Positions 1-64,000 of a stretch of 64,000 bases of DNA are shown here, piece after piece. The notes below the pieces were generated by a model. That model saw nothing but the letters and a program-made list of their open reading frames with translations. It was not told the origin of the DNA and did not search any database. A program made the translations under genes and the position numbers. Every line of letters starts with the position of its first letter. The first letter of the stretch is position 1. The stretch is from Actinomadura graeca (GTDB lineage Bacteria > Actinomycetota > Actinomycetes > Streptosporangiales > Streptosporangiaceae), in NCBI RefSeq assembly GCF_019175365.1, contig NZ_CP059572.1:868001-932000 (forward strand), given 5' to 3'.

Positions 1-3
1 CGA

Positions 4-2088
4 GTGCTGCACCTGCGCACCGGCATCCGGGTCGGGATCACCGCGGTCATCGCTGTGAGCCTGGTGATAGCAGGCGCGACCGCTCGCTTCTTCACGGACG
101 ACAGCAAAATCCTGCAGAGCTCCCTCCTCTGCGCGACCGGTGCCTTCCTGCTCGCCATGGTGCACTTCCACACCACGCCGCTCGTGCGCATTGCCCTCCG
201 ACTCCTGGCCCACCCCGTCCGGGCCTGGGAACTGATACTCCAAGAACCCAGGATGCGGGATCTTCACAAGCTGGCCCACATGCTCTCTCCGGAAACCGAA
301 CCGAAGAAGGAGTACTTTCCCAACCCGGACACCACACCGCTCCTGCGATGGCTGATCGAGGCCGAGGAAAAGGTGATCGTCGACCGCCTCACCCAGGTGA
401 TCAACGACCATCTTGGGGCCGAGCGCGAGCAGCTGCTGGTCGAACAGCACTCCGAGGGCCTGCGGCGGCTGCACGACCCAGGTCTCATCGTCCCCACCCG
501 GTCACGGCGGCACGTCGAGCGGGCCCTCGGGCGAATGGACGGCGGAAGCATCGCAATTGCGGGGCCACGTGGATCGGGGAAGTCGACCCTCCTTAGGCAG
601 TTGTGCGAGCCGACCAGCCCGCCGGGGCTCCGCGTCCTCGTGTCCGCACCCGCGGAATACGATCGGAAAGAGTTCCTCATCGAACTCTTCCTCCAGGTCT
701 GCGAGGGCTATCTGGAACACCGCGGTCTCGCGCCGCGGCCTCGGGTACGCGGGCGATGGGTCCGCGGCCGACGCCGACTGACGTACGTCCTCCGCAGGGC
801 GACAACGGTGTCTTTGCGCGCGGCGATTTCCCTCGCGGTGCTCGGCTTCGTCATCTGGTCGATGCGGCATGCACTCACACCACCCACCGACCGAGTGCGC
901 GACGTGGCAGAAAGACTCGGTGAGCAAGGGTCGTCGATCGGCAAATGGTTCTGGACGGAATGGCGGACCTTCTCCCAGATCGTTCTCGCGCTCACCGCGT
1001 TCTTCTTCTTTCCCAAAGCGGCTCTCTGGCGGTTCCTGCGCAGGCTCTGGCAGCCCGAGGCCGTCCACGAGGCACGAGGCTATTGGCGTCGGCTGCGTCA
1101 GGAGAAGACGACGACGATGGGGATCAGCGGTGCCCTTTCGACGTTGACGTTCACCGGCAACTCCGCGATGAAGGACCTGCCCTGGACGATGCCGCAGCTC
1201 GTCGGCGATCTGCGGCGCTTCCTCGACAAGGTCGCCACCGGGGAGGCCGCCAAGGGGCGGAACGTCCTGATCTGCATCGACGAAGTCGACCGGATCGGCT
1301 CAGTCGACCAGGCCGCACGGTTCCTCAGCGAAATCAAGGCGATTTTCGGGATCGCGAACTGCTTCTTCGTCGTCTCGGTCGCCGATGAGGTCGGGTCCAT
1401 CTTCGCCAGGCGGGCCATAGCCGGACGCTCGGTCTTCGAGAACGCGTTCGACCACCTCGTGACGATCGAGCCGCTGAATCTCGCCGAGGCCAAGGAACTG
1501 CTCCAGCTTCGCGTCGGCGGCTTCACCGAGACCTTCGTGTTCCTGGCCTACGCCCTGTCAGGCGGCTTGCCCCGCGAGTTGATCCGGGTGACCAGGCGAA
1601 TGGTGGAGCTGAACGCGGAACAACCCGTCCATCCCCGTGTCGGCGTCCTCGCCGAACTCCTTGTCCGAGAGGAGCTCCGCGAACTGATCGGCGGCACCCG
1701 CAGCCGCCTGAGCGAATTCGGCCTCGGCGACGCCTACGCACCGGTCTTCACCGCCATGCAGGAGATCATGGCGGACCTTCAGGGGCCGACCGCCGTGGCA
1801 CCCCTCGCCCGGAAACTGAAGGCGCTGCCACTACCACCACTTGCCGCGGACGCCGACGAAAGGGCATACCTGACAGTAGGCGACATGGCCGCCTTCGCCG
1901 ACTTCGGCCTCGCCATCATCCAGGCTTTCGCCTCCTTCGACCTCAACGAGGCGAAGACGGCGACCGACCAGGACACCCCCGGCTCCTACGCGGCCCTGGC
2001 CGTAGCCCGCCAAGAACTCAGCCTGTCCCCCGCAAGCGCCCGCCGCTCCCTGGCAACCTTCCGCACCTACAACAACTACCCCGAGTAG
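4..2088 (+). CDS. Membrane-anchored P-loop NTPase (KAP/STAND-like)
   Basis: Predicted membrane NTPase of 694 aa. Two hydrophobic segments lie near the N-terminus (about residues 8-26 and 40-57) and two more in the middle (about 270-290 and 320-345), inserted inside the ATPase domain. Walker A is GPRGSGKST at 187-195, and Walker B is LICIDEVDRI with D426-E427. Interrupting an ATPase domain with membrane helices is typical of KAP-type NTPases, which often belong to phage-defence or mobile loci; this assignment is by pattern only. The first usable start is a GTG three bases into the window, so the true N-terminus may lie outside. No substrate can be named. Confidence 0.7.
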   Translation: MLHLRTGIRVGITAVIAVSLVIAGATARFFTDDSKILQSSLLCATGAFLLAMVHFHTTPLVRIALRLLAHPVRAWELILQEPRMRDLHKLAHMLSPETEPKKEYFPNPDTTPLLRWLIEAEEKVIVDRLTQVINDHLGAEREQLLVEQHSEGLRRLHDPGLIVPTRSRRHVERALGRMDGGSIAIAGPRGSGKSTLLRQLCEPTSPPGLRVLVSAPAEYDRKEFLIELFLQVCEGYLEHRGLAPRPRVRGRWVRGRRRLTYVLRRATTVSLRAAISLAVLGFVIWSMRHALTPPTDRVRDVAERLGEQGSSIGKWFWTEWRTFSQIVLALTAFFFFPKAALWRFLRRLWQPEAVHEARGYWRRLRQEKTTTMGISGALSTLTFTGNSAMKDLPWTMPQLVGDLRRFLDKVATGEAAKGRNVLICIDEVDRIGSVDQAARFLSEIKAIFGIANCFFVVSVADEVGSIFARRAIAGRSVFENAFDHLVTIEPLNLAEAKELLQLRVGGFTETFVFLAYALSGGLPRELIRVTRRMVELNAEQPVHPRVGVLAELLVREELRELIGGTRSRLSEFGLGDAYAPVFTAMQEIMADLQGPTAVAPLARKLKALPLPPLAADADERAYLTVGDMAAFADFGLAIIQAFASFDLNEAKTATDQDTPGSYAALAVARQELSLSPASARRSLATFRTYNNYPE

Positions 2089-2283
2089 CGAGCAAGCCAA
2101 AAGGGGCACCATCGAAGTCGCCTACTCACGACCCGACGACCGCGTCCGTGGGACGCCCGACGCTGCCGCTACCGAGGCTGATGCATCCGAATCCCGCGAA
2201 TACGCAAGAGCGACGATGGCAACAAGCACGGTAATGCCTGCGCGATCAACACGCCTGCGCCGACGCCTGTCCAGTCCTCCTGA

Positions 2284-3009
2284 TTACGCCGGCCGACTGT
2301 GAGCAAGCGCTTCAAGTAGAGGTATCGCCGCCACCTTCTCGCTCGTCAGATGCTCCCAAATCAAACCCTGCGGTCGGTGCCGGTCCGAACACTCGATCAC
2401 CTCATCGGGCGTCACGATGAGGTCGACGCTGAAGTCATGCTCGGTCTCGGGAATGTCCTCGTCCACGACCTGGAGCTGGTGCACAGGAGCCACGATGACC
2501 GTCGCGTCGGTGACGAGCCCGGCCTCGATGAGCAACGCCACCTCCAAGTCCGAGTAGCCCGCCCCCTTGCCGATTCGTGCTCCAGAGCGGCTGACCGCCA
2601 CGCTGCCGCAGACCACCACGTCTATCGGGGACATGTCGTCGACGCCAACACGACGAGCGACCTTCGCCGCGCCCTTCTTCTCGGCGGCCTGCTCGGGTGG
2701 AACCGAGAGCGTCTCGGGGTCAAGCAGGTAGAACGGCTGCAGTGTCGCCATCCGCGGCACAGCCATATACAGCAGCTTGCCGTCCTGAAGCGCGCGGACA
2801 CGGACGGGGAACTGCGCCCAGTCGGGGTTCGCCTTGACGGTGCGCGCTGTTCGCCAGACGCCCAGCTCGGCCAGGCGCTCGGCGGTCTCCTCCGAACCGC
2901 GAAAGCCCGGGATCTTCCCATAGGAGCCTTCCGGCACTGCGCCTTCGCGCTCCAGGCGGCGCCAGACGCGATCCCGCACTGCCTGCTTGGCCTCATCGAT
3001 GCTGGTCAA
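2284..3009 (-). CDS. 5-formyltetrahydrofolate cyclo-ligase-like protein
   Basis: 241 aa. The family converts 5-formyl-THF to 5,10-methenyl-THF with ATP in the cytosol. The glycine-rich family motif is seen as RIGKGAGYSD in the C-terminal half, preceded by a VVCGSVAVS strand and followed by VAPVHQLQV. The initiator appears to be TTG at 3009, in frame with the natural N-terminus MTSIDEAKQAVRDRVW. The long middle segment with KLLYMAVPRM matches the longer actinobacterial and archaeal branch rather than the short YgfA type. It stands alone, is transcribed toward the NTPase gene, and sits in the low-GC accessory block, so it may serve a specialised folate or phosphate-ester reaction. Confidence 0.7.
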   Translation of the reverse strand: MTSIDEAKQAVRDRVWRRLEREGAVPEGSYGKIPGFRGSEETAERLAELGVWRTARTVKANPDWAQFPVRVRALQDGKLLYMAVPRMATLQPFYLLDPETLSVPPEQAAEKKGAAKVARRVGVDDMSPIDVVVCGSVAVSRSGARIGKGAGYSDLEVALLIEAGLVTDATVIVAPVHQLQVVDEDIPETEHDFSVDLIVTPDEVIECSDRHRPQGLIWEHLTSEKVAAIPLLEALAHSRPA

Positions 3010-3338
3010 CGTCCGCCGACACCGCCTCTAGATCGCCGCGATGAGCGCAGCAACCAATCTTGGACGTCCTGCGCCCGTCGCTTCTGCTGCCACTGCCGCA
3101 GCTCTCGTCCGGCAGTAAAGACCAAGTTAAGTGCGCCACCCGCCCCGAGTCAGTTCCACGACTTCGATGGTGTCACGCATAGCGGTACGTGCGGCTTCCA
3201 TCTTGCCTAGCCGAATCGGGGAGAGCGTGAGGCTGCCATAGCGCGGCTGCGGTCTCCCCCAGGATCGGCTCGGCCGCTGCCCGGCATTCGCCTCGGCGAA
3301 AAGGTCGATCAGTGACTCGCATTAGCAAGCCCCCCAAC
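3010..3338. other. Intergenic stretch with a small decayed reading frame
   Basis: No convincing gene. On the minus strand 3321 to 3127 is an open frame without an ATG until 3201; it ends in the protein-like string MRDTIEVVELTRGGWRT before a TAA. It could be the C-terminal remnant of a lost gene. No tRNA, hairpin or repeat is obvious. Confidence 0.3.
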
Positions 3339-3881
3339 TCACCCCCATCCATCCTCCAAATACCCCACCCTTCCCGACCGCAACCCCTCCAGCCCCGCGG
3401 CCGTTCGTCGCCAGACGTACGGCCGCAGTCTTTCAGCCGCTTTTGCCTCATTACAAAAGGCAAAGGCACTCAGTTCATCGTCGTGCAAGCTAAGCCTGGC
3501 GATCTGCTCCCCACTGAGCACCCCACCGTCGAAGAGGAACATCAGAGAGTCGTCCCACGGACCATGGGGTGCTACCCAGTCAACACACAGCAGCCGCCCG
3601 GGGACGATGTCCAGCCCCAGTTCTTCCCGCAGCTCGCGCTTCACCGTGTCCGCCGGCGACTCGTTGGCCTCACTCATGCCGCCGGGCAGATCCCAATCCG
3701 GCTTGTACTGCGGGTCGACCAAGAGGAGCCGGCCCCGGTCATCTCGGATGAGCACGTCAGCCCCGACTCGTTTCCGCGGCTGGGTGGCGTTCCCCTCAGC
3801 CAAGTACGCCTGCCAGGCATCTGGGTCCCGCTCATAGAGCGGCTGCTTTTCGGCGCGCACCACGGGGCCTCCCAGGCTCAC
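3339..3881 (-). CDS. NUDIX hydrolase
   Basis: 180 aa from GTG 3881. NUDIX enzymes hydrolyse nucleoside diphosphates linked to another moiety. The full Nudix box is visible at about residues 67-90: GG, then E after five residues, then RELREELGL, which matches GX5EX7REUXEEXGU. An upstream ATG at 3950 would give 203 aa but a 73-base overlap with the XRE gene. I prefer GTG 3881 because it overlaps that gene's TGA by four bases (GTGA) and has AGGATGG upstream. It is cotranscribed with the XRE/TPR regulator, a frequent actinomycete pairing. The substrate is unknown. NUDIX proteins are also carried by pSAM2-type integrative elements, which fits the nearby decayed integrase. Confidence 0.85.
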   Translation of the reverse strand: MSLGGPVVRAEKQPLYERDPDAWQAYLAEGNATQPRKRVGADVLIRDDRGRLLLVDPQYKPDWDLPGGMSEANESPADTVKRELREELGLDIVPGRLLCVDWVAPHGPWDDSLMFLFDGGVLSGEQIARLSLHDDELSAFAFCNEAKAAERLRPYVWRRTAAGLEGLRSGRVGYLEDGWG

Positions 3882-5323
3882 ACGGTCGAACCATCCTGGC
3901 CGATCCAGCCGTACCGGCTGCTTCGCTGCCGGACGGCTTCCTCCAGACATGGTAGGAACTCGACCACCGTCTCACTGCCGTGATACGGCTCCAACATCGC
4001 CTGGAGATCCTCAAGCTGATGACTGACCTGCTGCGATCCCAATCCTTCAGTGTTGTCGAGCACCTCGCGGGCCAGGTCACAGGCTTCATCGGCATGGCCC
4101 TTGGCGATGAGCACCGCAATGAGGAGCAACTGGCCAAAGGCTCGGCTCCGGGTGTGACCGTCAGCCCGCAACTCCATGATGCGCCGAGCCTGCTTCTCCG
4201 CTTCACTAAGTTGCCCAAGGTGCTGCATACAACGGGCCGCTTCACTGGCCAGCGATCCAGCGTCGAAGGGACTGACCCACGGTGAGGGTGCCTCCGCTGG
4301 GGAGCGCTCCAAGACCTGCTCAGCGCTTAGCAAGACCTTGGCACAAGCCGTCGACTCCGCTTGCACCGCCAGGCCACGCGCTTCCATGGCCAGCAGCCGA
4401 GCCGTCAGGGAGGGCGCCACCATTGTGTCAACCAGAACAGTCTGTCCCTGCTGGGCCAGGGAGACCGCCGCCTCCGGCCGGCCGAGATGGAGAAGCAGGT
4501 GACTCAAGCTGGCGTAGATGTGGGCCCGTAGTTGGCGGTCCCCGCCATTGTCGGCCAGGTCCAACGAACGCTGGAAGTGGCGTTCGGCAACGTCGTCGTG
4601 TCCAGCATCATGGGCCATCCAACCGGCCATCTCGGTGAAACCGCTGGCGGCCGTGAAGACACTCGACCCGTCGGCGACCGCCCGGCTGCCGAACAACCGC
4701 GGGGCCAGTGACGATTGGAGGTACCTGGTCACCGTGGCGTAGAGGTGGCCACCGCCGACCTGACGATCCGCCACTCGAAAGGCTTCCAGGGTGGCCACAT
4801 CGGTATTGGTGTTGGTCGTTACCGCCAGCGGCGCCAGGGGCAACACGTCCGCCTGACGCACTGCCGTAGGCAGTGCCGGTAGGGACCGCCGTGGTGGAGC
4901 CTGCTCAACGGTGACCGCCGCGCCCTGTTCATCGGGTAGCGCGAACCATAGCAACCGCGAGGGAATGCCCAAGATCCGGGCCCAGACGCTCAGCCGCTCC
5001 AGATCCGTGACCGGTGGCCCACCCTCAATTCGGCTGATCTGTGCTTGGGTCAGGTGCAGCCAGCCAGCGACCACCCCTTGCGACAGTGGTCGAGGCCCAT
5101 GGAACCGGTGGTGCCGGTACGCCCGAAGCACCTTCCCCAGGTGCCGAGCCTCCAGCGCGATTTGGATAGCCGCGCCATCCCAGAAATCCGCCGGCACCTG
5201 TGGTGGGGCTGAAAAGCGATCACGGGCTTTGCCCTGACAGGGCGAACACATCGTGGCGGAATTGTCCCGAGCCAGACGAATACCGCACAACAGGCAAACG
5301 CGTTGACTACCTGGTGCACCCAT
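3878..5323 (-). CDS. XRE-family regulator with Zn knuckle and TPR-like repeats
   Basis: 481 aa. An N-terminal zinc-ribbon-like knuckle has C10-x2-C13 and C26-x2-C29. An XRE helix-turn-helix follows at about 61-118 (LTQAQISRIEGG), then a long alpha-helical TPR-like sensor region to the C-terminus. The start ATG 5323 has AGAAGGG about ten bases upstream. The stop overlaps the NUDIX start by four bases, so they form one operon. Such regulators in actinomycetes often control neighbouring ATP-binding or morphogenesis genes; here the divergent neighbour at 5588 is an ATP-binding protein. Autoregulation from the shared intergenic region is inferred. Confidence 0.85.
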   Translation of the reverse strand: MGAPGSQRVCLLCGIRLARDNSATMCSPCQGKARDRFSAPPQVPADFWDGAAIQIALEARHLGKVLRAYRHHRFHGPRPLSQGVVAGWLHLTQAQISRIEGGPPVTDLERLSVWARILGIPSRLLWFALPDEQGAAVTVEQAPPRRSLPALPTAVRQADVLPLAPLAVTTNTNTDVATLEAFRVADRQVGGGHLYATVTRYLQSSLAPRLFGSRAVADGSSVFTAASGFTEMAGWMAHDAGHDDVAERHFQRSLDLADNGGDRQLRAHIYASLSHLLLHLGRPEAAVSLAQQGQTVLVDTMVAPSLTARLLAMEARGLAVQAESTACAKVLLSAEQVLERSPAEAPSPWVSPFDAGSLASEAARCMQHLGQLSEAEKQARRIMELRADGHTRSRAFGQLLLIAVLIAKGHADEACDLAREVLDNTEGLGSQQVSHQLEDLQAMLEPYHGSETVVEFLPCLEEAVRQRSSRYGWIGQDGSTV

Positions 5324-5587
5324 GCCCGTGTGCCCTTCTCTGTGGGCGGCTAGCCGGGGCTAGTTTAAGCCCGCCAGGCGGCCCGCACTGGCGTACGTAT
5401 ACCTGTCGCGTATACGGCCTATGCGCTTTTGGCGTAGACCGCTAGCGGCTAGGGCCAAAGGCTAGGAAGCCACCGGTACGACGGAAGGCCGCAGGGCCGA
5501 CGCCGTCAACAAGTTCGCCCCGGACTTGTGTGAGCCCTGCTCCGGCGTCGGCCTCGCTTCCACCCCGCCCCTTGGATTGGCAGCCCC
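5324..5587. promoter_or_regulatory. Divergent regulatory region with CGTATAC direct repeats
   Basis: The 264 bases between the divergent XRE gene and ATP-binding gene contain two exact CGTATAC heptamers at 5396-5402 and 5409-5415, spaced 13 bases start to start, flanked by repeated GCTAG motifs. This is a plausible operator for the XRE regulator; binding is inferred only. Confidence 0.4.
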
Positions 5588-6115
5588 ATGAACACCTGGC
5601 CCGAGCAAAGCACCCTGACCTTGGCGGCCGTGCCTGATGCCGCTTACTGGGCACGGCGGCATCTTCAGGACGTCTTGCTCAAGTGGCACCTTGAAGCCTT
5701 GCTGGCCGATGCCGCCCTGGTAACGACCGAGCTGGTGACCAATGCGTTGAAGATCAGTGGTGGCCTGGATCTTGCTGCTCGGGTCGGCGGCGTCGAGAGC
5801 AGCGCAGGTGGATCGGTCGAGGACGACCCAGCGCTCGACGGCCGCTGCCAGCCCGTCCTTCTCACCCGAGTAGAGAAGCTCCAGGTGGTGCGGCTTCGTC
5901 TGTCTGCCGCCCCCGGCCGGCTGCTCATTGAGGTGTGGGATCGAAATGAAGAGCCGCCCGAAGAGCAGGTGCCGGACTTTGTCTCAGAGAGTGGTCGGGG
6001 CCTGTTCGTGGTCGGGGCGTTCTCCGAAGCCTGGGGGTGGTACCCGACACCGGCCGCCGGCAAGGTCGTCTGGGCCGAGTTGCGGGAATCGTCGTCGGCT
6101 GTGGGTCAGTCGTGA
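5588..6115 (+). CDS. ATP-binding (HATPase) anti-sigma-like regulator
   Basis: 175 aa. It belongs to the GHKL histidine-kinase-like ATPase family used as serine kinases or anti-sigma factors. The N box is TTELVTNAL (E48, N52), the G1 aspartate lies in VWDRN (D118), and the G2 loop is SGRGLFVVGAF at 135-145. About 40 residues between the N box and G1 (roughly 58-98) are an insertion compared with typical 140-aa members. It is the first gene of a small operon: the next gene starts in the overlapping GTGA. Its position divergent from an XRE regulator is a recurrent actinomycete arrangement. No partner sigma factor is visible. Confidence 0.8.
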   Translation: MNTWPEQSTLTLAAVPDAAYWARRHLQDVLLKWHLEALLADAALVTTELVTNALKISGGLDLAARVGGVESSAGGSVEDDPALDGRCQPVLLTRVEKLQVVRLRLSAAPGRLLIEVWDRNEEPPEEQVPDFVSESGRGLFVVGAFSEAWGWYPTPAAGKVVWAELRESSSAVGQS

Positions 6116-6549
6116 ACCAGCAGCAACAGTCCGCGTCGCAGCCGGTGGTGAGCCCACGGACTCAAGCAGAGTTGCATCAGGCCCTTCAGACAATCCAAGG
6201 AGCCCTGACCCGGGATGGGGACCATCGGTTCATTGACTACCTCTCAACCTTGGTCGCTCGGGCGGTGTACGCCTTGGCCCAGGAGACGGGAGAAGCCCCC
6301 TCCGTCGTCACCCGCCAAATTCACCACCATCTTGCTCGCCCCCACTTGCCGTTCTCCCAGACGGCCTGGACCCGAGCCCGAATGTTGGTGCTTCACCGCC
6401 TGGATGGTCGGCCCCTGCGAGTTGGAGAAGGGGCCATCTCGGCTGCAGAGCTGGTGGATGGCTTGGCACTTGTGTACGTGCTGGCGGTCATCCGGTTGGC
6501 CGGGCTGGCCGAGCGGACCGAGCGGGTGAAGGACCAGGCCCATGAGTGA
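6112..6549 (+). CDS. Hypothetical helical protein, operon partner of ATP-binding protein
   Basis: 145 aa from GTG 6112, whose GTGA overlaps the stop of the preceding gene. A longer frame from 6037 exists but would run 79 bases into the upstream gene. The sequence is predicted mostly alpha-helical, with a hydrophobic C-terminal helix (LVDGLALVYVLAVIRLAGLA) and a charged tail. I recognise no catalytic motif. Translational coupling suggests it works with the ATP-binding protein. It belongs to the lower-GC block. Confidence 0.6.
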   Translation: MNQQQQSASQPVVSPRTQAELHQALQTIQGALTRDGDHRFIDYLSTLVARAVYALAQETGEAPSVVTRQIHHHLARPHLPFSQTAWTRARMLVLHRLDGRPLRVGEGAISAAELVDGLALVYVLAVIRLAGLAERTERVKDQAHE

Positions 6550-6658
6550 CGCAGAGGAAGCCGACAGCACTGGAGACACCACCTCGCTGGAAGAGGTGTC
6601 GTTCTCCACGCCGCAGGAAGCAGCTCGTCGCGCACTGTGGGGACGGACACCGTCTTGA
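6542..6658 (+). CDS. Small 38-aa acidic ORF at the end of the operon
   Basis: A short frame with ATG 6542 and TGA 6656-6658. It overlaps the previous gene by eight bases and is preceded by GAAGGACC at a suitable distance, so translation is likely. The peptide is acidic in its first half (DAEEADSTGD) and ends in AARRALWGRTPS. No family is recognised. The good ribosome site and coupled position are the only evidence. Confidence 0.4.
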   Translation: MSDAEEADSTGDTTSLEEVSFSTPQEAARRALWGRTPS

Positions 6659-6768
6659 CCAAGGTGAGGTCTGGATTCGCAGCAAGGTCAACCGTGGGGG
6701 CGTAGCGCCATATCCACCGCTTCCGCTTCTCCGATCCGTCTCTTCCCTCTTCGAGTCAGGAGGCTTTC

Positions 6769-7197
6769 TTGATCGTGTCGTTTCTGGCGACCAGGCGGCG
6801 ATGGGGGTTCGGACGGGAGTGGGTCGGACGGTTCTTAAAAAGGTGTATCACCGACAGGGTCGGCCACAGGGGCTTTCAGGATCCAGGGGCGGGGGCTGGG
6901 GGAATGGCACTGACGGCCGAGGGGGACGGGCCAGGTCTGGCAGCAGCGAGGAGTGGAGGGGGAAGTAGAACTGGCTTCGCCAGTCCTACGGTCGACCACT
7001 CCGAGGTCGAGTATCTGGTGGCGGTTTGTGGGGAGGAGGGACGAGCTTGTGATATGTGCGGTGAGCTAGCTGATTTTGTGGTGAGGGCTTCGGGGGTTAG
7101 GACGGTGTATTGCTGTTCTAGGGATTGGGAGATGGTGGGGTGGGTGTTGGAGGCTCGGGGGTTTGGGGTGGCTTGGGGTGGGGGTGGAAAACCGTAA
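6769..7197 (+). CDS. Hypothetical protein with C-terminal Cys-rich knuckle
   Basis: 142 aa from TTG 6769, chosen because a perfect AGGAGG sits five bases before it. The N-terminal 30 residues are basic (GREWVGRFLKRCITD). The middle is Gly/Ala-rich. The C-terminal 45 residues contain CDMCGELADFVVRASG and VYCCSRDW, which could bind one zinc ion. The 3' part is strongly G/T-skewed, unlike its neighbours. No function is known. A shorter product from ATG 6904 is possible. Confidence 0.4.
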   Translation: MIVSFLATRRRWGFGREWVGRFLKRCITDRVGHRGFQDPGAGAGGMALTAEGDGPGLAAARSGGGSRTGFASPTVDHSEVEYLVAVCGEEGRACDMCGELADFVVRASGVRTVYCCSRDWEMVGWVLEARGFGVAWGGGGKP

Positions 7198-7331
7198 AGG
7201 TTAGTCTGGCTAGGTCAGAAGCATTCTCGTCCAGTGCCGCCCGAGGAAAGCGGCCAGAACAAGGGACGCGACGAGTCCAAGAAGCGACGGCCGCGGGGCG
7301 ATCGCGGCCTGCGGTGGAGTGAGAGCCGACA

Positions 7332-8365
7332 GTGCTGATCGCCGAGTTCACGGTCGGGTATACGCCCGCCGACAAGCGGATAGTCCGGACCGCCAGCGAC
7401 AGGAGTAAGACGAGGGCGCTCAAGAAGCTGCACCAAGCTCCGCGACCGCGATGACGGCCTGCCCAGCGAAGACATCAAGTACACCGTCGCCCATGCCGCC
7501 GAGCACTGGCTCCAGTACGCAGCGAGCACCATCGAAACCAGCGCGGATCCTTGCCCACAAGCACGTCATCCCCGAGCCGGGCGCCCGCAAGCTCCGCGAA
7601 CTGTCCGCCGACGACGTCGACCAGTGGCTGGCCCGCAAGGCCGGATAGGTCAGCACGTGGACGCTGTAGGAGCTCCGCTTCATCCTCAAGCGATCGGTCG
7701 CCCGCGCCCTAGCCCGCGACGAGGTGAAGCGGAACGTGGTGATGCTCTGCGAACTCCCGCAGGGTCGCGCCGACGACCGTCCGAATCCCTGACCATGGCT
7801 CAAGGCGAAGCGGTGCTGCAGGCGGCCGGGAGCGCGAAGCCCTGGCTACGCGCGTATGTGGTCCTGTCGCTATTGACTGGCGCGCGCACGTCACTGCGCG
7901 GGCTGACGTGGTCGCATGTCGTCGCCTATGACGCTGGCCAGAAGCAATGGCGTCCGGTCACCGCAGCCGGCTGGAAGCATGATGGATTCACCCTGTAGGT
8001 CTGGCGCACGGTGCGCGCGACAGGGACACAAGGACCCCGAGATCACGCCGCACGCTGAAACTCCCATGGGTGTGCGTCTACGCCCTGGCTGCGCTGTGGG
8101 ACGAGCTGAGCGCCCGCGACGGCGCCCCATCCGAGGCCGAGTGGACGCCGCGGGAGATGCGGCACCGCTTCGTCTCCGTGCTCTCGGCCAACGGCGTGGC
8201 CGTGGAGCACATCTCCCGACTGGTGGGCCACAAGGGCACCGCGGTGGCCGAGAGTGTGCATCGCTCCAGATCCAGCCGGTCATGGAGGAGGGCGCTACTG
8301 CCATGGACCGTGCCTTCCCCGGCGCCGGCGACGGGGCATGGTCAGGCAGTTGGTCAGGTTCGACG
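7332..8365 (+). pseudogene. Decayed tyrosine recombinase (phage/AICE-type integrase)
   Basis: Pieces of one integrase are spread over several frames: an N-terminal arm from GTG 7332 (IAEFTVGYTPADKR), a core-binding piece GARKLRELSADDVDQWLA, a catalytic piece AYVVLSLLTGAR, and the C-terminal box EWTPREMRHRFVSVLS followed by ISRLVGHKG. Frameshifts and stops (for example near 7440, 7646, 7790 and 7997) separate them. Where the catalytic tyrosine (VYRHQ) is expected the sequence reads VHR and is frameshifted, so the enzyme is dead. Family knowledge: this is the integrase type of actinomycete integrative elements that insert into tRNA 3' ends, matching its position beside tRNA-Val(CAC). Confidence 0.85.
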
Positions 8366-8389
8366 CACGAGGGACGCATCGCAACGCGA

Positions 8390-8424
8390 GAGAGGCCGCT
8401 TCCAGAGATCGGAAGGGGCCTCTC
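8390..8424 (-). terminator. Hairpin downstream of tRNA-Val(CAC)
   Basis: GAGAGGCC (8390-8397) pairs with GGCCTCTC (8417-8424), with an inner CTTCC/GGAAG stem. It lies 18 bases beyond the tRNA 3' end and probably terminates tRNA transcription. Confidence 0.6.
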
Positions 8425-8441
8425 ACCTCGTCTTTGCTGGG

Positions 8442-8513
8442 TGGGCGATACTGGGTTCGAACCAGTGACCTCTTCGGTGTGAACGAAGCGCTCTCCCACT
8501 GAGCTAATCGCCC
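8442..8513 (-). tRNA. tRNA-Val (anticodon CAC)
   Basis: 72 nt cloverleaf. The acceptor GGGCGAT pairs with ATCGCCC, the discriminator is A, the anticodon stem CTTCG/CGAAG encloses TTCACAC (anticodon CAC), and the T arm contains GGTTCGAACCC. CCA is not encoded. The 3' end faces the decayed integrase, so this is the likely attachment site of an old element. Confidence 0.95.
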
Positions 8514-8643
8514 GCGGGTCGCCCTGGGGGGCGGACCGACGTCGGAAACTCTAGCGCATGTCGGGGCGTGTTCGCGCGGGGATTCGCGGCCGCGGGGGCG
8601 CGGGCGGGAGCCGGTGGGGTGGACGGGGTCGCGGCGGGGGGCG

Positions 8644-9072
8644 TCAGTTCCAGAAGGTCAGGTCCTCCACGTTCCAGGGGAGGTTGAAGCCGTAGACGAC
8701 CAGGTAGGCGATGACGGCGGCGCCGGCGAGGATGCCGCCGATGACGGCGAGGATGGTATTGCGGCGCTTCGTGCGGGGGTCGAGGGCCTTCTCCTTGGCG
8801 CGCTCGGCGGCCTGCTTGGCGCGGTGGAGGGCGCGCTGGGCCCAGGCGAACTCGGTGGCGAGGATCGCCAGGCCGACGACGATGCCGACGATGCCGGGGC
8901 CGGGGGTGACCATCATCACCAGGCCGCCGATGAGGACGGTGGCGCCGACGGTGAAGACGCCCACGCGCCAGGCGGTGTTGAGGACCGCGTTGCGGCGGAG
9001 CGTCTCGCGGAACCGGTGGAAGGGACCCGGCTCCTTGTCCGGCCGGGCATCCTTTTCATGATTTATTGCCAC
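8644..9072 (-). CDS. PGPGW-type (TIGR02611-like) membrane protein
   Basis: 142 aa. Two hydrophobic hairpins, about residues 36-72 and 106-128, are separated by a charged helix rich in RAKQAAERAKEKA. The signature VTPGPGIVGIVVGLAILATEF is that of the actinobacterial TIGR02611/PGPGW membrane family, whose role is unknown. The C-terminus ends NVEDLTFWN. It is monocistronic, between tRNA-Val and the divergent SsgB-like gene. Confidence 0.85.
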   Translation of the reverse strand: MAINHEKDARPDKEPGPFHRFRETLRRNAVLNTAWRVGVFTVGATVLIGGLVMMVTPGPGIVGIVVGLAILATEFAWAQRALHRAKQAAERAKEKALDPRTKRRNTILAVIGGILAGAAVIAYLVVYGFNLPWNVEDLTFWN

Positions 9073-9371
9073 AGTTTTACCCTAAGGCAGGAGGCCGGGC
9101 GGAGACCGGCCGGAGCGTTCCACGTACCTCCTAGATCGTTACACATGCGGCACCCCTGGACCTAGGGGATCCTCCCAAAAGATCCGCTTTTGCCCAGGTC
9201 AGGGGATACTTTTGACAGGGTGAGATGGATCACAAAGCCCCGGGCCGGTGGAATGTTCGGCCGAGTTCCGGCAGTTAGGCGTCATAGATCGCGGGGACAT
9301 CCGTGAGAAGGAAGAGAAGCAGCTCACCGATCGCCCGCGCGCCAGCGGTACCGACGTATGAAGGAATGGCC

Positions 9372-9791
9372 ATGGACAGCAGCACCACCGTCTCAGCAGA
9401 GCTGGGCCTCCGCCTCGTCGTCCCCGACCGCACGGCCGTCCCCCTGCTGGCCGGGCTGGAGTACGCGGCGGACGACCCGTACGCCATCCGCATGGCCTTC
9501 TACGTGGGCGATGACGAGCCGGTGGAGTGGATCTTCGCGCGGGAGCTTCTCACCGTCGGGATCGTGCGCAGGGTCGGCGACGGGGACGTGGAGGTCTGGC
9601 CCGCTGCGCCCGACGACGACACGTCGCTGAACATCGCCCTGTCGTCGCCGTTCGGCAACGCCCTGTTCGAGGTGCCGCTGTCCCCCCTGGCCGACTTCCT
9701 CCACCGCACCTACCAGGCCGTCCCGGCGGGGCAGGAGTCGGAGTTCATCGACATCGACGCCGAGCTGGAGAACCTGCTCTGGCCGTCCTGA
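9372..9791 (+). CDS. ssgB: SsgA-family sporulation and cell division regulator (SsgB-like)
   Basis: 139 aa from ATG 9372, six bases after AAGGA; starts at 9303 and 9366 lack properly spaced sites. SsgA-like proteins are restricted to sporulating actinomycetes. SsgB recruits FtsZ to future sporulation septa together with SsgA. The sequence follows SsgB closely: AGLEYAADDPYAI, EPVEWIFARELL, GDVEVWP, IALSSPFGNALFEV and an acidic C-terminus (DIDAELENLLWPS). The length fits SsgB (about 137 aa). Paralogues exist in these genomes, so the symbol is probable, not certain. It converges with sthA with no gap. Confidence 0.85.
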   Translation: MDSSTTVSAELGLRLVVPDRTAVPLLAGLEYAADDPYAIRMAFYVGDDEPVEWIFARELLTVGIVRRVGDGDVEVWPAAPDDDTSLNIALSSPFGNALFEVPLSPLADFLHRTYQAVPAGQESEFIDIDAELENLLWPS

Positions 9792-11195
9792 TCACTCGCT
9801 GAGGCGGGCGATGTGGCGCATCTTGTTCATCGCGTCCAGGGCGGCGACCTTGTAGGACTCGGCGAGGGTGGGGTAGTTGAACACGGCGTTGACCAGGTAG
9901 TCGACGGTGCCGCCGCAGCCCATGACGGTCTGGCCGATGTGGACGAGCTCCGTCGCGCCCGTCCCGAAGACGTGGACGCCGAGGAGTGAGCGGTCCTCGG
10001 GCGAGACGAGGAGCTTGAGCATCCCGTAGGAGTCCCCGATGATCTGGCCGCGGGCCAGCTCGCGGTAGCGGGACACGCCGACCTCGAAGGGGACCTTGGC
10101 CTCGGTGAGGGCGTCCTCGGTGCGTCCCACGAAGCTGATCTCCGGGATCGTGTAGATCCCGATCGGCTGGAGCTCGTGGATCTCCTGGACGGGCTCGCCG
10201 CAGGCGTGGTGCGCGGCGAGGCGGCCCTGCTCCATCGAGGTGGCGGCCAGGGACGGGAAGCCGATCACGTCGCCGACCGCGTAGATGTGCGGGACGTCGG
10301 TGCGGTAGTTCTCGTCCACCTTGATCCGGCCGCGGCGGTCGGCGGCGAGCCCGGCGGACTCCAGTGACAGCCCGCCGGTCATGCCCTGGCGTCCGGCGGA
10401 GTACATCACGGTGTCGGCGGGGATGCGCTTGCCGCTCTCCAGGACGGTGATCGCGCCGCGCGCCATCCGCTCGACGGAGGCGACCGTCTCGCCGAACCGG
10501 AAGGTCACGGCCAGGTCGCGCAGGTGGTATTTGAGCGCCTCGACGATCTCCAGGTCGCAGAACTCCAGCATCCGCTCCCGCCGCTCGACGACGGTGACCT
10601 TGGTGCCGAGCGCGGCGAACATCGAGGCGTACTCGATGCCGATCACCCCGGCGCCGACGACGACCATGGTCTCGGGGACGCGGTCCATGTGCAGGATCCC
10701 GTCGGAGTCGATGACCGTGCGGTCATCGAACTCGACGGTGCCGGGGCGGGCGGGGGTCGTGCCGGTGGCGATCACGACGCGGTCGGCGGTGATCTTGCGC
10801 TCGCGGTCCTGGCCCCCCGTCACGCCGATGGTGTTCGGGTCCAGGAAGTGGCCCATTCCCGGCACGACGGTGACGTGGTTGCGGGCGAGCTGGCTGCGGA
10901 TGACGTCGACCTCGCGGCCGATGACGTGCTGGGTGCGCATCCCGAGGTCGGCGACGGTGATCTCGTCCTTGACCCGGTAGCTCTGCCCGTACAGCTCCCG
11001 CTGGCTGAGGCCGGTGAGGTAGAGGACGGCCTCGCGGAGCGTCTTGGACGGGATCGTCCCGGTATTGATGCAGACGCCGCCGATCATCTCGCGGCGGTCG
11101 ACGATGGCGACCCGCCGGCCGAGCTTGGCGGCGGCGATGGCCGCGCGCTGCCCGCCGGGACCCGACCCGAGCACGAGGAGATCGAAGTCGTTCAC
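9792..11195 (-). CDS. sthA: Soluble NAD(P)+ transhydrogenase (Si-specific)
   Basis: 467 aa from GTG 11195 (an upstream ATG at 11228 would add 11 residues). A cytosolic FAD flavoprotein that moves hydride between NADPH and NAD+. An FAD-binding GSGPGG is at 10-15, an NAD(P)-binding [17 protein letters not shown] is in the middle, and a second FAD motif is YAVGDVIG. The redox-disulfide motif of dihydrolipoamide dehydrogenases is changed: [11 protein letters not shown] has one Cys followed by Thr, the hallmark of SthA. The C-terminal dimerisation domain is complete. Confidence 0.92.
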
Positions 11196-11244
11196 GCCCT
11201 TAGTCTGTCGTTCCCGCGCCGCCCGCATAAAGGCTTCGGGGCGA

Positions 11245-11556
11245 TTAATCTCGGCCGATGCCCCCCAGGAGGGCGTCCAGGCCCGCCTTGATCCGCTCGA
11301 CGGTCATGCCGCGTGTGCGGTGCTGGTGGAGGAAGAGGTTGGCGGCCAGCGGCGCCAGGAGGGCGTCGGCGAGGCACTCCGCGTCGGCGCCGGGACGGAT
11401 CCGGGCGAGCAGCATCGCCAGGTGGCTGCGGTAGAGGCCGTAGGAGCCGTCCCGGAAACGGGCGCCGGGCGGGGCGGACTCGGCCATGAGCAGGAGATCC
11501 GCCTGGGCCTCGGTGCGGTCGGCCAGGGCGTGCAGGAACGAGCCGGTGAGGCGGGC
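11245..11556 (-). pseudogene. TetR-family regulator, C-terminal fragment only
   Basis: About 100 residues resemble a TetR ligand-binding C-terminal domain (LTGSFLHALADRTEAQ, LYRSHLAMLLARI, ADALLAPLAANLFLHQ). No helix-turn-helix is present: the DNA where it should lie (above about 11545) belongs to a short-chain dehydrogenase fragment on the other strand. The gene has therefore lost its DNA-binding half by a deletion or rearrangement and cannot act as a repressor. Confidence 0.6.
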
Positions 11557-11856
11557 GGCACTGGTGACCGGCGGCGGACGCGGCATAGGCGCGGCGATCG
11601 CGCTGCGGCCGGCGCGGGACGGCGCCGACGTCGCGGTGACCTATGTGCGGGCCCCTGAGCGGGCCGCCGAGGTCGTCCGGGGGATCGAGGGCGCCGGAGG
11701 GCGGGGCCTCGCGATCGCCGCCGACGCGGCCGACCCGTCGGCCGTCACCGTGGCCGTGGACCGCACCGGGGCGGAGTTCGGGCGGCTGGACGTCCTGGTC
11801 GACAACGCCGGATCACCGGGGCGTCCATCGCGGTCGACGGAGGGTACGCGGCCTGA
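11546..11856 (+). pseudogene. Short-chain dehydrogenase/reductase with internal deletion
   Basis: From GTG 11546 the frame reads a normal SDR N-terminus with the cofactor loop TGGGRGIG and LVDNAG. It then jumps directly, with a frameshift near 11811, to the classic SDR C-terminus ITGASIAVDGGYAA ending at TGA 11856. Everything between, including the catalytic Tyr-x3-Lys, is missing (roughly 130-150 residues by family length). This is a deletion pseudogene next to a truncated TetR gene that may once have controlled it. Confidence 0.75.
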
Positions 11857-11964
11857 TGCCCAGGGTGTTGCTGGTGCCGGCGGTGCTCCTGAAACTGGTG
11901 TGAGCGACCCGGGTGATCGGCCCGCGCCGGCGAAGGTGAGGGACAAGTGGGTAGGAAGGGGGGC

Positions 11965-12714
11965 ATGACGACGGAAATGCTGGGGATCGACATCGGCGGG
12001 ACGGGCATGAAGGGCGCCACGGTCGACCTGTCGGACGGTGCGTTCACCCGCGAGCGGTTCCGGATCGACACGCCCCGGCCGGCCGCGCCCGAGCCGGTCG
12101 CGGCGGTCGCCGCCAAGATCGTGGATCACTTCGGCTGGGACGGGCCCGTCGGCGTCACGTTCCCGGGCGTGGTGATCGACGGGGTGACGCTGTCGGCGGC
12201 GAACGTGTCCAAGCACTGGATCGGGCTGGACGCGCGGGCGCTGCTGTCGGAGGCGACCGGGCGGCCCGTGACGCTGCTCAACGACGCCGACGCCGCCGGG
12301 ATCGCGGAGATGCGGCTCGGCGCCGGCCGCGGCCGCCCGGGCACGGTCGTGCTGCTCACGCTCGGGACGGGCATCGGCAGCGCCGTGTTCACCGACGGCG
12401 TCCTCGTCCCGAACACCGAGTTCGGGCACCTGCAGCTGCACGGCAAGGACGCCGAGGCGCGCGCGTCCGCCAAGGCGCGCGAGGACCACGACCTGAGCTG
12501 GGAGAAGTGGGCGAAGCGGCTCGGCGAGTACATGGCGCACCTGGAGGCGCTGATCTCCCCGTCGCTCATCATCGTGGGGGGCGGGGTGAGCAAGAAGGCG
12601 GGCCACTTCCTGCCGCTGATCAAGGGCGTGCGGGCGCCGATCGTCCCGGCGAAGCTGGTCAACAACGCGGGCATCGTCGGGGCGGCGATGGCGGCGGAGG
12701 GCTCCGGCGGCTGA
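11965..12714 (+). CDS. ppgK: Polyphosphate glucokinase
   Basis: 249 aa. It phosphorylates glucose using inorganic polyphosphate (and usually ATP) and is the main glucokinase type of actinobacteria. The ROK/actin-fold phosphate loop is IDIGGTGMKG, the catalytic region is LLNDADAAG, then TLGTGIGSAVF, and an HGKDAEARAS segment is typical of PpgK. The start ATG 11965 follows AGGAAGGGGGG; a GTG at 11947 is also in frame but less well placed. It converges with the alpha-mannosidase gene. Confidence 0.93.
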   Translation: MTTEMLGIDIGGTGMKGATVDLSDGAFTRERFRIDTPRPAAPEPVAAVAAKIVDHFGWDGPVGVTFPGVVIDGVTLSAANVSKHWIGLDARALLSEATGRPVTLLNDADAAGIAEMRLGAGRGRPGTVVLLTLGTGIGSAVFTDGVLVPNTEFGHLQLHGKDAEARASAKAREDHDLSWEKWAKRLGEYMAHLEALISPSLIIVGGGVSKKAGHFLPLIKGVRAPIVPAKLVNNAGIVGAAMAAEGSGG

Positions 12715-12726
12715 CCGGGCCGCGCC

Positions 12727-15501
12727 TCAGAGCCTGAGGCGGACGGTGGCGATCTCCCAGGGACGGAGGGCGAGGGTCAGCGTCCCGTCCCGGACCTCCA
12801 GCGGCTCGCCGGGGCGGCCGCGCAGGTCCGCGTGGGCGGCCTCGGTGAACGGGCCGCGGAGCACGGCCGTGGCGGGCGCCGGGGTCTGGGCGGCCATCCG
12901 GACCTCGGTCCAGCCGCCGTCCCGGCCGCGCAGCGAGGTCATCACGACGCCGGCGCCGGTGACCGACATGCCCTCCCGGGACGCGGGTACGGGCGCGCCG
13001 GGCGGCCCGTACCCGGGCGCCGCGAGCAGGTCGTGCCGGTACTCCTCGGCGGCGCGGAGGACCTCCTCGCCCGGCCGGTCGCCGTCGTAGGGCAGGACGG
13101 CCAGGCCGACCGTCCGCTCCCCCCGGCACTGGGCCGCCGGCGTCGGCAGCTGCGGGCCGGCGGGCTGGTCGCGGTGCGCGTTGCGGTCGCGGGACAGGTA
13201 GCCCACCGAGCGCAGCAGGGTGAGGGCCAGCTCGCGCCCGCCGCCGGTGACCTCGTACTCGCTGGCGTGCTCCAGCAGGACGGCCAGGCCGCCCGCCGCG
13301 ACGAACCCCGACGCGGGATAGGTCGGGACGGGCCGCTCCCCGAAGCCGCCCTCGGCGGTCAGGCCGCGCTCGACGACCGCGAACTGCCCGTCCGCGAACG
13401 ACGACGCGGCCCGCCGGGGCAGGGGCGCGTGCAGCCGCACGCGGTGGTCGTCGCACCGGTTGTCGAACGTGACGCGCAGCCGCAGGAACGGCTCGCCCGC
13501 GCGCAGCTCGGCGCGCGTGACGACCGTGACGTCCTCCTCGACGTCCGAGCGGCCCTTGCCCGGGACCGGGCCCAGGACGTCGCCGGACACCGGCCAGCGG
13601 TAGGTCCGGACGATGTCGAGCGCGGCGACGAGCGGCCCCTCGCTCACCGGCTCGACGCGGACGGCCAGCGGCGTCGTGACCAGGCGGTCGTCCGCGGGCG
13701 GCGCGTGGTTGTAGGTGTCGCCGAGGTCGCCGCCGTCCACGATCCGGCCGAGGCCCTCGACGACCGTGCCGGACGGGGTGCGGAGGCCCACGGTGCCGTC
13801 GTCGCGCACGTCGGCGCGCAGCAGCCCGTTGTCCAGGGTCGTCGCGTTCAGGACGGATGCTCCGCCCCCCGCGGAGGCCGGCGATGCGGCCTTCCCAGGC
13901 GGGGTGGCCTCTCCCGCGGCGTCGGCCGTGGTGGGCGTGGTCGCCGGGCCCACTGCGGTCAGTCCCAGCGCGGGCACGTCGACGAGGGCGGCGACCGTGC
14001 GGCGCGGGTCGGCCACGATCCGGACCCGCCAGTCCCCGTCCGCGCCGCGAAGCGCCGCCCGCACGTCGCCGATGTCGAAGGGGGTGTCCGAGCGGGCCGT
14101 CACGTGGAAGGTGAGGGTGCGGTCGTCCTGGGAGACCGTCCAGTCGCGGATCTCCCGCCCGAACAGGACCCGCCCGTAGATCCGCTCCAGCAGGACGGGC
14201 AGCGCGGACGCGGGATGCACGGCGTCGTCCAGCACGGTCGGCGCGACGTCGAGGGTCTGGACGGGCACGCGCGCCCCCTCCCCGGTGGCGAGGACGGGCT
14301 CCCCATCGGACGGGACGTCCAGCACGACCAGCCCGCGGCGGGCGCGCGGGGAGGGGTTGAAGACCAGGTGCGCGCCGAGCGGCACCGCCGCGGCCCGCTC
14401 CGCCGTCACGAGGTCGCAGACGGCCCGCCCGAGCTGCTCGGCCTCGGCCATCCGCGCCGCGACCTGCTCGGCGGTCTCGTCGCTGCCGCAGCCGGTGACG
14501 GAATCGTGGCAGCTCACCTCGATGAGGCGGCGCCAGGCGAGGTCCAGGAACCGCTGCGCGGCGCCCGCGTACCAGAGCGCGGCGAGCGGCTCGGCGTACC
14601 GCTCGACCAGCCGCTCGCCGCGCCCCATGAGCTGCTTCAGCCGGACCCTTGCGGAGATCACGCCGGGCAGGATGTTGGCGCGGGCGTGCGAGCGCAGCTC
14701 GCCCCGGACGCGGGTCAGCCCCTCCACGGACGGGTCCTGCCCGGCGAAGTACCCGGCGAGGGTGTCCAGCCGCATGCCGTGGCCCGCGGCGGCGACACGG
14801 TCGGCGAGGTCCGCGGCGGGCGCGGTGTGGTCGGCGCCGTACATCGCCAGCAGCGGGCCGCCGTCGGGATACCAGCGGCCCATCGACGCCGCGAACCCGG
14901 CGACGCGTCCGGCCGGTGGCGCCGCTCCCCCGGCCTGCTCGAACATCGACGCCGCGTTGCCGTAGCCGCCCTCGGGCAGGTACTGGGTGCGGACGGCCGT
15001 CCCGTCCGGCGCCTCCCAGACGAACGCCCTGGACCGGACGCGGGACGGCACGCCGCGCCACACGCACGCGTGCTCCAGCCCCGCCAGCCGCAGGATCTGC
15101 GGTGTCTGCGCGCAATGCCCGAACTGGTCCGGCAGGTAACCGACCATCATGGCCGCGCCCAGCTCCTCCGCGCGCCGCAGACCGAGCTCCAGGTTGCGGA
15201 CGATGTTCTCCCCCGAGCACAGGAACTCGTCGTGGAGGATCTGCCAGGGGCCCACGGCCAGCCGGCCGTCGCGGACGAGCGCGGCGATCTCCTCGCGCCG
15301 CTCCGGGCGGATCTCCAGGTAGTCGTCGACCGCGGCCATCTGGCCGTCCAGGGTGAACCGCCAGCGCGGGTCGGCGGCCATCCGGTCCGTGACGCCGTCG
15401 AGCAGCGACACCAGCCGCAGGCGGAACCGTTGGAAGGGCAGGTACCACTCCCGGTCCCAGTGCGTGTGGGGGACGACGACGATCGGGCCGGGCTCGCTCA
15501 T
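12727..15501 (-). CDS. Glycoside hydrolase family 38 alpha-mannosidase
   Basis: 924 aa from ATG 15501 with AAGGAG five bases upstream. A retaining alpha-mannosidase. The N-terminal catalytic barrel has the Zn-binding HTHWDREWY (H12, H14, D16) and YLPDQFGH, where D125 is the expected nucleophile. The GH38 middle helical domain and beta-sandwich C-terminus follow. There is no signal peptide, so it is probably cytoplasmic and acts on imported mannosides. It is the last gene of the minus-strand sugar-uptake operon, 25 bases after the PHP gene, which suggests the transporter brings in mannose-containing oligosaccharides. Confidence 0.9.
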   Translation of the reverse strand: MSEPGPIVVVPHTHWDREWYLPFQRFRLRLVSLLDGVTDRMAADPRWRFTLDGQMAAVDDYLEIRPERREEIAALVRDGRLAVGPWQILHDEFLCSGENIVRNLELGLRRAEELGAAMMVGYLPDQFGHCAQTPQILRLAGLEHACVWRGVPSRVRSRAFVWEAPDGTAVRTQYLPEGGYGNAASMFEQAGGAAPPAGRVAGFAASMGRWYPDGGPLLAMYGADHTAPAADLADRVAAAGHGMRLDTLAGYFAGQDPSVEGLTRVRGELRSHARANILPGVISARVRLKQLMGRGERLVERYAEPLAALWYAGAAQRFLDLAWRRLIEVSCHDSVTGCGSDETAEQVAARMAEAEQLGRAVCDLVTAERAAAVPLGAHLVFNPSPRARRGLVVLDVPSDGEPVLATGEGARVPVQTLDVAPTVLDDAVHPASALPVLLERIYGRVLFGREIRDWTVSQDDRTLTFHVTARSDTPFDIGDVRAALRGADGDWRVRIVADPRRTVAALVDVPALGLTAVGPATTPTTADAAGEATPPGKAASPASAGGGASVLNATTLDNGLLRADVRDDGTVGLRTPSGTVVEGLGRIVDGGDLGDTYNHAPPADDRLVTTPLAVRVEPVSEGPLVAALDIVRTYRWPVSGDVLGPVPGKGRSDVEEDVTVVTRAELRAGEPFLRLRVTFDNRCDDHRVRLHAPLPRRAASSFADGQFAVVERGLTAEGGFGERPVPTYPASGFVAAGGLAVLLEHASEYEVTGGGRELALTLLRSVGYLSRDRNAHRDQPAGPQLPTPAAQCRGERTVGLAVLPYDGDRPGEEVLRAAEEYRHDLLAAPGYGPPGAPVPASREGMSVTGAGVVMTSLRGRDGGWTEVRMAAQTPAPATAVLRGPFTEAAHADLRGRPGEPLEVRDGTLTLALRPWEIATVRLRL

Positions 15502-15525
15502 CCACACTCCTTCACTCGCAGGGTT

Positions 15526-16728
15526 TCACCCGCACAGTGCGATCACTTCGTTCACCGAGGTCTCCAGCCGGTGCATCCCCGGGCCGCCCGCCGGTATCCG
15601 GACGTGGTCGCCGCGGACGGCGACGCGCCGTCCGTCGGGCCGGACGACCACGGTGCCGTCGGCGCCGATCGCGATCAGGTCGTCCTCCACGCGCAGCAGG
15701 ACGGGCGCGCCCGGGTCCGCCGAGACGGAGGTGCGGCCGGCGGCGAGGGCGCCGAGCACGTCATCGTCCTCGGCGAGGACCCAGGTGGTGGGCTCGCCGA
15801 GTGTCTTGTGCTGGGCGGGGTCGTGGAAGTCGCTGCCGCCGAGGGGGACGGCGCCGCCGCCCGGCAGCCACAGGTCCGTCCAGGCCAGCGGGGCGCCCCA
15901 GGTCCGGTCCCACCAGGACGAGTGCCAGATCTCCACGAAGGGCGGCCGGTCCTCCTCCGGCAGGGGCCGCCGCCAGGCGCAGTCGCCGCTGAGCGGATGG
16001 TTGATCGACATCAGCCCGCCGTTCCCGGCGGCGGCCGCGGCCCAGTCGGCGCTCGGGCGGCGGAAGTCGATCCAGCCGGTGTCGCCGAAGACGTTCGCGT
16101 GGCCGAGGTCGGTGGTCACCTCCTGGCCGGGCAGCAGGAGGACGCCCGCGTGCGCGCCCGCGGCGGGCAGCAGCGGATGGTGGCTCACGGTGTTGTGGTC
16201 GGTCACCGCCAGGAAGTCCAGTCCGCGGCCCGCGGCGAGGCAGGCCAGCTCGTGGACGGTGAGCGTCCCGTCGCTGTGGACGGTGTGGGAGTGCAGGTCG
16301 CCGGCGAGCCAGCGGGTCCCGGCGGGCGCGGGCAGGGCGCGGCGCGGCGGGCGCGCGGGGCGCGGCGGCGGTGGCGGCGCGTCCGGCGCGTCGGGCGGGA
16401 CGGTGGACGTGGTCACCGTGACCTCGTACGGGGTGCCGCCGGGCGGAATCCGGTGCAGGCCGAGCCAGACGTGCCAGATGCCCGGTTCCGGCTCGCCGGG
16501 CAGGTAGCCGGGCGTGGCCCAGTCCGCGGCCACGGTGAAGGCCCGGCGTGCCCCGCCCGACCAGCCGCGGAACCCGGACGGCCCGTGGCAGCCGAGGTCG
16601 ATGACGCCGCCCTCGTGCGACAGCTCGACCGTGATGGACGCCGTGCCCGGCGGCACGTCGAAGGGCAGCTCGCGAAGGCCCTGTTCGAGGCGGTCCTCCA
16701 GGGTCCAGCGTCCGCTGTGGGAGGTCAT
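15526..16728 (-). CDS. CehA/McbA-family PHP metallohydrolase
   Basis: 400 aa. The N-terminal 120 residues look like a beta-sandwich; a proline-rich linker (DAPPPPPRPARPPRR) leads to a PHP domain from about residue 138. Metal ligands are visible in GDLHSHTVHSDGT, FLAVTDHN, and later histidines in INHP and GSDFHDPA. PHP proteins are phosphoesterases or, in the CehA/McbA branch, hydrolases of other esters. The overlap of four bases with the ABC ATPase gene and position before the mannosidase suggest removal of a substituent from the imported sugar; this is inference. Confidence 0.8.
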   Translation of the reverse strand: MTSHSGRWTLEDRLEQGLRELPFDVPPGTASITVELSHEGGVIDLGCHGPSGFRGWSGGARRAFTVAADWATPGYLPGEPEPGIWHVWLGLHRIPPGGTPYEVTVTTSTVPPDAPDAPPPPPRPARPPRRALPAPAGTRWLAGDLHSHTVHSDGTLTVHELACLAAGRGLDFLAVTDHNTVSHHPLLPAAGAHAGVLLLPGQEVTTDLGHANVFGDTGWIDFRRPSADWAAAAAGNGGLMSINHPLSGDCAWRRPLPEEDRPPFVEIWHSSWWDRTWGAPLAWTDLWLPGGGAVPLGGSDFHDPAQHKTLGEPTTWVLAEDDDVLGALAAGRTSVSADPGAPVLLRVEDDLIAIGADGTVVVRPDGRRVAVRGDHVRIPAGGPGMHRLETSVNEVIALCG

Positions 16729-17960
16729 CCGCGTCCTCCGTCCTTGGTCGGCGGAGTGCCAGGCTCCGGCGGTGTGTCATCAGGCACGTGGGTTCCCTCG
16801 GTCGGGTCGGTCTGGCGTGTCGTGTCGGTGGCGGGACGCGCGGCGGGTCGGGCGGCGGGTCGGGCGGCGGGTCGGGCGGCGGGTCGGGCGGCGGCCGTCA
16901 CCAGCTCGCCGTCGCGGTAGAGCAGCAGGCGGCCGGGGCGGGGCAGCGCCCAGCCCGCGGTGCCCGGGGCGGCGTCGAGGTCCTCTCCCACGACGACGCG
17001 CACCGGCCCGCCCTCCACGTCCAGGGTCACCAGCGAAGACCCGCCGAGGTGCTCGACGACGGACACGGTGCCGCGGAACGCCCCGTCCAGCGGCTCCTCG
17101 CCGTAGTCGAGGTACTCGGGCCGTATCCCGCACACGACGGGCTCCCCGTCGGCGAGCCGCCCGCGCGCCTCGTCCGGGACGGGCAGCTCCGCCCCGGCGG
17201 TGGCGACGGCCCCGCCCCGGACGATACCGGGGAGCAGGTTCATGGGCGTCGATCCGATGAACGACGCCACGAACAGGTTCGCGGGCCGCCGGAAGACCTC
17301 GGCGGGCGTGCCGAGCTGGCGGACGCGGCCGGCGTCCATGACCGCGATCCGGTCGGCGAGGGCGAGCGCCTCCGCCTGGTCGTGCGTGACGAACACGGTG
17401 GTGACGCCGAGCCGCCGCTGGAGCCGCTTGAGGAACGTGCGCGCCTCCAGCCGCAGCCGCGCGTCGAGGTTGGAGAGCGGCTCGTCGAGCAGGAACGTCC
17501 GCGGGTGGGCGACCAGGGCGCGGGCCAGCGCGACCCGCTGCTGCTGGCCGCCCGACAGCTCCGCCGGGCGGCGTCCCTCCAGCCCGTCGAGGCCCAGTTC
17601 CCGCGCCGCCTCGCGCGCGGCCCGGTACCGGTCGGCGCGGCGCCGCTTCTTGATGCGCAGCGGGTAGGCGATGTTGTCCAGGACGGTCATGTGCGGGAAG
17701 AGCGCGTAGTCCTGGAACACCATGCCGACGTCGCGGCGTCCCGGCGGGAGCCGCGTGACGTCGGCGGCGCCGAGGCGGACCGTCCCGCCGGTCGCGGTCT
17801 CCAGCCCGGCGACGGTGCGCAGCAGCGTCGTCTTGCCGCAGCCGGACGGGCCGAGGAGCGCGAAGAACTCGCCGTCCGCCACGTCGAGGTCGAGGGCGTC
17901 CAGGGCCCGCGCGCCGCCCGGGTACACCTTCGTCAGCCCGCGCAGGGTGATCGTCGCCAT
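16725..17960 (-). CDS. Sugar ABC transporter ATPase (MalK/UgpC type)
   Basis: 411 aa. Walker A GPSGCGKTT lies at 37-45, followed by the signature LSGGQQQR, Walker B TFLLDEP, the H-loop FVTHDQAEA, and a C-terminal TOBE-like regulatory domain, as in MalK proteins that energise several sugar importers. The start ATG 17960 overlaps the permease stop by one base. The C-terminus carries a 12-base minisatellite that encodes repeated PAAR, then a disordered acidic/proline tail. Nearest role: ATPase for the two permeases upstream; it may also serve the ATPase-less importer at 61553-64000. Confidence 0.92.
   Translation of the reverse strand: MATITLRGLTKVYPGGARALDALDLDVADGEFFALLGPSGCGKTTLLRTVAGLETATGGTVRLGAADVTRLPPGRRDVGMVFQDYALFPHMTVLDNIAYPLRIKKRRRADRYRAAREAARELGLDGLEGRRPAELSGGQQQRVALARALVAHPRTFLLDEPLSNLDARLRLEARTFLKRLQRRLGVTTVFVTHDQAEALALADRIAVMDAGRVRQLGTPAEVFRRPANLFVASFIGSTPMNLLPGIVRGGAVATAGAELPVPDEARGRLADGEPVVCGIRPEYLDYGEEPLDGAFRGTVSVVEHLGGSSLVTLDVEGGPVRVVVGEDLDAAPGTAGWALPRPGRLLLYRDGELVTAAARPAARPAARPAARPAARPATDTTRQTDPTEGTHVPDDTPPEPGTPPTKDGGRG
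16840..16896. repeat. 12-bp minisatellite inside the ABC ATPase gene
   Basis: GCGGCGGGTCGG is repeated four full times plus a partial copy. It keeps the reading frame and encodes a repeated Ala-Ala-Arg-Pro unit in the C-terminal tail of the ATPase. Copy number may vary between strains. Confidence 0.85.
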
Positions 17961-18787
17961 CAGCGCTTGATCCCTCCGTGGAAGCGGAACCCGTACCGGC
18001 GGCTCACGACCAGGTACATCGCCACGACCGGCAGGGAGTACAGCAGCGAGAACGCCGAGATCAGCGCCAGGTCCGGCTGCCCGCCCTCGGTGTAGAACGT
18101 GTACATGATCACCGAGGCGGGCGCCTTGCCCGGGTCGCGCAGCAGCAGGAACGGCATCAGGAAGTCGCCCCACACCTGCGCGACCGTCCACACCGCGACG
18201 GTGGCGAGACCGGGCCTGATCACCGGGACGACCACGTGCCGCAGGACCTGCAGGGGCGAGGCGCCGAAGACCCGCGCGGCCTCCTCGTAGGACGCGGGGA
18301 CGCCGTCGGTGAAGTCCTTCAGCAGGAAGATCGCCGCGGGGAGCAGCCCGCCGGACAGCACCAGCACCACCCCGAGCCGCGAGTCGATCAGGTGCAGGTC
18401 GAAGGCCAGCAGGAAGACCGGCACCATCGCGGCGGTGCCGGTGATGATGGACGACAGCAGCAGCAGGACGTACAGGAGCAGGTCCCGGCCCGGCACGCGG
18501 ACCCGGCTCAGCGCGTACGCGGCGAGCGCCGCGCAGGTGACGACGAGCGCGGCCGTCCCGGCGGCGAGCAGGACGGAGTTGCGCAGCGACGCCAGCGCGT
18601 ACGGGTCGTCCATCAGGACGCGGAAGTTGTCCAGGGTGAACTCGGGCAGCGACGCCGCGACGCCGGGGCTCGCGTCGAACGGCGCGAACGCGAGCCACAG
18701 CAGCGGCAGAGCGAAGAACCCGAGGACGGCCGAGAGGAAGGTGGCGAGCCCGATCCTGCGCAGCGCCTCGCGGACGGCGTCGTTCAC
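17960..18787 (-). CDS. Carbohydrate ABC transporter permease (MalG type)
   Basis: 275 aa from GTG 18787, which overlaps the previous stop (GTGA). Six hydrophobic segments are seen, starting LATFLSAVLGFFALPLLWLA. The EAA loop, which contacts the ATPase, is visible as YEEAARVFGASPLQVLRHVV followed by PVIRPG. A large periplasm-side loop carries FTLDNFRVLMDDPYALASL, normal for MalG proteins. Partner of the MalF-type permease just upstream; together they form the membrane channel of a sugar importer. Confidence 0.9.
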   Translation of the reverse strand: MNDAVREALRRIGLATFLSAVLGFFALPLLWLAFAPFDASPGVAASLPEFTLDNFRVLMDDPYALASLRNSVLLAAGTAALVVTCAALAAYALSRVRVPGRDLLLYVLLLLSSIITGTAAMVPVFLLAFDLHLIDSRLGVVLVLSGGLLPAAIFLLKDFTDGVPASYEEAARVFGASPLQVLRHVVVPVIRPGLATVAVWTVAQVWGDFLMPFLLLRDPGKAPASVIMYTFYTEGGQPDLALISAFSLLYSLPVVAMYLVVSRRYGFRFHGGIKR

Positions 18788-19851
18788 GCGGCGGCCCTCC
18801 CCGCCCGGCCCCCGCGCGTCGGGCCGCCACGCGTCGGGCCACCGCGCGTCGGGCCGCCGCGGGACCGGCCGCCGCGGGACCGGCCCGCGCGGGCCGGTTC
18901 GCGGTCGCGGAGGGCACGCAGGTAGACCAGCGCGATGGCGAGGTTGATGAGGAGCATGACGAGCGAGACGGCGGCGCCGAAGCCCAGGCGGCCGTCGCCG
19001 AGCGCCGTCCGGTACACGTACACCGACATGATCTCCGAGCGCCCGTCCGGGCCGCCCGCCGTGATCAGGAAGGGGGTGAAGTCGTTGAACGTCCACAGGC
19101 CGACCAGCAGCAGGCTCGTCAGCACGTGCCCGCGGACCTGCGGGAACACCGCGTCCCGGAGCGTCTGGAGGGTCGAGGCCCCGGCCAGCCGCGCGGTCTC
19201 CAGATGGGACGGTGGAACGTTCCCGATCGCCGCTCCGTACAACATCATCGAGAAGGCGGTGCCGCGCCAGATGTTGAACACCACGATGCACGCCATCGGA
19301 TGGTCGAGCAGCCAGGCCGTCCCGGGCGTGCCCAGCAGCGCGTTCAGGGTGCCGCCGTCGCGGTCGAGCAGCGCGATCCACAGGAACGCGATGACCGAGG
19401 ACGGCAGGATCCACGCGAGCAGCACCAGCCCCTCGACCAGCCGCCGCAGCGGGCCCCGCCGGTCGCGCATCACCCACGCGACGGCGAACCCCAGGAGCGT
19501 CTGGCCGAGCACCGCCGACCCGGCGACGAACTGGAGCGTCAGCCATAGCGACCGGTGGAACCGGCCGTCGCCGAGCACGCGGCGGTAATTGTCCACGCCG
19601 ACGAACGACGGGTCGCTCGCCGCGACACCGGTGAGCCGGTAGTCGGTCGCGCCGAGGTAGAGCGTCCAGAGCGCCGGGAACACCAGGAACACCGCGATGA
19701 GGACGAGCGCGGGCGCCACGAACGCCGCGGCGCGCCCGCGTCCGAGACCCGCGGCGTCTTCGGCGGCCGCGCCGCCGCCGAAGCGGCGGCGGCCGGGCGG
19801 GCGGCGGCCGGGCGGGCGGGGGTCAGCGGGCCGCGACGTTGGCGGCGCCAC
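18784..19851 (-). CDS. Carbohydrate ABC transporter permease (MalF type)
   Basis: 355 aa. A basic, proline/arginine-rich N-terminus (to about residue 40) precedes the first membrane helix FVAPALVLIAVFLVFPALWTLYL. The EAA loop reads LETARLAGASTLQTLRDAVFP. The usual SLSPxF-like external loop is GVDNYRRVL. It overlaps the binding-protein stop by 29 bases. The last 35 residues are a repeated Arg-Gly-Gly-Pro-Thr tail encoded by a 15-base tandem repeat, not found in ordinary MalF proteins. Confidence 0.9.
   Translation of the reverse strand: MAPPTSRPADPRPPGRRPPGRRRFGGGAAAEDAAGLGRGRAAAFVAPALVLIAVFLVFPALWTLYLGATDYRLTGVAASDPSFVGVDNYRRVLGDGRFHRSLWLTLQFVAGSAVLGQTLLGFAVAWVMRDRRGPLRRLVEGLVLLAWILPSSVIAFLWIALLDRDGGTLNALLGTPGTAWLLDHPMACIVVFNIWRGTAFSMMLYGAAIGNVPPSHLETARLAGASTLQTLRDAVFPQVRGHVLTSLLLVGLWTFNDFTPFLITAGGPDGRSEIMSVYVYRTALGDGRLGFGAAVSLVMLLINLAIALVYLRALRDREPARAGRSRGGRSRGGPTRGGPTRGGPTRGGRAGRAAA
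18814..18893. repeat. 15-bp tandem repeat inside the MalF-type permease gene
   Basis: Near-identical units of the form GCGCGTCGGGCCGCC, then GCGGGACCGGCCGCC, are repeated about five times in frame, giving RGGPT and RSRGG units in the cytoplasmic C-tail. Confidence 0.8.
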
Positions 19852-21262
19852 CGACGATCCCCTCCAGCTTCCCGGCGTACCGGGCGGCCGCCTCCTGCGG
19901 GCTCGCGCCCGACACGACCGCCGCCGTGGCCTCCTGTAAGGCCGTCGACACCTGCGGGTACACCGTGAGGCCCGGGCGGTAGGACGTCACCGGGAGCACC
20001 TTCTCCGATACGAACGTCAGGAACGGGTCGCCCGCGAGGATCTGCTTGTTCACGTCCGTCCGGGAGGTGATCTCCGGGGTCCCGGCCGTGCGCGCCCTGG
20101 TCATCGCGGCGGAGTTCATGAACGCCAGCAGTTCGAACGCCTGCTGCGGATACCTGGTGTTCGGGTTGAGAGTGGTGACGGCGCCGCCCGACATGCTCAC
20201 GAACGACTGCCCGCGCACCCCCCTCCCCGGTGACACGGCGGGGATGAGCGCGTACCCCACGTCCTGGTCGCGGGTCCGCATCTTCGCGACGCCGCTCCTG
20301 GGGTTGAGGACGTCGCGCCAGAAGTAGTCGCCCTCGGCGAGGATCCCGATCTTCCCCGCGGCGAATTCCTCGAAGGACTTGTCGCGTCCCTTCGCCTCCT
20401 GCTGGAGCTTGGGGTCGCCGAGGCCCTCAGGCCCGTAGACCTGCGCGTACAGGCCGAGGACCTGCTGGACGGCCGGCCCGCCGCCCGTCCATTTCCCGCC
20501 CGAGTAGATCTCCGCCCCCGCACCGGCCAGCAGGGGCAGCGCCCCCTGCATGCTGGTCGCCTCGCCCATCGCGGTGCCCGCGTCTAATTGGACGGGTGTC
20601 ACGCCGGGGACCTTCTTCAGCGCGCGCGCCGCGGTGAGGATGTCCTGCCAACTTCGGGGCTGCCAATTCCCTGGGAGACCGGCCTGCGCGAACAGCTTCT
20701 TGTTGAAGAACAGGACGCGGCCGTCCGTCGCCGGCGGGATCCCGTACCGCCTGCCCTCGAAGGAGGCCAGCCGCTGCACCGAACCGGGGATCTTCGACCA
20801 GCCCTCCCAGGCGTCCGCCGGGGGACCCACGACGTCCGCCAGCGGCCTGAGGTAGCCGGCCTGGGCGAACTCCCCCACCCAGATGCCGTCGACGTCCATG
20901 ATGTCGGCGCCGGAGCGCGACTTCAGGTCGAGCGCCAGCCTGGTCTTGTACGCCTCGTCGTCCACGCCCTGGCCGCGGAACGTCACTTTCGCGGTGACGC
21001 CCTTGGCCTTCTGCGCCGCGACGAACCCGGGGATCACCGTCCTGGAGATCCATTCGGCCTCTTCGGTGTTCTTGCCGCCTTCGATGGCGTTGCGGGTGAT
21101 CGTCAGGGTGATGTTCTTGGCGTCCCTGCCGCGGTCGGGATCGGCCGGGGATCCGCCACCGCATCCGGCGAGCGCCGCGCCCGCCATCACGAGTGCCGCC
21201 GCGACGCCGGTCCGCCTGGGGGACGGGCGCCGGCCGAGGGAGCCGCTACTGGAGAAAGCCAT
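19823..21262 (-). CDS. Extracellular sugar-binding lipoprotein
   Basis: 479 aa. A signal peptide with a basic start (GRRPSPRRTG) and a lipobox ending ALAGC (C34) anchors it outside the membrane. The rest follows family-1 solute-binding proteins: IMDVDGIWVGEFAQAGYLRPL, VLFFNKKLFAQAGL, FAAGKIGILAEGDYFW and FELLAFMNSAAM. It captures the sugar for the two permeases. The start ATG 21262 has AGGAGGTCACC directly upstream, the best site of the operon, as expected for an abundant protein. A promoter should lie in 21263-21361 but no clear boxes are seen. Confidence 0.9.
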   Translation of the reverse strand: MAFSSSGSLGRRPSPRRTGVAAALVMAGAALAGCGGGSPADPDRGRDAKNITLTITRNAIEGGKNTEEAEWISRTVIPGFVAAQKAKGVTAKVTFRGQGVDDEAYKTRLALDLKSRSGADIMDVDGIWVGEFAQAGYLRPLADVVGPPADAWEGWSKIPGSVQRLASFEGRRYGIPPATDGRVLFFNKKLFAQAGLPGNWQPRSWQDILTAARALKKVPGVTPVQLDAGTAMGEATSMQGALPLLAGAGAEIYSGGKWTGGGPAVQQVLGLYAQVYGPEGLGDPKLQQEAKGRDKSFEEFAAGKIGILAEGDYFWRDVLNPRSGVAKMRTRDQDVGYALIPAVSPGRGVRGQSFVSMSGGAVTTLNPNTRYPQQAFELLAFMNSAAMTRARTAGTPEITSRTDVNKQILAGDPFLTFVSEKVLPVTSYRPGLTVYPQVSTALQEATAAVVSGASPQEAAARYAGKLEGIVGGAANVAAR

Positions 21263-21361
21263 GGTGACCTCCTACACGCGTCACCACACAACGTGACCGA
21301 TGAATCAGGCCGCGTAAACCCCCCGGAGATCATTGTTCGTGAGGGTGTCCGCCAGGATTCG

Positions 21362-22195
21362 TCAGGGGTCCATCAGGCCCGCGGCGCGCGCCGCGAAGAC
21401 CTCCATGGCCCTGGCGGTGACGGGCCCCGGCGCGCCGGGCAGCACCGTCCCGTCCACCGCCCGGATCGGCTGGACGTCGCGGGTCGTGGACGTCAGGAAC
21501 GCCTCGTCCACCCGGGGGAACTCCTCCAGCGGGACGTCCTCCTCCTGGCCGCCGCACCATTCCAGCACCAGCTCGCGGGTGACCCCGGCCAGGCAGCCCG
21601 CCGACAGCGGCGGCGTGACCAGCCGCCCGCCCCGCACCACGAAGACGTTGCTGCCCGTCCCCTCGCACAGGTTCCCGGCGACGTTGCCGAAGATCGCCTC
21701 GCCGCCGCCCCGCTCGCGCGCGTGGGCGAGCGCCAGCGCGTTCTCGGCGTAGGAGGTGGACTTGACCCCGGCGAGCGCGCCCCGCTCGTTGCGCGGCCAG
21801 GGCACCACCGCCACGTCCGCCGTCGCGGGGAACGGGCGCTGCTCCGCCACGATGATCGACACGGTCGGGCCCGCGTCGCCCCGGTCCGAGCCGAGCGGGC
21901 CCGGCCCGCTCGTGCAGGTGACGCGGATCCGCGCCAGCGGCCACTTCGGCGCGGCCGCCAGCACCTCCAGCACCCCCTGGGCGAGCGCGTCGTGGTCGGG
22001 CGCGGGCAGCCCGAGCGCCGCCGCCGACCGGGCCAGCCGCCGCAGGTGCCGGGTAAGGGCGAACGGCTCCCCCTGAGCCGCCTTCACCGTCTCGAAGACC
22101 CCGTCCCCGACGAGCATGCCGTGGTCGAACACCGACACCACGGCGCGCTCAGGGTCGAGCAGCTCCCCGTTCATCCAGATCCTGGGCTGCGTCAC
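21362..22195 (-). CDS. pabC: Aminodeoxychorismate lyase-like class IV aminotransferase
   Basis: 277 aa. It converts 4-amino-4-deoxychorismate to p-aminobenzoate and pyruvate for folate synthesis. The class IV PLP fold is seen with SVFDHGMLVGDGVFET at the N-terminus, PLP lysine K145 in GVKSTSYAENALAL, and EGTGSNVFVV near the C-terminus. The initiator is GTG 22195 with TTGGAGG about ten bases upstream, inside the 3' end of pabB (47-base overlap). The neighbouring pabB makes the assignment firm; a branched-chain or D-amino acid aminotransferase is less likely. Confidence 0.85.
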   Translation of the reverse strand: MTQPRIWMNGELLDPERAVVSVFDHGMLVGDGVFETVKAAQGEPFALTRHLRRLARSAAALGLPAPDHDALAQGVLEVLAAAPKWPLARIRVTCTSGPGPLGSDRGDAGPTVSIIVAEQRPFPATADVAVVPWPRNERGALAGVKSTSYAENALALAHARERGGGEAIFGNVAGNLCEGTGSNVFVVRGGRLVTPPLSAGCLAGVTRELVLEWCGGQEEDVPLEEFPRVDEAFLTSTTRDVQPIRAVDGTVLPGAPGPVTARAMEVFAARAAGLMDP

Positions 22196-23159
22196 CCGAG
22201 GCCACCTCCAAAAGCCGAGCCGCCTTCAGCTCGGTCTCGCGCCATTCGCTCCGCGGATCGGACGCCCACGTGATCCCGGCGCCGGTGCCGAACCGGAGCA
22301 GGCCGTCCTCCGCCCAGAAGGTCCGGATCCCCACCGCGAGCGCGCCGCGCCGGGTGTCCGCGTCCACCCAGCCGATCGCCCCACAGTACGGGCCGCGCGG
22401 GACGGGTTCGAGCTCATCCAGCAACCTCAGCGCGCTGGACTTCGGCGCACCGGTGACCGACCCGGGCGGGAACGTCGCGGCCACCAGCTCGGGCCACCCC
22501 GCCGTGGTCCGCGCGCGCACCGTCGACACCAGGTGCACGAGCCCCGGATGCGGCTCCACCTCGCACAGCGCCGGCACCGTCACCGACCCGGTCCGCGCCA
22601 CCCGCCCCAGATCGTTCCGGACGAGATCGACGATCATGATGTTCTCGGCCTCGTCCTTGGCCAGCAGGTCCGCGGCCGTCCGCCCGGTCCCCTTGATCGG
22701 ACGCGACTCCACGACCTCGCCGTCCCGCCTCAGGTACAGCTCCGGCGACGCGCAGGCGACCGCCGTCCCCGGAACCTCCAGCGTCATCGCGTACGGCGCC
22801 GGGTTCCCCCGCGCCAGCCGCGCGCCGAGCCCCGCGACACCCGCGCCCGGCGCCAGCGGCGCGGACAGCACCCGGCACAGGTTCGCCTGGTAGACGATGC
22901 CGTCCGCGATCGACGCCTTGATCCGCTCGACGCCCGCCACGTAACGGGACTCGTCCAGCGAGCTCGTCCACTCCCCCGGCGCGTGCCAGGCACCCCCCGG
23001 ATGGCGCGCCGGGCGGACCGTGTCGAACCGCGCGCACGTGACCTTGCCCTCGTAGGTGACCACCACGGCCCACCAGCCCCGCGAGTCCAGCGCCGCCAGG
23101 TCGGTGGTCACATCCGCGAGACCGGTCGCCAGGAGCCCCCCTGCGTACGCGAAACTCAC
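22149..23159 (-). CDS. pabB: Aminodeoxychorismate synthase component I
   Basis: 336 aa from GTG 23159 (GTGA overlap with the ArsR stop). Chorismate-binding enzyme that aminates chorismate for p-aminobenzoate. Family motifs include IYQANLCR, SRPIKGTGR, ENIMIVDLVRNDLGRV, PGSVTGAPK and a final GAGITWASDP. It is short at the N-terminus compared with full PabB/TrpE (about 450 aa): the entry domain is reduced. No glutaminase subunit (pabA) is nearby, so ammonia or a distant PabA must be used. Confidence 0.88.
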   Translation of the reverse strand: MSFAYAGGLLATGLADVTTDLAALDSRGWWAVVVTYEGKVTCARFDTVRPARHPGGAWHAPGEWTSSLDESRYVAGVERIKASIADGIVYQANLCRVLSAPLAPGAGVAGLGARLARGNPAPYAMTLEVPGTAVACASPELYLRRDGEVVESRPIKGTGRTAADLLAKDEAENIMIVDLVRNDLGRVARTGSVTVPALCEVEPHPGLVHLVSTVRARTTAGWPELVAATFPPGSVTGAPKSSALRLLDELEPVPRGPYCGAIGWVDADTRRGALAVGIRTFWAEDGLLRFGTGAGITWASDPRSEWRETELKAARLLEVASGDAAQDLDERGAARP

Positions 23160-23860
23160 GGCAGGACACACCCGAACGAGTCCGCGAGCCCCGCCAGGCC
23201 CGCCTCGGTCACCGTCAGCGCCCGGCGCGTCGTCCCGCGCTCGAACCAGCCCAGCTCGATCATCCGGTCGGTCAGCGCTGCCCCCAATGCCCCGTTCAGA
23301 TGCGGGCGCCGCTCCGTCCAGTCGAGACAGTGCGAGGCGAACTTCCGCCGCGTCCTCCGCAGCGCCGCGACGTCCAGCCCCAGCGCCTCCAGCCGCTCCT
23401 CGCCTTTGCCCGTGACCTCGTATGCCTCGTCGCCGTCGGGCTCGATGAGCCCCCCGTCCAGAAGCGCCGCGAACAGGCCGACGCCCGCCTCCCCCGCCAG
23501 ATGGTCGTAGCACGTCCGCGCCGCGTGCAGCCGCCTCGCGTCCCGCGACTGCCGCAGGCTCCGCACCCGCACCGGCGGGCTGATCCGCGACAGCGCCTCG
23601 ATCACCTGCGCGACGTCCGCCCCCCGGAGCCGGTAGTACCGCCACCGCCCCTGCTTCACCACCGTCACCAGCCCGCCGTCCAGCAGCCGCGCCAGATGCG
23701 CGCTCGCCGTCGGGGCGCTCACACCCGCCGTCCGCGCCAGCTCCCCCGCCGCCAGCGGACGCCCGTCCAGCAGCGCCGTCAGCATCGCCGCCCGCGCCCG
23801 ATCGGCCAGCAGCGCCGCCACCGGCGCGAAGTCGGAGGTGAGGGCCAGTTCGGAGTCCAT
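23156..23860 (-). CDS. ArsR-type winged-helix regulator
   Basis: 234 aa. An N-terminal ArsR-like winged helix (MLTALLDGRPLAAGELARTA, VSAPTASAHLARLLDGGLV, then the wing RWRYYRL) is followed by a 130-residue C-terminal part containing ARRLHAARTCYDHLAG and FASHCLDWTERRPHL. This long two-part architecture is common in actinobacteria. C114 and C199 could be sensors but no classic metal-box is seen. It is the first gene of the pab operon; the regulatory link to folate genes is inferred from the four-base overlap only. Confidence 0.85.
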   Translation of the reverse strand: MDSELALTSDFAPVAALLADRARAAMLTALLDGRPLAAGELARTAGVSAPTASAHLARLLDGGLVTVVKQGRWRYYRLRGADVAQVIEALSRISPPVRVRSLRQSRDARRLHAARTCYDHLAGEAGVGLFAALLDGGLIEPDGDEAYEVTGKGEERLEALGLDVAALRRTRRKFASHCLDWTERRPHLNGALGAALTDRMIELGWFERGTTRRALTVTEAGLAGLADSFGCVLP

Positions 23861-23980
23861 GACCCGAGCCTATGCGGCCCACCCTTCGACGGCCGGCGAA
23901 GCGACCCGCCACCAAACCGGTTTGGGGAACGCGCCCGGACGCGCTAATGTTTCCCCGTCGCCGCAGCACGGGGCGCACAC

Positions 23981-24052
23981 GCGGAAGTGGCTCAGGGGTA
24001 GAGCATCACCTTGCCAAGGTGAGGGTCGCGGGTTCAAATCCCGTCTTCCGCT
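23981..24052 (+). tRNA. tRNA-Gly (anticodon GCC)
   Basis: 72 nt. GCGGAAG pairs with CTTCCGC, the anticodon stem TCACC/GGTGA encloses TTGCCAA, and the T arm is CGGGTTCAAATCCCG. First of a Gly-Cys-Val tRNA cluster. Confidence 0.96.
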
Positions 24053-24094
24053 CTGAGGGGCCTTTCAGGCTATGACCCAGAAGGTTCCGATTCT

Positions 24095-24165
24095 GGTGGA
24101 GTGGCCGAGAGGCGAGGCAACGGCCTGCAAAGCCGTGTACACGGGTTCAAATCCCGTCTCCACCT
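24095..24165 (+). tRNA. tRNA-Cys (anticodon GCA)
   Basis: 71 nt. GGTGGAG pairs with CTCCACC, and the anticodon loop CTGCAAA sits in an ACGGC/GCCGT stem. T arm CGGGTTCAAATCCCG. Confidence 0.96.
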
Positions 24166-24199
24166 CGACACCGTGCCTCCCCCCGGAGGCGGCGGCTCA

Positions 24200-24271
24200 G
24201 GGCGATTAGCTCAGTGGGAGAGCGCTACCTTGACACGGTAGAGGTCACTGGTTCAATCCCAGTATCGCCCA
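24200..24271 (+). tRNA. tRNA-Val (anticodon GAC)
   Basis: 72 nt. GGGCGAT pairs with ATCGCCC, and the loop TTGACAC lies in a CTACC/GGTAG stem. It is nearly identical to tRNA-Val(CAC) at 8442-8513 outside the anticodon arm, so it could also serve as an integration site. Confidence 0.96.
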
Positions 24272-24319
24272 CGCGGCGGCGACGCTTGCTCGTCGGCCTT
24301 TGGCCGACTTCGCCGGTGC

Positions 24320-24830
24320 CCGTCATGTTTACCTGGGGGGCGACCCCCAGACCCCCGATGTGGGGCTCCGCCCCCTGGTGGTGGCGCTTACCCCGGCGCG
24401 CTGCGCGCGGTTTCGCCGGTTCCCATCATGTCTACCTGGGGGGCGACCCCCAGACCCCCGATGCGGGGGCTCCGCCCTCACGCTGTGGTGGCCTTGCCCA
24501 GCCGCGCTGCGCGCGGCTTCCCTGGTGCTCGTCCTCTTCTTTTCGGACAACCCCCAGGTCCCCAGTATGGGGACTCTCCCCACCTGGTGGTGGCGCTTAC
24601 TCGCCGCGCTTCGCGCGGCTTCCTTGGTGTCCGTCATGTTTTGCCTGGGGCGACGCCCAGGCCCCCGTTGTAGGGGCTCCGTCCCCTGTTGGTGGCGCTT
24701 GCCCGTCGCACTTCGCGTGGCTTCCCCGGCGTCCGGCATGTCTTCCTGGAGGACGACCCTCAGTCTCGATGTTGGGGCCTCGCCCGCGTTCCCGTTGCGG
24801 GGGCTGGGGTGGGTGGGGGCCTTGGTGGCG
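24320..24830. repeat. Tandem array of about 103-bp G/C hairpin repeats
   Basis: About five degenerate copies begin near 24320, 24423, 24527, 24630 and 24732. Each has the order GTCATGTTTACC, a CTGGGG..CCCCAG hairpin, a GGGGCTCCGCCCC hairpin, TGGTGGCGCTT, a GCGCGCTGCGCGC hairpin and a GGCTTCCCCGG end. Divergence increases toward the right. Reading frames through it are by-products. The remaining 24831-25056 holds no gene, only the putative promoter noted separately. Confidence 0.85.
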
Positions 24831-24934
24831 TGCGGACCGCTGGGCTTCGTCCAGCGGTGCCCGGGGAGTTTGTGTTCCGCCTGGATGGGGTGGGCGTCTG
24901 GCTCACCAGCGCTTCGGACGGCGGTTGTGCGTCC

Positions 24935-24964
24935 TTGTCCACATAACGCCATTCTCTCTGTATT
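24935..24964 (+). promoter_or_regulatory. Possible promoter of the ubiquitin-like/conflict operon
   Basis: TTGTCC (24935-24940) and TGTATT (24959-24964) are 18 bases apart, in the only AT-richer patch before the first gene at 25057. The match is moderate; the start site is unproven. Confidence 0.3.
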
Positions 24965-25056
24965 CCTCCGCCTCGTTCCGACGCCTCCCGTGACATCCTT
25001 TAAGGGAAATCTGACGGGGGTCAGGGTCGAACGGTGTTCCCGATGGGGGCTGGGCG

Positions 25057-25740
25057 ATGGTCCACATGCGGTTGCCGGAACTACCGGAGCATCCGGTCGA
25101 GTTCGAAGCGGAGGCGCGGGTCCGCGCTCCCGGAGGGGTCTCCGGAGGGCCGCAGGGCTCCCTCCAGGGCCGCGTCCTGCTGGGCGGGCCGGTCGCCTTT
25201 CCGATGAACGCGAAGCGCTACCCCGATATGCGCTCCTACCTGGAAAGCGACAAGGACCACCGCTATCACGAGGTGCACCTGTCCCTCAGCTTCGCCGACC
25301 CGGACGACGGCCCGCGGCTGCACTCGGTCATGGTCGGTGTCACGTTGAGCGCGCCTGCGCCGGCGGAGCCGCCGATCGCCTGGTCGCTGGCGCCGTCGCT
25401 GATCGACGACCCGTCCAAGCGCGACCTGCGGATCGAGTTGCGGCCCCAGCTGAAGCTCGCCGGGGTCGAGGTGTCCGCCGGTGGCGTGACGGGCTCCCTT
25501 CCCCGCGCGCGTGAGCCGTTCCTCCTCGCGTTGCGCGAGCTGCGGTCCGACCCGGGATGGGAGCTGAGACGCACCAAGGGCCTGCCGCTGGAGGGGAAGC
25601 AGCGCCTGGTGATGATCGTCCGGGGGGATCGGAAGGCGGACACGACGCTCGGCCTGGAGGTCACGGCCACCACCAGGTCCTCCGTCCTGCGCCGCTACCG
25701 GGCGGTCGCCGATCCGCTGCGGCTGTCGGCGGACCTCTGA
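25057..25740 (+). CDS. Unknown first gene of the conflict operon
   Basis: 227 aa, no recognised family. The N-terminal half includes an aromatic/charged strip (KRYPDMRSYLESDKDHRYHE) followed by alternating beta-strand-like stretches (VHLSLSFAD, HSVMVGVTLSA, LRIELRPQLKLAG, RLVMIVRGD), suggesting an all-beta or alpha+beta protein. No signal peptide or membrane segment. ATG 25066 is an alternative start. It precedes the CHAT gene by three bases, so the two are probably cotranslated and may interact. Confidence 0.7.
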   Translation: MVHMRLPELPEHPVEFEAEARVRAPGGVSGGPQGSLQGRVLLGGPVAFPMNAKRYPDMRSYLESDKDHRYHEVHLSLSFADPDDGPRLHSVMVGVTLSAPAPAEPPIAWSLAPSLIDDPSKRDLRIELRPQLKLAGVEVSAGGVTGSLPRAREPFLLALRELRSDPGWELRRTKGLPLEGKQRLVMIVRGDRKADTTLGLEVTATTRSSVLRRYRAVADPLRLSADL

Positions 25741-25743
25741 CCG

Positions 25744-26559
25744 ATGAGCGACGAACTGACCGAGGCGGAGATCGACGCGTTCGCCCGGGCCTATCCCTCC
25801 GTCCGGGCCGAGAAGTTCCTCTGGGGCGTCGGCTTCCCGGACAGGACGATGCCGAGCACCGTCCTGAACTCCGGGGACTTCTGGAGCGAGGTCTCCCGGG
25901 CCCTCGCCAACGGCGCCCTGCCCGGTGGGCGGCGCCGGATCCTCGCCGCCGCCCACCGGGCGTTCCCGGCCGGTGAGGCGTTCGCGGCGGGGCGGGTGCG
26001 GCGGGTGCTGCTGATCGGGGCGAGTCCCGACGAGGACGACGCGGTCCGGGCGGACCGGGAGCTGCGGGAGATACGCGCCGCGGCGCGGCTCGGGCATCTC
26101 GACGTCTCCGCGGTGCTGGCGGCCCAGGCGTCCGACCTGCGCGAGATCCTCCGGGCGCGGCCCGACGTCCTGCACCTGTCCACGCACGGCGACGGCTCGC
26201 TGCTGTACTTCGAGTCCTCCTTCGGCGACCGGCAGGCCGTTCCGGTCACCGAGGTCGCCGCGACGCTCGCCCGGTACCGGGACGCCGACGGCGTGCGGCT
26301 CGGCGGCCTGGTGCTCGCGTCCTGCGAGAGCGAGGCGGCCGCCGAGGCGTTCCTGGACGTGGCCGACTCCGTCGTCGCGCACCGCGGGCCGCTCGACGAC
26401 GCCTGCGCGGTGCTGTTCACCCGCCGGTTGTACGAGGGGTTGCGCGACGTGCCGTCCCTGGTCCGGGCCGCGCGGGACGCCGCCGACGACATGGCCCGCG
26501 AGGACGAGGAGTGCGGTGGGATCGCGGGCAACCTGATGACCTTCGGCGAGGGGTGCTGA
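25744..26559 (+). CDS. EAD1-CHAT caspase-like protease
   Basis: 271 aa. Residues about 4-85 match the pattern of effector-associated domain 1 (EAD1), a death-like adaptor: LTEAEIDAFARAYP, FLWGVGFPDR, DFWSEVSRALANG, RRILAAAHRAFP. The remainder is a CHAT/caspase-like peptidase fold: RVRRVLLIGASP, then LSTHGDG with H148, and VLASCESEA with C194, the expected His-Cys dyad. In family knowledge such proteases are effectors held inactive until the system is triggered. The target protein is unknown. It is linked to the E2 protein of the same operon, which carries a similar N-terminal adaptor. Confidence 0.75.
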   Translation: MSDELTEAEIDAFARAYPSVRAEKFLWGVGFPDRTMPSTVLNSGDFWSEVSRALANGALPGGRRRILAAAHRAFPAGEAFAAGRVRRVLLIGASPDEDDAVRADRELREIRAAARLGHLDVSAVLAAQASDLREILRARPDVLHLSTHGDGSLLYFESSFGDRQAVPVTEVAATLARYRDADGVRLGGLVLASCESEAAAEAFLDVADSVVAHRGPLDDACAVLFTRRLYEGLRDVPSLVRAARDAADDMAREDEECGGIAGNLMTFGEGC

Positions 26560-26560
26560 C

Positions 26561-27577
26561 ATGGGCCCGGCCTGGCGGACGGCGCTGCTGGCCTCGGCCG
26601 AGCCGGGCGGGCGGGTGCGGTGCGGGCTCTGCCCCTTCGGCTGCGTCCTGGCGGAGGGCCGGACCGGGCCGTGCCGCGTCCGGCGGAACAGGGCCGGGAC
26701 CCTGGAGACCGCCACGTTCACCGCCGCGGTCGCGCACCTGGACGCCGTCGAGCGCAAGCCCTTCTATCATCTGAGCCCCGGCGCGAAGGTGCTCACGGTC
26801 GCCGGGCCGGGCTGCACCTTCGCGTGCGGGTACTGCGTCAACCACAGGCTCTCCCAGTACGGCCGCGAGGACACCGCGCCCTGGATCGGCACACCGGCGC
26901 TTCCCGGGGACCTGGCCGCGCGGGCCCGCGCGGACGGCGCGATGCTCGGCCTCTCCTACTCCGAGCCCTCACTGGCCCCCGAGCTGACGCTCGCCCTCGC
27001 CGAACACGGGCTCCCGATCGTCTGGAAGTCCAACGGGTTCCTCACCCCCCAGGCGATCGACCTGGTCGCCCCGGTGCTGACCGCCGTGAACATCGACGTG
27101 AAGGCCGCCGATTCGCGCGCCCACCGGGCACTGACCGGCGCGCCACTCGAACCCGTCCTCGAATCCATCGCGGGTTTCCGGGCCGCGGGCGTCTGGGTGG
27201 AGGTCAGCACGCCCCTCATCCCCGGGGTCTCCGCCTCGCCTGGGCAGCTCGAAGCGATGGCGACGACGCTGGCGGACCTCTCCCCCGACCTCCCGTGGCA
27301 CCTGCTCCGGTTCACCCCGGACTTCAAGATGCGGCGGGAGCGGCCGACACCGCCCGAGGATCTCGCGTCCGCACGGGAGATCGGCCGCAAAGCGGGCCTC
27401 CGGTACGTCTACGTCGAAAGGGCCCTCGGCGCGGAGGGCCGCAGGACGCTCTGCCCCGGATGCGGGAGCACGCTGGTGGAGCGCGGCATCTGGGAGACGG
27501 CCGGCTCTCGCCTGGACGCGGGCGCCTGCCCGGACTGCGGCACGCGCGTGCCAGGCCGGTGGAGGGTGGGCACGTGA
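26561..27577 (+). CDS. Radical SAM enzyme (AmmeMemoRadiSam/PFL-activase-like)
   Basis: 338 aa. The 4Fe-4S/SAM motif CTFACGYC gives C85, C89 and C92. The N-terminus has a Cys cluster (CGLCPFGCV, C38) and the sequence follows AmrS-type proteins (DAVERKPFYHLSPG, then WKSNGFLTPQAI and VNIDVKAAD). A zinc-ribbon-like end has CPGCG and CPDCG. The reaction is unknown in this family. No AMMECR1 or Memo gene is nearby. Tight coupling (one base after CHAT, four-base overlap with the WD40 gene) makes it a true operon member; it might modify a system protein by radical chemistry. Confidence 0.82.
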   Translation: MGPAWRTALLASAEPGGRVRCGLCPFGCVLAEGRTGPCRVRRNRAGTLETATFTAAVAHLDAVERKPFYHLSPGAKVLTVAGPGCTFACGYCVNHRLSQYGREDTAPWIGTPALPGDLAARARADGAMLGLSYSEPSLAPELTLALAEHGLPIVWKSNGFLTPQAIDLVAPVLTAVNIDVKAADSRAHRALTGAPLEPVLESIAGFRAAGVWVEVSTPLIPGVSASPGQLEAMATTLADLSPDLPWHLLRFTPDFKMRRERPTPPEDLASAREIGRKAGLRYVYVERALGAEGRRTLCPGCGSTLVERGIWETAGSRLDAGACPDCGTRVPGRWRVGT

Positions 27578-30500
27578 GCGATCCGCGACTCGACGCCTGG
27601 GCCGCCGCCCACGCCCGCTCGGCGGGCCGCGCGGGCGTCGGCTCCCGTCCGGGCACGACGGGCGGAGACGGCGACCTCCTCGACGTCGGGACGTGGCTGC
27701 CCGGCCCCGAGGTGGTCCGTTCCCTCGACTGGAAGCCGGCGGACGACGGCGAGCCGCTGCTGGCGTGCGGGAACGGCGAAGGCGTCACCATACTCGGCGG
27801 AAGCCAGGGGGAAAGGCGGGGAAGCTGGTTCCATGCGGGGCTGCTGGTGCGCTGGGCACAGGCGGCGGGCACGTGGCATCTGTTGTCCACAGACGGTCTG
27901 CGGACCACGCTGTGGCATCCCGACTCGCCGGGCTCCACTCGGACCCGGTATGCCAGTGTCGAGGGCGAGTCCGTTCGTGCCATCGCCTTCGACGGCCTCC
28001 GCGAGCTGATCGCCACCGGCAGCACCGATGGCGTCGTGCGCGTATGGGGAATCAACGAGCCGGATCCGAGTTCCATCTCCAGGCTGGTGGGGCACTCGGA
28101 CCTCGTCCTCTCCGTCGGCTGGAGCGCACACGGCCTGCTGGCCAGCGGGAGCGCCGACGGGACCGTCCACGTGTGGGACTGGCAGCGGCACCAGCGGCTC
28201 CATGTGCTCGCGCATCGCGCCTGGGTCTCCGATGTCGCGTTCGCCGAGATGCCCGATGGGGAATCGCTGCTCGCGAGTGCCGCGAACGACGGCTTCGCGC
28301 GTATCTGGAATCCCCTGACCGGCGATCTCCTGCACACCTTGCGCGGGCACTTGATGGAGGTCTCCTGCGTCGACTGGACGGTCCTGCCGGACGGGCGGGC
28401 CCTCCTCGCAACGTGCAGCTACGACCGGACCGTGCGTGTGTGGGACGGCCGGACGGGTGTGTGCCTCGCGACGTCCGATGATCTGGGCGGGGTCCTCCAC
28501 GCCGTTTCGTGGGGCCGGAGCCCCGACGGCCGCCTTCTCCTGGCCGCCGGAGGGGCCACCGACGGCATCCGCGTGTTCTCCCTGACGCTTCCCGATGCGC
28601 CCCGGGCGACGGCCGCAGTGGCACCCACGGGCGTCCCGGAGGTGATCCCGCCCGTCGAGGAAGTCCTCATCAACGATCCGGTGCCGACGCCCGGCCGGGC
28701 GTTGCCGGGTGGGGTGAACGCCGTCGTCGAGCGGCTCGGCATCCGCATCGTGCGGCGCGAGACCGGCGAGGAGGTGGCCCGCCTCGCCGGTCACACCGAG
28801 CCGATCACGTCGTACGACTGGACCGCCGATTCCGAGGGCAGGCTCGTGCTCGCCGCCGGCGGGGAGACCGGGCAGCTCTGCGTCTGGTACGTCGAGTCGG
28901 GCCGCCTGATCACCGCCGTCACCTGCCCCGGCCGGGTGACGGCGGTGGCGCTGGCCGCGCTGCCCCAGGGGCGTCTCGTGGCGGTGGCCGGAACCGCGTC
29001 CGGGGAGCTCACGCTCTGGGACGAGACCGGCGACCGCCCGCTGCCCCTTCCCGGGCACACCTATGTCGCCGGGAACGTGCCGGGACACGGCGGCGCGATC
29101 ACCTCGGCCAGGTGGGCGGTGCTGTCGGACGGCCACGCGCGGCTGGCGACCGCCGACGACCAGGGCAAGGTCCAGATCTGGGACGAGCGCGGACGTTTCA
29201 GCATGTCCATGCCCCATCACGTGTACCCGATCACGTCGCTCCGGTGGGCCGTGCTCCCGGACGGGACCGCCTATCTCGCCATCTTCGCGTCGTCCGAGAT
29301 CCTCATCGTCGACAAGGGCGGCACCGTCCTGCGGGCGTTCCCCCTTCTCCAGAGTGAGCCGCTGACGTCCGTGGACCTGACGGCCCTTGCCGACGGGCGT
29401 CTCCTGCTGGCGACGGTCGGGTTCGCCACCCGCGAGGTCCGCGTCCACGACGCCCGCACCGGCGCCGCCCACCGGCTCGGGACCCATGTCGGGACGGCGG
29501 AGCCTCCGACGGTGTCCTGGATCCGGCAGGAGCACGGACCACTCCAGATCGTCCTCGGCGACTCGAACCAGAGCGGTGTCTCCGACGTCACGGTGACGCC
29601 GCCTCCGCCCGGGAGCGGGCCGCCTCCCGCCGCCGCGGACGCGCCCGCCCCCAGCCGGGCGCTCGTCCCGGCCAGGCTCGGGCTGCTCAAGCTGGGGTCG
29701 GGGGCACTGTGGCCGGCGCTCGGGCTCGTCGCGGATCTGCTCAGCCTCACCGGGCGGCACACCGGGGAGCTGCACGACCCGCGGCTCGCCGTGCTGGAGG
29801 CGCATCCCGGGGTCGCCCGCCTGCGTCAGCTGGGCTGGCCGGCCGCCGCGCGCGTCGCGTTCGCCGCGCTGCTGGCGTCCCGGCTGCCGGACGACGCCGG
29901 GTTCGGCCCGCCGGGTGCCGGGGTGCGGCGTCTGGAGGAGGCGCTCGGGCGCGCGCTGGCGACGGCGACGCTGCCCGCCGCCGAGCCGGCCGCGGAGCCG
30001 GAGGCGCTCGCCGCGGCGGCGGACGAGATCACCCAGCAGACCGTCGCGCTGCTCGCGCTGATCGGGCCGCGGGCCGCGGCCGAGGACCCGCTGCTCCCGC
30101 TGCACCTCGGCCACCTGGAGGTGGCGCTGCCGCCGCTGACGGACCGGCAGCTGCGGCTGCTCGCCCAGCACGGCCACCCGCCCGACCGGCGGCTGCGCCG
30201 GTCCGGCGGGGGGACGCCGCGCCACACGCCGGGCACCGCCGGGATCGTCCGGCACGGCCTGCTGCGGCACATGCTCCACACCGACCTGGCGCTGCCCCCG
30301 GACCTGCTCGCGCTCCGCAGGCTGGAGAACCAGCTGCTCTACCGGCGGCACACGACGCCGCAACCGCCGACGCCCCGGCCGCTGACGCTCGTTTTGGACA
30401 CCACGCCGCCGACGTACGGGACGGTCGAGCTGGTCCTGCGGATGGCCGTCCACGCGCTCACGGTCGCGTCCTGGGAGCACGGCCTGGAACCGGTGCTGGT

Positions 30501-30843
30501 GACCCTCACCGACCCGGACCGGGCTCTGACGCTGACCGGGCCCAGGCAGCTGCTGACGATGTGGACCAGCAGGACCCTCCAGCCCCCGTATCCGGCGCTG
30601 GACCGCGCCCTCGACACCGCCGCGCAGACGGGCCGCACGACGGTGCTGCTCCTGCACCACCACAGCGCCGGGAAGGACCGCGCACCCGGTCCCGCCACGC
30701 CGTTCGTCACCACACGCCACGCCGTCGAGCCCGCACGGCCGCGGCCGGCGCACCCGGACCACCACGAGCTGCCCCCCGAGCCGGGCGGCATGGAACTGGA
30801 CGACCTCGTCAGCGCCCTGCTCCTCCCGGGGGCGGCGCGATGA
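27574..30843 (+). CDS. WD40 beta-propeller protein with vWA-like C-terminal domain
   Basis: 1089 aa from GTG 27574. Residues about 45-690 contain many WD40-type blades (GSTDGVVRVWG, SADGTVHVWD, ANDGFARIWN, CSYDRTVRVWD, ADDQGKVQIWD), probably two propellers. A proline-rich linker leads to a helical region (about 690-930). From about 935 a vWA-like fold begins: LTLVLDTTPPTYG with D942, but the DxSxS metal site is incomplete. This joins the beta-propeller and vWA components of MoxR-vWA-beta-propeller ternary systems in one chain; the MoxR gene is at 38230. Likely role: sensing or scaffolding. No membrane segment. Confidence 0.8.
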   Translation: MSDPRLDAWAAAHARSAGRAGVGSRPGTTGGDGDLLDVGTWLPGPEVVRSLDWKPADDGEPLLACGNGEGVTILGGSQGERRGSWFHAGLLVRWAQAAGTWHLLSTDGLRTTLWHPDSPGSTRTRYASVEGESVRAIAFDGLRELIATGSTDGVVRVWGINEPDPSSISRLVGHSDLVLSVGWSAHGLLASGSADGTVHVWDWQRHQRLHVLAHRAWVSDVAFAEMPDGESLLASAANDGFARIWNPLTGDLLHTLRGHLMEVSCVDWTVLPDGRALLATCSYDRTVRVWDGRTGVCLATSDDLGGVLHAVSWGRSPDGRLLLAAGGATDGIRVFSLTLPDAPRATAAVAPTGVPEVIPPVEEVLINDPVPTPGRALPGGVNAVVERLGIRIVRRETGEEVARLAGHTEPITSYDWTADSEGRLVLAAGGETGQLCVWYVESGRLITAVTCPGRVTAVALAALPQGRLVAVAGTASGELTLWDETGDRPLPLPGHTYVAGNVPGHGGAITSARWAVLSDGHARLATADDQGKVQIWDERGRFSMSMPHHVYPITSLRWAVLPDGTAYLAIFASSEILIVDKGGTVLRAFPLLQSEPLTSVDLTALADGRLLLATVGFATREVRVHDARTGAAHRLGTHVGTAEPPTVSWIRQEHGPLQIVLGDSNQSGVSDVTVTPPPPGSGPPPAAADAPAPSRALVPARLGLLKLGSGALWPALGLVADLLSLTGRHTGELHDPRLAVLEAHPGVARLRQLGWPAAARVAFAALLASRLPDDAGFGPPGAGVRRLEEALGRALATATLPAAEPAAEPEALAAAADEITQQTVALLALIGPRAAAEDPLLPLHLGHLEVALPPLTDRQLRLLAQHGHPPDRRLRRSGGGTPRHTPGTAGIVRHGLLRHMLHTDLALPPDLLALRRLENQLLYRRHTTPQPPTPRPLTLVLDTTPPTYGTVELVLRMAVHALTVASWEHGLEPVLVTLTDPDRALTLTGPRQLLTMWTSRTLQPPYPALDRALDTAAQTGRTTVLLLHHHSAGKDRAPGPATPFVTTRHAVEPARPRPAHPDHHELPPEPGGMELDDLVSALLLPGAAR

Positions 30844-31097
30844 CCCGGACACAGCGCGCGGGAGCCGCCTCCATGGACAAGCACACGTTCGTCCCCTCGC
30901 TGCCCGACCTCATCGACCCCGGCGAGTACGCCGCGCACCCCGAGGGCGGCCTGGTGCGGCTGAAGATCACCGTGACCGGGAACGGCGTCGAGGTCCTCGG
31001 CGACGGCATGCGCCCCGAGCACATCGAGGCCGTCCTGCGGAGCCTGTCCGGCCCGGACGACGAGGGGCCCGAGATGGAGCAGATGCTGTGCGGATAG
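30840..31097 (+). CDS. Small protein ending Cys-Gly, candidate ubiquitin-like modifier or partner
   Basis: 85 aa from ATG 30840 (ATGA overlap); ATG 30873 would give 74 aa. The core VRLKITVTGNGVEVLG then MRPEHIEAVLRSL predicts two strands followed by a helix. An acidic flexible tail ends MEQMLCG. It lies directly before the RING-like, E1 and E2 genes. An exposed C-terminal glycine beside an E1 gene is what a conjugated modifier would show, but the fold is too short to be called ubiquitin-like with confidence. Confidence 0.6.
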   Translation: MTRTQRAGAASMDKHTFVPSLPDLIDPGEYAAHPEGGLVRLKITVTGNGVEVLGDGMRPEHIEAVLRSLSGPDDEGPEMEQMLCG

Positions 31098-31654
31098 AGA
31101 ACGAGCTCCAGCGGGGCATCGACGAGGGTCTCGTCCCGCGCCCGGAGGAACCGGACGACGGCGACGCGGGCGGCGTCGCGGTGACCGCTCCCCCGTCCTG
31201 GTGGTTCAGCCTGGACTGCCGATCCTGCGGGCACACGTTCAGACGCGGCGACCGGGTCCGGGTGGACGCGGAGAACCGCACCGCCGAGCACCTGGAACCC
31301 GGCCTGGGCTGCGCGGGCGGCCCTGCCGCCGAGCGGACGACCGAGGCGGACGAGTTCGCCGCCGGGCTGCTGTCGGCCTGGACGACGGACGCGCCGGTGG
31401 TCCGCCTCGCCGACGGCGACCCGCGGCTCCCCCGGCCGGGGCAGGGCCCGGCGCCGCGGTGCCTGCACTGCGCCAACACCTTCCGCCCGGGCGAGTACGT
31501 CGTGGTCTGCCCGTGCCACCGCGACGACCCGGTGTGCGACGCGGCCGTGCACCGGGACCCCGCGCGGGGCCTGCCGTGCTGGGAGCGCTGGCGCCCGGAC
31601 GGGACGGTCACGATCTGCCCCGTCGCCAAGGCCAGGGCGGACGGGAATGGCTGA
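31088..31654 (+). CDS. RING-like zinc-finger protein, candidate E3
   Basis: 188 aa from GTG 31088. A first knuckle has C44-x2-C47 with H68 or C75 as further ligands. The C-terminal finger is C125-x2-C128-x12-C141-x-C143-H144-x5-C150-x4-H155-x8-C164-x12-C177-P178, a spacing compatible with a two-zinc treble clef of the RING type. Bacterial RING proteins encoded with E1, E2 and JAB genes have been described by comparative genomics (Burroughs and Aravind). It overlaps the small protein by ten bases and the E1 by eight. Role as E3 is inferred from sequence and place. Confidence 0.65.
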   Translation: MRIENELQRGIDEGLVPRPEEPDDGDAGGVAVTAPPSWWFSLDCRSCGHTFRRGDRVRVDAENRTAEHLEPGLGCAGGPAAERTTEADEFAAGLLSAWTTDAPVVRLADGDPRLPRPGQGPAPRCLHCANTFRPGEYVVVCPCHRDDPVCDAAVHRDPARGLPCWERWRPDGTVTICPVAKARADGNG

Positions 31655-32726
31655 GCGCGTCCACGACCGGCAGCGGCTGCTGCCCGGGTGGGACCAGGAC
31701 CGGCTGGCCGCCGCGACCGCGGTGGTGGCCGGGGTGGGCGCCCTCGGCAACGAGGTCGCCAAGAACCTCGCGCTCGCGGGCGTCGGCAGGCTGATCCTGT
31801 GCGATCCCGACACGGTGTCGCCGGCCAACCTCGACCGCACGGTGCTCTTCTCGTCCGCCGACCTCGGGGACGCCAAGGCGGGCACCGCCGCACGGCGGCT
31901 GCGCCGCATCGCCCCCGGGACCGAGGTCGAGGCGCGGGTGGCGCCCCTGGTCAGCGGGGTGGGCACCGGTGAGCTCGCCGACGCGGCGCTGGTCGTCGGC
32001 TGTGTGGACACGCTGCGGGCGCGGATGCAGCTGCTCGGCCGCTGCGCCCTGGTGGGGGCGGCGCTGGTCGACGGCGGCACCCATCCCTGGGGCGGCGAGG
32101 TGCGGCTGCGGCTGTCGCCGGACGAGCCGTGCCACGGGTGCTCGCTCACCGAGCACCAGCGGGGGCACGGCGACCTGCCGTGGAGCTGCTTCGAGCCGCG
32201 CGCGGACGGGCCCGAGCCGTCGAGCATCGCCGCGACCGCGCTGGTCGCGGGCTGGATGACCACGGCGGCGCTGGAGCTGCTGATGGGACGGCGGCCCGCC
32301 TGGCGGTTCCTCGCCGTGGAGTCCGCGGGCCGCGCCGGGCCCGTGGAGGTCGCGCGCGACCCCGGCTGCCCGTACCACCATCCGTGGGAGGGACCGCCAG
32401 ATCGGGTCGCGGCGACCGACCGGGCGACGGTGGCGGAGTTCCTCGCGGAGCTGGCGGACGGCGACGAGCCCGAGACGTGGGCGGAGTTCCCGCTGCCGCC
32501 GCGGTGCCGGGTGTGCGAGGGCGGGGACGGCGGGCGCGCGGCACCGCGTGCGGGGGCGCTCACCTGCGAGGGGTGCGGCGCGCTGCTCCGGCCGGTGACG
32601 AGCGTGCGCCTGCGGGACGCCGATCCGGGCAGCGAGCTGCGCGAGCTGGGCGTCGCGCCGCAGGAGATCCTCCCCGTGCGGGGAGCGGAGGGAGAACACC
32701 GATGCGTGCGTTTGAATCGCGGCTAG
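31647..32726 (+). CDS. E1-like (ThiF-family) adenylating enzyme
   Basis: 359 aa. The nucleotide-binding loop GVGALG is at 29-34, followed by LILCDPD (D53, D55) and the ATP-contact motif NLDR with R64, then K77 and GCVDT (118-122). C181 in LPWSCFEP is the best candidate for the thioester cysteine. C162-x2-C165 and CRVC/CEGC near 293-315 suggest zinc sites. The extra C-terminal 90 residues could present an E2, as UFD-type tails do. Enzyme would adenylate a modifier C-terminus and pass it to the E2 encoded next. Confidence 0.88.
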   Translation: MAERVHDRQRLLPGWDQDRLAAATAVVAGVGALGNEVAKNLALAGVGRLILCDPDTVSPANLDRTVLFSSADLGDAKAGTAARRLRRIAPGTEVEARVAPLVSGVGTGELADAALVVGCVDTLRARMQLLGRCALVGAALVDGGTHPWGGEVRLRLSPDEPCHGCSLTEHQRGHGDLPWSCFEPRADGPEPSSIAATALVAGWMTTAALELLMGRRPAWRFLAVESAGRAGPVEVARDPGCPYHHPWEGPPDRVAATDRATVAEFLAELADGDEPETWAEFPLPPRCRVCEGGDGGRAAPRAGALTCEGCGALLRPVTSVRLRDADPGSELRELGVAPQEILPVRGAEGEHRCVRLNRG

Positions 32727-32776
32727 GCCCCGGGGAGGATCCCGGATCCGGGCGGGAGCGGGCCGAGGAGCTCCCC

Positions 32777-34312
32777 ATGACGGGCCAGGACCGGGCGTAC
32801 TTCCTGGAGGCGCTCGCCGAGATCTACTCCACGGCGAGCCGCGCCGACCGGATCCTGGACACCATCGACTTCCCCGCCCGGCTGCGGCCCTCGTTCACCG
32901 GCTCGCCCGAGCAGGCGTGGAACGACATCTTCCGGGAGATCGTGAACGGCGTCGTGCACGCGGGGTTCCGGCGCCTCCTGGAGAACTCCCTGCGCGTCTA
33001 CGGGAGCAACGCGGCGTTCCTGGCGCTCAGCGAGCGGTACCTCCAGCCGCCCGCCGCGCCCGAGCCCGAGCCCGCCGCGGCGCCGCGGCCCGGCGCGCCC
33101 GCCGCGCATCCCGCCGCGAACGAGGTGGCGGGCAGCACGGCTGGCAGCACGGCGGGTGCCGTACCCGGCGCCACGTCCCCGCCCGGGCCGCCGGCCTGTC
33201 ACGTGATCTTCCGCGCGGACACCGAGGACGAGCGCGCCGCGCTGCGGGAGTGGCTTGAGCGGGCGGACCTGGCGCCGGTCGAGGTCTGGTCCACGCCGTC
33301 GTCGCTGTCGTTCCGGGTCTCCTCGGGCGATCCCGGGGAGATCCGCAGGCTCCTGGACCGCACCGCGTTCGGCTGGACGGTCGTGCCGCCCGGCGCCCCC
33401 GACTACCTGCTCCGCCAGATCTACGTGGACGGCCCGGACGGCCGCCGCTTCCGGATCGTCGACGCGCCCGCCCAGCAGACCGTCGGGAACATCGCCGCCG
33501 AGGTGGTGGGCGCCTACGGCCCGAACTTCCCCGGTGCGAAGCGGCCCACCGTCGTCGACCGCGTGGACTCCGACGGCTCCGGCCGCCGGGTGGACCCCGA
33601 GCGGACCCTGCACGACGCGGGCGTCCGCGACGGCGACCGGCTCCGGGTCGGGTTCCAGGCGACGGCCGCCGCCGTCCACCCCGCCGACCGGGAGGCTGCG
33701 CTGTACCGGGTCAAGAACCAGATCCTGGCGTACGCGGCGGGGCGGCCCGGCTTCGAGGTGGCGGCGAACCTCCCGCTGGCGCCGACCGAGTACCGGCTGA
33801 CCTTCGTCCAGCCGAGCTTCGGGCCGCCGCCGCCCGAGGGGGGCGAGCCGGTGGACGTCTCGCGCCACGTCGTGGTGATCATGCTGGGGCCGGAGTTCCC
33901 GGTGACCGCGCCCACGGCGTTCTGGATGACGCCGATCTTCCATCCGAACGTCTACCCCAACTACGACAGCCCCCTGCTGCGGGAGAACAAGGCGGCCGGG
34001 GGGCTGGTCTGCCTGGGCGCGCTGGACGAGGGCTACCACGCCGCGCTGCATTTCGGGGAGCTGTGCGCGATGCTCTGCGACATCGCCGCGTACCGCAACT
34101 ACGCCATCTTCAAGCCCGACGGGACGGTGACCGCATCCGGGCGCGCCGGGCTCCAGGGCGACCACTTCGACGGCGCGGCGGCGGCGTGGGCGATGTCGCC
34201 GGAGGGGGCACGGCGGATCATGGGGATCGGCGGCGCCCCGTCGCTCGCGCGCAGGCAGGCCAAGGGCAGCTACCCGAATCTGGTCGAGCGGATCGAGACC
34301 GATCGCGCATGA
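32777..34312 (+). CDS. E2-like protein: EAD1 - ubiquitin-like - UBC fusion
   Basis: 511 aa from ATG 32777, six bases after GAGGAG. Residues about 1-88 resemble EAD1 (FLEALAEIYSTASRADRIL, AWNDIFREIVNGV, FRRLLENSLRVYGSN). An Ala/Pro linker and an uncharacterised alpha+beta segment (about 141-210) follow. About 212-295 is a YukD-type ubiquitin-like domain (QIYVDGPDGRRFRIVDAP, TLHDAGVRDGDRLRVGF). From about 300 is a UBC fold with HPN at 389-391 and the catalytic cysteine C412 in GGLVCLG; the gap between them is longer than usual. It should accept a modifier from the E1, and its EAD1 could call the CHAT protease. Confidence 0.82.
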   Translation: MTGQDRAYFLEALAEIYSTASRADRILDTIDFPARLRPSFTGSPEQAWNDIFREIVNGVVHAGFRRLLENSLRVYGSNAAFLALSERYLQPPAAPEPEPAAAPRPGAPAAHPAANEVAGSTAGSTAGAVPGATSPPGPPACHVIFRADTEDERAALREWLERADLAPVEVWSTPSSLSFRVSSGDPGEIRRLLDRTAFGWTVVPPGAPDYLLRQIYVDGPDGRRFRIVDAPAQQTVGNIAAEVVGAYGPNFPGAKRPTVVDRVDSDGSGRRVDPERTLHDAGVRDGDRLRVGFQATAAAVHPADREAALYRVKNQILAYAAGRPGFEVAANLPLAPTEYRLTFVQPSFGPPPPEGGEPVDVSRHVVVIMLGPEFPVTAPTAFWMTPIFHPNVYPNYDSPLLRENKAAGGLVCLGALDEGYHAALHFGELCAMLCDIAAYRNYAIFKPDGTVTASGRAGLQGDHFDGAAAAWAMSPEGARRIMGIGGAPSLARRQAKGSYPNLVERIETDRA

Positions 34313-35331
34313 GCGGCTACGAGGTCGAGCTGTTCCGCGGCGAGGAGCTCCGGCCGAACGGGCGGCTGCCGCTGGAGCCGCTGCTGCGCCGGTTCTTCGA
34401 AAGCCACCTCGACCAGCGGCTCGACGGCGCCGTGATCCAGCTGCTGTTCCTGCCCGACCCGGAGACGGCGGCGTTCTCCAGCGAGCAGACCGGCGGGTTC
34501 TCCTTGGCCAACCTCCGGCCGCGGTACGGCCACGTGCAGGTGAAGGTCCTCCTCGACGGCGAGCTGCTCTACCAGCATCCCCATCCGGTGAGCGAGCTGC
34601 TGGGACGGGTGCTGCGCGAGACGCTCACCGAGCGGGCGCCGCAGGAGCGGCGCTGGGGCGTCGGCCTGCGCGGGCCGAACCTGGACCAGGTCCCGCTCGT
34701 CAGGCCGGTCCCGGAGATGGACCACGGCGTGCAGATCGAGGTCGGCGCCCGGCGCGGGCGCGTCTTCCAGATGGAGGAGCTGCAACCGCCCGACGCCCCG
34801 CTCCGCACGCTGGCAGACCTCGGCGCGGACGTGCCGGACGGCGGCCCCGGCGGTGAGGCGGCGGCGCCCGTGTCGGTGGTGATCGGCAAGCGCCTGTACG
34901 AGGCGTTCACCGCCGGGCACCCGTTCTCCGCCGAAGTGGAGGAGGGCGGGTTCCTCGCGGGCCGCGTCTACCGGAACGCCGACGCGCCCGGCTGCCATCT
35001 CATCGAAATGACCGCGCTCATCCCGGCCGAGCGGACCGGCGCGTCGCTGCTGGAGTTCACGTTCACCGGCGAGAGCTTCCTGCGCGTGGGCGCCGCGCTC
35101 GACGCCCGCCACGACGGCGAGGAGCTGGTCGGCTGGTACCACACGCACCTGTTCGCGGCCGGGCGCGGCTTCGGGCTGTCGTCGGTGGACATGCGGCTGC
35201 ACCGCTCCACCTTCCAGCGGCCCTGGCAGGTCGCCGCGCTGGTCAACATCTCCGCGGGCGGCCGGCTGCTGCGGTTCTACCGGCGCACCGACGAGGGGAT
35301 GGCGCGCACCCCCTACTGGACGGTGCCGTGA
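34309..35331 (+). CDS. JAMM/JAB metalloprotease, candidate deconjugase
   Basis: 340 aa from ATG 34309 (ATGA overlap with the E2). The C-terminal domain has the JAMM zinc site: E211/E212 in VEEGGFLAG, H278-T-H280 in GWYHTHLF, and S291 to D294 in SSVD. There are ten residues between the second His and Ser instead of the standard seven, so a small loop is inserted. The N-terminal 190 residues are not recognised (LPLEPLLRRFFESHLD). By analogy with eukaryotic and bacterial E1/E2/JAB operons it would cleave modifier precursors or isopeptide conjugates. Confidence 0.85.
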   Translation: MSGYEVELFRGEELRPNGRLPLEPLLRRFFESHLDQRLDGAVIQLLFLPDPETAAFSSEQTGGFSLANLRPRYGHVQVKVLLDGELLYQHPHPVSELLGRVLRETLTERAPQERRWGVGLRGPNLDQVPLVRPVPEMDHGVQIEVGARRGRVFQMEELQPPDAPLRTLADLGADVPDGGPGGEAAAPVSVVIGKRLYEAFTAGHPFSAEVEEGGFLAGRVYRNADAPGCHLIEMTALIPAERTGASLLEFTFTGESFLRVGAALDARHDGEELVGWYHTHLFAAGRGFGLSSVDMRLHRSTFQRPWQVAALVNISAGGRLLRFYRRTDEGMARTPYWTVP

Positions 35332-36197
35332 TGGGGGCCGTGGAGACGGCGCGGCGGATCCTCGACTGGGTCGCGCGGCCCACCGGCCTTGTCCCGAACG
35401 GGACGCTGTGGGAGTCCTCCGAGCTGGCCGCGCCGGGGCAGGCCGTCCTGGACAGGCTGCGCTCGGTCACACGCACCGCGAACGCGCTGGCCGGTGCGGG
35501 CGATCCCCCGTTCGGGGACGCGGCGCCGGTCGGGCTGGGGGCCGTCCTGCTCGCGGCGGCGATCGGCGGGCGCGAGCAGGCCGACCACGCCGAGCGGATC
35601 GCGAGGGCGAGCACGCCGCCGCGAGACGCCGGCGGTGCGCCCGGCTGGCACGACCTCTCCGCCCGGAACGCGGTGCTCCTGCCCGTCCTGCGGGCATCGC
35701 CCCGGTGGCGCACCGACGGCGCCCTCGTCCAGAGCCTCCTGCACGCCTCGCCGCTGACCGCCGTCCTGCACCACCCGCCCGGGGGCGCCGCCGCGGAGCG
35801 GAACTACCCCGCGGCCGAACGGACGGCGGAGACACTGCTGGAGGCGCCGCGCGGACGCGAGGTCCTCGTCGCGGCGCTGGCGGCCGACAGCCGGGTCCCC
35901 GACGTGCTGGCCTGGCGCGCGCACCTGCTCAACCTCTGGCTCCGGCACGGGCGCACCGACCTCGTCCTCGACACCTACGCCCTCGCGCGGCTGCGGTACG
36001 GCGAACGCTGGGACGAGCAGATAGGGGCGGCGTTGAACTGGCACGGCAGGCCCGACCCGGTGATGACCGGGACCGCCCGCTACTGGACGGCGGCGGAGCG
36101 GGTGCCGCTGCGGCTCCGGCGCCCCGTCGCCCGGGGCCACGAGAGGGCGCTCACGCTGGTCCGCCGCCACCGCAACTGGACAGGAGGAACGGGCTGA
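35331..36197 (+). CDS. Unknown helical protein of the conjugation operon
   Basis: 288 aa from ATG 35331 (TGATG junction; GTG 35328 is equally possible). It is rich in Ala, Arg and Leu and predicted mostly alpha-helical, with repeated helical stretches such as LGAVLLAAAIGG, AERTAETLLEAPRG, REVLVAALAADS and AWRAHLLNLWLRHGR. No catalytic motif or membrane segment is seen. Its location between the JAB and AAA genes suggests a scaffold or substrate adaptor; this is inference from place alone. Confidence 0.7.
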   Translation: MGAVETARRILDWVARPTGLVPNGTLWESSELAAPGQAVLDRLRSVTRTANALAGAGDPPFGDAAPVGLGAVLLAAAIGGREQADHAERIARASTPPRDAGGAPGWHDLSARNAVLLPVLRASPRWRTDGALVQSLLHASPLTAVLHHPPGGAAAERNYPAAERTAETLLEAPRGREVLVAALAADSRVPDVLAWRAHLLNLWLRHGRTDLVLDTYALARLRYGERWDEQIGAALNWHGRPDPVMTGTARYWTAAERVPLRLRRPVARGHERALTLVRRHRNWTGGTG

Positions 36198-38233
36198 TGC
36201 CACCGCGACGTCCCCGGCTCAGGTTCGTCAGCACGGATCCGCAGGCGTTCGACGACCTCGCGATCCTCCACAACGACGACTGGACGCTGGGCCGGCTGCT
36301 GAGCGAGAGTCCCGCGTTCGCGCTGGAGGCGCTCGACCCCGACTACCTGAAGGTCGCCCTCAGCTCGCTGAACGTCGGCGCGACCGCCGCCGCCGAGGGT
36401 GTCGCGCTCCACCTGCCCCCGGGGGTCCCGCTCGCCGCCCTCTGCCGGGCCGGGCCCGGCGGGGACGGCCAGGCGGACGAGGCCGCCGCCGAAATCACCA
36501 CGGACCCGGACGTCCCCGGTGACGCGGCGGCCACCGGCGCCGGGCGGGAACTGGCCGAGGCCGGCGGGCATCCGGAGAACCTCGGCGAGCGCGCCGCCGT
36601 GCTCATCGCGCACCAGGTGGAGATCGACCGGGTGGGCGCCTACCTCAGGCGCGGCCTGTCGGTGCTGATCCAGTGCGAGAAGCTGCTGGTCGAGCACCTC
36701 ATCGACGAGATCGTCGGCCAGTCAGGGCGGACCCGCACCGTGATCAAGGCCGAGGCGGGCGAGGCGGCCGAGTCGCCGCTGGGGCTGCCTCCCGCCGGCC
36801 GCCGCGCGTCCCTGCTCGCCGCGCTCGAACGGGAGGTCAACGACGACGACGAGGACAGGATCGTCGTCGTGCCGCACCTGGACCTGCTCGCGGGCGGCAG
36901 CAACACGGCGATCAGCTCCGAGGCCCGCGAGCTCACCGACGTGCTCTACGAGCGGAGCACACGGGTGCTGCTCGCCTTCACCGACCCGTCGCTGGTGCTG
37001 CCCGAGGTGCTGGCGGACCGGTTCGCGGTGCGGCTGTCCCTCGACGTGCTGCCCCGGGAGGTCGCCGCCACCGACGGCCGTCCCGTCCCGGTGGGGCAGG
37101 CGCTGGTCCGCAGGGAGGAGGCCGAGCTGTTCGCGCGGTTCGACCCGGTGGCCCTGTACAAGAACATCGCCGGCATGAACGCCGTCCGGCTCCGGCTCGG
37201 GATGCGCTTCGCCTACCACGAGCACCACCAGCGGCCCTCGCCGACCTTCACCGACCTGCTCCAGGAGCTGGCGCTGTTCAAGGCGCACACCTCCAACTCC
37301 TTCGAGGTGCCGAACGTGCCGTTCGACCGGATCGGCGGCTACCAGCCGGTCAAGGACGAGCTCCGCCGGGCCCTGACCATCATCTCGGGGGCGGCGGCGG
37401 GCCTGGCGGACCTGCCCGAGCCCGTCCGCCAGGACCTGGTGCCGCGCGGGTTCATCTTCCACGGCCCGCCCGGCACCGGGAAGACGCTGTTCGCGAAGGC
37501 CGTCGCGACCGAGCTGAACGCCACCGTCCTGGTGGTGTCGGGCCCCGAGGTCACCGACATGTACGTCGGCGAGAGCGAGCGCAAGGTGCGGGAGCTGTTC
37601 GCCGAGGCGCGGCGGAACGCCCCCTCGGTGCTGGTGTTCGACGAGTTCGACTCGATCGCCGCCAAGCGCACCGGCCGCGACGACGGCGGCAGCCGGGCCG
37701 GGAACGCGGTCGTCGCGCAGCTGCTGACCGAGCTGGACGGGTTCCGCCCCGAGGTGCCGGTGCTGATCATCGGCACCACCAACCGCATCGACATCATCGA
37801 CGACGCGCTGCTGCGGCCCAGCCGGTTCCGCGCCATCAAGATCGACCTCCCGGACGAGCAGGCCCGGCAGGCGATCGCCCGGGTCCACGCCGAGGCGTTC
37901 CTGCGGGAGCGGCCGGGCGAGGAGCTGCTGCGGGCGATCTCCCGCGCGACCGAGGGGTTCAACGGCGACGAGATCCGCTCGATCTTCCGGGACGCGCGGG
38001 CCGACGAGCTGATCAACGGCCCCGCCGCGCGCCCGGACGCCCACCGCCTCGGCGAGCTGATCGGCGCCCTGCACCGGGAGCGGCAGCAGCGCGAGGCCGA
38101 CCAGCGCAGGCCGGCGGGCCGGCCTGCGCCGGACACGGCCTACATCGCGCTCGACGCGCGCGCCCGGCCGTTCCTCGCGGAGATGACCGTCCCCGCGCAG
38201 CCCACCGGAAACCAGGAAGGCGGACACCAGTGA
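36197..38233 (+). CDS. Double-AAA ATPase (Cdc48/FtsH-like), candidate unfoldase
   Basis: 678 aa, with an AGGAGG-like site before ATG 36197. The C-terminal AAA domain is complete: Walker A GPPGTGKT at 423-430, VGESERKVRELF, Walker B VLVFDEFDS (D482, E483), sensor GTTNR, and SRH RPSRF. The N-terminal half (about 120-330) resembles a degenerate AAA module with a Walker-B-like RIVVVPHLDLL and ARELTDVLYERSTRVLLAFTD but no Walker A. No protease domain and no membrane helix, so it is closer to Cdc48/ClpX-like segregases than to FtsH. It may extract or unfold modified proteins. Confidence 0.88.
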   Translation: MPPRRPRLRFVSTDPQAFDDLAILHNDDWTLGRLLSESPAFALEALDPDYLKVALSSLNVGATAAAEGVALHLPPGVPLAALCRAGPGGDGQADEAAAEITTDPDVPGDAAATGAGRELAEAGGHPENLGERAAVLIAHQVEIDRVGAYLRRGLSVLIQCEKLLVEHLIDEIVGQSGRTRTVIKAEAGEAAESPLGLPPAGRRASLLAALEREVNDDDEDRIVVVPHLDLLAGGSNTAISSEARELTDVLYERSTRVLLAFTDPSLVLPEVLADRFAVRLSLDVLPREVAATDGRPVPVGQALVRREEAELFARFDPVALYKNIAGMNAVRLRLGMRFAYHEHHQRPSPTFTDLLQELALFKAHTSNSFEVPNVPFDRIGGYQPVKDELRRALTIISGAAAGLADLPEPVRQDLVPRGFIFHGPPGTGKTLFAKAVATELNATVLVVSGPEVTDMYVGESERKVRELFAEARRNAPSVLVFDEFDSIAAKRTGRDDGGSRAGNAVVAQLLTELDGFRPEVPVLIIGTTNRIDIIDDALLRPSRFRAIKIDLPDEQARQAIARVHAEAFLRERPGEELLRAISRATEGFNGDEIRSIFRDARADELINGPAARPDAHRLGELIGALHRERQQREADQRRPAGRPAPDTAYIALDARARPFLAEMTVPAQPTGNQEGGHQ

Positions 38234-39417
38234 GCCGCACCCCCGAACAGCTCGGGCTGGCCTTCGCGGGCCGGCTCCGCGCCGTCAAGGAACTGTTCGT
38301 CGACCGCGACGAGGTGGTGGACCTGCTCGCGCTCGGCGCCCTGTGCGGCGAGCACGTCCTGGTCGTCGGGCCGCCGGGCACCGCCAAGAGCCGGCTGCTC
38401 ACGCGGTTCTGCCGGCTCCTGGACACCGAGCCGTTCAGCTACCTGCTGACCCGCTTCACCGAGCCCGCCGAGATCTTCGGCTCGATCGACGTGAAGGAGT
38501 TCCAGGACAACAGCGTCTACAAGGTCAACACCGCGGGGATGCTGCCCGAGGCCCGCATCGCCCACCTCGACGAGGTGTTCCGGGGCAGCTCGGCGATCCT
38601 CAACACGCTGCTCACCCTGATCAACGAGCGGACGTTCCACACCGGCCAGACCTCGCTGCGGTGCCCGCTCATCACGCTGGTCGGCTCGGCCAACGACATC
38701 CCCGACGACCCCGAGCTGGCCGCCTTCAGCGACCGCTTCCTGCTGCGCTGCACGGTCGACCACGTCGGCGACGACGCCATCGAGGACCTGCTGGAGCTGG
38801 GCTGGCAGGACGAGCAGGACCGGATCAGGGCCGCCGGGCAGACCGGCGACGGCGGCGACGACCACGACCGCGACCTGGTGCCGCTGACCGCGCCGGAGCT
38901 CGCCACGCTCCAGCAGGCCGTCGCGAAGGTGGACCTCACCCCCGTCCGCGGCCCGTACGCCAAGATCCTCCAGGCGCTGCGCAGCGAGGGGGTCACCTTC
39001 TCCGACCGGCGCGCCGTCAAGGCGCAGAAGGTGTTCGCCGCGTCGGCGCTGCTGCGCGGCGGCCGCACCGCCGAGGAGGGCGACCTCGCCCGGCTGGTGC
39101 ACCTGTGGACCGACGCGCGCGACGAGGCCACGATTCGGCGGATCGCCGCCGACAGCGGCATCCCGGTGGACGAGCCCGGCGGCGGCACCCGCGACCCCGT
39201 GCTCATCGGGATCGACCTGCGGGAGATCGGCGAGCTGCGGGCGCGGGCCGCCACCGGCGCCGAGATCCAGCGGCTCGCGCAGGACAACCGGCGGCTCGCC
39301 AACGAGGTGCGCCGCCACCATCCCGGGGAGCCCGAGCTGCTCCGCGCGGTCGAGCGGGAGCAGACCGCGCTGATGACCAGGCTCCGCGAACTCGACCCGG
39401 ACAGGTGGCTGAGCTGA
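38230..39417 (+). CDS. MoxR-family AAA ATPase
   Basis: 395 aa from GTG 38230. Walker A GPPGTAKS is at 47-54. RFTEPAEIFG, then MLPEARIAHLDEVF (Walker B), ILNTLLTLINERTF and SANDIP..AFSDRFLLR are all standard for MoxR/RavA proteins, which act as chaperones with vWA-domain partners. The likely partner is the C-terminal vWA-like domain of the WD40 protein at 27574. A C-terminal helical tail (EIQRLAQDNRRLANEVRRHH) probably forms a coiled coil. Core member of the ternary system. Confidence 0.92.
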   Translation: MSRTPEQLGLAFAGRLRAVKELFVDRDEVVDLLALGALCGEHVLVVGPPGTAKSRLLTRFCRLLDTEPFSYLLTRFTEPAEIFGSIDVKEFQDNSVYKVNTAGMLPEARIAHLDEVFRGSSAILNTLLTLINERTFHTGQTSLRCPLITLVGSANDIPDDPELAAFSDRFLLRCTVDHVGDDAIEDLLELGWQDEQDRIRAAGQTGDGGDDHDRDLVPLTAPELATLQQAVAKVDLTPVRGPYAKILQALRSEGVTFSDRRAVKAQKVFAASALLRGGRTAEEGDLARLVHLWTDARDEATIRRIAADSGIPVDEPGGGTRDPVLIGIDLREIGELRARAATGAEIQRLAQDNRRLANEVRRHHPGEPELLRAVEREQTALMTRLRELDPDRWLS

Positions 39418-40196
39418 TGTGCAATCCGCGCAGGATCCAGGTCAGGGCGACCCGGCAGCTGGCCGAGGCGTGGGACCAGGAGGTCCGCCGCCGCGTCGTC
39501 CTGTCCGGCGAGGCGTCCGGCGAGGCGCGGGTCCGCGAGCGGCTCGCCGCGACCGTCGGCGCCCCCACGCTCGCGGCGCTCGCCCGCGTCCTCGCCCGCA
39601 CCGAGGGCTGGCAGGAGGGCGAGGACGGCGTGTTCCGCCACCGGCTCGACGGCGGCGTGATCTCCTTCGACCCCGACTCCCGCGAACTGGAGATCGTGGC
39701 GCGGGTGAGCGCCCGGGTCGAGGCGTCGGGTGAGGCGGTGACGATCGTGCGGGCGGAGGTCGGCGACCTCCTCCGGGCGTCCGGCACGGGGACATACTAC
39801 GACGACGAGTGGGGCGGGCACACCCGGGAACGCGCCGAGCGCACGGCGGACCTGGCCGCCGAGTCCGCCCTGGACGACGCGGCGGAACGGGCCCGCACCC
39901 GCGAACGCGAGCGCGCCGAGAGCGCACACGCCCAGGACGTGCGGGAGCAGGCCCGCAGGAACGCCGAGGACTCGCTGGCCGCCACCAGGCGCAAGCGCGA
40001 GCGGGAGCTGCGCGCCCAGGCCGCGGACGTGCTGGCCGCGATCGGCGAGACGGGCCGCGGCCTGTTCCACCGGGCGCTGGCCGAGGCGTACCGCGACGCG
40101 ATCCTCGCCTACGCCCGCACGCACGGCGCCACCGGCGTCAGCTGCGCCGAGGGCGCCGACGGCGTCGTGGACATCCAGTTCGAGCTGGAGGTCTGA
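39417..40196 (+). CDS. Unknown MoxR-system accessory protein with coiled coil
   Basis: 259 aa, starting at a TGATG junction. An N-terminal alpha+beta part (residues 1-125; RRIQVRATRQLAEAW, GVISFDPDSRELEIVARVSA) is followed by a long charged coiled coil (about 130-205, many ERAER and RKRERE units) and a short C-terminal domain (GATGVSCAEGADGVVDIQFELEV). This layout fits the poorly known accessory families of MoxR-vWA ternary systems. No enzyme motif is seen. Confidence 0.75.
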   Translation: MCNPRRIQVRATRQLAEAWDQEVRRRVVLSGEASGEARVRERLAATVGAPTLAALARVLARTEGWQEGEDGVFRHRLDGGVISFDPDSRELEIVARVSARVEASGEAVTIVRAEVGDLLRASGTGTYYDDEWGGHTRERAERTADLAAESALDDAAERARTRERERAESAHAQDVREQARRNAEDSLAATRRKRERELRAQAADVLAAIGETGRGLFHRALAEAYRDAILAYARTHGATGVSCAEGADGVVDIQFELEV

Positions 40197-40197
40197 C

Positions 40198-40455
40198 ATG
40201 CGCGTCCGGGTGAGGTTCCGCTACGACCCCGAGACCGGGCGGGTCGAGACGTTCCGCGTCGACGACGTGTCCGCCGGCCCGCAGGAGGCCGGCCACGACG
40301 ACGAGCACGACCGGATCGCCGCCGAGATCGCCGGTGTCGTCGAGCGGGGCGCGCTCATCGAGGAGGTCGCGCCCGGCCAGGCCGCCGCGGCGCCCCGGCC
40401 GCTCACGGAGGACGACGGCGGCGAGCAGGAGCGCGAGCGGGGCCGCGATGCCTGA
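40198..40455 (+). CDS. Small unknown accessory protein
   Basis: 85 aa with GGAGG seven bases before ATG 40198. The N-terminus forms a strand pair (MRVRVRFRYDPETGRVETFRVDD), then an acidic helix and a disordered acidic tail (TEDDGGEQERERGRDA). It sits between two other accessory genes and overlaps the next by eight bases. The ordered part could be a small adaptor fold; no family is recognised. Confidence 0.7.
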   Translation: MRVRVRFRYDPETGRVETFRVDDVSAGPQEAGHDDEHDRIAAEIAGVVERGALIEEVAPGQAAAAPRPLTEDDGGEQERERGRDA

Positions 40456-41002
40456 CGCCACCCTCTACCGCGAGGCCGCCGCCTGCTACGAGCGGGCACG
40501 GCACTGGACGGACGCGGCCCGCTGCTACCGCGCCGCCGGGATGCCGCTCCGCGCCGCCGCCCTGCACGAGCGGCTCGGCCAGTTCGACGCGGCGGCCGAG
40601 GACTACGGCGCGGCGGGCGAACCGGAGACCGCGGGCTGGCTGCTGGTGCACCGCCTCGACGCCCCCGGGCCCGCCCGGGACGCGGTCGCCCGCGCGTCCG
40701 ACGGGCCCCGGCGGGACCTGGTGCTCGCCCGCTGCGACCTCGCCGAGGGCGGCCCGCCCGCCCTGGTCCTGCCCGCGCTCCGCCGGGTCCGCGACGACCT
40801 CGCCGACCCCGGCCGCGTCCCCTATCCCCACCGCGACCTGGAGGAGTGGGGGCTGATCGTGGCCGAGCTCGCCCAGCGGTTCGACCAGGCCGCCCTGATC
40901 TTCGCCGCCGCGGTCCGCGGCCGCCGCCCGGGCGCGACCGGCCGGTGGAGCCGCTGGGCCGACCGTGTCCTGGGCACCCCGCTCGTGATCGCCGAAGGAT
41001 GA
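40448..41002 (+). CDS. TPR-like helical accessory protein
   Basis: 184 aa. The first 70 residues hold two to three TPR-like helical hairpins (YREAAACYERARHWTDAARCYRAAG, AALHERLGQFDAAAEDYGAAG), a protein-protein interaction module. The remaining helical part (ALRRVRDDLADPG, LEEWGLIVAELAQRFDQAALIF) has no known match. The C-terminus of the next gene contains a related short repeat (AELHSRNNQPLQAARLYERAAEE), which suggests both bind a common partner. Confidence 0.7.
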   Translation: MPDATLYREAAACYERARHWTDAARCYRAAGMPLRAAALHERLGQFDAAAEDYGAAGEPETAGWLLVHRLDAPGPARDAVARASDGPRRDLVLARCDLAEGGPPALVLPALRRVRDDLADPGRVPYPHRDLEEWGLIVAELAQRFDQAALIFAAAVRGRRPGATGRWSRWADRVLGTPLVIAEG

Positions 41003-41005
41003 GCC

Positions 41006-42766
41006 ATGTCGCCCCGATTCCTGCGCCGTCCCAAGAACGACGGCACCCGCCCGCCGTCCGGGCATCTGGAGCCGCTGCCCGCCGCGCCCCCGCCGGACGA
41101 GGCCGCCGCGACCACCGCGCCGAACCCCGTCCCGGCCCCCGCGCCCTCCCCCGCGGGACCGCCTTCGCCGCCGTCTCCTCCAAGGCCGCCCGCCGGGTCG
41201 GCTGAGGCGCTGCCGCCCTTCTCCCTCCCGGCCCCCGGCGGACGGCGGGCGCCCGCGGCCCCGGGCCCGCCGCGGCTGGCGGCGCGCTTCCCCACCGCGA
41301 CCGCGGCACTGGTGTTCGCGGGCCAGCTCCACCCGGCCGATGACCTGCGGAACGCGCGCTGCCTGCGCGGCGACTCCGCCTGGTGGGTGCCGATGGACCT
41401 CGGTCTCGAAGCCGCCAGGGACGCGGCGCTGAGCTGCGGCGGGCAGGTCCACGTGGAGGTCGGCGGGCTGCTCGTCCCCGACCGCGGCTGGGGGGACCCG
41501 CCCGCCTCGGGCACCGGCCCGGCCCTCGCCGCGCTCACCGCCGCCTCCCTCCTCGACCTGGTCCGCACCGCCGGACTGAGCAGGAGGCCGCCGACGCCCG
41601 TCACCGCGGTCACGCTGCTGCTCCCCGGCGCGCACCTGCCGGGGACCGTGCGCCGGTCCCTGGACCTCGGGCTCACCGTCACCTACCAGCGCGCCGGGCT
41701 CAGGCCCCTCTTCGCCAACGGCCCCGGCAGGCCCGCCTATGCGGTCACCCTGGCCGCCGCGACCGGCGAGATACCCGCCGCACTGATCACCGCGCTGGAG
41801 GACGACCCCTTCGTGGTGGTCTGCCGCCGGGTGTCGGAGCGGCTGCTGGTCCAGCACCGGCACGAGTCCCCGCTCGCCGACGGCGCGCTCTCGGCCCTGG
41901 TCGACGAGGACGCCTGGGTGCTCGCCGCGGACGGGCACGGCTGCCTGCGGCTCGTCCTGCACGGCGAGCCGCAGCCGGGCACCGCCTTCGTCCGCCTGGG
42001 CACCGACCTCCCCCTGGCCGATCCGCCGCCCGACGGCTGGCCCGACGTGATCCCCGAGCCGCCAGAGCTGACCGTGGTCCCCGCCCGGACCCGCGGGCTC
42101 CCGGTCGACGCCGTCCTGCTCACCGACGAGGCGCTGGCCGCGCTCCCCATGGTGCTGGAGGGCCATCCCCTCGCCGAGACGGCCCTGCTCGTGCGGGGCC
42201 GCGACCGCCACCTGCTCACGGCGCCCGGCGGGCTGCTGGAGGACGTCCCGGTGGGCGAGGCCCTCTACTGCGCCGGGCCCGGGCAGTTCTTCCTGCCCCT
42301 CGGCCACCGGCTCAGGCCCCGGCTCCCCGCGGCCGCCCGGGGCGCCCTGCTCCCCGCGGCGGACGGGCGGGCCGTCGTCATGACGCCCCGCGAGTGCCTC
42401 GGCTTCGACCTGGCGACCGCCGTGCCCGTCTGGACGCTGTGGGCGGGGCCGGCCCCGGAGGTCGACCCGCAGCTGCCCGCCGCCGTGACCGGGCTCCTCC
42501 ACGAGATCGACCGGGACCTCGTCCCCGCGCCCAGGACGTCGAAGCGGGAGCCGAGGGACCCGTCGCCGCGCCCCTCCCGGGCGCGCTCCGCCCCCGTCCG
42601 GGACCTGAGGCGGACGCCGCGCCGGGCCCCGTCGTGGCAGGAGGAGGCGTACGCCCTGGAGGTCGCCGGGGAGCTGAAGCGCGCCGCCGAGCTGCACAGC
42701 CGGAACAACCAGCCCCTCCAGGCGGCGCGCCTGTACGAGCGCGCCGCCGAGGAGCCCGGCCTGTGA
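41006..42766 (+). CDS. Large unknown accessory protein, last gene of conflict operon
   Basis: 586 aa. A long Pro/Ala-rich disordered N-terminus (1-90) is followed by two structured blocks (about 95-260 and 265-500) with alternating strands and helices, e.g. VPMDLGLEAARDAALSCGGQ, FVVVCRRVSERLLVQH, AVVMTPRECLGFDLATAVPVW. A basic linker leads to a TPR-like C-terminal hairpin (545-586). It is reminiscent of the bpX-type components of MoxR-vWA-beta-propeller systems, but I cannot assign a specific family. It ends the run of tightly spaced genes. Confidence 0.7.
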   Translation: MSPRFLRRPKNDGTRPPSGHLEPLPAAPPPDEAAATTAPNPVPAPAPSPAGPPSPPSPPRPPAGSAEALPPFSLPAPGGRRAPAAPGPPRLAARFPTATAALVFAGQLHPADDLRNARCLRGDSAWWVPMDLGLEAARDAALSCGGQVHVEVGGLLVPDRGWGDPPASGTGPALAALTAASLLDLVRTAGLSRRPPTPVTAVTLLLPGAHLPGTVRRSLDLGLTVTYQRAGLRPLFANGPGRPAYAVTLAAATGEIPAALITALEDDPFVVVCRRVSERLLVQHRHESPLADGALSALVDEDAWVLAADGHGCLRLVLHGEPQPGTAFVRLGTDLPLADPPPDGWPDVIPEPPELTVVPARTRGLPVDAVLLTDEALAALPMVLEGHPLAETALLVRGRDRHLLTAPGGLLEDVPVGEALYCAGPGQFFLPLGHRLRPRLPAAARGALLPAADGRAVVMTPRECLGFDLATAVPVWTLWAGPAPEVDPQLPAAVTGLLHEIDRDLVPAPRTSKREPRDPSPRPSRARSAPVRDLRRTPRRAPSWQEEAYALEVAGELKRAAELHSRNNQPLQAARLYERAAEEPGL

Positions 42767-42831
42767 CATCGAGAAGACCCGTGACGCAGATGAGATAAGT
42801 GCCTATCGGGTCGTTTACTAGGATGTTTCCC

Positions 42832-44124
42832 GTGAACGAAGATCAAGACGGCGGGGGTGGGCGGACCACCACGGACACCGGAACCGACGACATCACGACG
42901 GCGCCCCTGGAACCGGCGGGCGACGTCACGACGGGCGGGCGCCGCCCGTCCCCCAAGGCGGCCACCGCGGTGAGCGCGCGGCGCGCCGCCGCCGACCGGC
43001 AGGCCCCCGGCCCGGAGGCCCCGGGCACCGCGCGGGTGCGCGGCCTGGCCGAGGACGTCGACCGGCTCGGCGAGCTGGTCCGGCGGCTCACCGCCACCGC
43101 CGCCGCGCTGGACGGACGGCTGGACGAGGAGGTGCGCGGCGTCCTCGACAGCGCCGAGGAGGCCCTCGCCGAGGCGGCCGCCGCGCGCCGCGCGACCGCC
43201 GAGGCCGAGGAGCTCATGCGCGAGGCCGAGGCCCGCGCGGAGGCCGCCCGCGAGGAGACCGCCGCCGCGCAGGAGGAGCTCCGCAAGGGCCTGGCCGCGG
43301 CCAAGTCGACCGTGGCGGCCGCGCAGGCCAGCGAGGCCAACGCGTGGAAGGAGGCCGGCGCGGCCCAGCAGGTCCGCGCCACCGCGGCCAACGAGGCCGC
43401 CCACGCCGACGGGCTCCGCAAGCGCGCCGAGGCCGCCTGGGGCACCGAGCACCAGGCGCGCGTCGAGGCCGAGCGGGAGCGCGACGACCTGGCGACGCGG
43501 CTCGCCGCCGAGCAGGTCGCGCTGGCCGCCGTGCACGCCGAGCTGAAGGACGGGCGTGCCGAGGCCGAGGACGCGCGGATCCGCGCGGAGGGCGCCGCCG
43601 AGTCCGAACGGCGGCTGCGCGCCGAGCTCACCACCTCCCAGGCCGAGACGGCCCGGCTGGTCATCGAGCGCGACGCCGCCACCGCCCGCGCCGAGGAGCA
43701 GGCCGCGCGCGCCGACCGCGCCGAGCGGCTCGCCGACGAGACCGCGGCCCGCGCCGCCGAGGCGGAGGCGCGGGCGGAGCGCGCCGAACGGCGCGCGGAC
43801 GCCACCGGCGCCCGCGCCGACCGCGACGCCGCCGCCGCGCACGCCCTGCAGGACACCCTGCGTTCGGCGCTGGACCTGCCGAGCGTCGAGGACGTCGGCG
43901 ACGGGCACGGCGTCCCGGTCGGCGAGTCCGGCGCGGTCATGGCCCGGCCCGGCGGCCTGATCGGGATCGAGCGGGTGCCCGACGTCCTGGACGGCGAGAC
44001 GGCCGCGCGGTTCGCCCGCGCGATCCTGGCCGTCCGCGTCCATCAGGTCACCCGGCGTCCGCAAGAGGACACCGGAACGGCCGACGACGCGGAGGCGGCG
44101 GAGGCGGCCGGCCCCGAGGACTGA
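42832..44124 (+). CDS. Alanine-rich coiled-coil protein
   Basis: 430 aa from GTG 42832, eight bases after AGGA; an ATG at 42823 is also in frame. An acidic disordered N-terminus is followed by a very long heptad-rich coiled coil from about residue 60 to 340 (REAEARAEAAREETAAAQEE, RAERLADETAARAAEAEARA) and a small globular C-terminus (LIGIERVPDVLDGETAARFARAILAV). It could be a cytoskeletal or partition-associated protein, but no N-terminal DNA-binding domain is seen. It lies 65 bases after the conflict operon with its own ribosome site, so it may be cotranscribed or separate. Confidence 0.7.
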   Translation: MNEDQDGGGGRTTTDTGTDDITTAPLEPAGDVTTGGRRPSPKAATAVSARRAAADRQAPGPEAPGTARVRGLAEDVDRLGELVRRLTATAAALDGRLDEEVRGVLDSAEEALAEAAAARRATAEAEELMREAEARAEAAREETAAAQEELRKGLAAAKSTVAAAQASEANAWKEAGAAQQVRATAANEAAHADGLRKRAEAAWGTEHQARVEAERERDDLATRLAAEQVALAAVHAELKDGRAEAEDARIRAEGAAESERRLRAELTTSQAETARLVIERDAATARAEEQAARADRAERLADETAARAAEAEARAERAERRADATGARADRDAAAAHALQDTLRSALDLPSVEDVGDGHGVPVGESGAVMARPGGLIGIERVPDVLDGETAARFARAILAVRVHQVTRRPQEDTGTADDAEAAEAAGPED

Positions 44125-44431
44125 GGAACGGTCCCTGACACCCCGGCGGGACCGTCCCCGCATGGGGGGCTCCGATGTGCGCGCGACCTGCGGCAAGGAT
44201 CTCGGAGGCGGGCCGGCGCCGGGGCGCGCACATGGCCCGGCCGCATTCTTTCTTTCCTCACAATGAGGATAAAGCGGACAGCGATAGAGAGGCGCGGGGA
44301 GTGCCCGCGGTACTCCGCATGTCCTGACGGCTAGGAATGACTTCCCTTGTTACGCCCGTTGGATTCTGCCTAAGATCGCTGGCGTCAGAGGCTTTTCCTT
44401 CGCTTGTCGTGGGATTCGGGGAGTCCGTACT
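44125..44431. other. Intergenic region before the decarboxylase/AidA operon
   Basis: 307 bases with no gene. It contains the terminator above, a perfect 10-base inverted repeat ATGTGCGCGC/GCGCGCACAT (44175-44184 and 44224-44233), an inverted repeat CCTCA-CAA-TGAGG near 44258-44270, and an AT-richer segment up to the GTG start at 44432, where the promoter should lie. No clear -35/-10 pair is seen. Confidence 0.5.
44128..44155 (+). terminator. Terminator after the coiled-coil gene
   Basis: ACGGTCCC (44128-44135) pairs with GGGACCGT (44148-44155) across a 12-base loop, three bases past the stop codon. It probably ends transcription of the preceding gene or operon. Confidence 0.6.
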
Positions 44432-45952
44432 GTGACGAAGCCTGCCGGGGAATACCCGGTGACTCTGCGTAACGAACCACTGACCGCCGTTTTCGACCCC
44501 CGGCTCTTCCGGGAGAATTCACAGACGGCCGTCGCCCAGCTGGAGTCCCATCTCGCGGACCTCTCCATCCGGGGTCTCGAACTCACCGATCCGCTGGTCT
44601 TATCCGAAGCCGCGCGGGCGCTGATGACGACGGAGCACCAAAGTATCGCCCGTTTCGACGAGAAGAAACTGGCGGCCATCATAGAGCTCTATGTCCGTAC
44701 GGGGATACAGGTTCATTCCCCCGGGTATATGGGACGGCAGTTCTCCGGTACGGTCCCGCTGGCCGGCGTCATCGACTTCGTGGGCTCGGTGGTGAACCAG
44801 CCGTCCTCGTTCTACGAGGCGGGGCAGCTGCCGAGCGTCGCCGAGCGGATCATGGCCGACGAGCTCAACCGCTTCATCGGGTGGGAGCCCGGGCGCTTCG
44901 CCATGGTGACGACGTCGGGCGGCTCGCTGGCGAACCTGACCGCGCTGCTCGCCGCCCGCAACAGGGCCTTCCCCGGCATCTGGGCGCGCGGGGAGACCGG
45001 CGGGGAGACGGGCGGGCCGCGGCCGGCCATCGCGGTGAGCGAGGACGTGCACTACAGCGTGACCAGGGCGGCCGGGGTCCTCGGCGTCGGGGAGGCGCGG
45101 ATCGTCCGCCTGCCGGTGAACCGGAGGCGGCAGATCCGCGCGGACCGGGCGCGCGAGGCGATCGCCGCGGCCGAGGCCCGCGGCCTCAAGGTGTTCTGCG
45201 TCGTGGCCTCCGCCGGCACCACGCCGGTCGGCGCCTTCGACCCGGTCGACGAGCTCGCCGACGTCGCGGCCGAGGCCGGCGCCTGGCTGCACGTCGACGG
45301 CGCGCACGGCGCCAGCCTGCTGGTATCCGACCGGCTGCGCCGGAAACTCCGCGGCATCGACAAGGCCGATTCCCTGACCTGGGACGCCCACAAGATGATG
45401 TTCGTCCCCGCCCCCTGCACCCTGCTTTTCTACCGCCACGCGCATGAGGCGATCGGCGCTTTCCGGCAGCGCGCGAGCTACGTTTTCGACGAGGAGCCCG
45501 ACGCCTACCACGATTTCGACGGGGGCGACAAGAACCTCGAATGCACCAAGCGCCCGATGATCATGCCCCTATGGACGCTGTGGGCAATGTACGGGCGGGC
45601 GCTGTTCGCCGAGAAGATCGAATATCTGTGCCACCTCACCGAAGAGGCGCACCGCATTGTCGCGGCCGAGCCCGACTTCGAGACACCGCATTCTCCAGAG
45701 GCCAACATCCTGTGTTTCCGGTACCGTCCCGGCGGAGTCGAGGATGAACACGTCCACCACCTGCAATTACAGATAAGGAACCAGGTCAGGGGCGGCGGCC
45801 GGTTCTTCATATCCAAGGTCGACCTCGATGGCGTCGCCGCGCTGCGCGTCGTCTTCATGAACCACCAGACCACTGGCGAACACTTCCGGATGCTCGTCGA
45901 TGAGATCAGGCGGATCGGCGCGCACCTGCTCACGAAGAGGAGTGGACGATGA
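44432..45952 (+). CDS. PLP-dependent group II amino acid decarboxylase
   Basis: 506 aa from GTG 44432 with GGGGAG upstream. The family decarboxylates glutamate, aromatic amino acids, diaminobutyrate or cysteine sulfinate. The PLP-stacking histidine lies in SEDVHYSV, the phosphate/pyridine residues in HVDGAHGAS, and the Schiff-base lysine K321 in TWDAHKMM. TTSGGSLANLTALLAARN matches the cofactor phosphate region. The substrate cannot be read from sequence. It is translationally coupled to the adenylating enzyme at 45949 and begins the operon that includes four AidA-like genes, so its product may be a precursor amine or the operon may act in a specialised pathway. Confidence 0.85.
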   Translation: MTKPAGEYPVTLRNEPLTAVFDPRLFRENSQTAVAQLESHLADLSIRGLELTDPLVLSEAARALMTTEHQSIARFDEKKLAAIIELYVRTGIQVHSPGYMGRQFSGTVPLAGVIDFVGSVVNQPSSFYEAGQLPSVAERIMADELNRFIGWEPGRFAMVTTSGGSLANLTALLAARNRAFPGIWARGETGGETGGPRPAIAVSEDVHYSVTRAAGVLGVGEARIVRLPVNRRRQIRADRAREAIAAAEARGLKVFCVVASAGTTPVGAFDPVDELADVAAEAGAWLHVDGAHGASLLVSDRLRRKLRGIDKADSLTWDAHKMMFVPAPCTLLFYRHAHEAIGAFRQRASYVFDEEPDAYHDFDGGDKNLECTKRPMIMPLWTLWAMYGRALFAEKIEYLCHLTEEAHRIVAAEPDFETPHSPEANILCFRYRPGGVEDEHVHHLQLQIRNQVRGGGRFFISKVDLDGVAALRVVFMNHQTTGEHFRMLVDEIRRIGAHLLTKRSGR

Positions 45953-47505
45953 ACCCGATGGGCACCGTGGAGATCGACCGGGCGGGCGGGGACGCCGCGG
46001 AGCTCGCGGCACGGCTGATCCCCGACGAGGAGCTCCAGCCGTGGTCGGTGGAGGCGGTGCCGTCGCTGCCCTCCTTCGCGAGCAAGATGCGGCAGTGCGA
46101 GCGGCTCCGCGGGACGCCCTACAGCGAGACGCCGCACGACGTCCAGGACGCCCTCGTCCTGCGGCGCCTCCAGCAGATGGTGAACACCATGCTGCTCAAC
46201 CCGCTGTGGAAGGAGCGGCTCGCCGCCTCCGACATCGGGGGCCCGCCCGCCACGTTCGAGGAGTGGGAGCGGATCCCGCTGTCGGACAAGACCGTCCAGC
46301 GCGACATGTTCATGGGCGACCGCCCGGGGATGGTCGTGCCGCTCAGCCACGGCGGGTTCGAGGTGGTGGCGAGCGGCGGCACCAGCGACGGGCTGCCCCT
46401 GGAGATCGTCTACTCGCTGCGGGAGCTGCACGACACCTACCGCGTCGCCGGGCACTTCATGGGCACCTACCAGCTCCGCGAGCACCTGCGGGGAAGCGAC
46501 CCCAAATGGCTGTTCACGAGCCTCGCCGACTACCAGATGTGGAGCAGCGGCACGATGGTCGGCGGCGTCCTCCAGCAGGTGCCGGGCGTCAACTACATCG
46601 GTGCCGGCCCCGTCACGGGCCCGGTGTTCCAGCACATGTTCTCCTACCAGGGGCCGAAGGCGCTGATGGGGATCTCGGCGGGCGTCGCGATCCTCAGCGA
46701 CCTCGGCGCCGGGCTGAGCAGGGAGGCCCGGGAGAGCTTCCGGGTGGCGCTGTACGGGAGCGGGGTGCTGCCGCACCGCAAGCGGGCCGAGCTGCGGGCG
46801 CTGTACCCGAACATCGCGATCCTCAGCTATTTCGCCGCGACCCAGGCCGAGACGATCGGGCTCCAGCTCCGGGACGACTCGCCCGTTCTGTCGGCGGTGC
46901 CCGGCCTGCACCACATCGAGATCGTCGACGCGGACGGCCGCGCGGTCGCCGAGGGCGAGGAGGGCGAGCTGGTCGTCACGCGGCTGCACGCGCACGAGGC
47001 GCCGCTGCTGCGGCTCAAGCTCGGCGACCGGATGATCCGCCGGCCGGCCCTGACCGGGCCGGGGCTGAAGACCCGGCGGTTCGAGTTCGCGGGACGCACC
47101 GGCGATGTCCTGCACCTGAACGACAGCCAGTACTCCGCGGCGCTCGCCTACAACGCCCTGCGCGACGACCTGCGCAAGGCCGCCGGCGTGGACCTGGACG
47201 AGGCCGCCCACGAGGTCCAGTTCGTCAACCACCGCGAGTACAAGACGATCACGCTGTTCGCGTCGGTCGACGACGCCGAGGGCCTGACGCACACGACGGC
47301 CGCCGCCCTCGGCCCCGCCGGCGTCCAGCGGGTGTTCGCCGGGGCGCTCGCCCGGTCGCTGTCGCTGTTCAACGACCGCGAGGCCACCCAGGCGGCGGTG
47401 GAGAAGTCCGGGTACGGCTTCCGGCTCGTCTTCGTCCACCGGGCGTCCCCGGAGATCGAGCGGACGGCCGTCGGCAAGGTCCCCCTGGTGCGCGACCGGG
47501 GATGA
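45949..47505 (+). CDS. PaaK-like adenylate-forming enzyme (ANL superfamily)
   Basis: 518 aa from ATG 45949 (ATGA overlap; GAGGAG upstream). An acyl-adenylating enzyme of the phenylacetate-CoA ligase type: ATP loop ASGGTSDGLPLE, ILSYFAATQAETIGLQ in place of the YGxTE motif, LKLGDRMIRR, FEFAGRTGDVLHLNDSQYS, and a final GKVPLV that may carry the catalytic lysine. The acyl acceptor may be CoA or another thiol or amine. It follows the decarboxylase and precedes the AidA-like genes by 48 bases. The substrate is unknown. Confidence 0.78.
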   Translation: MNPMGTVEIDRAGGDAAELAARLIPDEELQPWSVEAVPSLPSFASKMRQCERLRGTPYSETPHDVQDALVLRRLQQMVNTMLLNPLWKERLAASDIGGPPATFEEWERIPLSDKTVQRDMFMGDRPGMVVPLSHGGFEVVASGGTSDGLPLEIVYSLRELHDTYRVAGHFMGTYQLREHLRGSDPKWLFTSLADYQMWSSGTMVGGVLQQVPGVNYIGAGPVTGPVFQHMFSYQGPKALMGISAGVAILSDLGAGLSREARESFRVALYGSGVLPHRKRAELRALYPNIAILSYFAATQAETIGLQLRDDSPVLSAVPGLHHIEIVDADGRAVAEGEEGELVVTRLHAHEAPLLRLKLGDRMIRRPALTGPGLKTRRFEFAGRTGDVLHLNDSQYSAALAYNALRDDLRKAAGVDLDEAAHEVQFVNHREYKTITLFASVDDAEGLTHTTAAALGPAGVQRVFAGALARSLSLFNDREATQAAVEKSGYGFRLVFVHRASPEIERTAVGKVPLVRDRG

Positions 47506-47553
47506 GAAGCGGCCGCCGCACGGCGGTCATCGGCAACCACGACAGGAGCGGGA

Positions 47554-47997
47554 ATGAAACCGCAGGTCAACATCATCGTCCTCGTGGACGTCGTCGGAGC
47601 GCTGTCGGAGCGGACGCTGAACGACGGCAACCTGTCCCTGGTGGACGACGGGCAGTTCGACAGCCCCGGCCAGGGCACGACCCGGCTGTGCACCGTCGTC
47701 TCGCCGGGGCAGCTCGTCCAGTGGACGGCCGTGGCCGTGGACGTGCAGACGCCCGTCGAGATCCGGAGCATCACCTTCCTCGGGTCCGGTGACGCCGCGC
47801 TGGAGGAACCGGACGCGGCGGACGCGCAGGACGTGCCGGCGCACGAGGGCACCGCGCCCGACCTCAAGGTGTGGTCCGGGTTCGTCCCGCCCTACCTGGT
47901 GCCCGGGGCGCCCTACCGGTACCGGCTGGAGCTGCAGATGCACGAGGGGCCGAACAGCGTGCTGCACGTCGACTCGCCCGCGCTGATGAGCGCGTGA
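47554..47997 (+). CDS. AidA/PixA-family protein, copy 1
   Basis: 147 aa. The N-terminal signature is INIIVLVDVVGAL, then a GN-L-L-D strand, S-P-G-QGT, L-T-V and GQLVQWTAV, the pattern of AidA (a quorum-regulated protein of Burkholderia) and PixA inclusion-body proteins. The middle beta region ends WSGFVPPYLVPGAPYRYRLELQM, as in the family. No signal peptide. Function in this family is unknown; some members form crystalline inclusions. First of four paralogues in a row. Confidence 0.75.
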   Translation: MKPQVNIIVLVDVVGALSERTLNDGNLSLVDDGQFDSPGQGTTRLCTVVSPGQLVQWTAVAVDVQTPVEIRSITFLGSGDAALEEPDAADAQDVPAHEGTAPDLKVWSGFVPPYLVPGAPYRYRLELQMHEGPNSVLHVDSPALMSA

Positions 47998-48024
47998 CAA
48001 CACCCCGACCCGGAAGGCGGACCG

Positions 48025-48822
48025 ATGGCCCAACAACAAGCGATCATCGTGCTGGTCGACATCGCGAACGCGCTGCGTGAGCGGACGCTGCGCGGCAACG
48101 TCTACCTCTTCGACAACATGCGCTTCCTCGGCTCCACCGGGGAGGGGACCGGGGACCTGGTGACCGCCATCCCGGGCTCGTACTGGAGCGACGGGTCGCA
48201 GGGCAGCGAGCAGGTGCTGAACTGGCTGCCGTCCAGCCTCGGGTCGATCCCGCCGACCGTCCCCCGCGGCTACCACACGGAGCGGTCGCAGGCGATCGAC
48301 CGGCAGGCGCTGGAGGACCTGACGGCGCTCGCCGGCCAGGGCACGGTCCCCGGCGCCGACCCCGCGGCCGGGCTGGCCGACATCCGGAGCCGGGTCGGGA
48401 CGCGGGCCCGCCGGGCGCGCGGCGGCCGCGCCCCGGTGGGCGGCAAGCTCCTCGACATCACCGGCAACGCCGTCACCGGCGCCGGCACCGCCGCCGTGAA
48501 CCCCCCCGCGCCGATCATCACCGACGTCACCGGCGAGGCGGTGGACGAGAAGATCATGTACCCGGCGCAGTACGGCTCACCGGACATGGTGTCCGACGGG
48601 TGGTACTGGTCGGCGACCGTGGACACCGCCCGCCCGGGCACCTACGCCTACACGATGCACATCCAGCTCCACGAGCTGGTGATCCGCGACGGCGAGCAGG
48701 TCTGGGAGCCGGTGGACCTCACCTGCGACTCGGCGATCCGGGTCACCACCGAGCCCAAGTACAACGCGTTCACCGGCGCGGGGCTGGGGCCGCTGCCCGT
48801 CCCCGCCGCCCCGTCGCCCTGA
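48025..48822 (+). CDS. AidA/PixA-family protein with large insertion, copy 2
   Basis: 265 aa. The N-terminus follows the family (IIVLVDIANALRERTLRGNV, GSTGEGTGDLVT) but about 105 residues (roughly 65-170), partly basic (RARRARGGRA) and partly Gly/Ala-rich, are inserted before the second half, WYWSATVDTARPGTYAYTMHIQL, which is again normal. The insertion lies at the edge of the predicted beta sandwich. 27 bases separate it from copy 1. The longer form may carry an extra binding or assembly surface. Confidence 0.75.
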   Translation: MAQQQAIIVLVDIANALRERTLRGNVYLFDNMRFLGSTGEGTGDLVTAIPGSYWSDGSQGSEQVLNWLPSSLGSIPPTVPRGYHTERSQAIDRQALEDLTALAGQGTVPGADPAAGLADIRSRVGTRARRARGGRAPVGGKLLDITGNAVTGAGTAAVNPPAPIITDVTGEAVDEKIMYPAQYGSPDMVSDGWYWSATVDTARPGTYAYTMHIQLHELVIRDGEQVWEPVDLTCDSAIRVTTEPKYNAFTGAGLGPLPVPAAPSP

Positions 48823-48877
48823 CACGAGCCGCCCGGAACCACGTCCCGTAGCCGCAGCACTGGAAACGGAGGAGCCC

Positions 48878-49348
48878 ATGCCCCCCAAGGCCAAGCCGGC
48901 GGAGCCGGTCGCCACCCGGCCCGTCTCGATCACCGCCGTCGTCGACCCGGTCGCCGCCCTCGCCGCCGGGAACATCCAGAACAGCCTCTACCTGTACGAC
49001 ACCAACAAGGCCGAGGGGTCCACCGGTTTCGGCACCGGGGAACTGCGCACCCGGGTGCGGTCGGGCGACCGCCTCCTGTGGAACGTCGTCGTCCTGGAGT
49101 GCGAGACCTACGCCGCCATCGACGGCATCGAGATCGACGAGCGGGTCTGCGAGCCGGTGCGGAAGGTGTACCCGGGCACCGACATCGTCTACTGGACGGG
49201 GACGGTGAAGCGGGCCGTCACCGAGCCGGTCCCCTACCGGCTGCGGTTCCGGCTCGGCACCGTCACCGAGCCGTTCACCACCGCGGAGTCGGCCCTCGTC
49301 GGACACGGCGCGCCCGCGCGGGCCACCGTCGCGAAGGAGCGCGCATGA
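48878..49348 (+). CDS. AidA/PixA-family protein, copy 3
   Basis: 156 aa. The clearest family match: VSITAVVDPVAALAAG, then NSLYLYDTNKAEGSTGFGTG, ELRTRVRSGDRLLWNVV. The C-terminal half has VYWTGTVKRAV and PYRLRFRLG. A short lysine/proline-rich N-terminal extension (PPKAKPAEP) is unusual. Its stop overlaps copy 4 by four bases. Same operon as the decarboxylase. Confidence 0.8.
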   Translation: MPPKAKPAEPVATRPVSITAVVDPVAALAAGNIQNSLYLYDTNKAEGSTGFGTGELRTRVRSGDRLLWNVVVLECETYAAIDGIEIDERVCEPVRKVYPGTDIVYWTGTVKRAVTEPVPYRLRFRLGTVTEPFTTAESALVGHGAPARATVAKERA

Positions 49349-49893
49349 CCGGGCCGCAGCGTGTCGTGGAGTCCGAGCAGCGGGGCCAGCTCAACTCGGT
49401 GCAGCTCAACATCGTGACGCTGGTGAACATGGAGCGGGCGGCGGCGACGGGCTCGCTGGAGGACGCCCTGTTCATGATGGACAACAGCGTCGGCGGTGTC
49501 GGGCAGGGCACCGACCACCTGGAGACGGTCTGCAAGCAGGGGCAGGTGCTCAACTGGATCATCCGTCCCGTCGAGATGGAGAAGCGGCCGGACGGCACCT
49601 GGCCCCCGATGCCCAAGATCAACAACCTGGTGTTCCTCGACACCGAGCGGGGGGACGAGGAGGACGTCGCGGAGCGGCGGATCATGACGGAGCTGAAGAT
49701 CTACGGGGCGCCCGACCGGATGCGCTCCCCGTACACCCCCGTCTACTACTACTGGGCCGGGGCGATCCTGAGCACGGCCCGGCCGGGGCTCTACCGGTAC
49801 CGGTTCGTCCTTGAGCTGGAGCAGGACCACACCCGGGAGAAGCTCTACCTGAACACGGTCCGCAACCCCGCGGTCCGCGTCCTGGAGGTCTGA
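49345..49893 (+). CDS. AidA/PixA-family protein, copy 4
   Basis: 182 aa. The core VQLNIVTLVNMERAAATG, then GQGTDHLETVCKQGQVLNWII, and YYYWAGAILSTARPGLYRYRF-type second half are conserved. It is the most divergent copy at the N-terminus (MTGPQRVVESEQRGQLNS) and ends in a strand NPAVRVLEV as in other AidA proteins. Last gene of the operon, followed by a strong hairpin. Confidence 0.78.
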   Translation: MTGPQRVVESEQRGQLNSVQLNIVTLVNMERAAATGSLEDALFMMDNSVGGVGQGTDHLETVCKQGQVLNWIIRPVEMEKRPDGTWPPMPKINNLVFLDTERGDEEDVAERRIMTELKIYGAPDRMRSPYTPVYYYWAGAILSTARPGLYRYRFVLELEQDHTREKLYLNTVRNPAVRVLEV

Positions 49894-49910
49894 CGCGCCA
49901 CCGCCGCGCG

Positions 49911-49936
49911 CGGCGCCGGCCCGGAGGCCGGCGCCG
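49911..49936 (+). terminator. Strong hairpin between convergent genes
   Basis: CGGCGCCGGCC, loop CGGA, GGCCGGCGCCG: a perfect 11-bp stem. It serves the AidA operon and, from the other side, the DHFR-like gene. Confidence 0.8.
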
Positions 49937-49948
49937 TCGCCGCGGGCC

Positions 49949-50545
49949 TCAGCCGCGGGCGCGGCGGAGGGTGAGGTGGGACACCAGGCCGGTCCCCGAC
50001 ACGGCGGTCTGTTCGAGCCGGAGGTCACCGGCCCCCTCGAACAGCCGCTCCCCGGCGCCGAGGGTGATCGGCGCGACGTGCAGCCGCAGCTCGTCGATCA
50101 GCCCGGCCGCGAGGTACTGGCCGACCGTGCTGGCGCCGCCGCAGATCGCGACGTCCGCGCCGTCCGCGGCCTCCCGCGCCCGGGCGAGCGCGGCCTCGAT
50201 CCCGTCGGTCACGAACTCGAAGGTCGTGCCGCCCTTCATCGTGACGCTGTCGCGCGGGTGATGGGTCAGGACGAACACCGGCGCGTGGTAGGGCGGCTCC
50301 TCGCCCCACCAGCCGTTCCACTCCAGATCCCACGCGCCGCGGCCGGGCCCGAACATGTTGCGGCCCATGATGTAGGCGCGCGCCGACGTGATCTTCTCGA
50401 TGGCCTCGGCGTTGGCCTCGGGCTCCTCGAACATCCAGCGGTGCAGCCGCTCGGCGCCCCGGCCCAGCGGGTCGGCCAGGCCCTGGTCCGGGCCGGCGAC
50501 GAAACCGTCCAGGGACATCGTGATGTCGCAGGTGACCTCGCCCAT
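49949..50545 (-). CDS. Dihydrofolate reductase-like (RibD C-terminal type) protein
   Basis: 198 aa from ATG 50545 with GGAGGCAG upstream. The fold is that of RibD C-terminal/DHFR-like reductases: CDITMSLDGFVAGPDQ at the N-terminus, AYIMGRNMFGPGRG, VFVLTHHPRD, then ICGGASTVGQYLAAGLIDEL, and LRLHVAPITLGAG. These are NADPH-dependent reductases of pterin or unknown substrates; the specific substrate is unknown. It is monocistronic and convergent with the AidA operon. Confidence 0.88.
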   Translation of the reverse strand: MGEVTCDITMSLDGFVAGPDQGLADPLGRGAERLHRWMFEEPEANAEAIEKITSARAYIMGRNMFGPGRGAWDLEWNGWWGEEPPYHAPVFVLTHHPRDSVTMKGGTTFEFVTDGIEAALARAREAADGADVAICGGASTVGQYLAAGLIDELRLHVAPITLGAGERLFEGAGDLRLEQTAVSGTGLVSHLTLRRARG

Positions 50546-50697
50546 CTCACTGCCTCCGTTTCCCGGCGCCCCTCCGGCGCCGCTCACCAACAGATCGGAG
50601 CCGCGCCGCCGTCTTCGACATGCCCGGCGGGTTCTTCCACAATCTTTCGTCGCGCCGCGGCCACCGCCGCCCGCGGGCACCGGCGGCCGCGTGCGGG

Positions 50698-51336
50698 TCA
50701 GCGCCCGGCGCGGGCACTGCGCAGCAGCGTGACGCCCATCGCCAGCAGCCAGTAGCTGAGGATCGCGCCCATCAGGGCGGTGGTGCCCCAGCCGTTCGCC
50801 GCGTAGAAGTCCGCCGGGGTGTTGCCGAAGAACAGGGACGGGACGAAGGCCAGGTTGACCGCCGCCAGCACGTAGGCGGCCCGGCTCGTCCAGCGGGGCA
50901 GGGCGCGGGTGCGGTGGAGCGCGAAGCCGACCGAGGCCAGGAAGAGCGCCAGCAGGATGCGGCCGATCGTCCCGTAGAGGATGTAGGTGCCGTCGACGGC
51001 GATGGTCGGGTCGATCGGACGGTCGGCGGCGATGACCGCGCCCGCCTCCAGGCCCGAGGACACGAGCGTCACCGCGACGTACGTCAGACCGGCCGCGGAC
51101 GCGATCGACCCTGCCCATTCGTACTCCGGGGCCACCCTCTTGACGAGCTCCCGGAAGCCGGTGACGAACAGCAGCAGCGCGGCGAGGGCGAAGAGCCCGA
51201 TCAGGATCCGGCTCAGCACGTTGGAGGCCGGGGGCTCGTCCGAGTACACGAAGTAGAGCGGCACTTCCAGGATGAGCGCGGCGGCCGAGGCGGTGCCCGC
51301 GATGCCGGTGAAGCGCCGCGCGAGGTTCTCGTTCAT
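50698..51336 (-). CDS. DUF4386-like integral membrane protein
   Basis: 212 aa with AAAGGA before ATG 51336. Six predicted membrane helices (for example GIAGTASAAALILEVPLYFV, ILIGLFALAALLLFVTGF, AAYVLAAVNLAFVPSLFF, LMGAILSYWLLAMGVTLL). The pattern RLARRFTGIAG-like start and conserved polar positions fit the DUF4386 family. No function is known. It is separated from the DHFR gene by 152 bases without visible features and from iolD by 131 bases. Confidence 0.75.
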   Translation of the reverse strand: MNENLARRFTGIAGTASAAALILEVPLYFVYSDEPPASNVLSRILIGLFALAALLLFVTGFRELVKRVAPEYEWAGSIASAAGLTYVAVTLVSSGLEAGAVIAADRPIDPTIAVDGTYILYGTIGRILLALFLASVGFALHRTRALPRWTSRAAYVLAAVNLAFVPSLFFGNTPADFYAANGWGTTALMGAILSYWLLAMGVTLLRSARAGR

Positions 51337-51467
51337 GGGAATCCTTTGTCCGACGGATGGGCCGATGACCGCAATCCTGTGCCCGCGCGCGGCACATGTC
51401 GGTGGGACTGGGGGCCCGCCGCCGGTGGGCCTAACACCACTTTCCGTCGGGGATTCTCGCCCCGCGA

Positions 51468-53297
51468 TCAGACCAGGGGGCGCTGCCCGGCCTTCCCCTC
51501 CTCGTAGGCGGCTCGGGCCCGGACGGTCGAGTCGAGGGTGGACACCTCCGCGACCGGGACGTCCCACCACGCCCCGCCGTCGGGCACCGCCACGGAGGTG
51601 TCGGTCTCCACGTGCACGACGGTCGTCCTGGACGCGTCCCTGGCCTTGGCGAGGGCGGCGCGGAACCCGGCGGCGGTGGTGGCGCGCAGCACGTCGGCGC
51701 CGAGCGAGGCCGCGTTCGCGGCGAGGTCGCCCGGCAGCCGGAACCGGGTCCCGAACCCCTGCGCGCCGACGGACTCCGACAGGGCCCCGATCGAGGCGAA
51801 CCCGTGGTTCTGGACGAGCACGACGACGAGCTTGACGCCGTCGGCGACCGCGGTGACGAGCTCCTGCGCCATCATCAGGTACGAGCCGTCGCCGACGAGG
51901 ACGAACACCTCGCGGTCGGGCGCGGCGAGCTTCACGCCGAGGCCGCCCGCGATCTCGTAGCCCATGCAGGAGTAGCCGTACTCGACGTGGTAGCCCTTCG
52001 GGTCGCGGGTCCGCCACAGCCGGTGCAGGTCGCCGGGCATGGACCCGGCCGCGCAGACGACCACGTCGCGCGGGCCGGCGGTCTCGTTGACGATGCCGAT
52101 GATCTCCGGCTGGGACGGGAGGCCGCCGCCGGAGGGCTCGCGGGAGCGGTCGACGGCGGCGTTCCAGCGGGCCGTCAGCGCGGCGGCCTCCGCCCGGTAG
52201 GACTCATCGACGGTGTGCCCGGCCAGCGCGCCGCGCAGGGCGGCCAGTCCCGCGCGGGCGTCGGCGGTCAGCGGGAGCCCGGCGTGCTTGGCGGCGTCCG
52301 GCCCGGCGACGTTGAGGTTGACGAACCGGACGCCGGGACGGGCGAACAGCGTCCGCGAGGCGGTGGTGAAGTCGCTGTAGCGGGTGCCGACGCCGAGGAC
52401 CACGTCGGCCTCGCGGGCGAGGGCGTTCGCGGCGGACGTCCCGGTCGCGCCGATCGCGCCCGCCGACGCGGGGTGGTCCCACGGGAGGGAGCCCTTGCCC
52501 GCCTGGGTCTCGGCCACCGGGAACCCGGTCTCCCTGGCGAACGCGTCCAGCTCCGCGGCCGCGCCGGAGTAGACGACGCCGCCACCGGCGACGACCAGGG
52601 GCCGCCGCGCGGCCCGCAGCAGCGCCGCCGCCTCGTCCAGCACGGCGGGCTCGGGCACCGGGCGGGGGATCCGCCAGGTGCGCCCGGCGAACAGCTCCGG
52701 CGGCCAGTCGTGCGCCTCGGCCTGGACGTCCTGCGGCAGCGCGAGCGTGACCGCGCCGGTCTCCGCCGGGTCGGTCAGCACCCGCATCGCCGCCAGGAGC
52801 GCGGCGGGGAGCTGCTCGGGACGGTTGATCCGGTCCCAGTACTTCGAGACGGGCCTGAGGCAGTCGTTCACCGACACGTCGTAGGAGCGGGCGTCCTCCA
52901 GCTCCTGGAGCACCGGGTTGGCGACGCGGGTGGCGAAGACGTCGCCGGGCAGCAGCAGCACCGGGATCCGGTTGATCGTCGCGAGCGCCGCGCCGGTCAC
53001 CATGTTGGTGGCGCCCGGCCCGATCGACGTCGTGCACGCGTACGCGCGCAGCCGGTCGTGCGTCCGCGCGTATCCCACGGCGGCGTGCACCATGGCCTGC
53101 TCGTTGCGCGCGGCGCGGAAGGGCAGCGCGCCGTCCTGCTGGAGCAGCGCCTGCCCGAGCCCCGCCACGTTCCCGTGGCCGAAGATGCCGAAGCAGCCGG
53201 CGAAGAACCGGCGCCGCTCGCCGTCGCGCTCGGTCCACTGGTTCGCCAGGAAGCGGACGACCGCCTGCCCGACGGTGAGCCGCTCGGTCGCCGTCAT
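51468..53297 (-). CDS. iolD: 3D-(3,5/4)-trihydroxycyclohexane-1,2-dione hydrolase
   Basis: 609 aa. A ThDP enzyme that opens the ring in myo-inositol breakdown, giving 5-deoxyglucuronate. The N-terminus has FGIFGHGNVAGLGQAL and the catalytic region ARNEQAMVHAAVGYAR; the ThDP motif is GDGSYLMMAQE ending VLVQNHG. GYSCMGYEIAGGLGVKLA is typical of IolD. ATG 53297 follows GGAGGGCGG and overlaps iolB by four bases. It is the last gene of the minus-strand iol operon. Confidence 0.93.
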   Translation of the reverse strand: MTATERLTVGQAVVRFLANQWTERDGERRRFFAGCFGIFGHGNVAGLGQALLQQDGALPFRAARNEQAMVHAAVGYARTHDRLRAYACTTSIGPGATNMVTGAALATINRIPVLLLPGDVFATRVANPVLQELEDARSYDVSVNDCLRPVSKYWDRINRPEQLPAALLAAMRVLTDPAETGAVTLALPQDVQAEAHDWPPELFAGRTWRIPRPVPEPAVLDEAAALLRAARRPLVVAGGGVVYSGAAAELDAFARETGFPVAETQAGKGSLPWDHPASAGAIGATGTSAANALAREADVVLGVGTRYSDFTTASRTLFARPGVRFVNLNVAGPDAAKHAGLPLTADARAGLAALRGALAGHTVDESYRAEAAALTARWNAAVDRSREPSGGGLPSQPEIIGIVNETAGPRDVVVCAAGSMPGDLHRLWRTRDPKGYHVEYGYSCMGYEIAGGLGVKLAAPDREVFVLVGDGSYLMMAQELVTAVADGVKLVVVLVQNHGFASIGALSESVGAQGFGTRFRLPGDLAANAASLGADVLRATTAAGFRAALAKARDASRTTVVHVETDTSVAVPDGGAWWDVPVAEVSTLDSTVRARAAYEEGKAGQRPLV

Positions 53298-54181
53298 CGT
53301 CCGCCCTCCCGGTGGTCGCGGGGTCCGGCGGCCGAGGTCATCGGCAGCCGCGGGTCGGCCGGCAGCCCCGGCCAGGTGCCGCGGATCCAGGCGTGCGCGG
53401 GGTCGTCGCAGATCCGCCAGGCGCGCTCGCCCGGTCCGGCCATCACGTTCAGGTAGTACAGGTCGTAGCCGGGCACGGCCATGGACGGGCCGTGCCAGCC
53501 GTGCGGGATCAGCACCGTGTCGCCGGTCCGGACCTCCTCCAGCACGTCGGTGGTGCCGTAGACCCGCTGGTAGCCGATGCCGGGGCCGCCGTCCGGCGCG
53601 TCCGCGACCTCGAAGTAGTAGATCTCCTCCAGGACCGACTCCTCCGGCGTCTGCTCGTCGTGCTTGTGCGGCGGGTAGGACGACCAGTTCCCGCCCGGCG
53701 TCAGCACCTCGCAGGCGATCAGCCGGTCCGCCTCGAACGCGCCGGGCGTGCAGAAGTTGTTGACCTGCCGGGCCATGCCCCCCGCGCCGCGCAGTTCCAC
53801 GGGCACCCGCTCGGCGGGGCCGTAGCGGGGCGGCAGCCGCCGCTCGCAGCGGGCGGAGGGCAGCGCGAACCGGCCGCCCTCCCGGGAGGAGACCCGCACC
53901 GCCGCGTCGCGGGGCACGTAGGCGAAGTCGGTCACCCGGGAGAACACGTCGCGGCGGCCGGTGAGCTCGAACGTCACGGTGCCGCCCGCCGGGGCGGCGA
54001 CCGTCACGGCGCACGCCCCGGCCAGCGGCAGCACGAGCGTCTCGGCGTCGCCGGTCTCCAGCGCGGCCTCCTCCCCCGGCCCGAGCGCGAGGACGCGCAG
54101 CCCCGAGTACGCCCACCCGGCGCTCGCGGGGGTCACCGTGCACACCGCGGTCCCGCCGTCCACGGCCGGTCCCCCGCTCAC
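53294..54181 (-). CDS. iolB: 5-deoxy-glucuronate isomerase
   Basis: 295 aa from GTG 54181 (GTGA overlap). A cupin-fold isomerase converting 5-deoxy-glucuronate to 5-dehydro-2-deoxy-gluconate. The metal-binding cupin motif is seen in SSYPPHKHDEQTPEESVLEEIYYFE-like order (His, His, Glu, then His in IPHGWHGPS). RQVNNFCTPGAFEADRLI and the final DPAHAWIRGTWPG are standard for IolB. It acts directly after IolD in the pathway. Confidence 0.93.
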   Translation of the reverse strand: MSGGPAVDGGTAVCTVTPASAGWAYSGLRVLALGPGEEAALETGDAETLVLPLAGACAVTVAAPAGGTVTFELTGRRDVFSRVTDFAYVPRDAAVRVSSREGGRFALPSARCERRLPPRYGPAERVPVELRGAGGMARQVNNFCTPGAFEADRLIACEVLTPGGNWSSYPPHKHDEQTPEESVLEEIYYFEVADAPDGGPGIGYQRVYGTTDVLEEVRTGDTVLIPHGWHGPSMAVPGYDLYYLNVMAGPGERAWRICDDPAHAWIRGTWPGLPADPRLPMTSAAGPRDHREGGR

Positions 54182-55059
54182 AGCAGGCCCGCCGCGGCGT
54201 CGACGGCCCCCGCGACGTCGCCGCCGGGCGGGTAGAGCAGGGAGCGGCCCACGACCAGGCCGCGGACGGTCGGCAGCGCCAGCGCGGCCTTCCAGCCGGC
54301 CAGCGCGGCGTCCGGGTCGGCGGGGACCTCCCCGCCGAGCAGCAGGGCGGGCAGCGTCGAAGCGGCCATGACCTCCTCCATCCGGTCCACCACCGGGACC
54401 TTCAACCAGGTGTGCGCGGACGTGGCGCCGAGCCCCGAGGCGATCGACACCGCGTGGACCATCGCCTCGGGCGTCAGCAGGTTGCGCAGGCGACCGCCGC
54501 CCTCCCGGGACGACATGAACGGCTCGACCAGCGCCATCAGCCCGTGCGCGGCGAGGTCGGTCACCGCGTGCGCGCACGCCTCCAGCGTCCGCGCGGTCGC
54601 CGGGTCGGCGAGGTCGACGCGCAGCAGCATCTTGCCGCCGTCCAGCCGGGCGCGTGCGAGGGCGGGCGCGGTGTAGGCGGTGAACCTGTCGTCGGCTTCG
54701 AACGCGGCGCCGGCGAGGCCGCCGCGGTTCATCGAGCCGATGACGACCTTGCCCTCCAGCGCGCCGAGCAGCAGCAGGTCCTCGATCACGTCCGGGGTGC
54801 CGAGCACGCCGTCGACGCCGGGCCGGGCGAGCGCGACGCACATCCGCTCCAGCAGGTCCGCGCGGTCGCCCAGGGCCAGCGGATCGCCCCCGGCGCGCAG
54901 CGCGCCCCGGGCCGGGTGGTCGGCCGCGATGATCATCAGGCGGGCGGGCGGCGCCGCGGACCGGACGCGCCGGGCGGCGGCCTCCGCGATGGCCGCCGGC
55001 CGCACCGCCCTGATCTCGGCGATCTCCGCGAGCCGCCCGGCGAACGTCCCCGTGCTCAC
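54178..55059 (-). CDS. Cgl0159-type (beta/alpha)8 aldolase of the inositol cluster
   Basis: 293 aa from GTG 55059. A TIM-barrel protein like Cgl0159, commonly found between iolB and iolC in actinobacterial inositol clusters, and thought to replace the IolJ aldolase step on 2-deoxy-5-keto-gluconate 6-phosphate. AADHPARGALRAGGDPLAL, VIGSMNRGGLAGAAFEADD, MLLRVDLADPATARTLEAC and HTWLKVPVV (candidate Schiff-base Lys) are visible. The catalytic assignment is by family and neighbourhood. Confidence 0.85.
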   Translation of the reverse strand: MSTGTFAGRLAEIAEIRAVRPAAIAEAAARRVRSAAPPARLMIIAADHPARGALRAGGDPLALGDRADLLERMCVALARPGVDGVLGTPDVIEDLLLLGALEGKVVIGSMNRGGLAGAAFEADDRFTAYTAPALARARLDGGKMLLRVDLADPATARTLEACAHAVTDLAAHGLMALVEPFMSSREGGGRLRNLLTPEAMVHAVSIASGLGATSAHTWLKVPVVDRMEEVMAASTLPALLLGGEVPADPDAALAGWKAALALPTVRGLVVGRSLLYPPGGDVAGAVDAAAGLL

Positions 55060-56003
55060 CGTCCGGCCTCCTCGCGGCCGGCCAGGAGGTGCCCGACCTC
55101 GTCCTCGGTGGGCATGGCGTCGGCGCAGGCCAGGCGGGAGGCGACCAGCGCGCCGGCGGCGCCGGCGAACCGGACGGTGCGCTCCAGGTCCCAGCCCTCC
55201 AGAAGCCCGTGGCAGACGGCGCCGCCGAAGGCGTCGCCCGCGCCGAGCCCGTTGAGGACCCGCACGGGCGTGGGCGGGACCTCGACGACGCCCTCGGCGG
55301 ACGCGGCGAGGGTCCCGCGGGGGCCCTGCTTGACGATGGCGACGGACACGCCGCGGTCCAGCAGCGCGCGGGCGGCGTCGCGGGGCCCTCGGGTGCCCAC
55401 GGCGATCTCGCATTCGTCGAGGTTGCCGACGGCCACGGTGGCGTGCTCCAGCGCGCGGCCGACGCGGGCCCGGGCCTCCCCGGGCGACGCCCAGAACATC
55501 GGCCGCCAGTCGAGGTCGAGGACGGTCGTGCCCGGGTGCGCGGCGAGCGCGGCGAGCGTCGAGCCGTGGCTCGGCTCCTCGGACAGCCCGGTCACCGTCG
55601 CCCAGAAGATGCGGGCGGCGCGGATCGCGTCCAGGTCCAGCTCGTGCTCATGGATCTCCAGGTCGGGCGCCTTGGGATGGCGGTAGAAGTACAGCGGGAA
55701 ATGGTCGGGCGGGAAGATCTCGCAGAACGCCAGCGGCGTCGGGAGCCCGGGGACGGCCGTGACGAACCGGTCGTCCACGCCGTAGCCGGTGAGCGCCTGG
55801 TGGACGAAGCGGCCGAACGGGTCCTCGCCCGTCCGGGTGATGACGGCCGCGCGGTGGCCGAGGCGGGCCGCGGCGACCGCGACGTTGGTCGGGCTGCCGC
55901 CCAGGTACTTGCCGAACGACTCGACCTTCTCCAGCGGGACGCCCGTCTGGAGCGGGTAGACGTCGACGCTCACCCGGCCCATCGTGATGAGGTCGTGGGT
56001 CAT
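55056..56003 (-). CDS. iolC: 5-dehydro-2-deoxygluconokinase
   Basis: 315 aa from ATG 56003. Ribokinase/PfkB fold: the N-terminal GKYLGGSPTNVAVAAARLG and the C-terminal NGLGAGDAFGGAVCHG with the catalytic Asp. It phosphorylates 2-deoxy-5-keto-gluconate before aldol cleavage. DLITMGRVSVDVYPLQ at the N-terminus is the IolC signature. Overlaps both neighbours by four bases, showing close translational coupling. Confidence 0.93.
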   Translation of the reverse strand: MTHDLITMGRVSVDVYPLQTGVPLEKVESFGKYLGGSPTNVAVAAARLGHRAAVITRTGEDPFGRFVHQALTGYGVDDRFVTAVPGLPTPLAFCEIFPPDHFPLYFYRHPKAPDLEIHEHELDLDAIRAARIFWATVTGLSEEPSHGSTLAALAAHPGTTVLDLDWRPMFWASPGEARARVGRALEHATVAVGNLDECEIAVGTRGPRDAARALLDRGVSVAIVKQGPRGTLAASAEGVVEVPPTPVRVLNGLGAGDAFGGAVCHGLLEGWDLERTVRFAGAAGALVASRLACADAMPTEDEVGHLLAGREEAGR

Positions 56004-56863
56004 GCGGCCTCCAGGAACTCCAGGCAGGCGCGGACGTCGTCGCGGGGCCCGGCGTCCGGCGCGGGGTCGGTGGTGAGGACCATGTCCTGTTCGAGGACGT
56101 ACCAACCCCCGTATCCCGCGTCCTCCAGCGCGCCGATGATCCCGGCGATGTCGATGTCGCCCCGGCCGAGGGGGCGGTAGATCCCGTCCCGGACGGCGGC
56201 GGTGTAGCCGGTCCCGCCGGTCCGCACCGCGCGGGCGAGGGCGGCGTCGACGTCCTTGAGGTGGACGTGGGCGATCCTGTCCGGTGCCGAGCGCGCCAGG
56301 GCCAGCGGGTCGGTGCCGCCGATGAGCAGGTGGCCGGTGTCGAGGCACAGCCCGATGTCGGAGCCGTCCAGGACGCGCTCGACCTCCTCGCGCCGCTCGA
56401 CGACCGTGCCGACGTGCGGGTGCAGGACGGCGCGGTGGCCGCGCCCGGCGGCGTGGCGGGCGGCGCGCCCGAGGTTGGCCAGGAGGGCGGTCCACTGCCG
56501 CCCGTCCAGGACGGGCCTCGCGTCGTAGCCGTCCCGCCCGGTGGCGGCGGCGAGCACCACGACCGCCGCGTCGCCGAAGGAGTCGAGGGCGCGGGCGAGG
56601 CCCGGGAGCGGGTCGCGGCCGGGGTCGTGCAGGACGAGGGGGACGAACCCGCCGACGGGGCGCAGCCCGTACGCGCCGAGCAGCGCGGAACGCTCCGCGG
56701 GGTCGGCGGGGAGGAAGCCGTCCGGGCCGAACTCGGTGGCGGCGACGCCGAGGTCGCGCATCTCGGCGAGGACGCGCCGGGCGGCGAGCTGGTGCCCCCA
56801 GCCGGGGACCTCGCAGACTCCCCAGGAGATCGGCGCGGCGGCGACGCGCCCGGCGGCGATCAT
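56000..56863 (-). CDS. Sugar phosphate isomerase/epimerase, IolE/IolI-like
   Basis: 287 aa from ATG 56863 with GGAGGTCC upstream. A xylose-isomerase-like TIM barrel. The N-terminal PISWGVCEVPGWGHQL matches inosose dehydratases (IolE), which remove water from 2-keto-myo-inositol; the metal ligands include CLDTGHLLIGG and HVHLKDVD. An IolI-type inosose isomerase is the alternative. Because the pathway otherwise lacks a dehydratase here, IolE is favoured. Confidence 0.82.
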   Translation of the reverse strand: MIAAGRVAAAPISWGVCEVPGWGHQLAARRVLAEMRDLGVAATEFGPDGFLPADPAERSALLGAYGLRPVGGFVPLVLHDPGRDPLPGLARALDSFGDAAVVVLAAATGRDGYDARPVLDGRQWTALLANLGRAARHAAGRGHRAVLHPHVGTVVERREEVERVLDGSDIGLCLDTGHLLIGGTDPLALARSAPDRIAHVHLKDVDAALARAVRTGGTGYTAAVRDGIYRPLGRGDIDIAGIIGALEDAGYGGWYVLEQDMVLTTDPAPDAGPRDDVRACLEFLEAA

Positions 56864-57858
56864 CGGCGGACCTCCTCGATCGCGACGGCGCGCCGCTCGC
56901 GCCGGGAGGTCTCGCACGCCTCGGCCACGTAGAACGCCTCCAGGCTCTCCTCCGGCGGGCACGGGCTGGCCGCGCCCTCGGCGACCATGCCGGTGAACGC
57001 CCGGAGCTCGGCGGTGTACGCCTCGGCGAACCGTTCGAGGAAGCCGGTGTGCGGCGGGCCCGCCGGGCGCGTGCCGGGACCGGCGGGTGACAGCGGGGTC
57101 CGGTCGTCCAGGCCGACGACCACCGAGTCACGGGAGCCGAGCACCTCCAGCCGGACGTCGTAGCCGGCTGCGTTGTAGCGGCTCGCGGAGACCACCGCGA
57201 GGGTGCCGTCGTCGAGCGTGAGGACCGCCGAGGCGGCGGAGGCGTCGCCGGACTCGGCGAAGACGGCGGCGCCGCGGTCCGCCCCGGCCGCGGTCACCTC
57301 GACGACGTCGCGGCCGGTGACGAACCGGACGGCGTCGAAGTCGTGGACGGAGCAGTCCCGGAACAGCCCGCCCGAGGTGGGCAGGTACTCCTCCGGCGGG
57401 GGGACGGGGTCGAGCGTGCAGGAGCGGACGGTGTGCACCCAGCCGAGCCGGCCGGAGCGGACCGCCTCGCGCGCGGCCCGGTGCCCGGGGTCGAAGCGCC
57501 GCTGGAAGCCGACCTGCACCGGCACGCCGGAGCCGCGGACGGCCGTCAGCACTTGGATCGTTCCATCAAGATCGGTGGCCACCGGCTTCTCCACGAAGAC
57601 CGGCAGCCCGGCCTCCACGGCGCGGATCACCAGGCCGGCGTGCGCGGCGGTGGGCGTGGCGACGACCAGGCCGTCCAGCCCGGCGGCGAACAGCGCGTCC
57701 ACTCCGGCGGCGGCCCGGACGCCGAGCTTGCGCGCCACCTCGCGCGCCCGTCCGGCGTCGGCGTCGGCGACGACCACCTCCTCGACCTCCGCGATCCCCC
57801 GCAGCGTCTCCGCGTGTCCCCCGCCGATCCGGCCCACACCGGCCAGCCCGATCCTCAT
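56860..57858 (-). CDS. Gfo/Idh/MocA oxidoreductase, probable inositol 2-dehydrogenase
   Basis: 332 aa from ATG 57858. The Rossmann loop GLAGVGRIGGGHAETL and the catalytic EKPVA (Lys) are visible, followed by VGFQRRFDPGH and FRDCSVHDFDAVRFVTG (His/Asp), typical of myo-inositol dehydrogenase (IolG). It is the first gene of the operon, immediately after the GntR-controlled promoter. The first step of inositol use, oxidation to inosose with NAD+, fits. A scyllo-inositol or other sugar dehydrogenase is possible. Confidence 0.85.
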   Translation of the reverse strand: MRIGLAGVGRIGGGHAETLRGIAEVEEVVVADADAGRAREVARKLGVRAAAGVDALFAAGLDGLVVATPTAAHAGLVIRAVEAGLPVFVEKPVATDLDGTIQVLTAVRGSGVPVQVGFQRRFDPGHRAAREAVRSGRLGWVHTVRSCTLDPVPPPEEYLPTSGGLFRDCSVHDFDAVRFVTGRDVVEVTAAGADRGAAVFAESGDASAASAVLTLDDGTLAVVSASRYNAAGYDVRLEVLGSRDSVVVGLDDRTPLSPAGPGTRPAGPPHTGFLERFAEAYTAELRAFTGMVAEGAASPCPPEESLEAFYVAEACETSRRERRAVAIEEVRR

Positions 57859-57895
57859 CCGGTCCCCCTCCCGGTGCCGCGTCGCCCGTGACCGA

Positions 57896-57941
57896 GTTTC
57901 ATGGAACGCTCCAATTTCTGTCAAGGGTATGTCATGACATA
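57896..57941 (-). promoter_or_regulatory. iol promoter and GntR operator
   Basis: On the minus strand a perfect -35 TTGACA (57924-57919) is followed 17 bases on by TGAAAC (57901-57896) as a weak -10. Just upstream is a perfect 14-bp palindrome TATGTCATGACATA (57928-57941), probably the operator of the divergent GntR regulator. Confidence 0.6.
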
Positions 57942-58008
57942 AGGACTTTAGCGCTTTGTTGTGGACTGTCCGTTATCCTCATCGCGACAGAGCCGAAGGA
58001 GTCCCGAG

Positions 58009-58746
58009 GTGCACGGACCCACCGTCAGAGTGGATCGCGGCAGCCCCGTCCCGCTCTATTTCCAGGTCGCCCGGCAGCTGGAGGAGGCGATCCGCACCGG
58101 CGAGCTGCCACCCGGGGCGCGGCTGGAGAACGAGCTGGAGCTGGCCTCCCGCTACCGGCTGTCACGGCCGACCGTCCGGCAGGCGATCCAGCACCTGGTC
58201 GACCAGGGCCTGCTGGTGCGCAGGCGCGGGGTCGGCACGCAGGTCGTCCGGTCCCCGGTGCGGCGGCCGATCGAGCTGTCCAGCCTGTACGACGACCTCG
58301 CCGCGGCCGGCGCCGAGCCGCGCACGCGGGTGCTGGAGCTCGGCCCCGTCCCCGCGGACGAGGAGGCCGCCGGGCGGCTCGGGGTCGCGCCCGGCACCGA
58401 GGTGCTGCGGATGCGCCGGCTGCGTTCCACCGGCGGCGAGCCGCTCGCGCTGATGACCAACGTCCTGCCGGTGGGGCTGATAGACATCACCTCCGCCCAT
58501 CTTGAAGAGCACGGCCTGTACGAGACGCTCCGGGACGCGGGGGTCAACCTGCGGATCGCGCACCAGACGATCGGGGCGCGCGCCGCCACCGCGGCCGAGG
58601 CCCGGCTGCTGGACGAGCGTCGCGGCACGCCCCTGCTCACCATGACGCGTACGGCCTACGACGACAAGGGCGCCGCCGCCGAGTACGGCTGCCACGTCTA
58701 CCGTGCCGATCGGTATACGTTCTCGCACACACTCGTGGGCAAGTAG
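58009..58746 (+). CDS. GntR-family (HutC/UbiC-type) regulator of inositol genes
   Basis: 245 aa from GTG 58009, eight bases after GAAGGAG. An N-terminal winged helix (LYFQVARQLEEAIRTGELPPG, LENELELASRYRLSRPTVRQA, LVRRRGVGTQVV) is followed by a UTRA effector-binding domain (about 85-235, ending CHVYRADRYTFSHTL). It is divergent from the iol operon with the palindrome 57928-57941 between them, so it most likely represses iol genes until an inositol intermediate binds; this is inference. Confidence 0.9.
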   Translation: MHGPTVRVDRGSPVPLYFQVARQLEEAIRTGELPPGARLENELELASRYRLSRPTVRQAIQHLVDQGLLVRRRGVGTQVVRSPVRRPIELSSLYDDLAAAGAEPRTRVLELGPVPADEEAAGRLGVAPGTEVLRMRRLRSTGGEPLALMTNVLPVGLIDITSAHLEEHGLYETLRDAGVNLRIAHQTIGARAATAAEARLLDERRGTPLLTMTRTAYDDKGAAAEYGCHVYRADRYTFSHTLVGK

Positions 58747-58751
58747 CGGCA

Positions 58752-58797
58752 CCGCCGCGCCGGGCGGGTCCGGAGGGACCGCGGCCCGGCGCGGCGG
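58752..58797. terminator. Bidirectional terminator between convergent genes
   Basis: CCGCCGCGCCGGGC (58752-58765) pairs perfectly with GCCCGGCGCGGCGG (58784-58797), with a GGTCC/GGACC inner stem. It lies between the convergent gntR and PIG-L genes. Confidence 0.8.
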
Positions 58798-58804
58798 CGT
58801 CACG

Positions 58805-61534
58805 TCACCGGGAGATCCGGGCGACGGAACTCGCCGTTCCCCCCTTCGCCGCCTCGAAGGCCAGCGCGACGATCCCGCTCGCGCCCTGGACCGTCACGGT
58901 CTGGACGCCCGCGCGGCGGAACTCGACCTTCTTCGTGCCGAGCACCTTGCCGTCCCAGACGTGGACGTGCGCGGTGCCGGGCCCGGTGGCGCGCAGCCTG
59001 ACGGCCGCCGAGCCGCCCGAGACCTCCGGCCTGCCGACGATCCGCGCCGTGTCCGACCGGGGCGCGGCGGGACCGCCCGCCAGCGGGACGCCCGTGCGCA
59101 CCGCCTGGAGGATGGACTCGGGCGAGTCGAGCGAGGACGCCGCGTCGGTCGGCATGACCGGGTCCCCCGGGGTGGTCGGCATGCCGGGCGGCGGCGTGTG
59201 GCCGGGAAGCGAGACCAGGCCCCAGCGGTACGGGTCGCCCTGCACCCCGCCCCAGGTGGACCAGCCGATCCGGGACTTGCCGACCTTGTCCTGGGTGTCG
59301 GAGTCGTACACGAAGATGTTGAGTCCCATCCGCGCCGGGTCCACGGCGGTCGGCAGGACCTTGAAGGGGATCTTCGCCTCGATCACGTACCCGTCGTACG
59401 GGTCGGCCACCGTCGAGGCGACCTGCATCCCGGGCGCGGTCTCCGGCCCGCCCTGGTGCGCGTCGGCGTCGCGCTCGAAGCACGGCCTGCCGTCGGCCAT
59501 CTTCGGGAAGATGCCGGTCTTGAACGTGGTCGAGGTGTTCTCGGAGTCACCGCGCGGGTCGACGGCGATCTCCACGGAGTCGGTCCGCCAGTGCCGCTTG
59601 CAGTCGCCGGCGTCCAGCACGGTGCCGGGCTTGTCGTCGCGGACCTTGACCAGCACGTGCAGCGCGTCGCCGGTCCAGGTGACCTTGCCGGTGGCCGAGC
59701 AGTCCGCCGCCGACGCGCAGGGCGAGCCCTCCCAGAGGCGTGACAGGTTCAGCTCCGGCCCGGGATACTCGCCCGGCCCCTCCTTGCCGTCCACGGCGGG
59801 CGTGCCCTGCGCCTTCGGCAGGACGGCGGCCGGGACCAGCTCCAGCCCGCCCGTCTGAACGTCCGCGGCGCCCGAGGACGGTGTCGTGGTGATGGTCGCG
59901 TCGTAGTCGCCGCCGCTGCCGCCCTCGTTGGAGGTGGGCAGGGACGCGTCGGTGTTGGTGACGGTGAAGGTCGCCGAGCCCTTCGCCCCGGCCGCGAGCG
60001 TGTAGGGCTTGGACGGTGCGTCCGCGGCGAAGCCCTTCGGCAGGTCCAGCCGGACCGTCCCCGACTGCGCGGACGCGGTGGTGTTGGCCAGGTCGACGCG
60101 CACCTTGCGCGACTTCCCGGACGCCAGCGTCAGCACCGGCTTGACCTGCCCGGTGAGCGCGGGGACACCGGTCCTGGCCGCCCAGGAGTCGAAGTCGGAC
60201 ACGCGGGGCAGCGGCTCCATGGTCCCGGTGACGGACGGCTGCACCTGCACCTGCGCGACGGCCTGGCCTTTGGCCCTCCCGCTGCTGAGCGTCGCCGCGA
60301 GCTGGACCCGCCCGGAGGCGGCCCCGGCCGGGGGCGTGACGGTGAAGGTCGCGGTGCGCTCCCGGGAGCCCACCGTGCCCAGATCACCCGAACCTGTAAC
60401 GTTCCAACCAGACGGAACGGACAAAACAGCCTTCGCTTCGCGCAGCGTCCTCGATGAGCTCGCGTGCGCCGTCACCGCGAACCCGGCGCCGGGCGTCACC
60501 CCCAGCGACCGGGTGGTCAGGGAGAACTCCGTGCCGAGCGGCAGGCCGCCCTCGCCGGGCCGCACCGCGCCCTCCAGCATCGCCGCCGGGCCGGTGTTCC
60601 CCAGCGTGAACGGCACCCGGCTGTGGATCTGCGTGTAGTAGTCGCAGCCGATCTTGGACGGGTCGGACGGCACGTCCGGGAACCCGCCCCAGCCCTGGCT
60701 GACGTACGTCCGCTGCGCCTCGCGCTCGACCTGCGCCCACGTCTTGCCGCCGTTGCGGGCGGACGCGCGGCCGCCCCACACGCCCCGCACGAGCGAGCCC
60801 GGGCGGGCCGGCCTCAGGTCGGTGGCGCAGGCGGCGCCCGCGGGCCCGGACGCGCCGCCGGTCTGGAAGATCCGTCCCGGTGCCCAGGTGCGCAGTCCCT
60901 CCTCGCCGAGCTGCGCGGGATAGGCCCGGGGGTCGGCCGCGGCGAAGTACGCCTCGGTCGCCAGGCGCGCGGCCTCCTGGTGGTTGCCGTGCTGGCCGGG
61001 CAGCGGCGCGGGCACCATGGTGACGATCACCTTGGGCCGTGTCTCCCGCACCAGCCGGACGACCTTCTCCAGCGTCTTGCCGTGGTCCCAGGTCTTGGCG
61101 GTGAGCGGCGTGCTCACCGTGTAGTAGAAGTCGACCTCGTCCAGGTAGTGGATGTCGGTGACACCGGCCTTGCCGACGGCGCGCCGCTCCTCGTTCTCGC
61201 GCAGCAGGCCGAGCGGCGGCCCCTCCTCGTTCCCGGCCGCGTTCCCGCCGCCCTCGCCGCGCGTGACGGTGAGGACGCCGGTCTTCGCCTTCTCGAACTC
61301 GTTCCACTGGCCGAGCGTGGACAGCGTGCCCGCCTCGTCGTCGGGGTGCGCCCCGACGAACAGGACGTCCAGCCGGCCGTCCCCGGACCCGGCATCGGAC
61401 GGCGCCCCGGACGGCGCCCCGGGCGGCGCGCCGCCGCCGGGATCGGGCGCCGCCTGCGCGGACGGGCCCGTCAGGACGAGAGCGGACGCCGCGAGCGCGG
61501 CGGACAGGACTGCGGGTAGGGCGAGTCTTCGCAT
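58805..61534 (-). CDS. Secreted PIG-L deacetylase with NEW3 and CBM9-like domains
   Basis: 909 aa. A signal peptide (LPAVLSAALAASALVLTGPSAQA) directs it outside. The PIG-L zinc site is AHPDDE (H63, D65-D66) and GQHGNHQEAA; the family removes N-acetyl from GlcNAc-containing substrates. After about residue 340 come Ig-like NEW3-type segments (TFTVTPPAGAASGRVQL, TFTVTNTDASLPT). The C-terminal 250 residues resemble a CBM9-type sugar-binding domain (LHVLVKVRDDKPGTVLDAGD, DSVEIAVDPRGD). It adjoins a sugar ABC importer, so deacetylated sugar is probably taken up. Confidence 0.82.
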   Translation of the reverse strand: MRRLALPAVLSAALAASALVLTGPSAQAAPDPGGGAPPGAPSGAPSDAGSGDGRLDVLFVGAHPDDEAGTLSTLGQWNEFEKAKTGVLTVTRGEGGGNAAGNEEGPPLGLLRENEERRAVGKAGVTDIHYLDEVDFYYTVSTPLTAKTWDHGKTLEKVVRLVRETRPKVIVTMVPAPLPGQHGNHQEAARLATEAYFAAADPRAYPAQLGEEGLRTWAPGRIFQTGGASGPAGAACATDLRPARPGSLVRGVWGGRASARNGGKTWAQVEREAQRTYVSQGWGGFPDVPSDPSKIGCDYYTQIHSRVPFTLGNTGPAAMLEGAVRPGEGGLPLGTEFSLTTRSLGVTPGAGFAVTAHASSSRTLREAKAVLSVPSGWNVTGSGDLGTVGSRERTATFTVTPPAGAASGRVQLAATLSSGRAKGQAVAQVQVQPSVTGTMEPLPRVSDFDSWAARTGVPALTGQVKPVLTLASGKSRKVRVDLANTTASAQSGTVRLDLPKGFAADAPSKPYTLAAGAKGSATFTVTNTDASLPTSNEGGSGGDYDATITTTPSSGAADVQTGGLELVPAAVLPKAQGTPAVDGKEGPGEYPGPELNLSRLWEGSPCASAADCSATGKVTWTGDALHVLVKVRDDKPGTVLDAGDCKRHWRTDSVEIAVDPRGDSENTSTTFKTGIFPKMADGRPCFERDADAHQGGPETAPGMQVASTVADPYDGYVIEAKIPFKVLPTAVDPARMGLNIFVYDSDTQDKVGKSRIGWSTWGGVQGDPYRWGLVSLPGHTPPPGMPTTPGDPVMPTDAASSLDSPESILQAVRTGVPLAGGPAAPRSDTARIVGRPEVSGGSAAVRLRATGPGTAHVHVWDGKVLGTKKVEFRRAGVQTVTVQGASGIVALAFEAAKGGTASSVARISR

Positions 61535-61552
61535 CGAATCTCCTGTTCTTCC

Positions 61553-62344
61553 CTACTCCTTGATGGCCCCCGAGAGCATCCCTGCGATGAACTGGCGTTG
61601 CAGGAAGACATAGACGATCACGATGGGCGCCGCGATGATCAGCGCGCCCGCCATGAGCAGTGAGTAGTCGGTCTTGTGCGTCCCTTGGAAGAAGGACAGG
61701 CCGAGGGGCGCGGTGCGCAGCCCCTCGTCGGAATTGATGATCACCAGCGGGAGCAGGAACTCGTTCCAGGTCCACATGGTGGTGAGCAGGAGCATGGTGA
61801 GGATCGCGGGACGGCCGATCGGCACCAGCACCCGCCACAGCGTCGTCCAGCTCGACGCGCCGTCGATCCGCGCGGCCTCCAGCAGCGACGGGGGGACGCT
61901 GCGGAAGTAGGCGCGCATCCAGAACGTGCCGAACGCGACCGACATGGCGACCTGCGGGAGGATGAGCCCGGCGTAGGTGTTGTCGAGCCCCATCGACCTG
62001 AGGTCGAAGTACAGCGGGACGACGACCGCCTCGGTCGGGATGGTCAGCCCCGCGAGGAACAGCAGGAACAGCGCCGGCGCCCCGCGGAAGCGCATCGCGC
62101 CGAGCGCGTACCCCGCCATGATCGACAGCACCGCCGCGACGACCACGGTGACCGTGGTGACGATGAGGCTGTTGCGCAGGTACGTGGCGAAGTGGCCGTC
62201 CCGCCACGCCGTCTCGAACGAGGAGAGGTCCAGGCCCGGGAGCCGCAGCGCCTGCGTCACGACGCCGATCATCGGGAACACCGCGATGACCGCGAAGACG
62301 GCGAGGATCGCGTGGTTGACGACCCGTTCCCCCCGCGGGTTCAT
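61553..62344 (-). CDS. Carbohydrate ABC transporter permease (MalG type)
   Basis: 263 aa. Six membrane helices starting HAILAVFAVIAVFPMIGVVTQAL. The EAA loop is LLEAARIDGASSWTTLWRVLVP. The cytoplasmic C-terminus ends LQRQFIAGMLSGAIKE, a standard ending of MalG proteins. Its start overlaps the MalF stop by four bases. It works with the upstream MalF permease. No ATPase gene is present nearby, so a shared MsiK-type ATPase (perhaps 16725-17960) may be needed. Confidence 0.92.
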   Translation of the reverse strand: MNPRGERVVNHAILAVFAVIAVFPMIGVVTQALRLPGLDLSSFETAWRDGHFATYLRNSLIVTTVTVVVAAVLSIMAGYALGAMRFRGAPALFLLFLAGLTIPTEAVVVPLYFDLRSMGLDNTYAGLILPQVAMSVAFGTFWMRAYFRSVPPSLLEAARIDGASSWTTLWRVLVPIGRPAILTMLLLTTMWTWNEFLLPLVIINSDEGLRTAPLGLSFFQGTHKTDYSLLMAGALIIAAPIVIVYVFLQRQFIAGMLSGAIKE

Positions 62345-63315
62345 GCGTCCCTCCCTTCCACCAGGCGGCCGATGCCGGCCGTGACGGCGAACGCCAGCAC
62401 GGCCAGCGTCACGCCGATGGCGCAGCCGAGCCCGACCTCACCGGTGTTGAACGTGCGGTTGTACACCTCGTAGGCGGGCACCTTCGTCGCGTTGCCCGGC
62501 CCGCCCTCGGTGGCCATGTAGATGAGGTCGAAGTTGCGGATCGCCATGATCGTCGTCAGCGTCAGCGCCACCGCCAGCTCGCGGCGCAGCGCGGGCAGCG
62601 TGACCGCGATGAACTCGCGGACGGGCCCGGCGCCGTCGATCCGCGCGGCCTCGTACAGCTCCCGGGGGATCTTCTGGACCCCGGCCAGGAACAGCACCAG
62701 CGCCAGCCCGATCCCCACCCAGGTGCCGACGACCCCGACGGCGGGCAGCGCGAAGGTGAAGTCGCCGAGCCAGCCGCGCCGCCAGTCCGGCAGGCCGAGC
62801 GCGTGCAGCCCGCCGAGGACGGTGTTGACCGGGCCGTCCGCCGAGTACACCCACCGCCAGGCCACGGCCACCGCGACCATCGCGATGACCTGCGGCAGGA
62901 ACAGCACGGTGCGGAAGAACGCCAGGCCGCGGATCTTCGTCCGGGACATCGCGCCGACCAGCACGAACGCGATGCAGCACGGCAGCACGGAATAGAACAC
63001 GACGAGGACGAGGAGGTGGCCGAACGCGCCGCGCAGGGCCGGGTCGGACCAGGTGCTGGTGTAGTTGGAGACGCCCGCCCACGTCGCCGTCCCGAGCCCG
63101 TCCCAGTGGTACAGGGAGAACTGCGCGCCCCGCACCAGCGGCCACAGCAGGAACCCCCCGTACACCAGCAGGGCGGGCAGGACGTACAGCCACCCGATCC
63201 CCCGGGCCTCGCCGGGGGGACGGCCCCCGTTGCGTCCCCCCGGGCGCCGCGCGGCACGGGCGTCCGGTGCCTCGCGCCGGGATCCCGGCCCCTCGTGCCG
63301 CGCGGCCGTCGTCAT
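62341..63315 (-). CDS. Carbohydrate ABC transporter permease (MalF type)
   Basis: 324 aa from ATG 63315, which has GAGGAG at a good distance; ATG 63336 lacks one. A basic/proline-rich N-terminus precedes helix LYVLPALLVYGGFLLWPLV. The EAA loop is LYEAARIDGAGPVREFIAVTLP. FDLIYMATEGGPGNATKVPAYEVYNRTF is a classic MalF periplasmic stretch. Partner of the MalG permease. Confidence 0.92.
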   Translation of the reverse strand: MTTAARHEGPGSRREAPDARAARRPGGRNGGRPPGEARGIGWLYVLPALLVYGGFLLWPLVRGAQFSLYHWDGLGTATWAGVSNYTSTWSDPALRGAFGHLLVLVVFYSVLPCCIAFVLVGAMSRTKIRGLAFFRTVLFLPQVIAMVAVAVAWRWVYSADGPVNTVLGGLHALGLPDWRRGWLGDFTFALPAVGVVGTWVGIGLALVLFLAGVQKIPRELYEAARIDGAGPVREFIAVTLPALRRELAVALTLTTIMAIRNFDLIYMATEGGPGNATKVPAYEVYNRTFNTGEVGLGCAIGVTLAVLAFAVTAGIGRLVEGRDA

Positions 63316-63361
63316 GTGCGGGCTCCTCGTCCTCATCGGGCCGGTCCGCGCCCGGCCCCGG

Positions 63362-64000
63362 TCACTTCTTGTTCTGGAAGGCGGTGTAGTCGTCCTGGGC
63401 CGCCTTCATGGCCTCCTCCGGCGACCTCCTCCCCGCGACGAGCTCCTGGAGCGGGCCGCCGAACGCGTCGGTGAAGGTGGGCGTCGCGTAGTCGAGGTAG
63501 GGAGTGGTGCCGTCGTTCCTGCTCAGCTCACCCCAGGCCGCCGACACCTCGCGCATCAGCGCCGCCGACGGCTGCCTGGACGGCGCGGGGAGCACAGGCA
63601 GGTTGCCGGTCTCGACCGAGACGTCCATCGCCTTCGGCGAGGTGATGAAGTTGATGTAGGCCGCCGCGACGTCCGCGTGCTTGGACTTGGCCGTGATGGA
63701 CCACGGCAGGCTCTCGCCGCCCATCGTCGCCACCGGCGCCCCGGCCTGGGACGCGGGCGGCAGCATGAAGCCGACCTTCTCCTTCATGCGGTCGTTCAGG
63801 TCGGGCGCCCACCAGGTGCCGCCGAACATGAACACGCCCTCCCCCTTGGCGAAGTTCACGGGCGTGTCGTCCCACTTGATGGAGTTGGCGTTCTTGGTGA
63901 AGTAGCCCTTCTTGGACCAGTCGGCGAGCTTCTGCGCGGCCTGGACGTTCGGGCCGTCGGTCCAGGAGCCGCCACTGCCGAACACGAGCCTGCGGACGGC
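63362..64000 (-). CDS. Extracellular sugar-binding protein, partial
   Basis: The C-terminal 212 residues of a family-1 solute-binding protein, open at the window end (the frame continues past 64000). GEGVFMFGGTWWAPDL, ESLPWSITAKSKHADVAAAYINFIT and EAMKAAQDDYTAFQNKK are typical. The signal peptide and N-terminal lobe lie outside. First visible gene of the second sugar importer, followed by MalF and MalG 46 bases on. Confidence 0.88.
   Translation of the reverse strand, partial: AVRRLVFGSGGSWTDGPNVQAAQKLADWSKKGYFTKNANSIKWDDTPVNFAKGEGVFMFGGTWWAPDLNDRMKEKVGFMLPPASQAGAPVATMGGESLPWSITAKSKHADVAAAYINFITSPKAMDVSVETGNLPVLPAPSRQPSAALMREVSAAWGELSRNDGTTPYLDYATPTFTDAFGGPLQELVAGRRSPEEAMKAAQDDYTAFQNKK

What the first reader, a model, noticed from the sequence alone, without database searches (positions are those of the whole stretch)
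25057..42766. Complete candidate ubiquitin-like conjugation cycle embedded in a MoxR/vWA/beta-propeller conflict operon
Seen: sixteen plus-strand genes, nearly all with overlaps or gaps under 10 bases, encode E1 (GVGALG, C181), E2 (HPN, C412), JAMM peptidase (H278/H280/D294), RING-like Zn protein, a Cys-Gly-tailed small protein, a Cdc48-like AAA, a MoxR AAA, WD40-vWA, radical SAM, and an EAD1-CHAT protease. Known: comparative genomics has described bacterial E1/E2/RING/JAB sets and MoxR-vWA-beta-propeller ternary systems. Inferred: here a tagging machine, a segregase and a suicide-type protease form one defence or regulated cell-death system. I know of no characterised example with this full set.
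Basis: partly seen in the sequence, partly recalled or inferred. Interest (0 to 1): 0.95.

Follow-up and report, generated by a model that had tools for sequence, protein, structure and literature searches.

The report
Bacterial ubiquitin-like FtsH ternary operon
An actinobacterium carries a 16-gene cassette that joins a ubiquitin-like tagging machine to a caspase-like protease, a kind of system predicted by computer in 2020, and comparison with its relatives now suggests exactly where the tag ends and is joined to its targets.

Summary
Sixteen plus-strand genes (25057-42766) encode E1, EAD1-Ubl-E2, JAMM, a RING-like protein, radical SAM, a beta-propeller protein, two AAA ATPases and EAD1-CHAT. 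The set is not new: six proteins match Pfam families named for it (fvm), and Kaur et al. 2020 describe it as the complex "FtsH ternary system". I found no experiment on it (open-licence library, listings). The RING-to-g15 gene order is kept in 21 compared systems where the DNA reaches, with losses in Frankia. Two things I did not see in the sections read. (1) In the E2 fusion the Ubl tail is always Ala then Gly or Ala (119 of 119), and one Frankia locus encodes the Ubl as its own gene ending exactly there...EATAG-COOH. This supports the 2020 guess that JAMM frees an EAD1-tagged Ubl. (2) The radical-SAM-linked peptide ends in Cys-Gly-COOH in 216 of 216 proteins; none of the 14 other well-sampled operon proteins has a fixed last residue. 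Peptide and radical SAM are both found in 19 of 21 systems, both missing in the same two. New member of a known kind.

The parts
23981..24272 (+). tRNA-Gly, tRNA-Cys, tRNA-Val; the 3' end of tRNA-Val is the left edge of the variable block that holds the operon (context, not part of the system)
   Evidence: ARAGORN; synteny with congeners G645 and G641 stops at 24272
25057..25740 (+). g1, 227 aa, no family; found in 5 of 20 other systems
25744..26559 (+). g2, EAD1-CHAT caspase-like protease (His148, Cys194), the effector
   Evidence: EAD1 4.4e-10, CHAT 4.2e-10
26561..27577 (+). g3, radical SAM enzyme (CxxxCxxC at residue 85) of the AmmeMemoRadiSam type
   Evidence: (TIGR04337 8e-63, 212 bits, below its cut-off of 220)
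27574..30843 (+). g4, WD40 beta-propeller protein with a C-terminal region taken for a divergent vWA domain
   Evidence: WD40 8e-36; vWA not confirmed
30873..31097 (+). g5, 74-aa radical-SAM-associated peptide ending Met-Leu-Cys-Gly-COOH (upstream ATG at 30840 gives 85 aa)
   Evidence: PF20007 6.5e-24; tail Cys-Gly in 216 of 216
31088..31654 (+). g6, RING-like zinc protein, predicted E3
   Evidence: thirteen Cys/His kept in 18 to 20 of 20 systems; Pfam only E 0.16
31647..32726 (+). g7, E1 (ThiF family), Cys181
   Evidence: 8e-37
32702..34312 (+). g8, fusion EAD1 - alpha/beta domain - Ubl - E2 (HPN 414, Cys437)
33407..33655 (+). Ubl (YukD-like) domain inside g8, residues 236-318
   Evidence: YukD 7.9e-07; AF2 strands and helix
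33665..33670 (+). Ubl tail at the Ubl-E2 junction, Ala322-Ala323 (Ala-[Gly/Ala] in relatives), predicted JAMM cut and E1 activation point
34309..35331 (+). g9, fvmJAB_N plus JAMM peptidase (E211, H278, H280, S291, D294)
   Evidence: 21 of 21
35328..36197 (+). g10, fvmX1
   Evidence: 4.4e-43
36197..38233 (+). g11, FtsH/Cdc48-like AAA ATPase, no HExxH motif
   Evidence: AAA 4.9e-41
38230..39417 (+). g12, MoxR ATPase with the GxxxTAKS P-loop variant
   Evidence: bpMoxR 7.6e-72
39417..40196 (+). g13, fvmX2
   Evidence: 1.2e-77
40198..40455 (+). g14, fvmX3, 85 aa
   Evidence: 1.2e-25
40448..41002 (+). g15, 184 aa, weak TPR-like signal under cut-off; found in 19 of 20 other systems
41006..42766 (+). 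g16, fvmX7
   Evidence: 2.3e-47

Best explanation
It is an FtsH ternary conflict system of the complex type. Proposed working: (1) the JAMM peptidase cuts the E2 fusion after Ala322-[Gly/Ala]323 and frees an EAD1-Ubl with an E1-competent tail; (2) E1 (Cys181) activates that tail and passes it to the E2 (Cys437), and with the RING-like protein it is joined to a target; (3) the EAD1 carried by the tag recruits the EAD1-CHAT protease to the tagged site by like-with-like contact, giving local proteolysis or cell death; (4) the MoxR and FtsH-type ATPases with the propeller protein and the fvmX proteins sense the trigger and control assembly; (5) the Cys-Gly-tailed peptide, modified by the radical SAM enzyme, is a separate, usually present input (signal or cofactor). 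Shown here: the parts, their conserved active-site residues, the Ala-[Gly/Ala] tail, one natural gene ending at that tail, co-conservation of the set. Inferred: every biochemical step, the order, the trigger and the role in defence. Steps 1 to 3 follow the proposal of Kaur et al.; the exact tail is added here.
For: Family matches. UBC fold. JAMM residues 21 of 21, E1 Cys181 20 of 20. Junction in the 120 listed E2 relatives: Ala 120 of 120, then Gly 78 or Ala 41 of 119, in an eight-residue coil just after the last Ubl strand; Ala-[Gly/Ala] in 21 of 21 systems. CBASS cGAS, conjugated by an E1-E2 protein, also ends in Gly or Ala; Gly to Ala reduced but did not abolish conjugation (PMC10097602, passages). 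Frankia G926 second locus: an EAD1-Ubl gene of 322 aa ends ...RVAFEATAG then TGA, next to an E1 gene; homology of a separate UBC gene begins at the next residue of the junction. No JAMM profile match over 20 bits in that 20 kb, as expected if JAMM is needed to free the fused form. fvmX2 and peptide over cut-off in the same 9 of 345 genomes.
Against: The split Ubl is a single case, and genes often split at domain borders. The same Frankia genome does carry a JAMM gene in its other, fused locus (L066), so absence beside the split gene says little. In the window the tail is Ala-Ala, not Gly. The peptide's Gly end is more strictly fixed than the Ubl's, so it could be the E1 substrate instead. JAMM could act only on conjugates. 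RING and vWA assignments are weak. No phage or cell-death evidence. The first G926 locus keeps E1, E2 and JAMM without peptide or radical SAM, but it looks broken (X1 split, no X2 or X3 match).
Confidence: 0.5

Rival explanations
1. The Cys-Gly-tailed peptide is the conjugated modifier (or a second one): radical SAM primes it, E1/E2/RING join its terminal Gly to targets, JAMM removes it; the fused Ubl only docks or regulates.
For: C-terminus Cys-Gly in 216 of 216 database peptides and 18 of 18 loci of the control table, while the commonest last residue of the other 14 well-sampled operon proteins reaches at most 8 of 20. The tail follows a linker of variable length. In 5 of the 7 systems where the radical SAM gene is apart from the peptide gene (window, G613, G398, G400, NEAU-GS5) the peptide gene is next to the RING gene. 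A non-beta-grasp substrate has a precedent in CBASS Cap2 (PMC10097602, PMC12355090, passages).
Against: The peptide tracks radical SAM, not E1: G926 has E1 twice but neither peptide nor radical SAM was found. An E1-Ubl gene pair occurs there without the peptide. In the other 2 of the 7 systems (G605, Catellatospora) the peptide gene is not next to RING, and in several systems the radical SAM-peptide pair lies at the far end from the ligase genes. Peptides named FxSxx-COOH, paired with another radical SAM class, are named for a C-terminal motif and are described without an E1 (Kaur et al.).
Confidence: 0.18
2. The Ubl is never released: the E2 fusion acts in one piece, and JAMM only trims conjugates.
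For: All 120 listed relatives and 21 of 21 systems keep Ubl and UBC in one chain.
Against: The junction limited to Gly or Ala and the split gene in G926.
Confidence: 0.17
3. Not a defence system but a regulated developmental or stress proteolysis system of actinobacteria.
For: No defence data. PADLOC models (10 of 16 proteins scanned) gave only partial matches to the E1, the AAA and the WD40 parts.
Against: Patchy occurrence (9 of 345 in the order; none of the 64 congeners over cut-off, two weak matches under it) and location as exchangeable cargo behind a tRNA fit defence or other accessory cargo better.
Confidence: 0.25
4. The genes are neighbours by chance or the open frames are spurious in GC-rich DNA.
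For: Many long spurious frames exist in this GC-rich DNA.
Against: GC3 pattern, family matches, gene order kept in other genomera; 10 other MoxR loci from the same sample match none of the other 15 profiles.
Confidence: 0.01

Closest known systems
FtsH ternary system, complex type (Kaur et al. 2020, PMC7159879)
   Same: Beta-propeller protein, MoxR with GxxxTAKS, FtsH-type AAA, fvmX proteins, E1, EAD1-Ubl-E2, RING-like, JAMM, EAD1-caspase, radical SAM and peptide.
   Different: No HExxH motif in any of the 16 proteins, whereas the linked peptide-processing systems are said to have a zincin. Tail conservation and the split Ubl gene were not seen in the sections read.
CBASS type II with Cap2 (E1-E2) and Cap3 (JAMM) (PMC10097602)
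   Same: E1, E2 and JAMM-type activities act on a C-terminal Gly or Ala; conjugation serves an effector system.
   Different: No CD-NTase among the Pfam matches; E1 and E2 are separate genes; a Ubl domain and a RING-like protein are present.
Beta-propeller MoxR-vWA ternary systems (Kaur et al. subsystem 4)
   Same: Related MoxR with the same P-loop variant.
   Different: Described as lacking FtsH. Ten MoxR loci fetched as comparison match none of the other 15 profiles; which subsystem they belong to was not tested.
Radical SAM peptide systems with FxSxx-COOH peptides
   Same: Small peptide named for its C-terminus, paired with a radical SAM enzyme.
   Different: Different radical SAM class and tail; here the peptide lies at the ligase operon in the systems where it was found, though G605 and Catellatospora carry the radical SAM gene on another contig.

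Membership tests
FtsH ternary system, complex type | MoxR component with GxxxTAKS P-loop | tested here: met
   GPPGTAKS at residue 47; bpMoxR 241 bits, cut-off 27
FtsH ternary system, complex type | FtsH-type protein with an active AAA copy | tested here: met
   AAA 140.7 bits at 420-546; GPPGTGKT
FtsH ternary system, complex type | Inactive N-terminal AAA copy in the same protein | tested here: inconclusive
   No Pfam family in the first 367 residues scanned
FtsH ternary system, complex type | Beta-propeller fused to a divergent vWA | tested here: inconclusive
   Propeller met; the C-terminal 219 residues give no Pfam family
FtsH ternary system, complex type | E1 and JAB as separate genes | tested here: met
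   ThiF 127 bits; fvmJAB_N 115 bits; active-site residues conserved
FtsH ternary system, complex type | RING-type E3 gene | tested here: inconclusive
   Prok-RING_1 E 0.16, under cut-off; Cys/His kept in 18 to 20 of 20
FtsH ternary system, complex type | EAD1-Ubl-E2 fusion | tested here: met
FtsH ternary system, complex type | Caspase-like effector with EAD1 | tested here: met
   EAD1 and CHAT over cut-off
FtsH ternary system, complex type | Memo-Ammecr1-related radical SAM with FtsH-associated peptide | tested here: met
   PF20007 84 bits; TIGR04337 212 bits, just below its own cut-off of 220
MPTase peptide-processing system (Kaur et al.) | Zincin metallopeptidase gene | tested here: not met
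   No HExxH in the 16 proteins; motif test only, the genome was not searched for one
CBASS type II | CD-NTase gene in the operon | tested here: not met
   No such Pfam match among the 16 proteins
Anti-phage defence | Protection from phage | not testable with these tools
   -

The most novel reading that the evidence does not exclude
The operon holds two E1-style tails with different jobs: an EAD1-Ubl released from a polyprotein, and a small, probably non-beta-grasp peptide whose invariant Cys-Gly end is primed by a radical SAM enzyme and then conjugated by the same E1/E2/RING, so that radical chemistry licenses a ubiquitin-like tag. A 2025 review (PMC12355090, passages) knew Cap2 as the only such system acting on a non-beta-grasp protein; this would be a second, and as far as I know the first gated by radical SAM chemistry.
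Probability: 0.15. Interest if true: 0.92.

Novelty: new member of a known kind. Interest (0 to 1): 0.55.

Why it matters
It is a bacterial system with much of the logic of eukaryotic ubiquitin plus caspase signalling (E1, E2, RING-like, JAMM, adaptor domain, caspase-like protease, AAA ATPases) in 18 kb, and I found no experiment on it in the library searched. The tail analysis turns a general guess into exact tests: which residue JAMM cuts, which carboxylate E1 activates, and what the radical SAM enzyme does to a peptide whose last two residues did not vary in 216 proteins.

Tried and rejected

Caveats on counts. One search uses the 120 best of 234 and the 120 best of 376 hits: 216 distinct, 24 shared; that search needs shared 5-residue words, which can favour like tails. 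One search used the 120 listed of 124 E2 hits (the window's own among them; only 7991 candidates were scored); one has a gap at the Gly/Ala position; Gly-Gly in 1 of 120; 41 of 120 have no Gly in the 12-residue junction. Alignment A2 used 55 sequences, the window's and 54 of the listed ones; n is 18 for the peptide, 16 to 21 for the 14 others, 6 for g1 (Leu 4 of 6); for g2 six of the rows are not CHAT proteins. The 21 systems are the window, the 12 loci and 8 further genomes (7, G926). CIT1 is cut by a contig end before E2, CiP1 after X1; Dd1 and G926 look broken. (no peptide in G740, G926) had no positive control in the call; one search had one for G740. The catalytic Glu of JAMM was picked by recalled motif. 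The split Ubl is n = 1: in 35 Frankiaceae genomes 5 matches reached the Ubl end, 4 of them in fusions. Kaur's later paper PMC8195603 came up and was not read.
Full report

What it is. The set equals the complex form of the FtsH ternary system of Kaur, Burroughs, Iyer and Aravind 2020 (PMC7159879; sections 14, 21, 22, 23 and 30 read, passages elsewhere). They list propeller-vWA, JAB, E1, RING, EAD1-Ubl-E2, EAD1-caspase, radical SAM and peptide, and suggest that JAB could free the Ubl. In the held open-licence library only that paper contains 'FtsH ternary' or 'FtsH-ternary' (11 papers held any of six terms), and the listings (6 papers; 20 shown of 57; 20 shown of 77) show no experiment on such a system. 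Subscription papers are not held.

Distribution. In 345 genomes of the order, fvmX2 and the peptide are each over cut-off in 9, the same 9. None of the 64 congeners (counted) is over cut-off for fvmX2; G647 and G652 have weak matches under it. The peptide was found in 1 of 396 genomes of the phylum sample, the window's own, and fvmJAB_N in 5 of 394 of the class sample, the window's own and four Frankiaceae. The first look scores a limited number of candidates per genome, so these are lower bounds. As read from the listing, the order RING-E1-E2-JAB-X1-FtsH-MoxR-X2-X3-g15 is kept wherever the fetched DNA reaches, with extra EAD1 genes between E1 and E2 in two Frankia loci and no X2 or X3 match in G926. 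X7 follows g15 except in NEAU-GS5, where it lies on the other strand. CHAT, propeller, radical SAM, peptide and g1 move around this core. Ten other MoxR loci, the best-scoring ones of the order sample outside the nine, match none of the other fifteen profiles in 16 to 20 kb.

Site. In congener G645 the DNA matches the window up to 24272, the last base of tRNA-Val, and again from 42469, that is 298 bases before the end of g16, to 48785; between them it holds about 22 kb of other genes, which by eye look like a siderophore cluster (not family-searched). In G641 the left match also ends at 24272; in G677 and G674 at 24375. No right-hand resumption was seen in the DNA fetched from G641 and G677, and in G674 only a 0.7-kb match at 49920. 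So the operon is exchangeable cargo behind a tRNA, with the right edge seen in one genome.

Active sites. JAMM E211, H278, H280, S291 and D294 are kept in 21 of 21; E1 C181, C162, C165, C241 and H244 in 20 of 20; thirteen RING Cys/His in 18 to 20 of 20. CHAT His and Cys are kept in the 15 of 21 systems with an EAD1-CHAT gene. Of the other six, CiP1 and Dd1 carry EAD1 on other proteins, and in CIT1, Dactylosporangium, the Streptomyces MAG and G926 the best hit was the E2 fusion's own EAD1, so no effector was identified there.

The Ubl tail. In the 120 listed relatives the junction reads Ala (120 of 120) then Gly (78) or Ala (41) of 119. It lies five residues after the last Ubl strand. Gly-Gly occurs in 1 of 120. 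The window and three close relatives (G613, G398, G400) have Ala-Ala, the other 17 of 21 systems Ala-Gly. Jenson et al. 2023 (PMC10097602, passages) report a Gly-or-Ala rule at the end of cGAS in operons with full-length Cap2 and Cap3. The strongest piece: Frankia G926 has a second locus at about 1.15 Mb with a 322-aa EAD1-Ubl gene whose protein ends ...RVAFEATAG at a TGA stop, an E1 gene beside it on the other strand, and 5.6 kb away a separate UBC gene whose homology begins at the next residue of the junction. No JAMM, RING, radical SAM or peptide match over 20 bits is listed in that 20 kb. It is one case, and the same genome has a JAMM gene in its fused locus.

The peptide. All 216 database peptides end in Cys-Gly, as do those of all 19 systems in which it was found (window; 17; the Streptomyces MAG). 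In the same systems no other operon protein has a fixed last residue. The tail follows a linker of variable length, as in a leader-core peptide. Peptide and radical SAM were both found in 19 of 21 systems and neither in two, CIT1 (G740) and G926; both exceptions are Frankia, one assembly is cut at the operon and the other operon looks broken, so this is not strong. In G605 and Catellatospora the radical SAM gene lies on another contig. The simplest reading is a radical-SAM-modified peptide with its own role, as Kaur et al. proposed; that it is also an E1 substrate is not excluded.

Mechanism. I commit to release of EAD1-Ubl by JAMM, activation by E1, transfer by E2 and RING, and recruitment of EAD1-CHAT to tagged targets under control of the two ATPases. 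Parts and tails are shown; all reactions, the trigger and the defence role are inferred.

Verdict. A real, conserved system of a known kind for which I found no experiment. The added value is the exact tail, the split gene and the invariant Cys-Gly end, which make the central question testable.

Noticed in passing
L145 (G926:C1:1146000-1165999), 3995-13487: Second locus of Frankia G926: separate EAD1-Ubl, UBC and E1 genes near an AAA_5 ATPase, an EAD1 protein and a kinase-like protein; possibly another ATPase-centred system that borrowed the Ubl cycle.
   Followed up: partly
window 24272 and 42469-42799: Left edge of a variable block at the tRNA-Val 3' end; several congeners carry extra 44-48 bp matches to that tRNA end elsewhere, as integrating elements could leave.
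   Followed up: partly
window 24273-25056: Stretch between the tRNA and the first gene with several GC-rich repeats of the type CTGGGGGGCGACCCCCAGACCCCCGATG (by eye).
   Followed up: no
window 42799-44124: Protein of no Pfam family, coiled-coil-like by eye, just right of the operon; an open frame with a like start lies at the same place in congener G645, so it is probably not part of the system.
   Followed up: partly
window 44432-47505: PLP-dependent decarboxylase and a weak AMP-binding match: perhaps the start of a biosynthetic cluster.
   Followed up: no
Frankiaceae genomes: 28 of 35 genomes match the EAD1-Ubl query, mostly over the EAD1 part only and often several times per genome.
   Followed up: no
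L005, L006/L069 (Frankia CiP1, Dd1): Extra EAD1 proteins between E1 and E2 genes or at the operon's end; in Dd1 an NTPase-like protein (by eye) carries EAD1 and the JAMM and FtsH genes look split.
   Followed up: partly
G000:C1:2965863-2966210 (L001): The one match to Prok-JAB (PF14464) in the window's genome; the window's own JAMM is under that model's cut-off.
   Followed up: no
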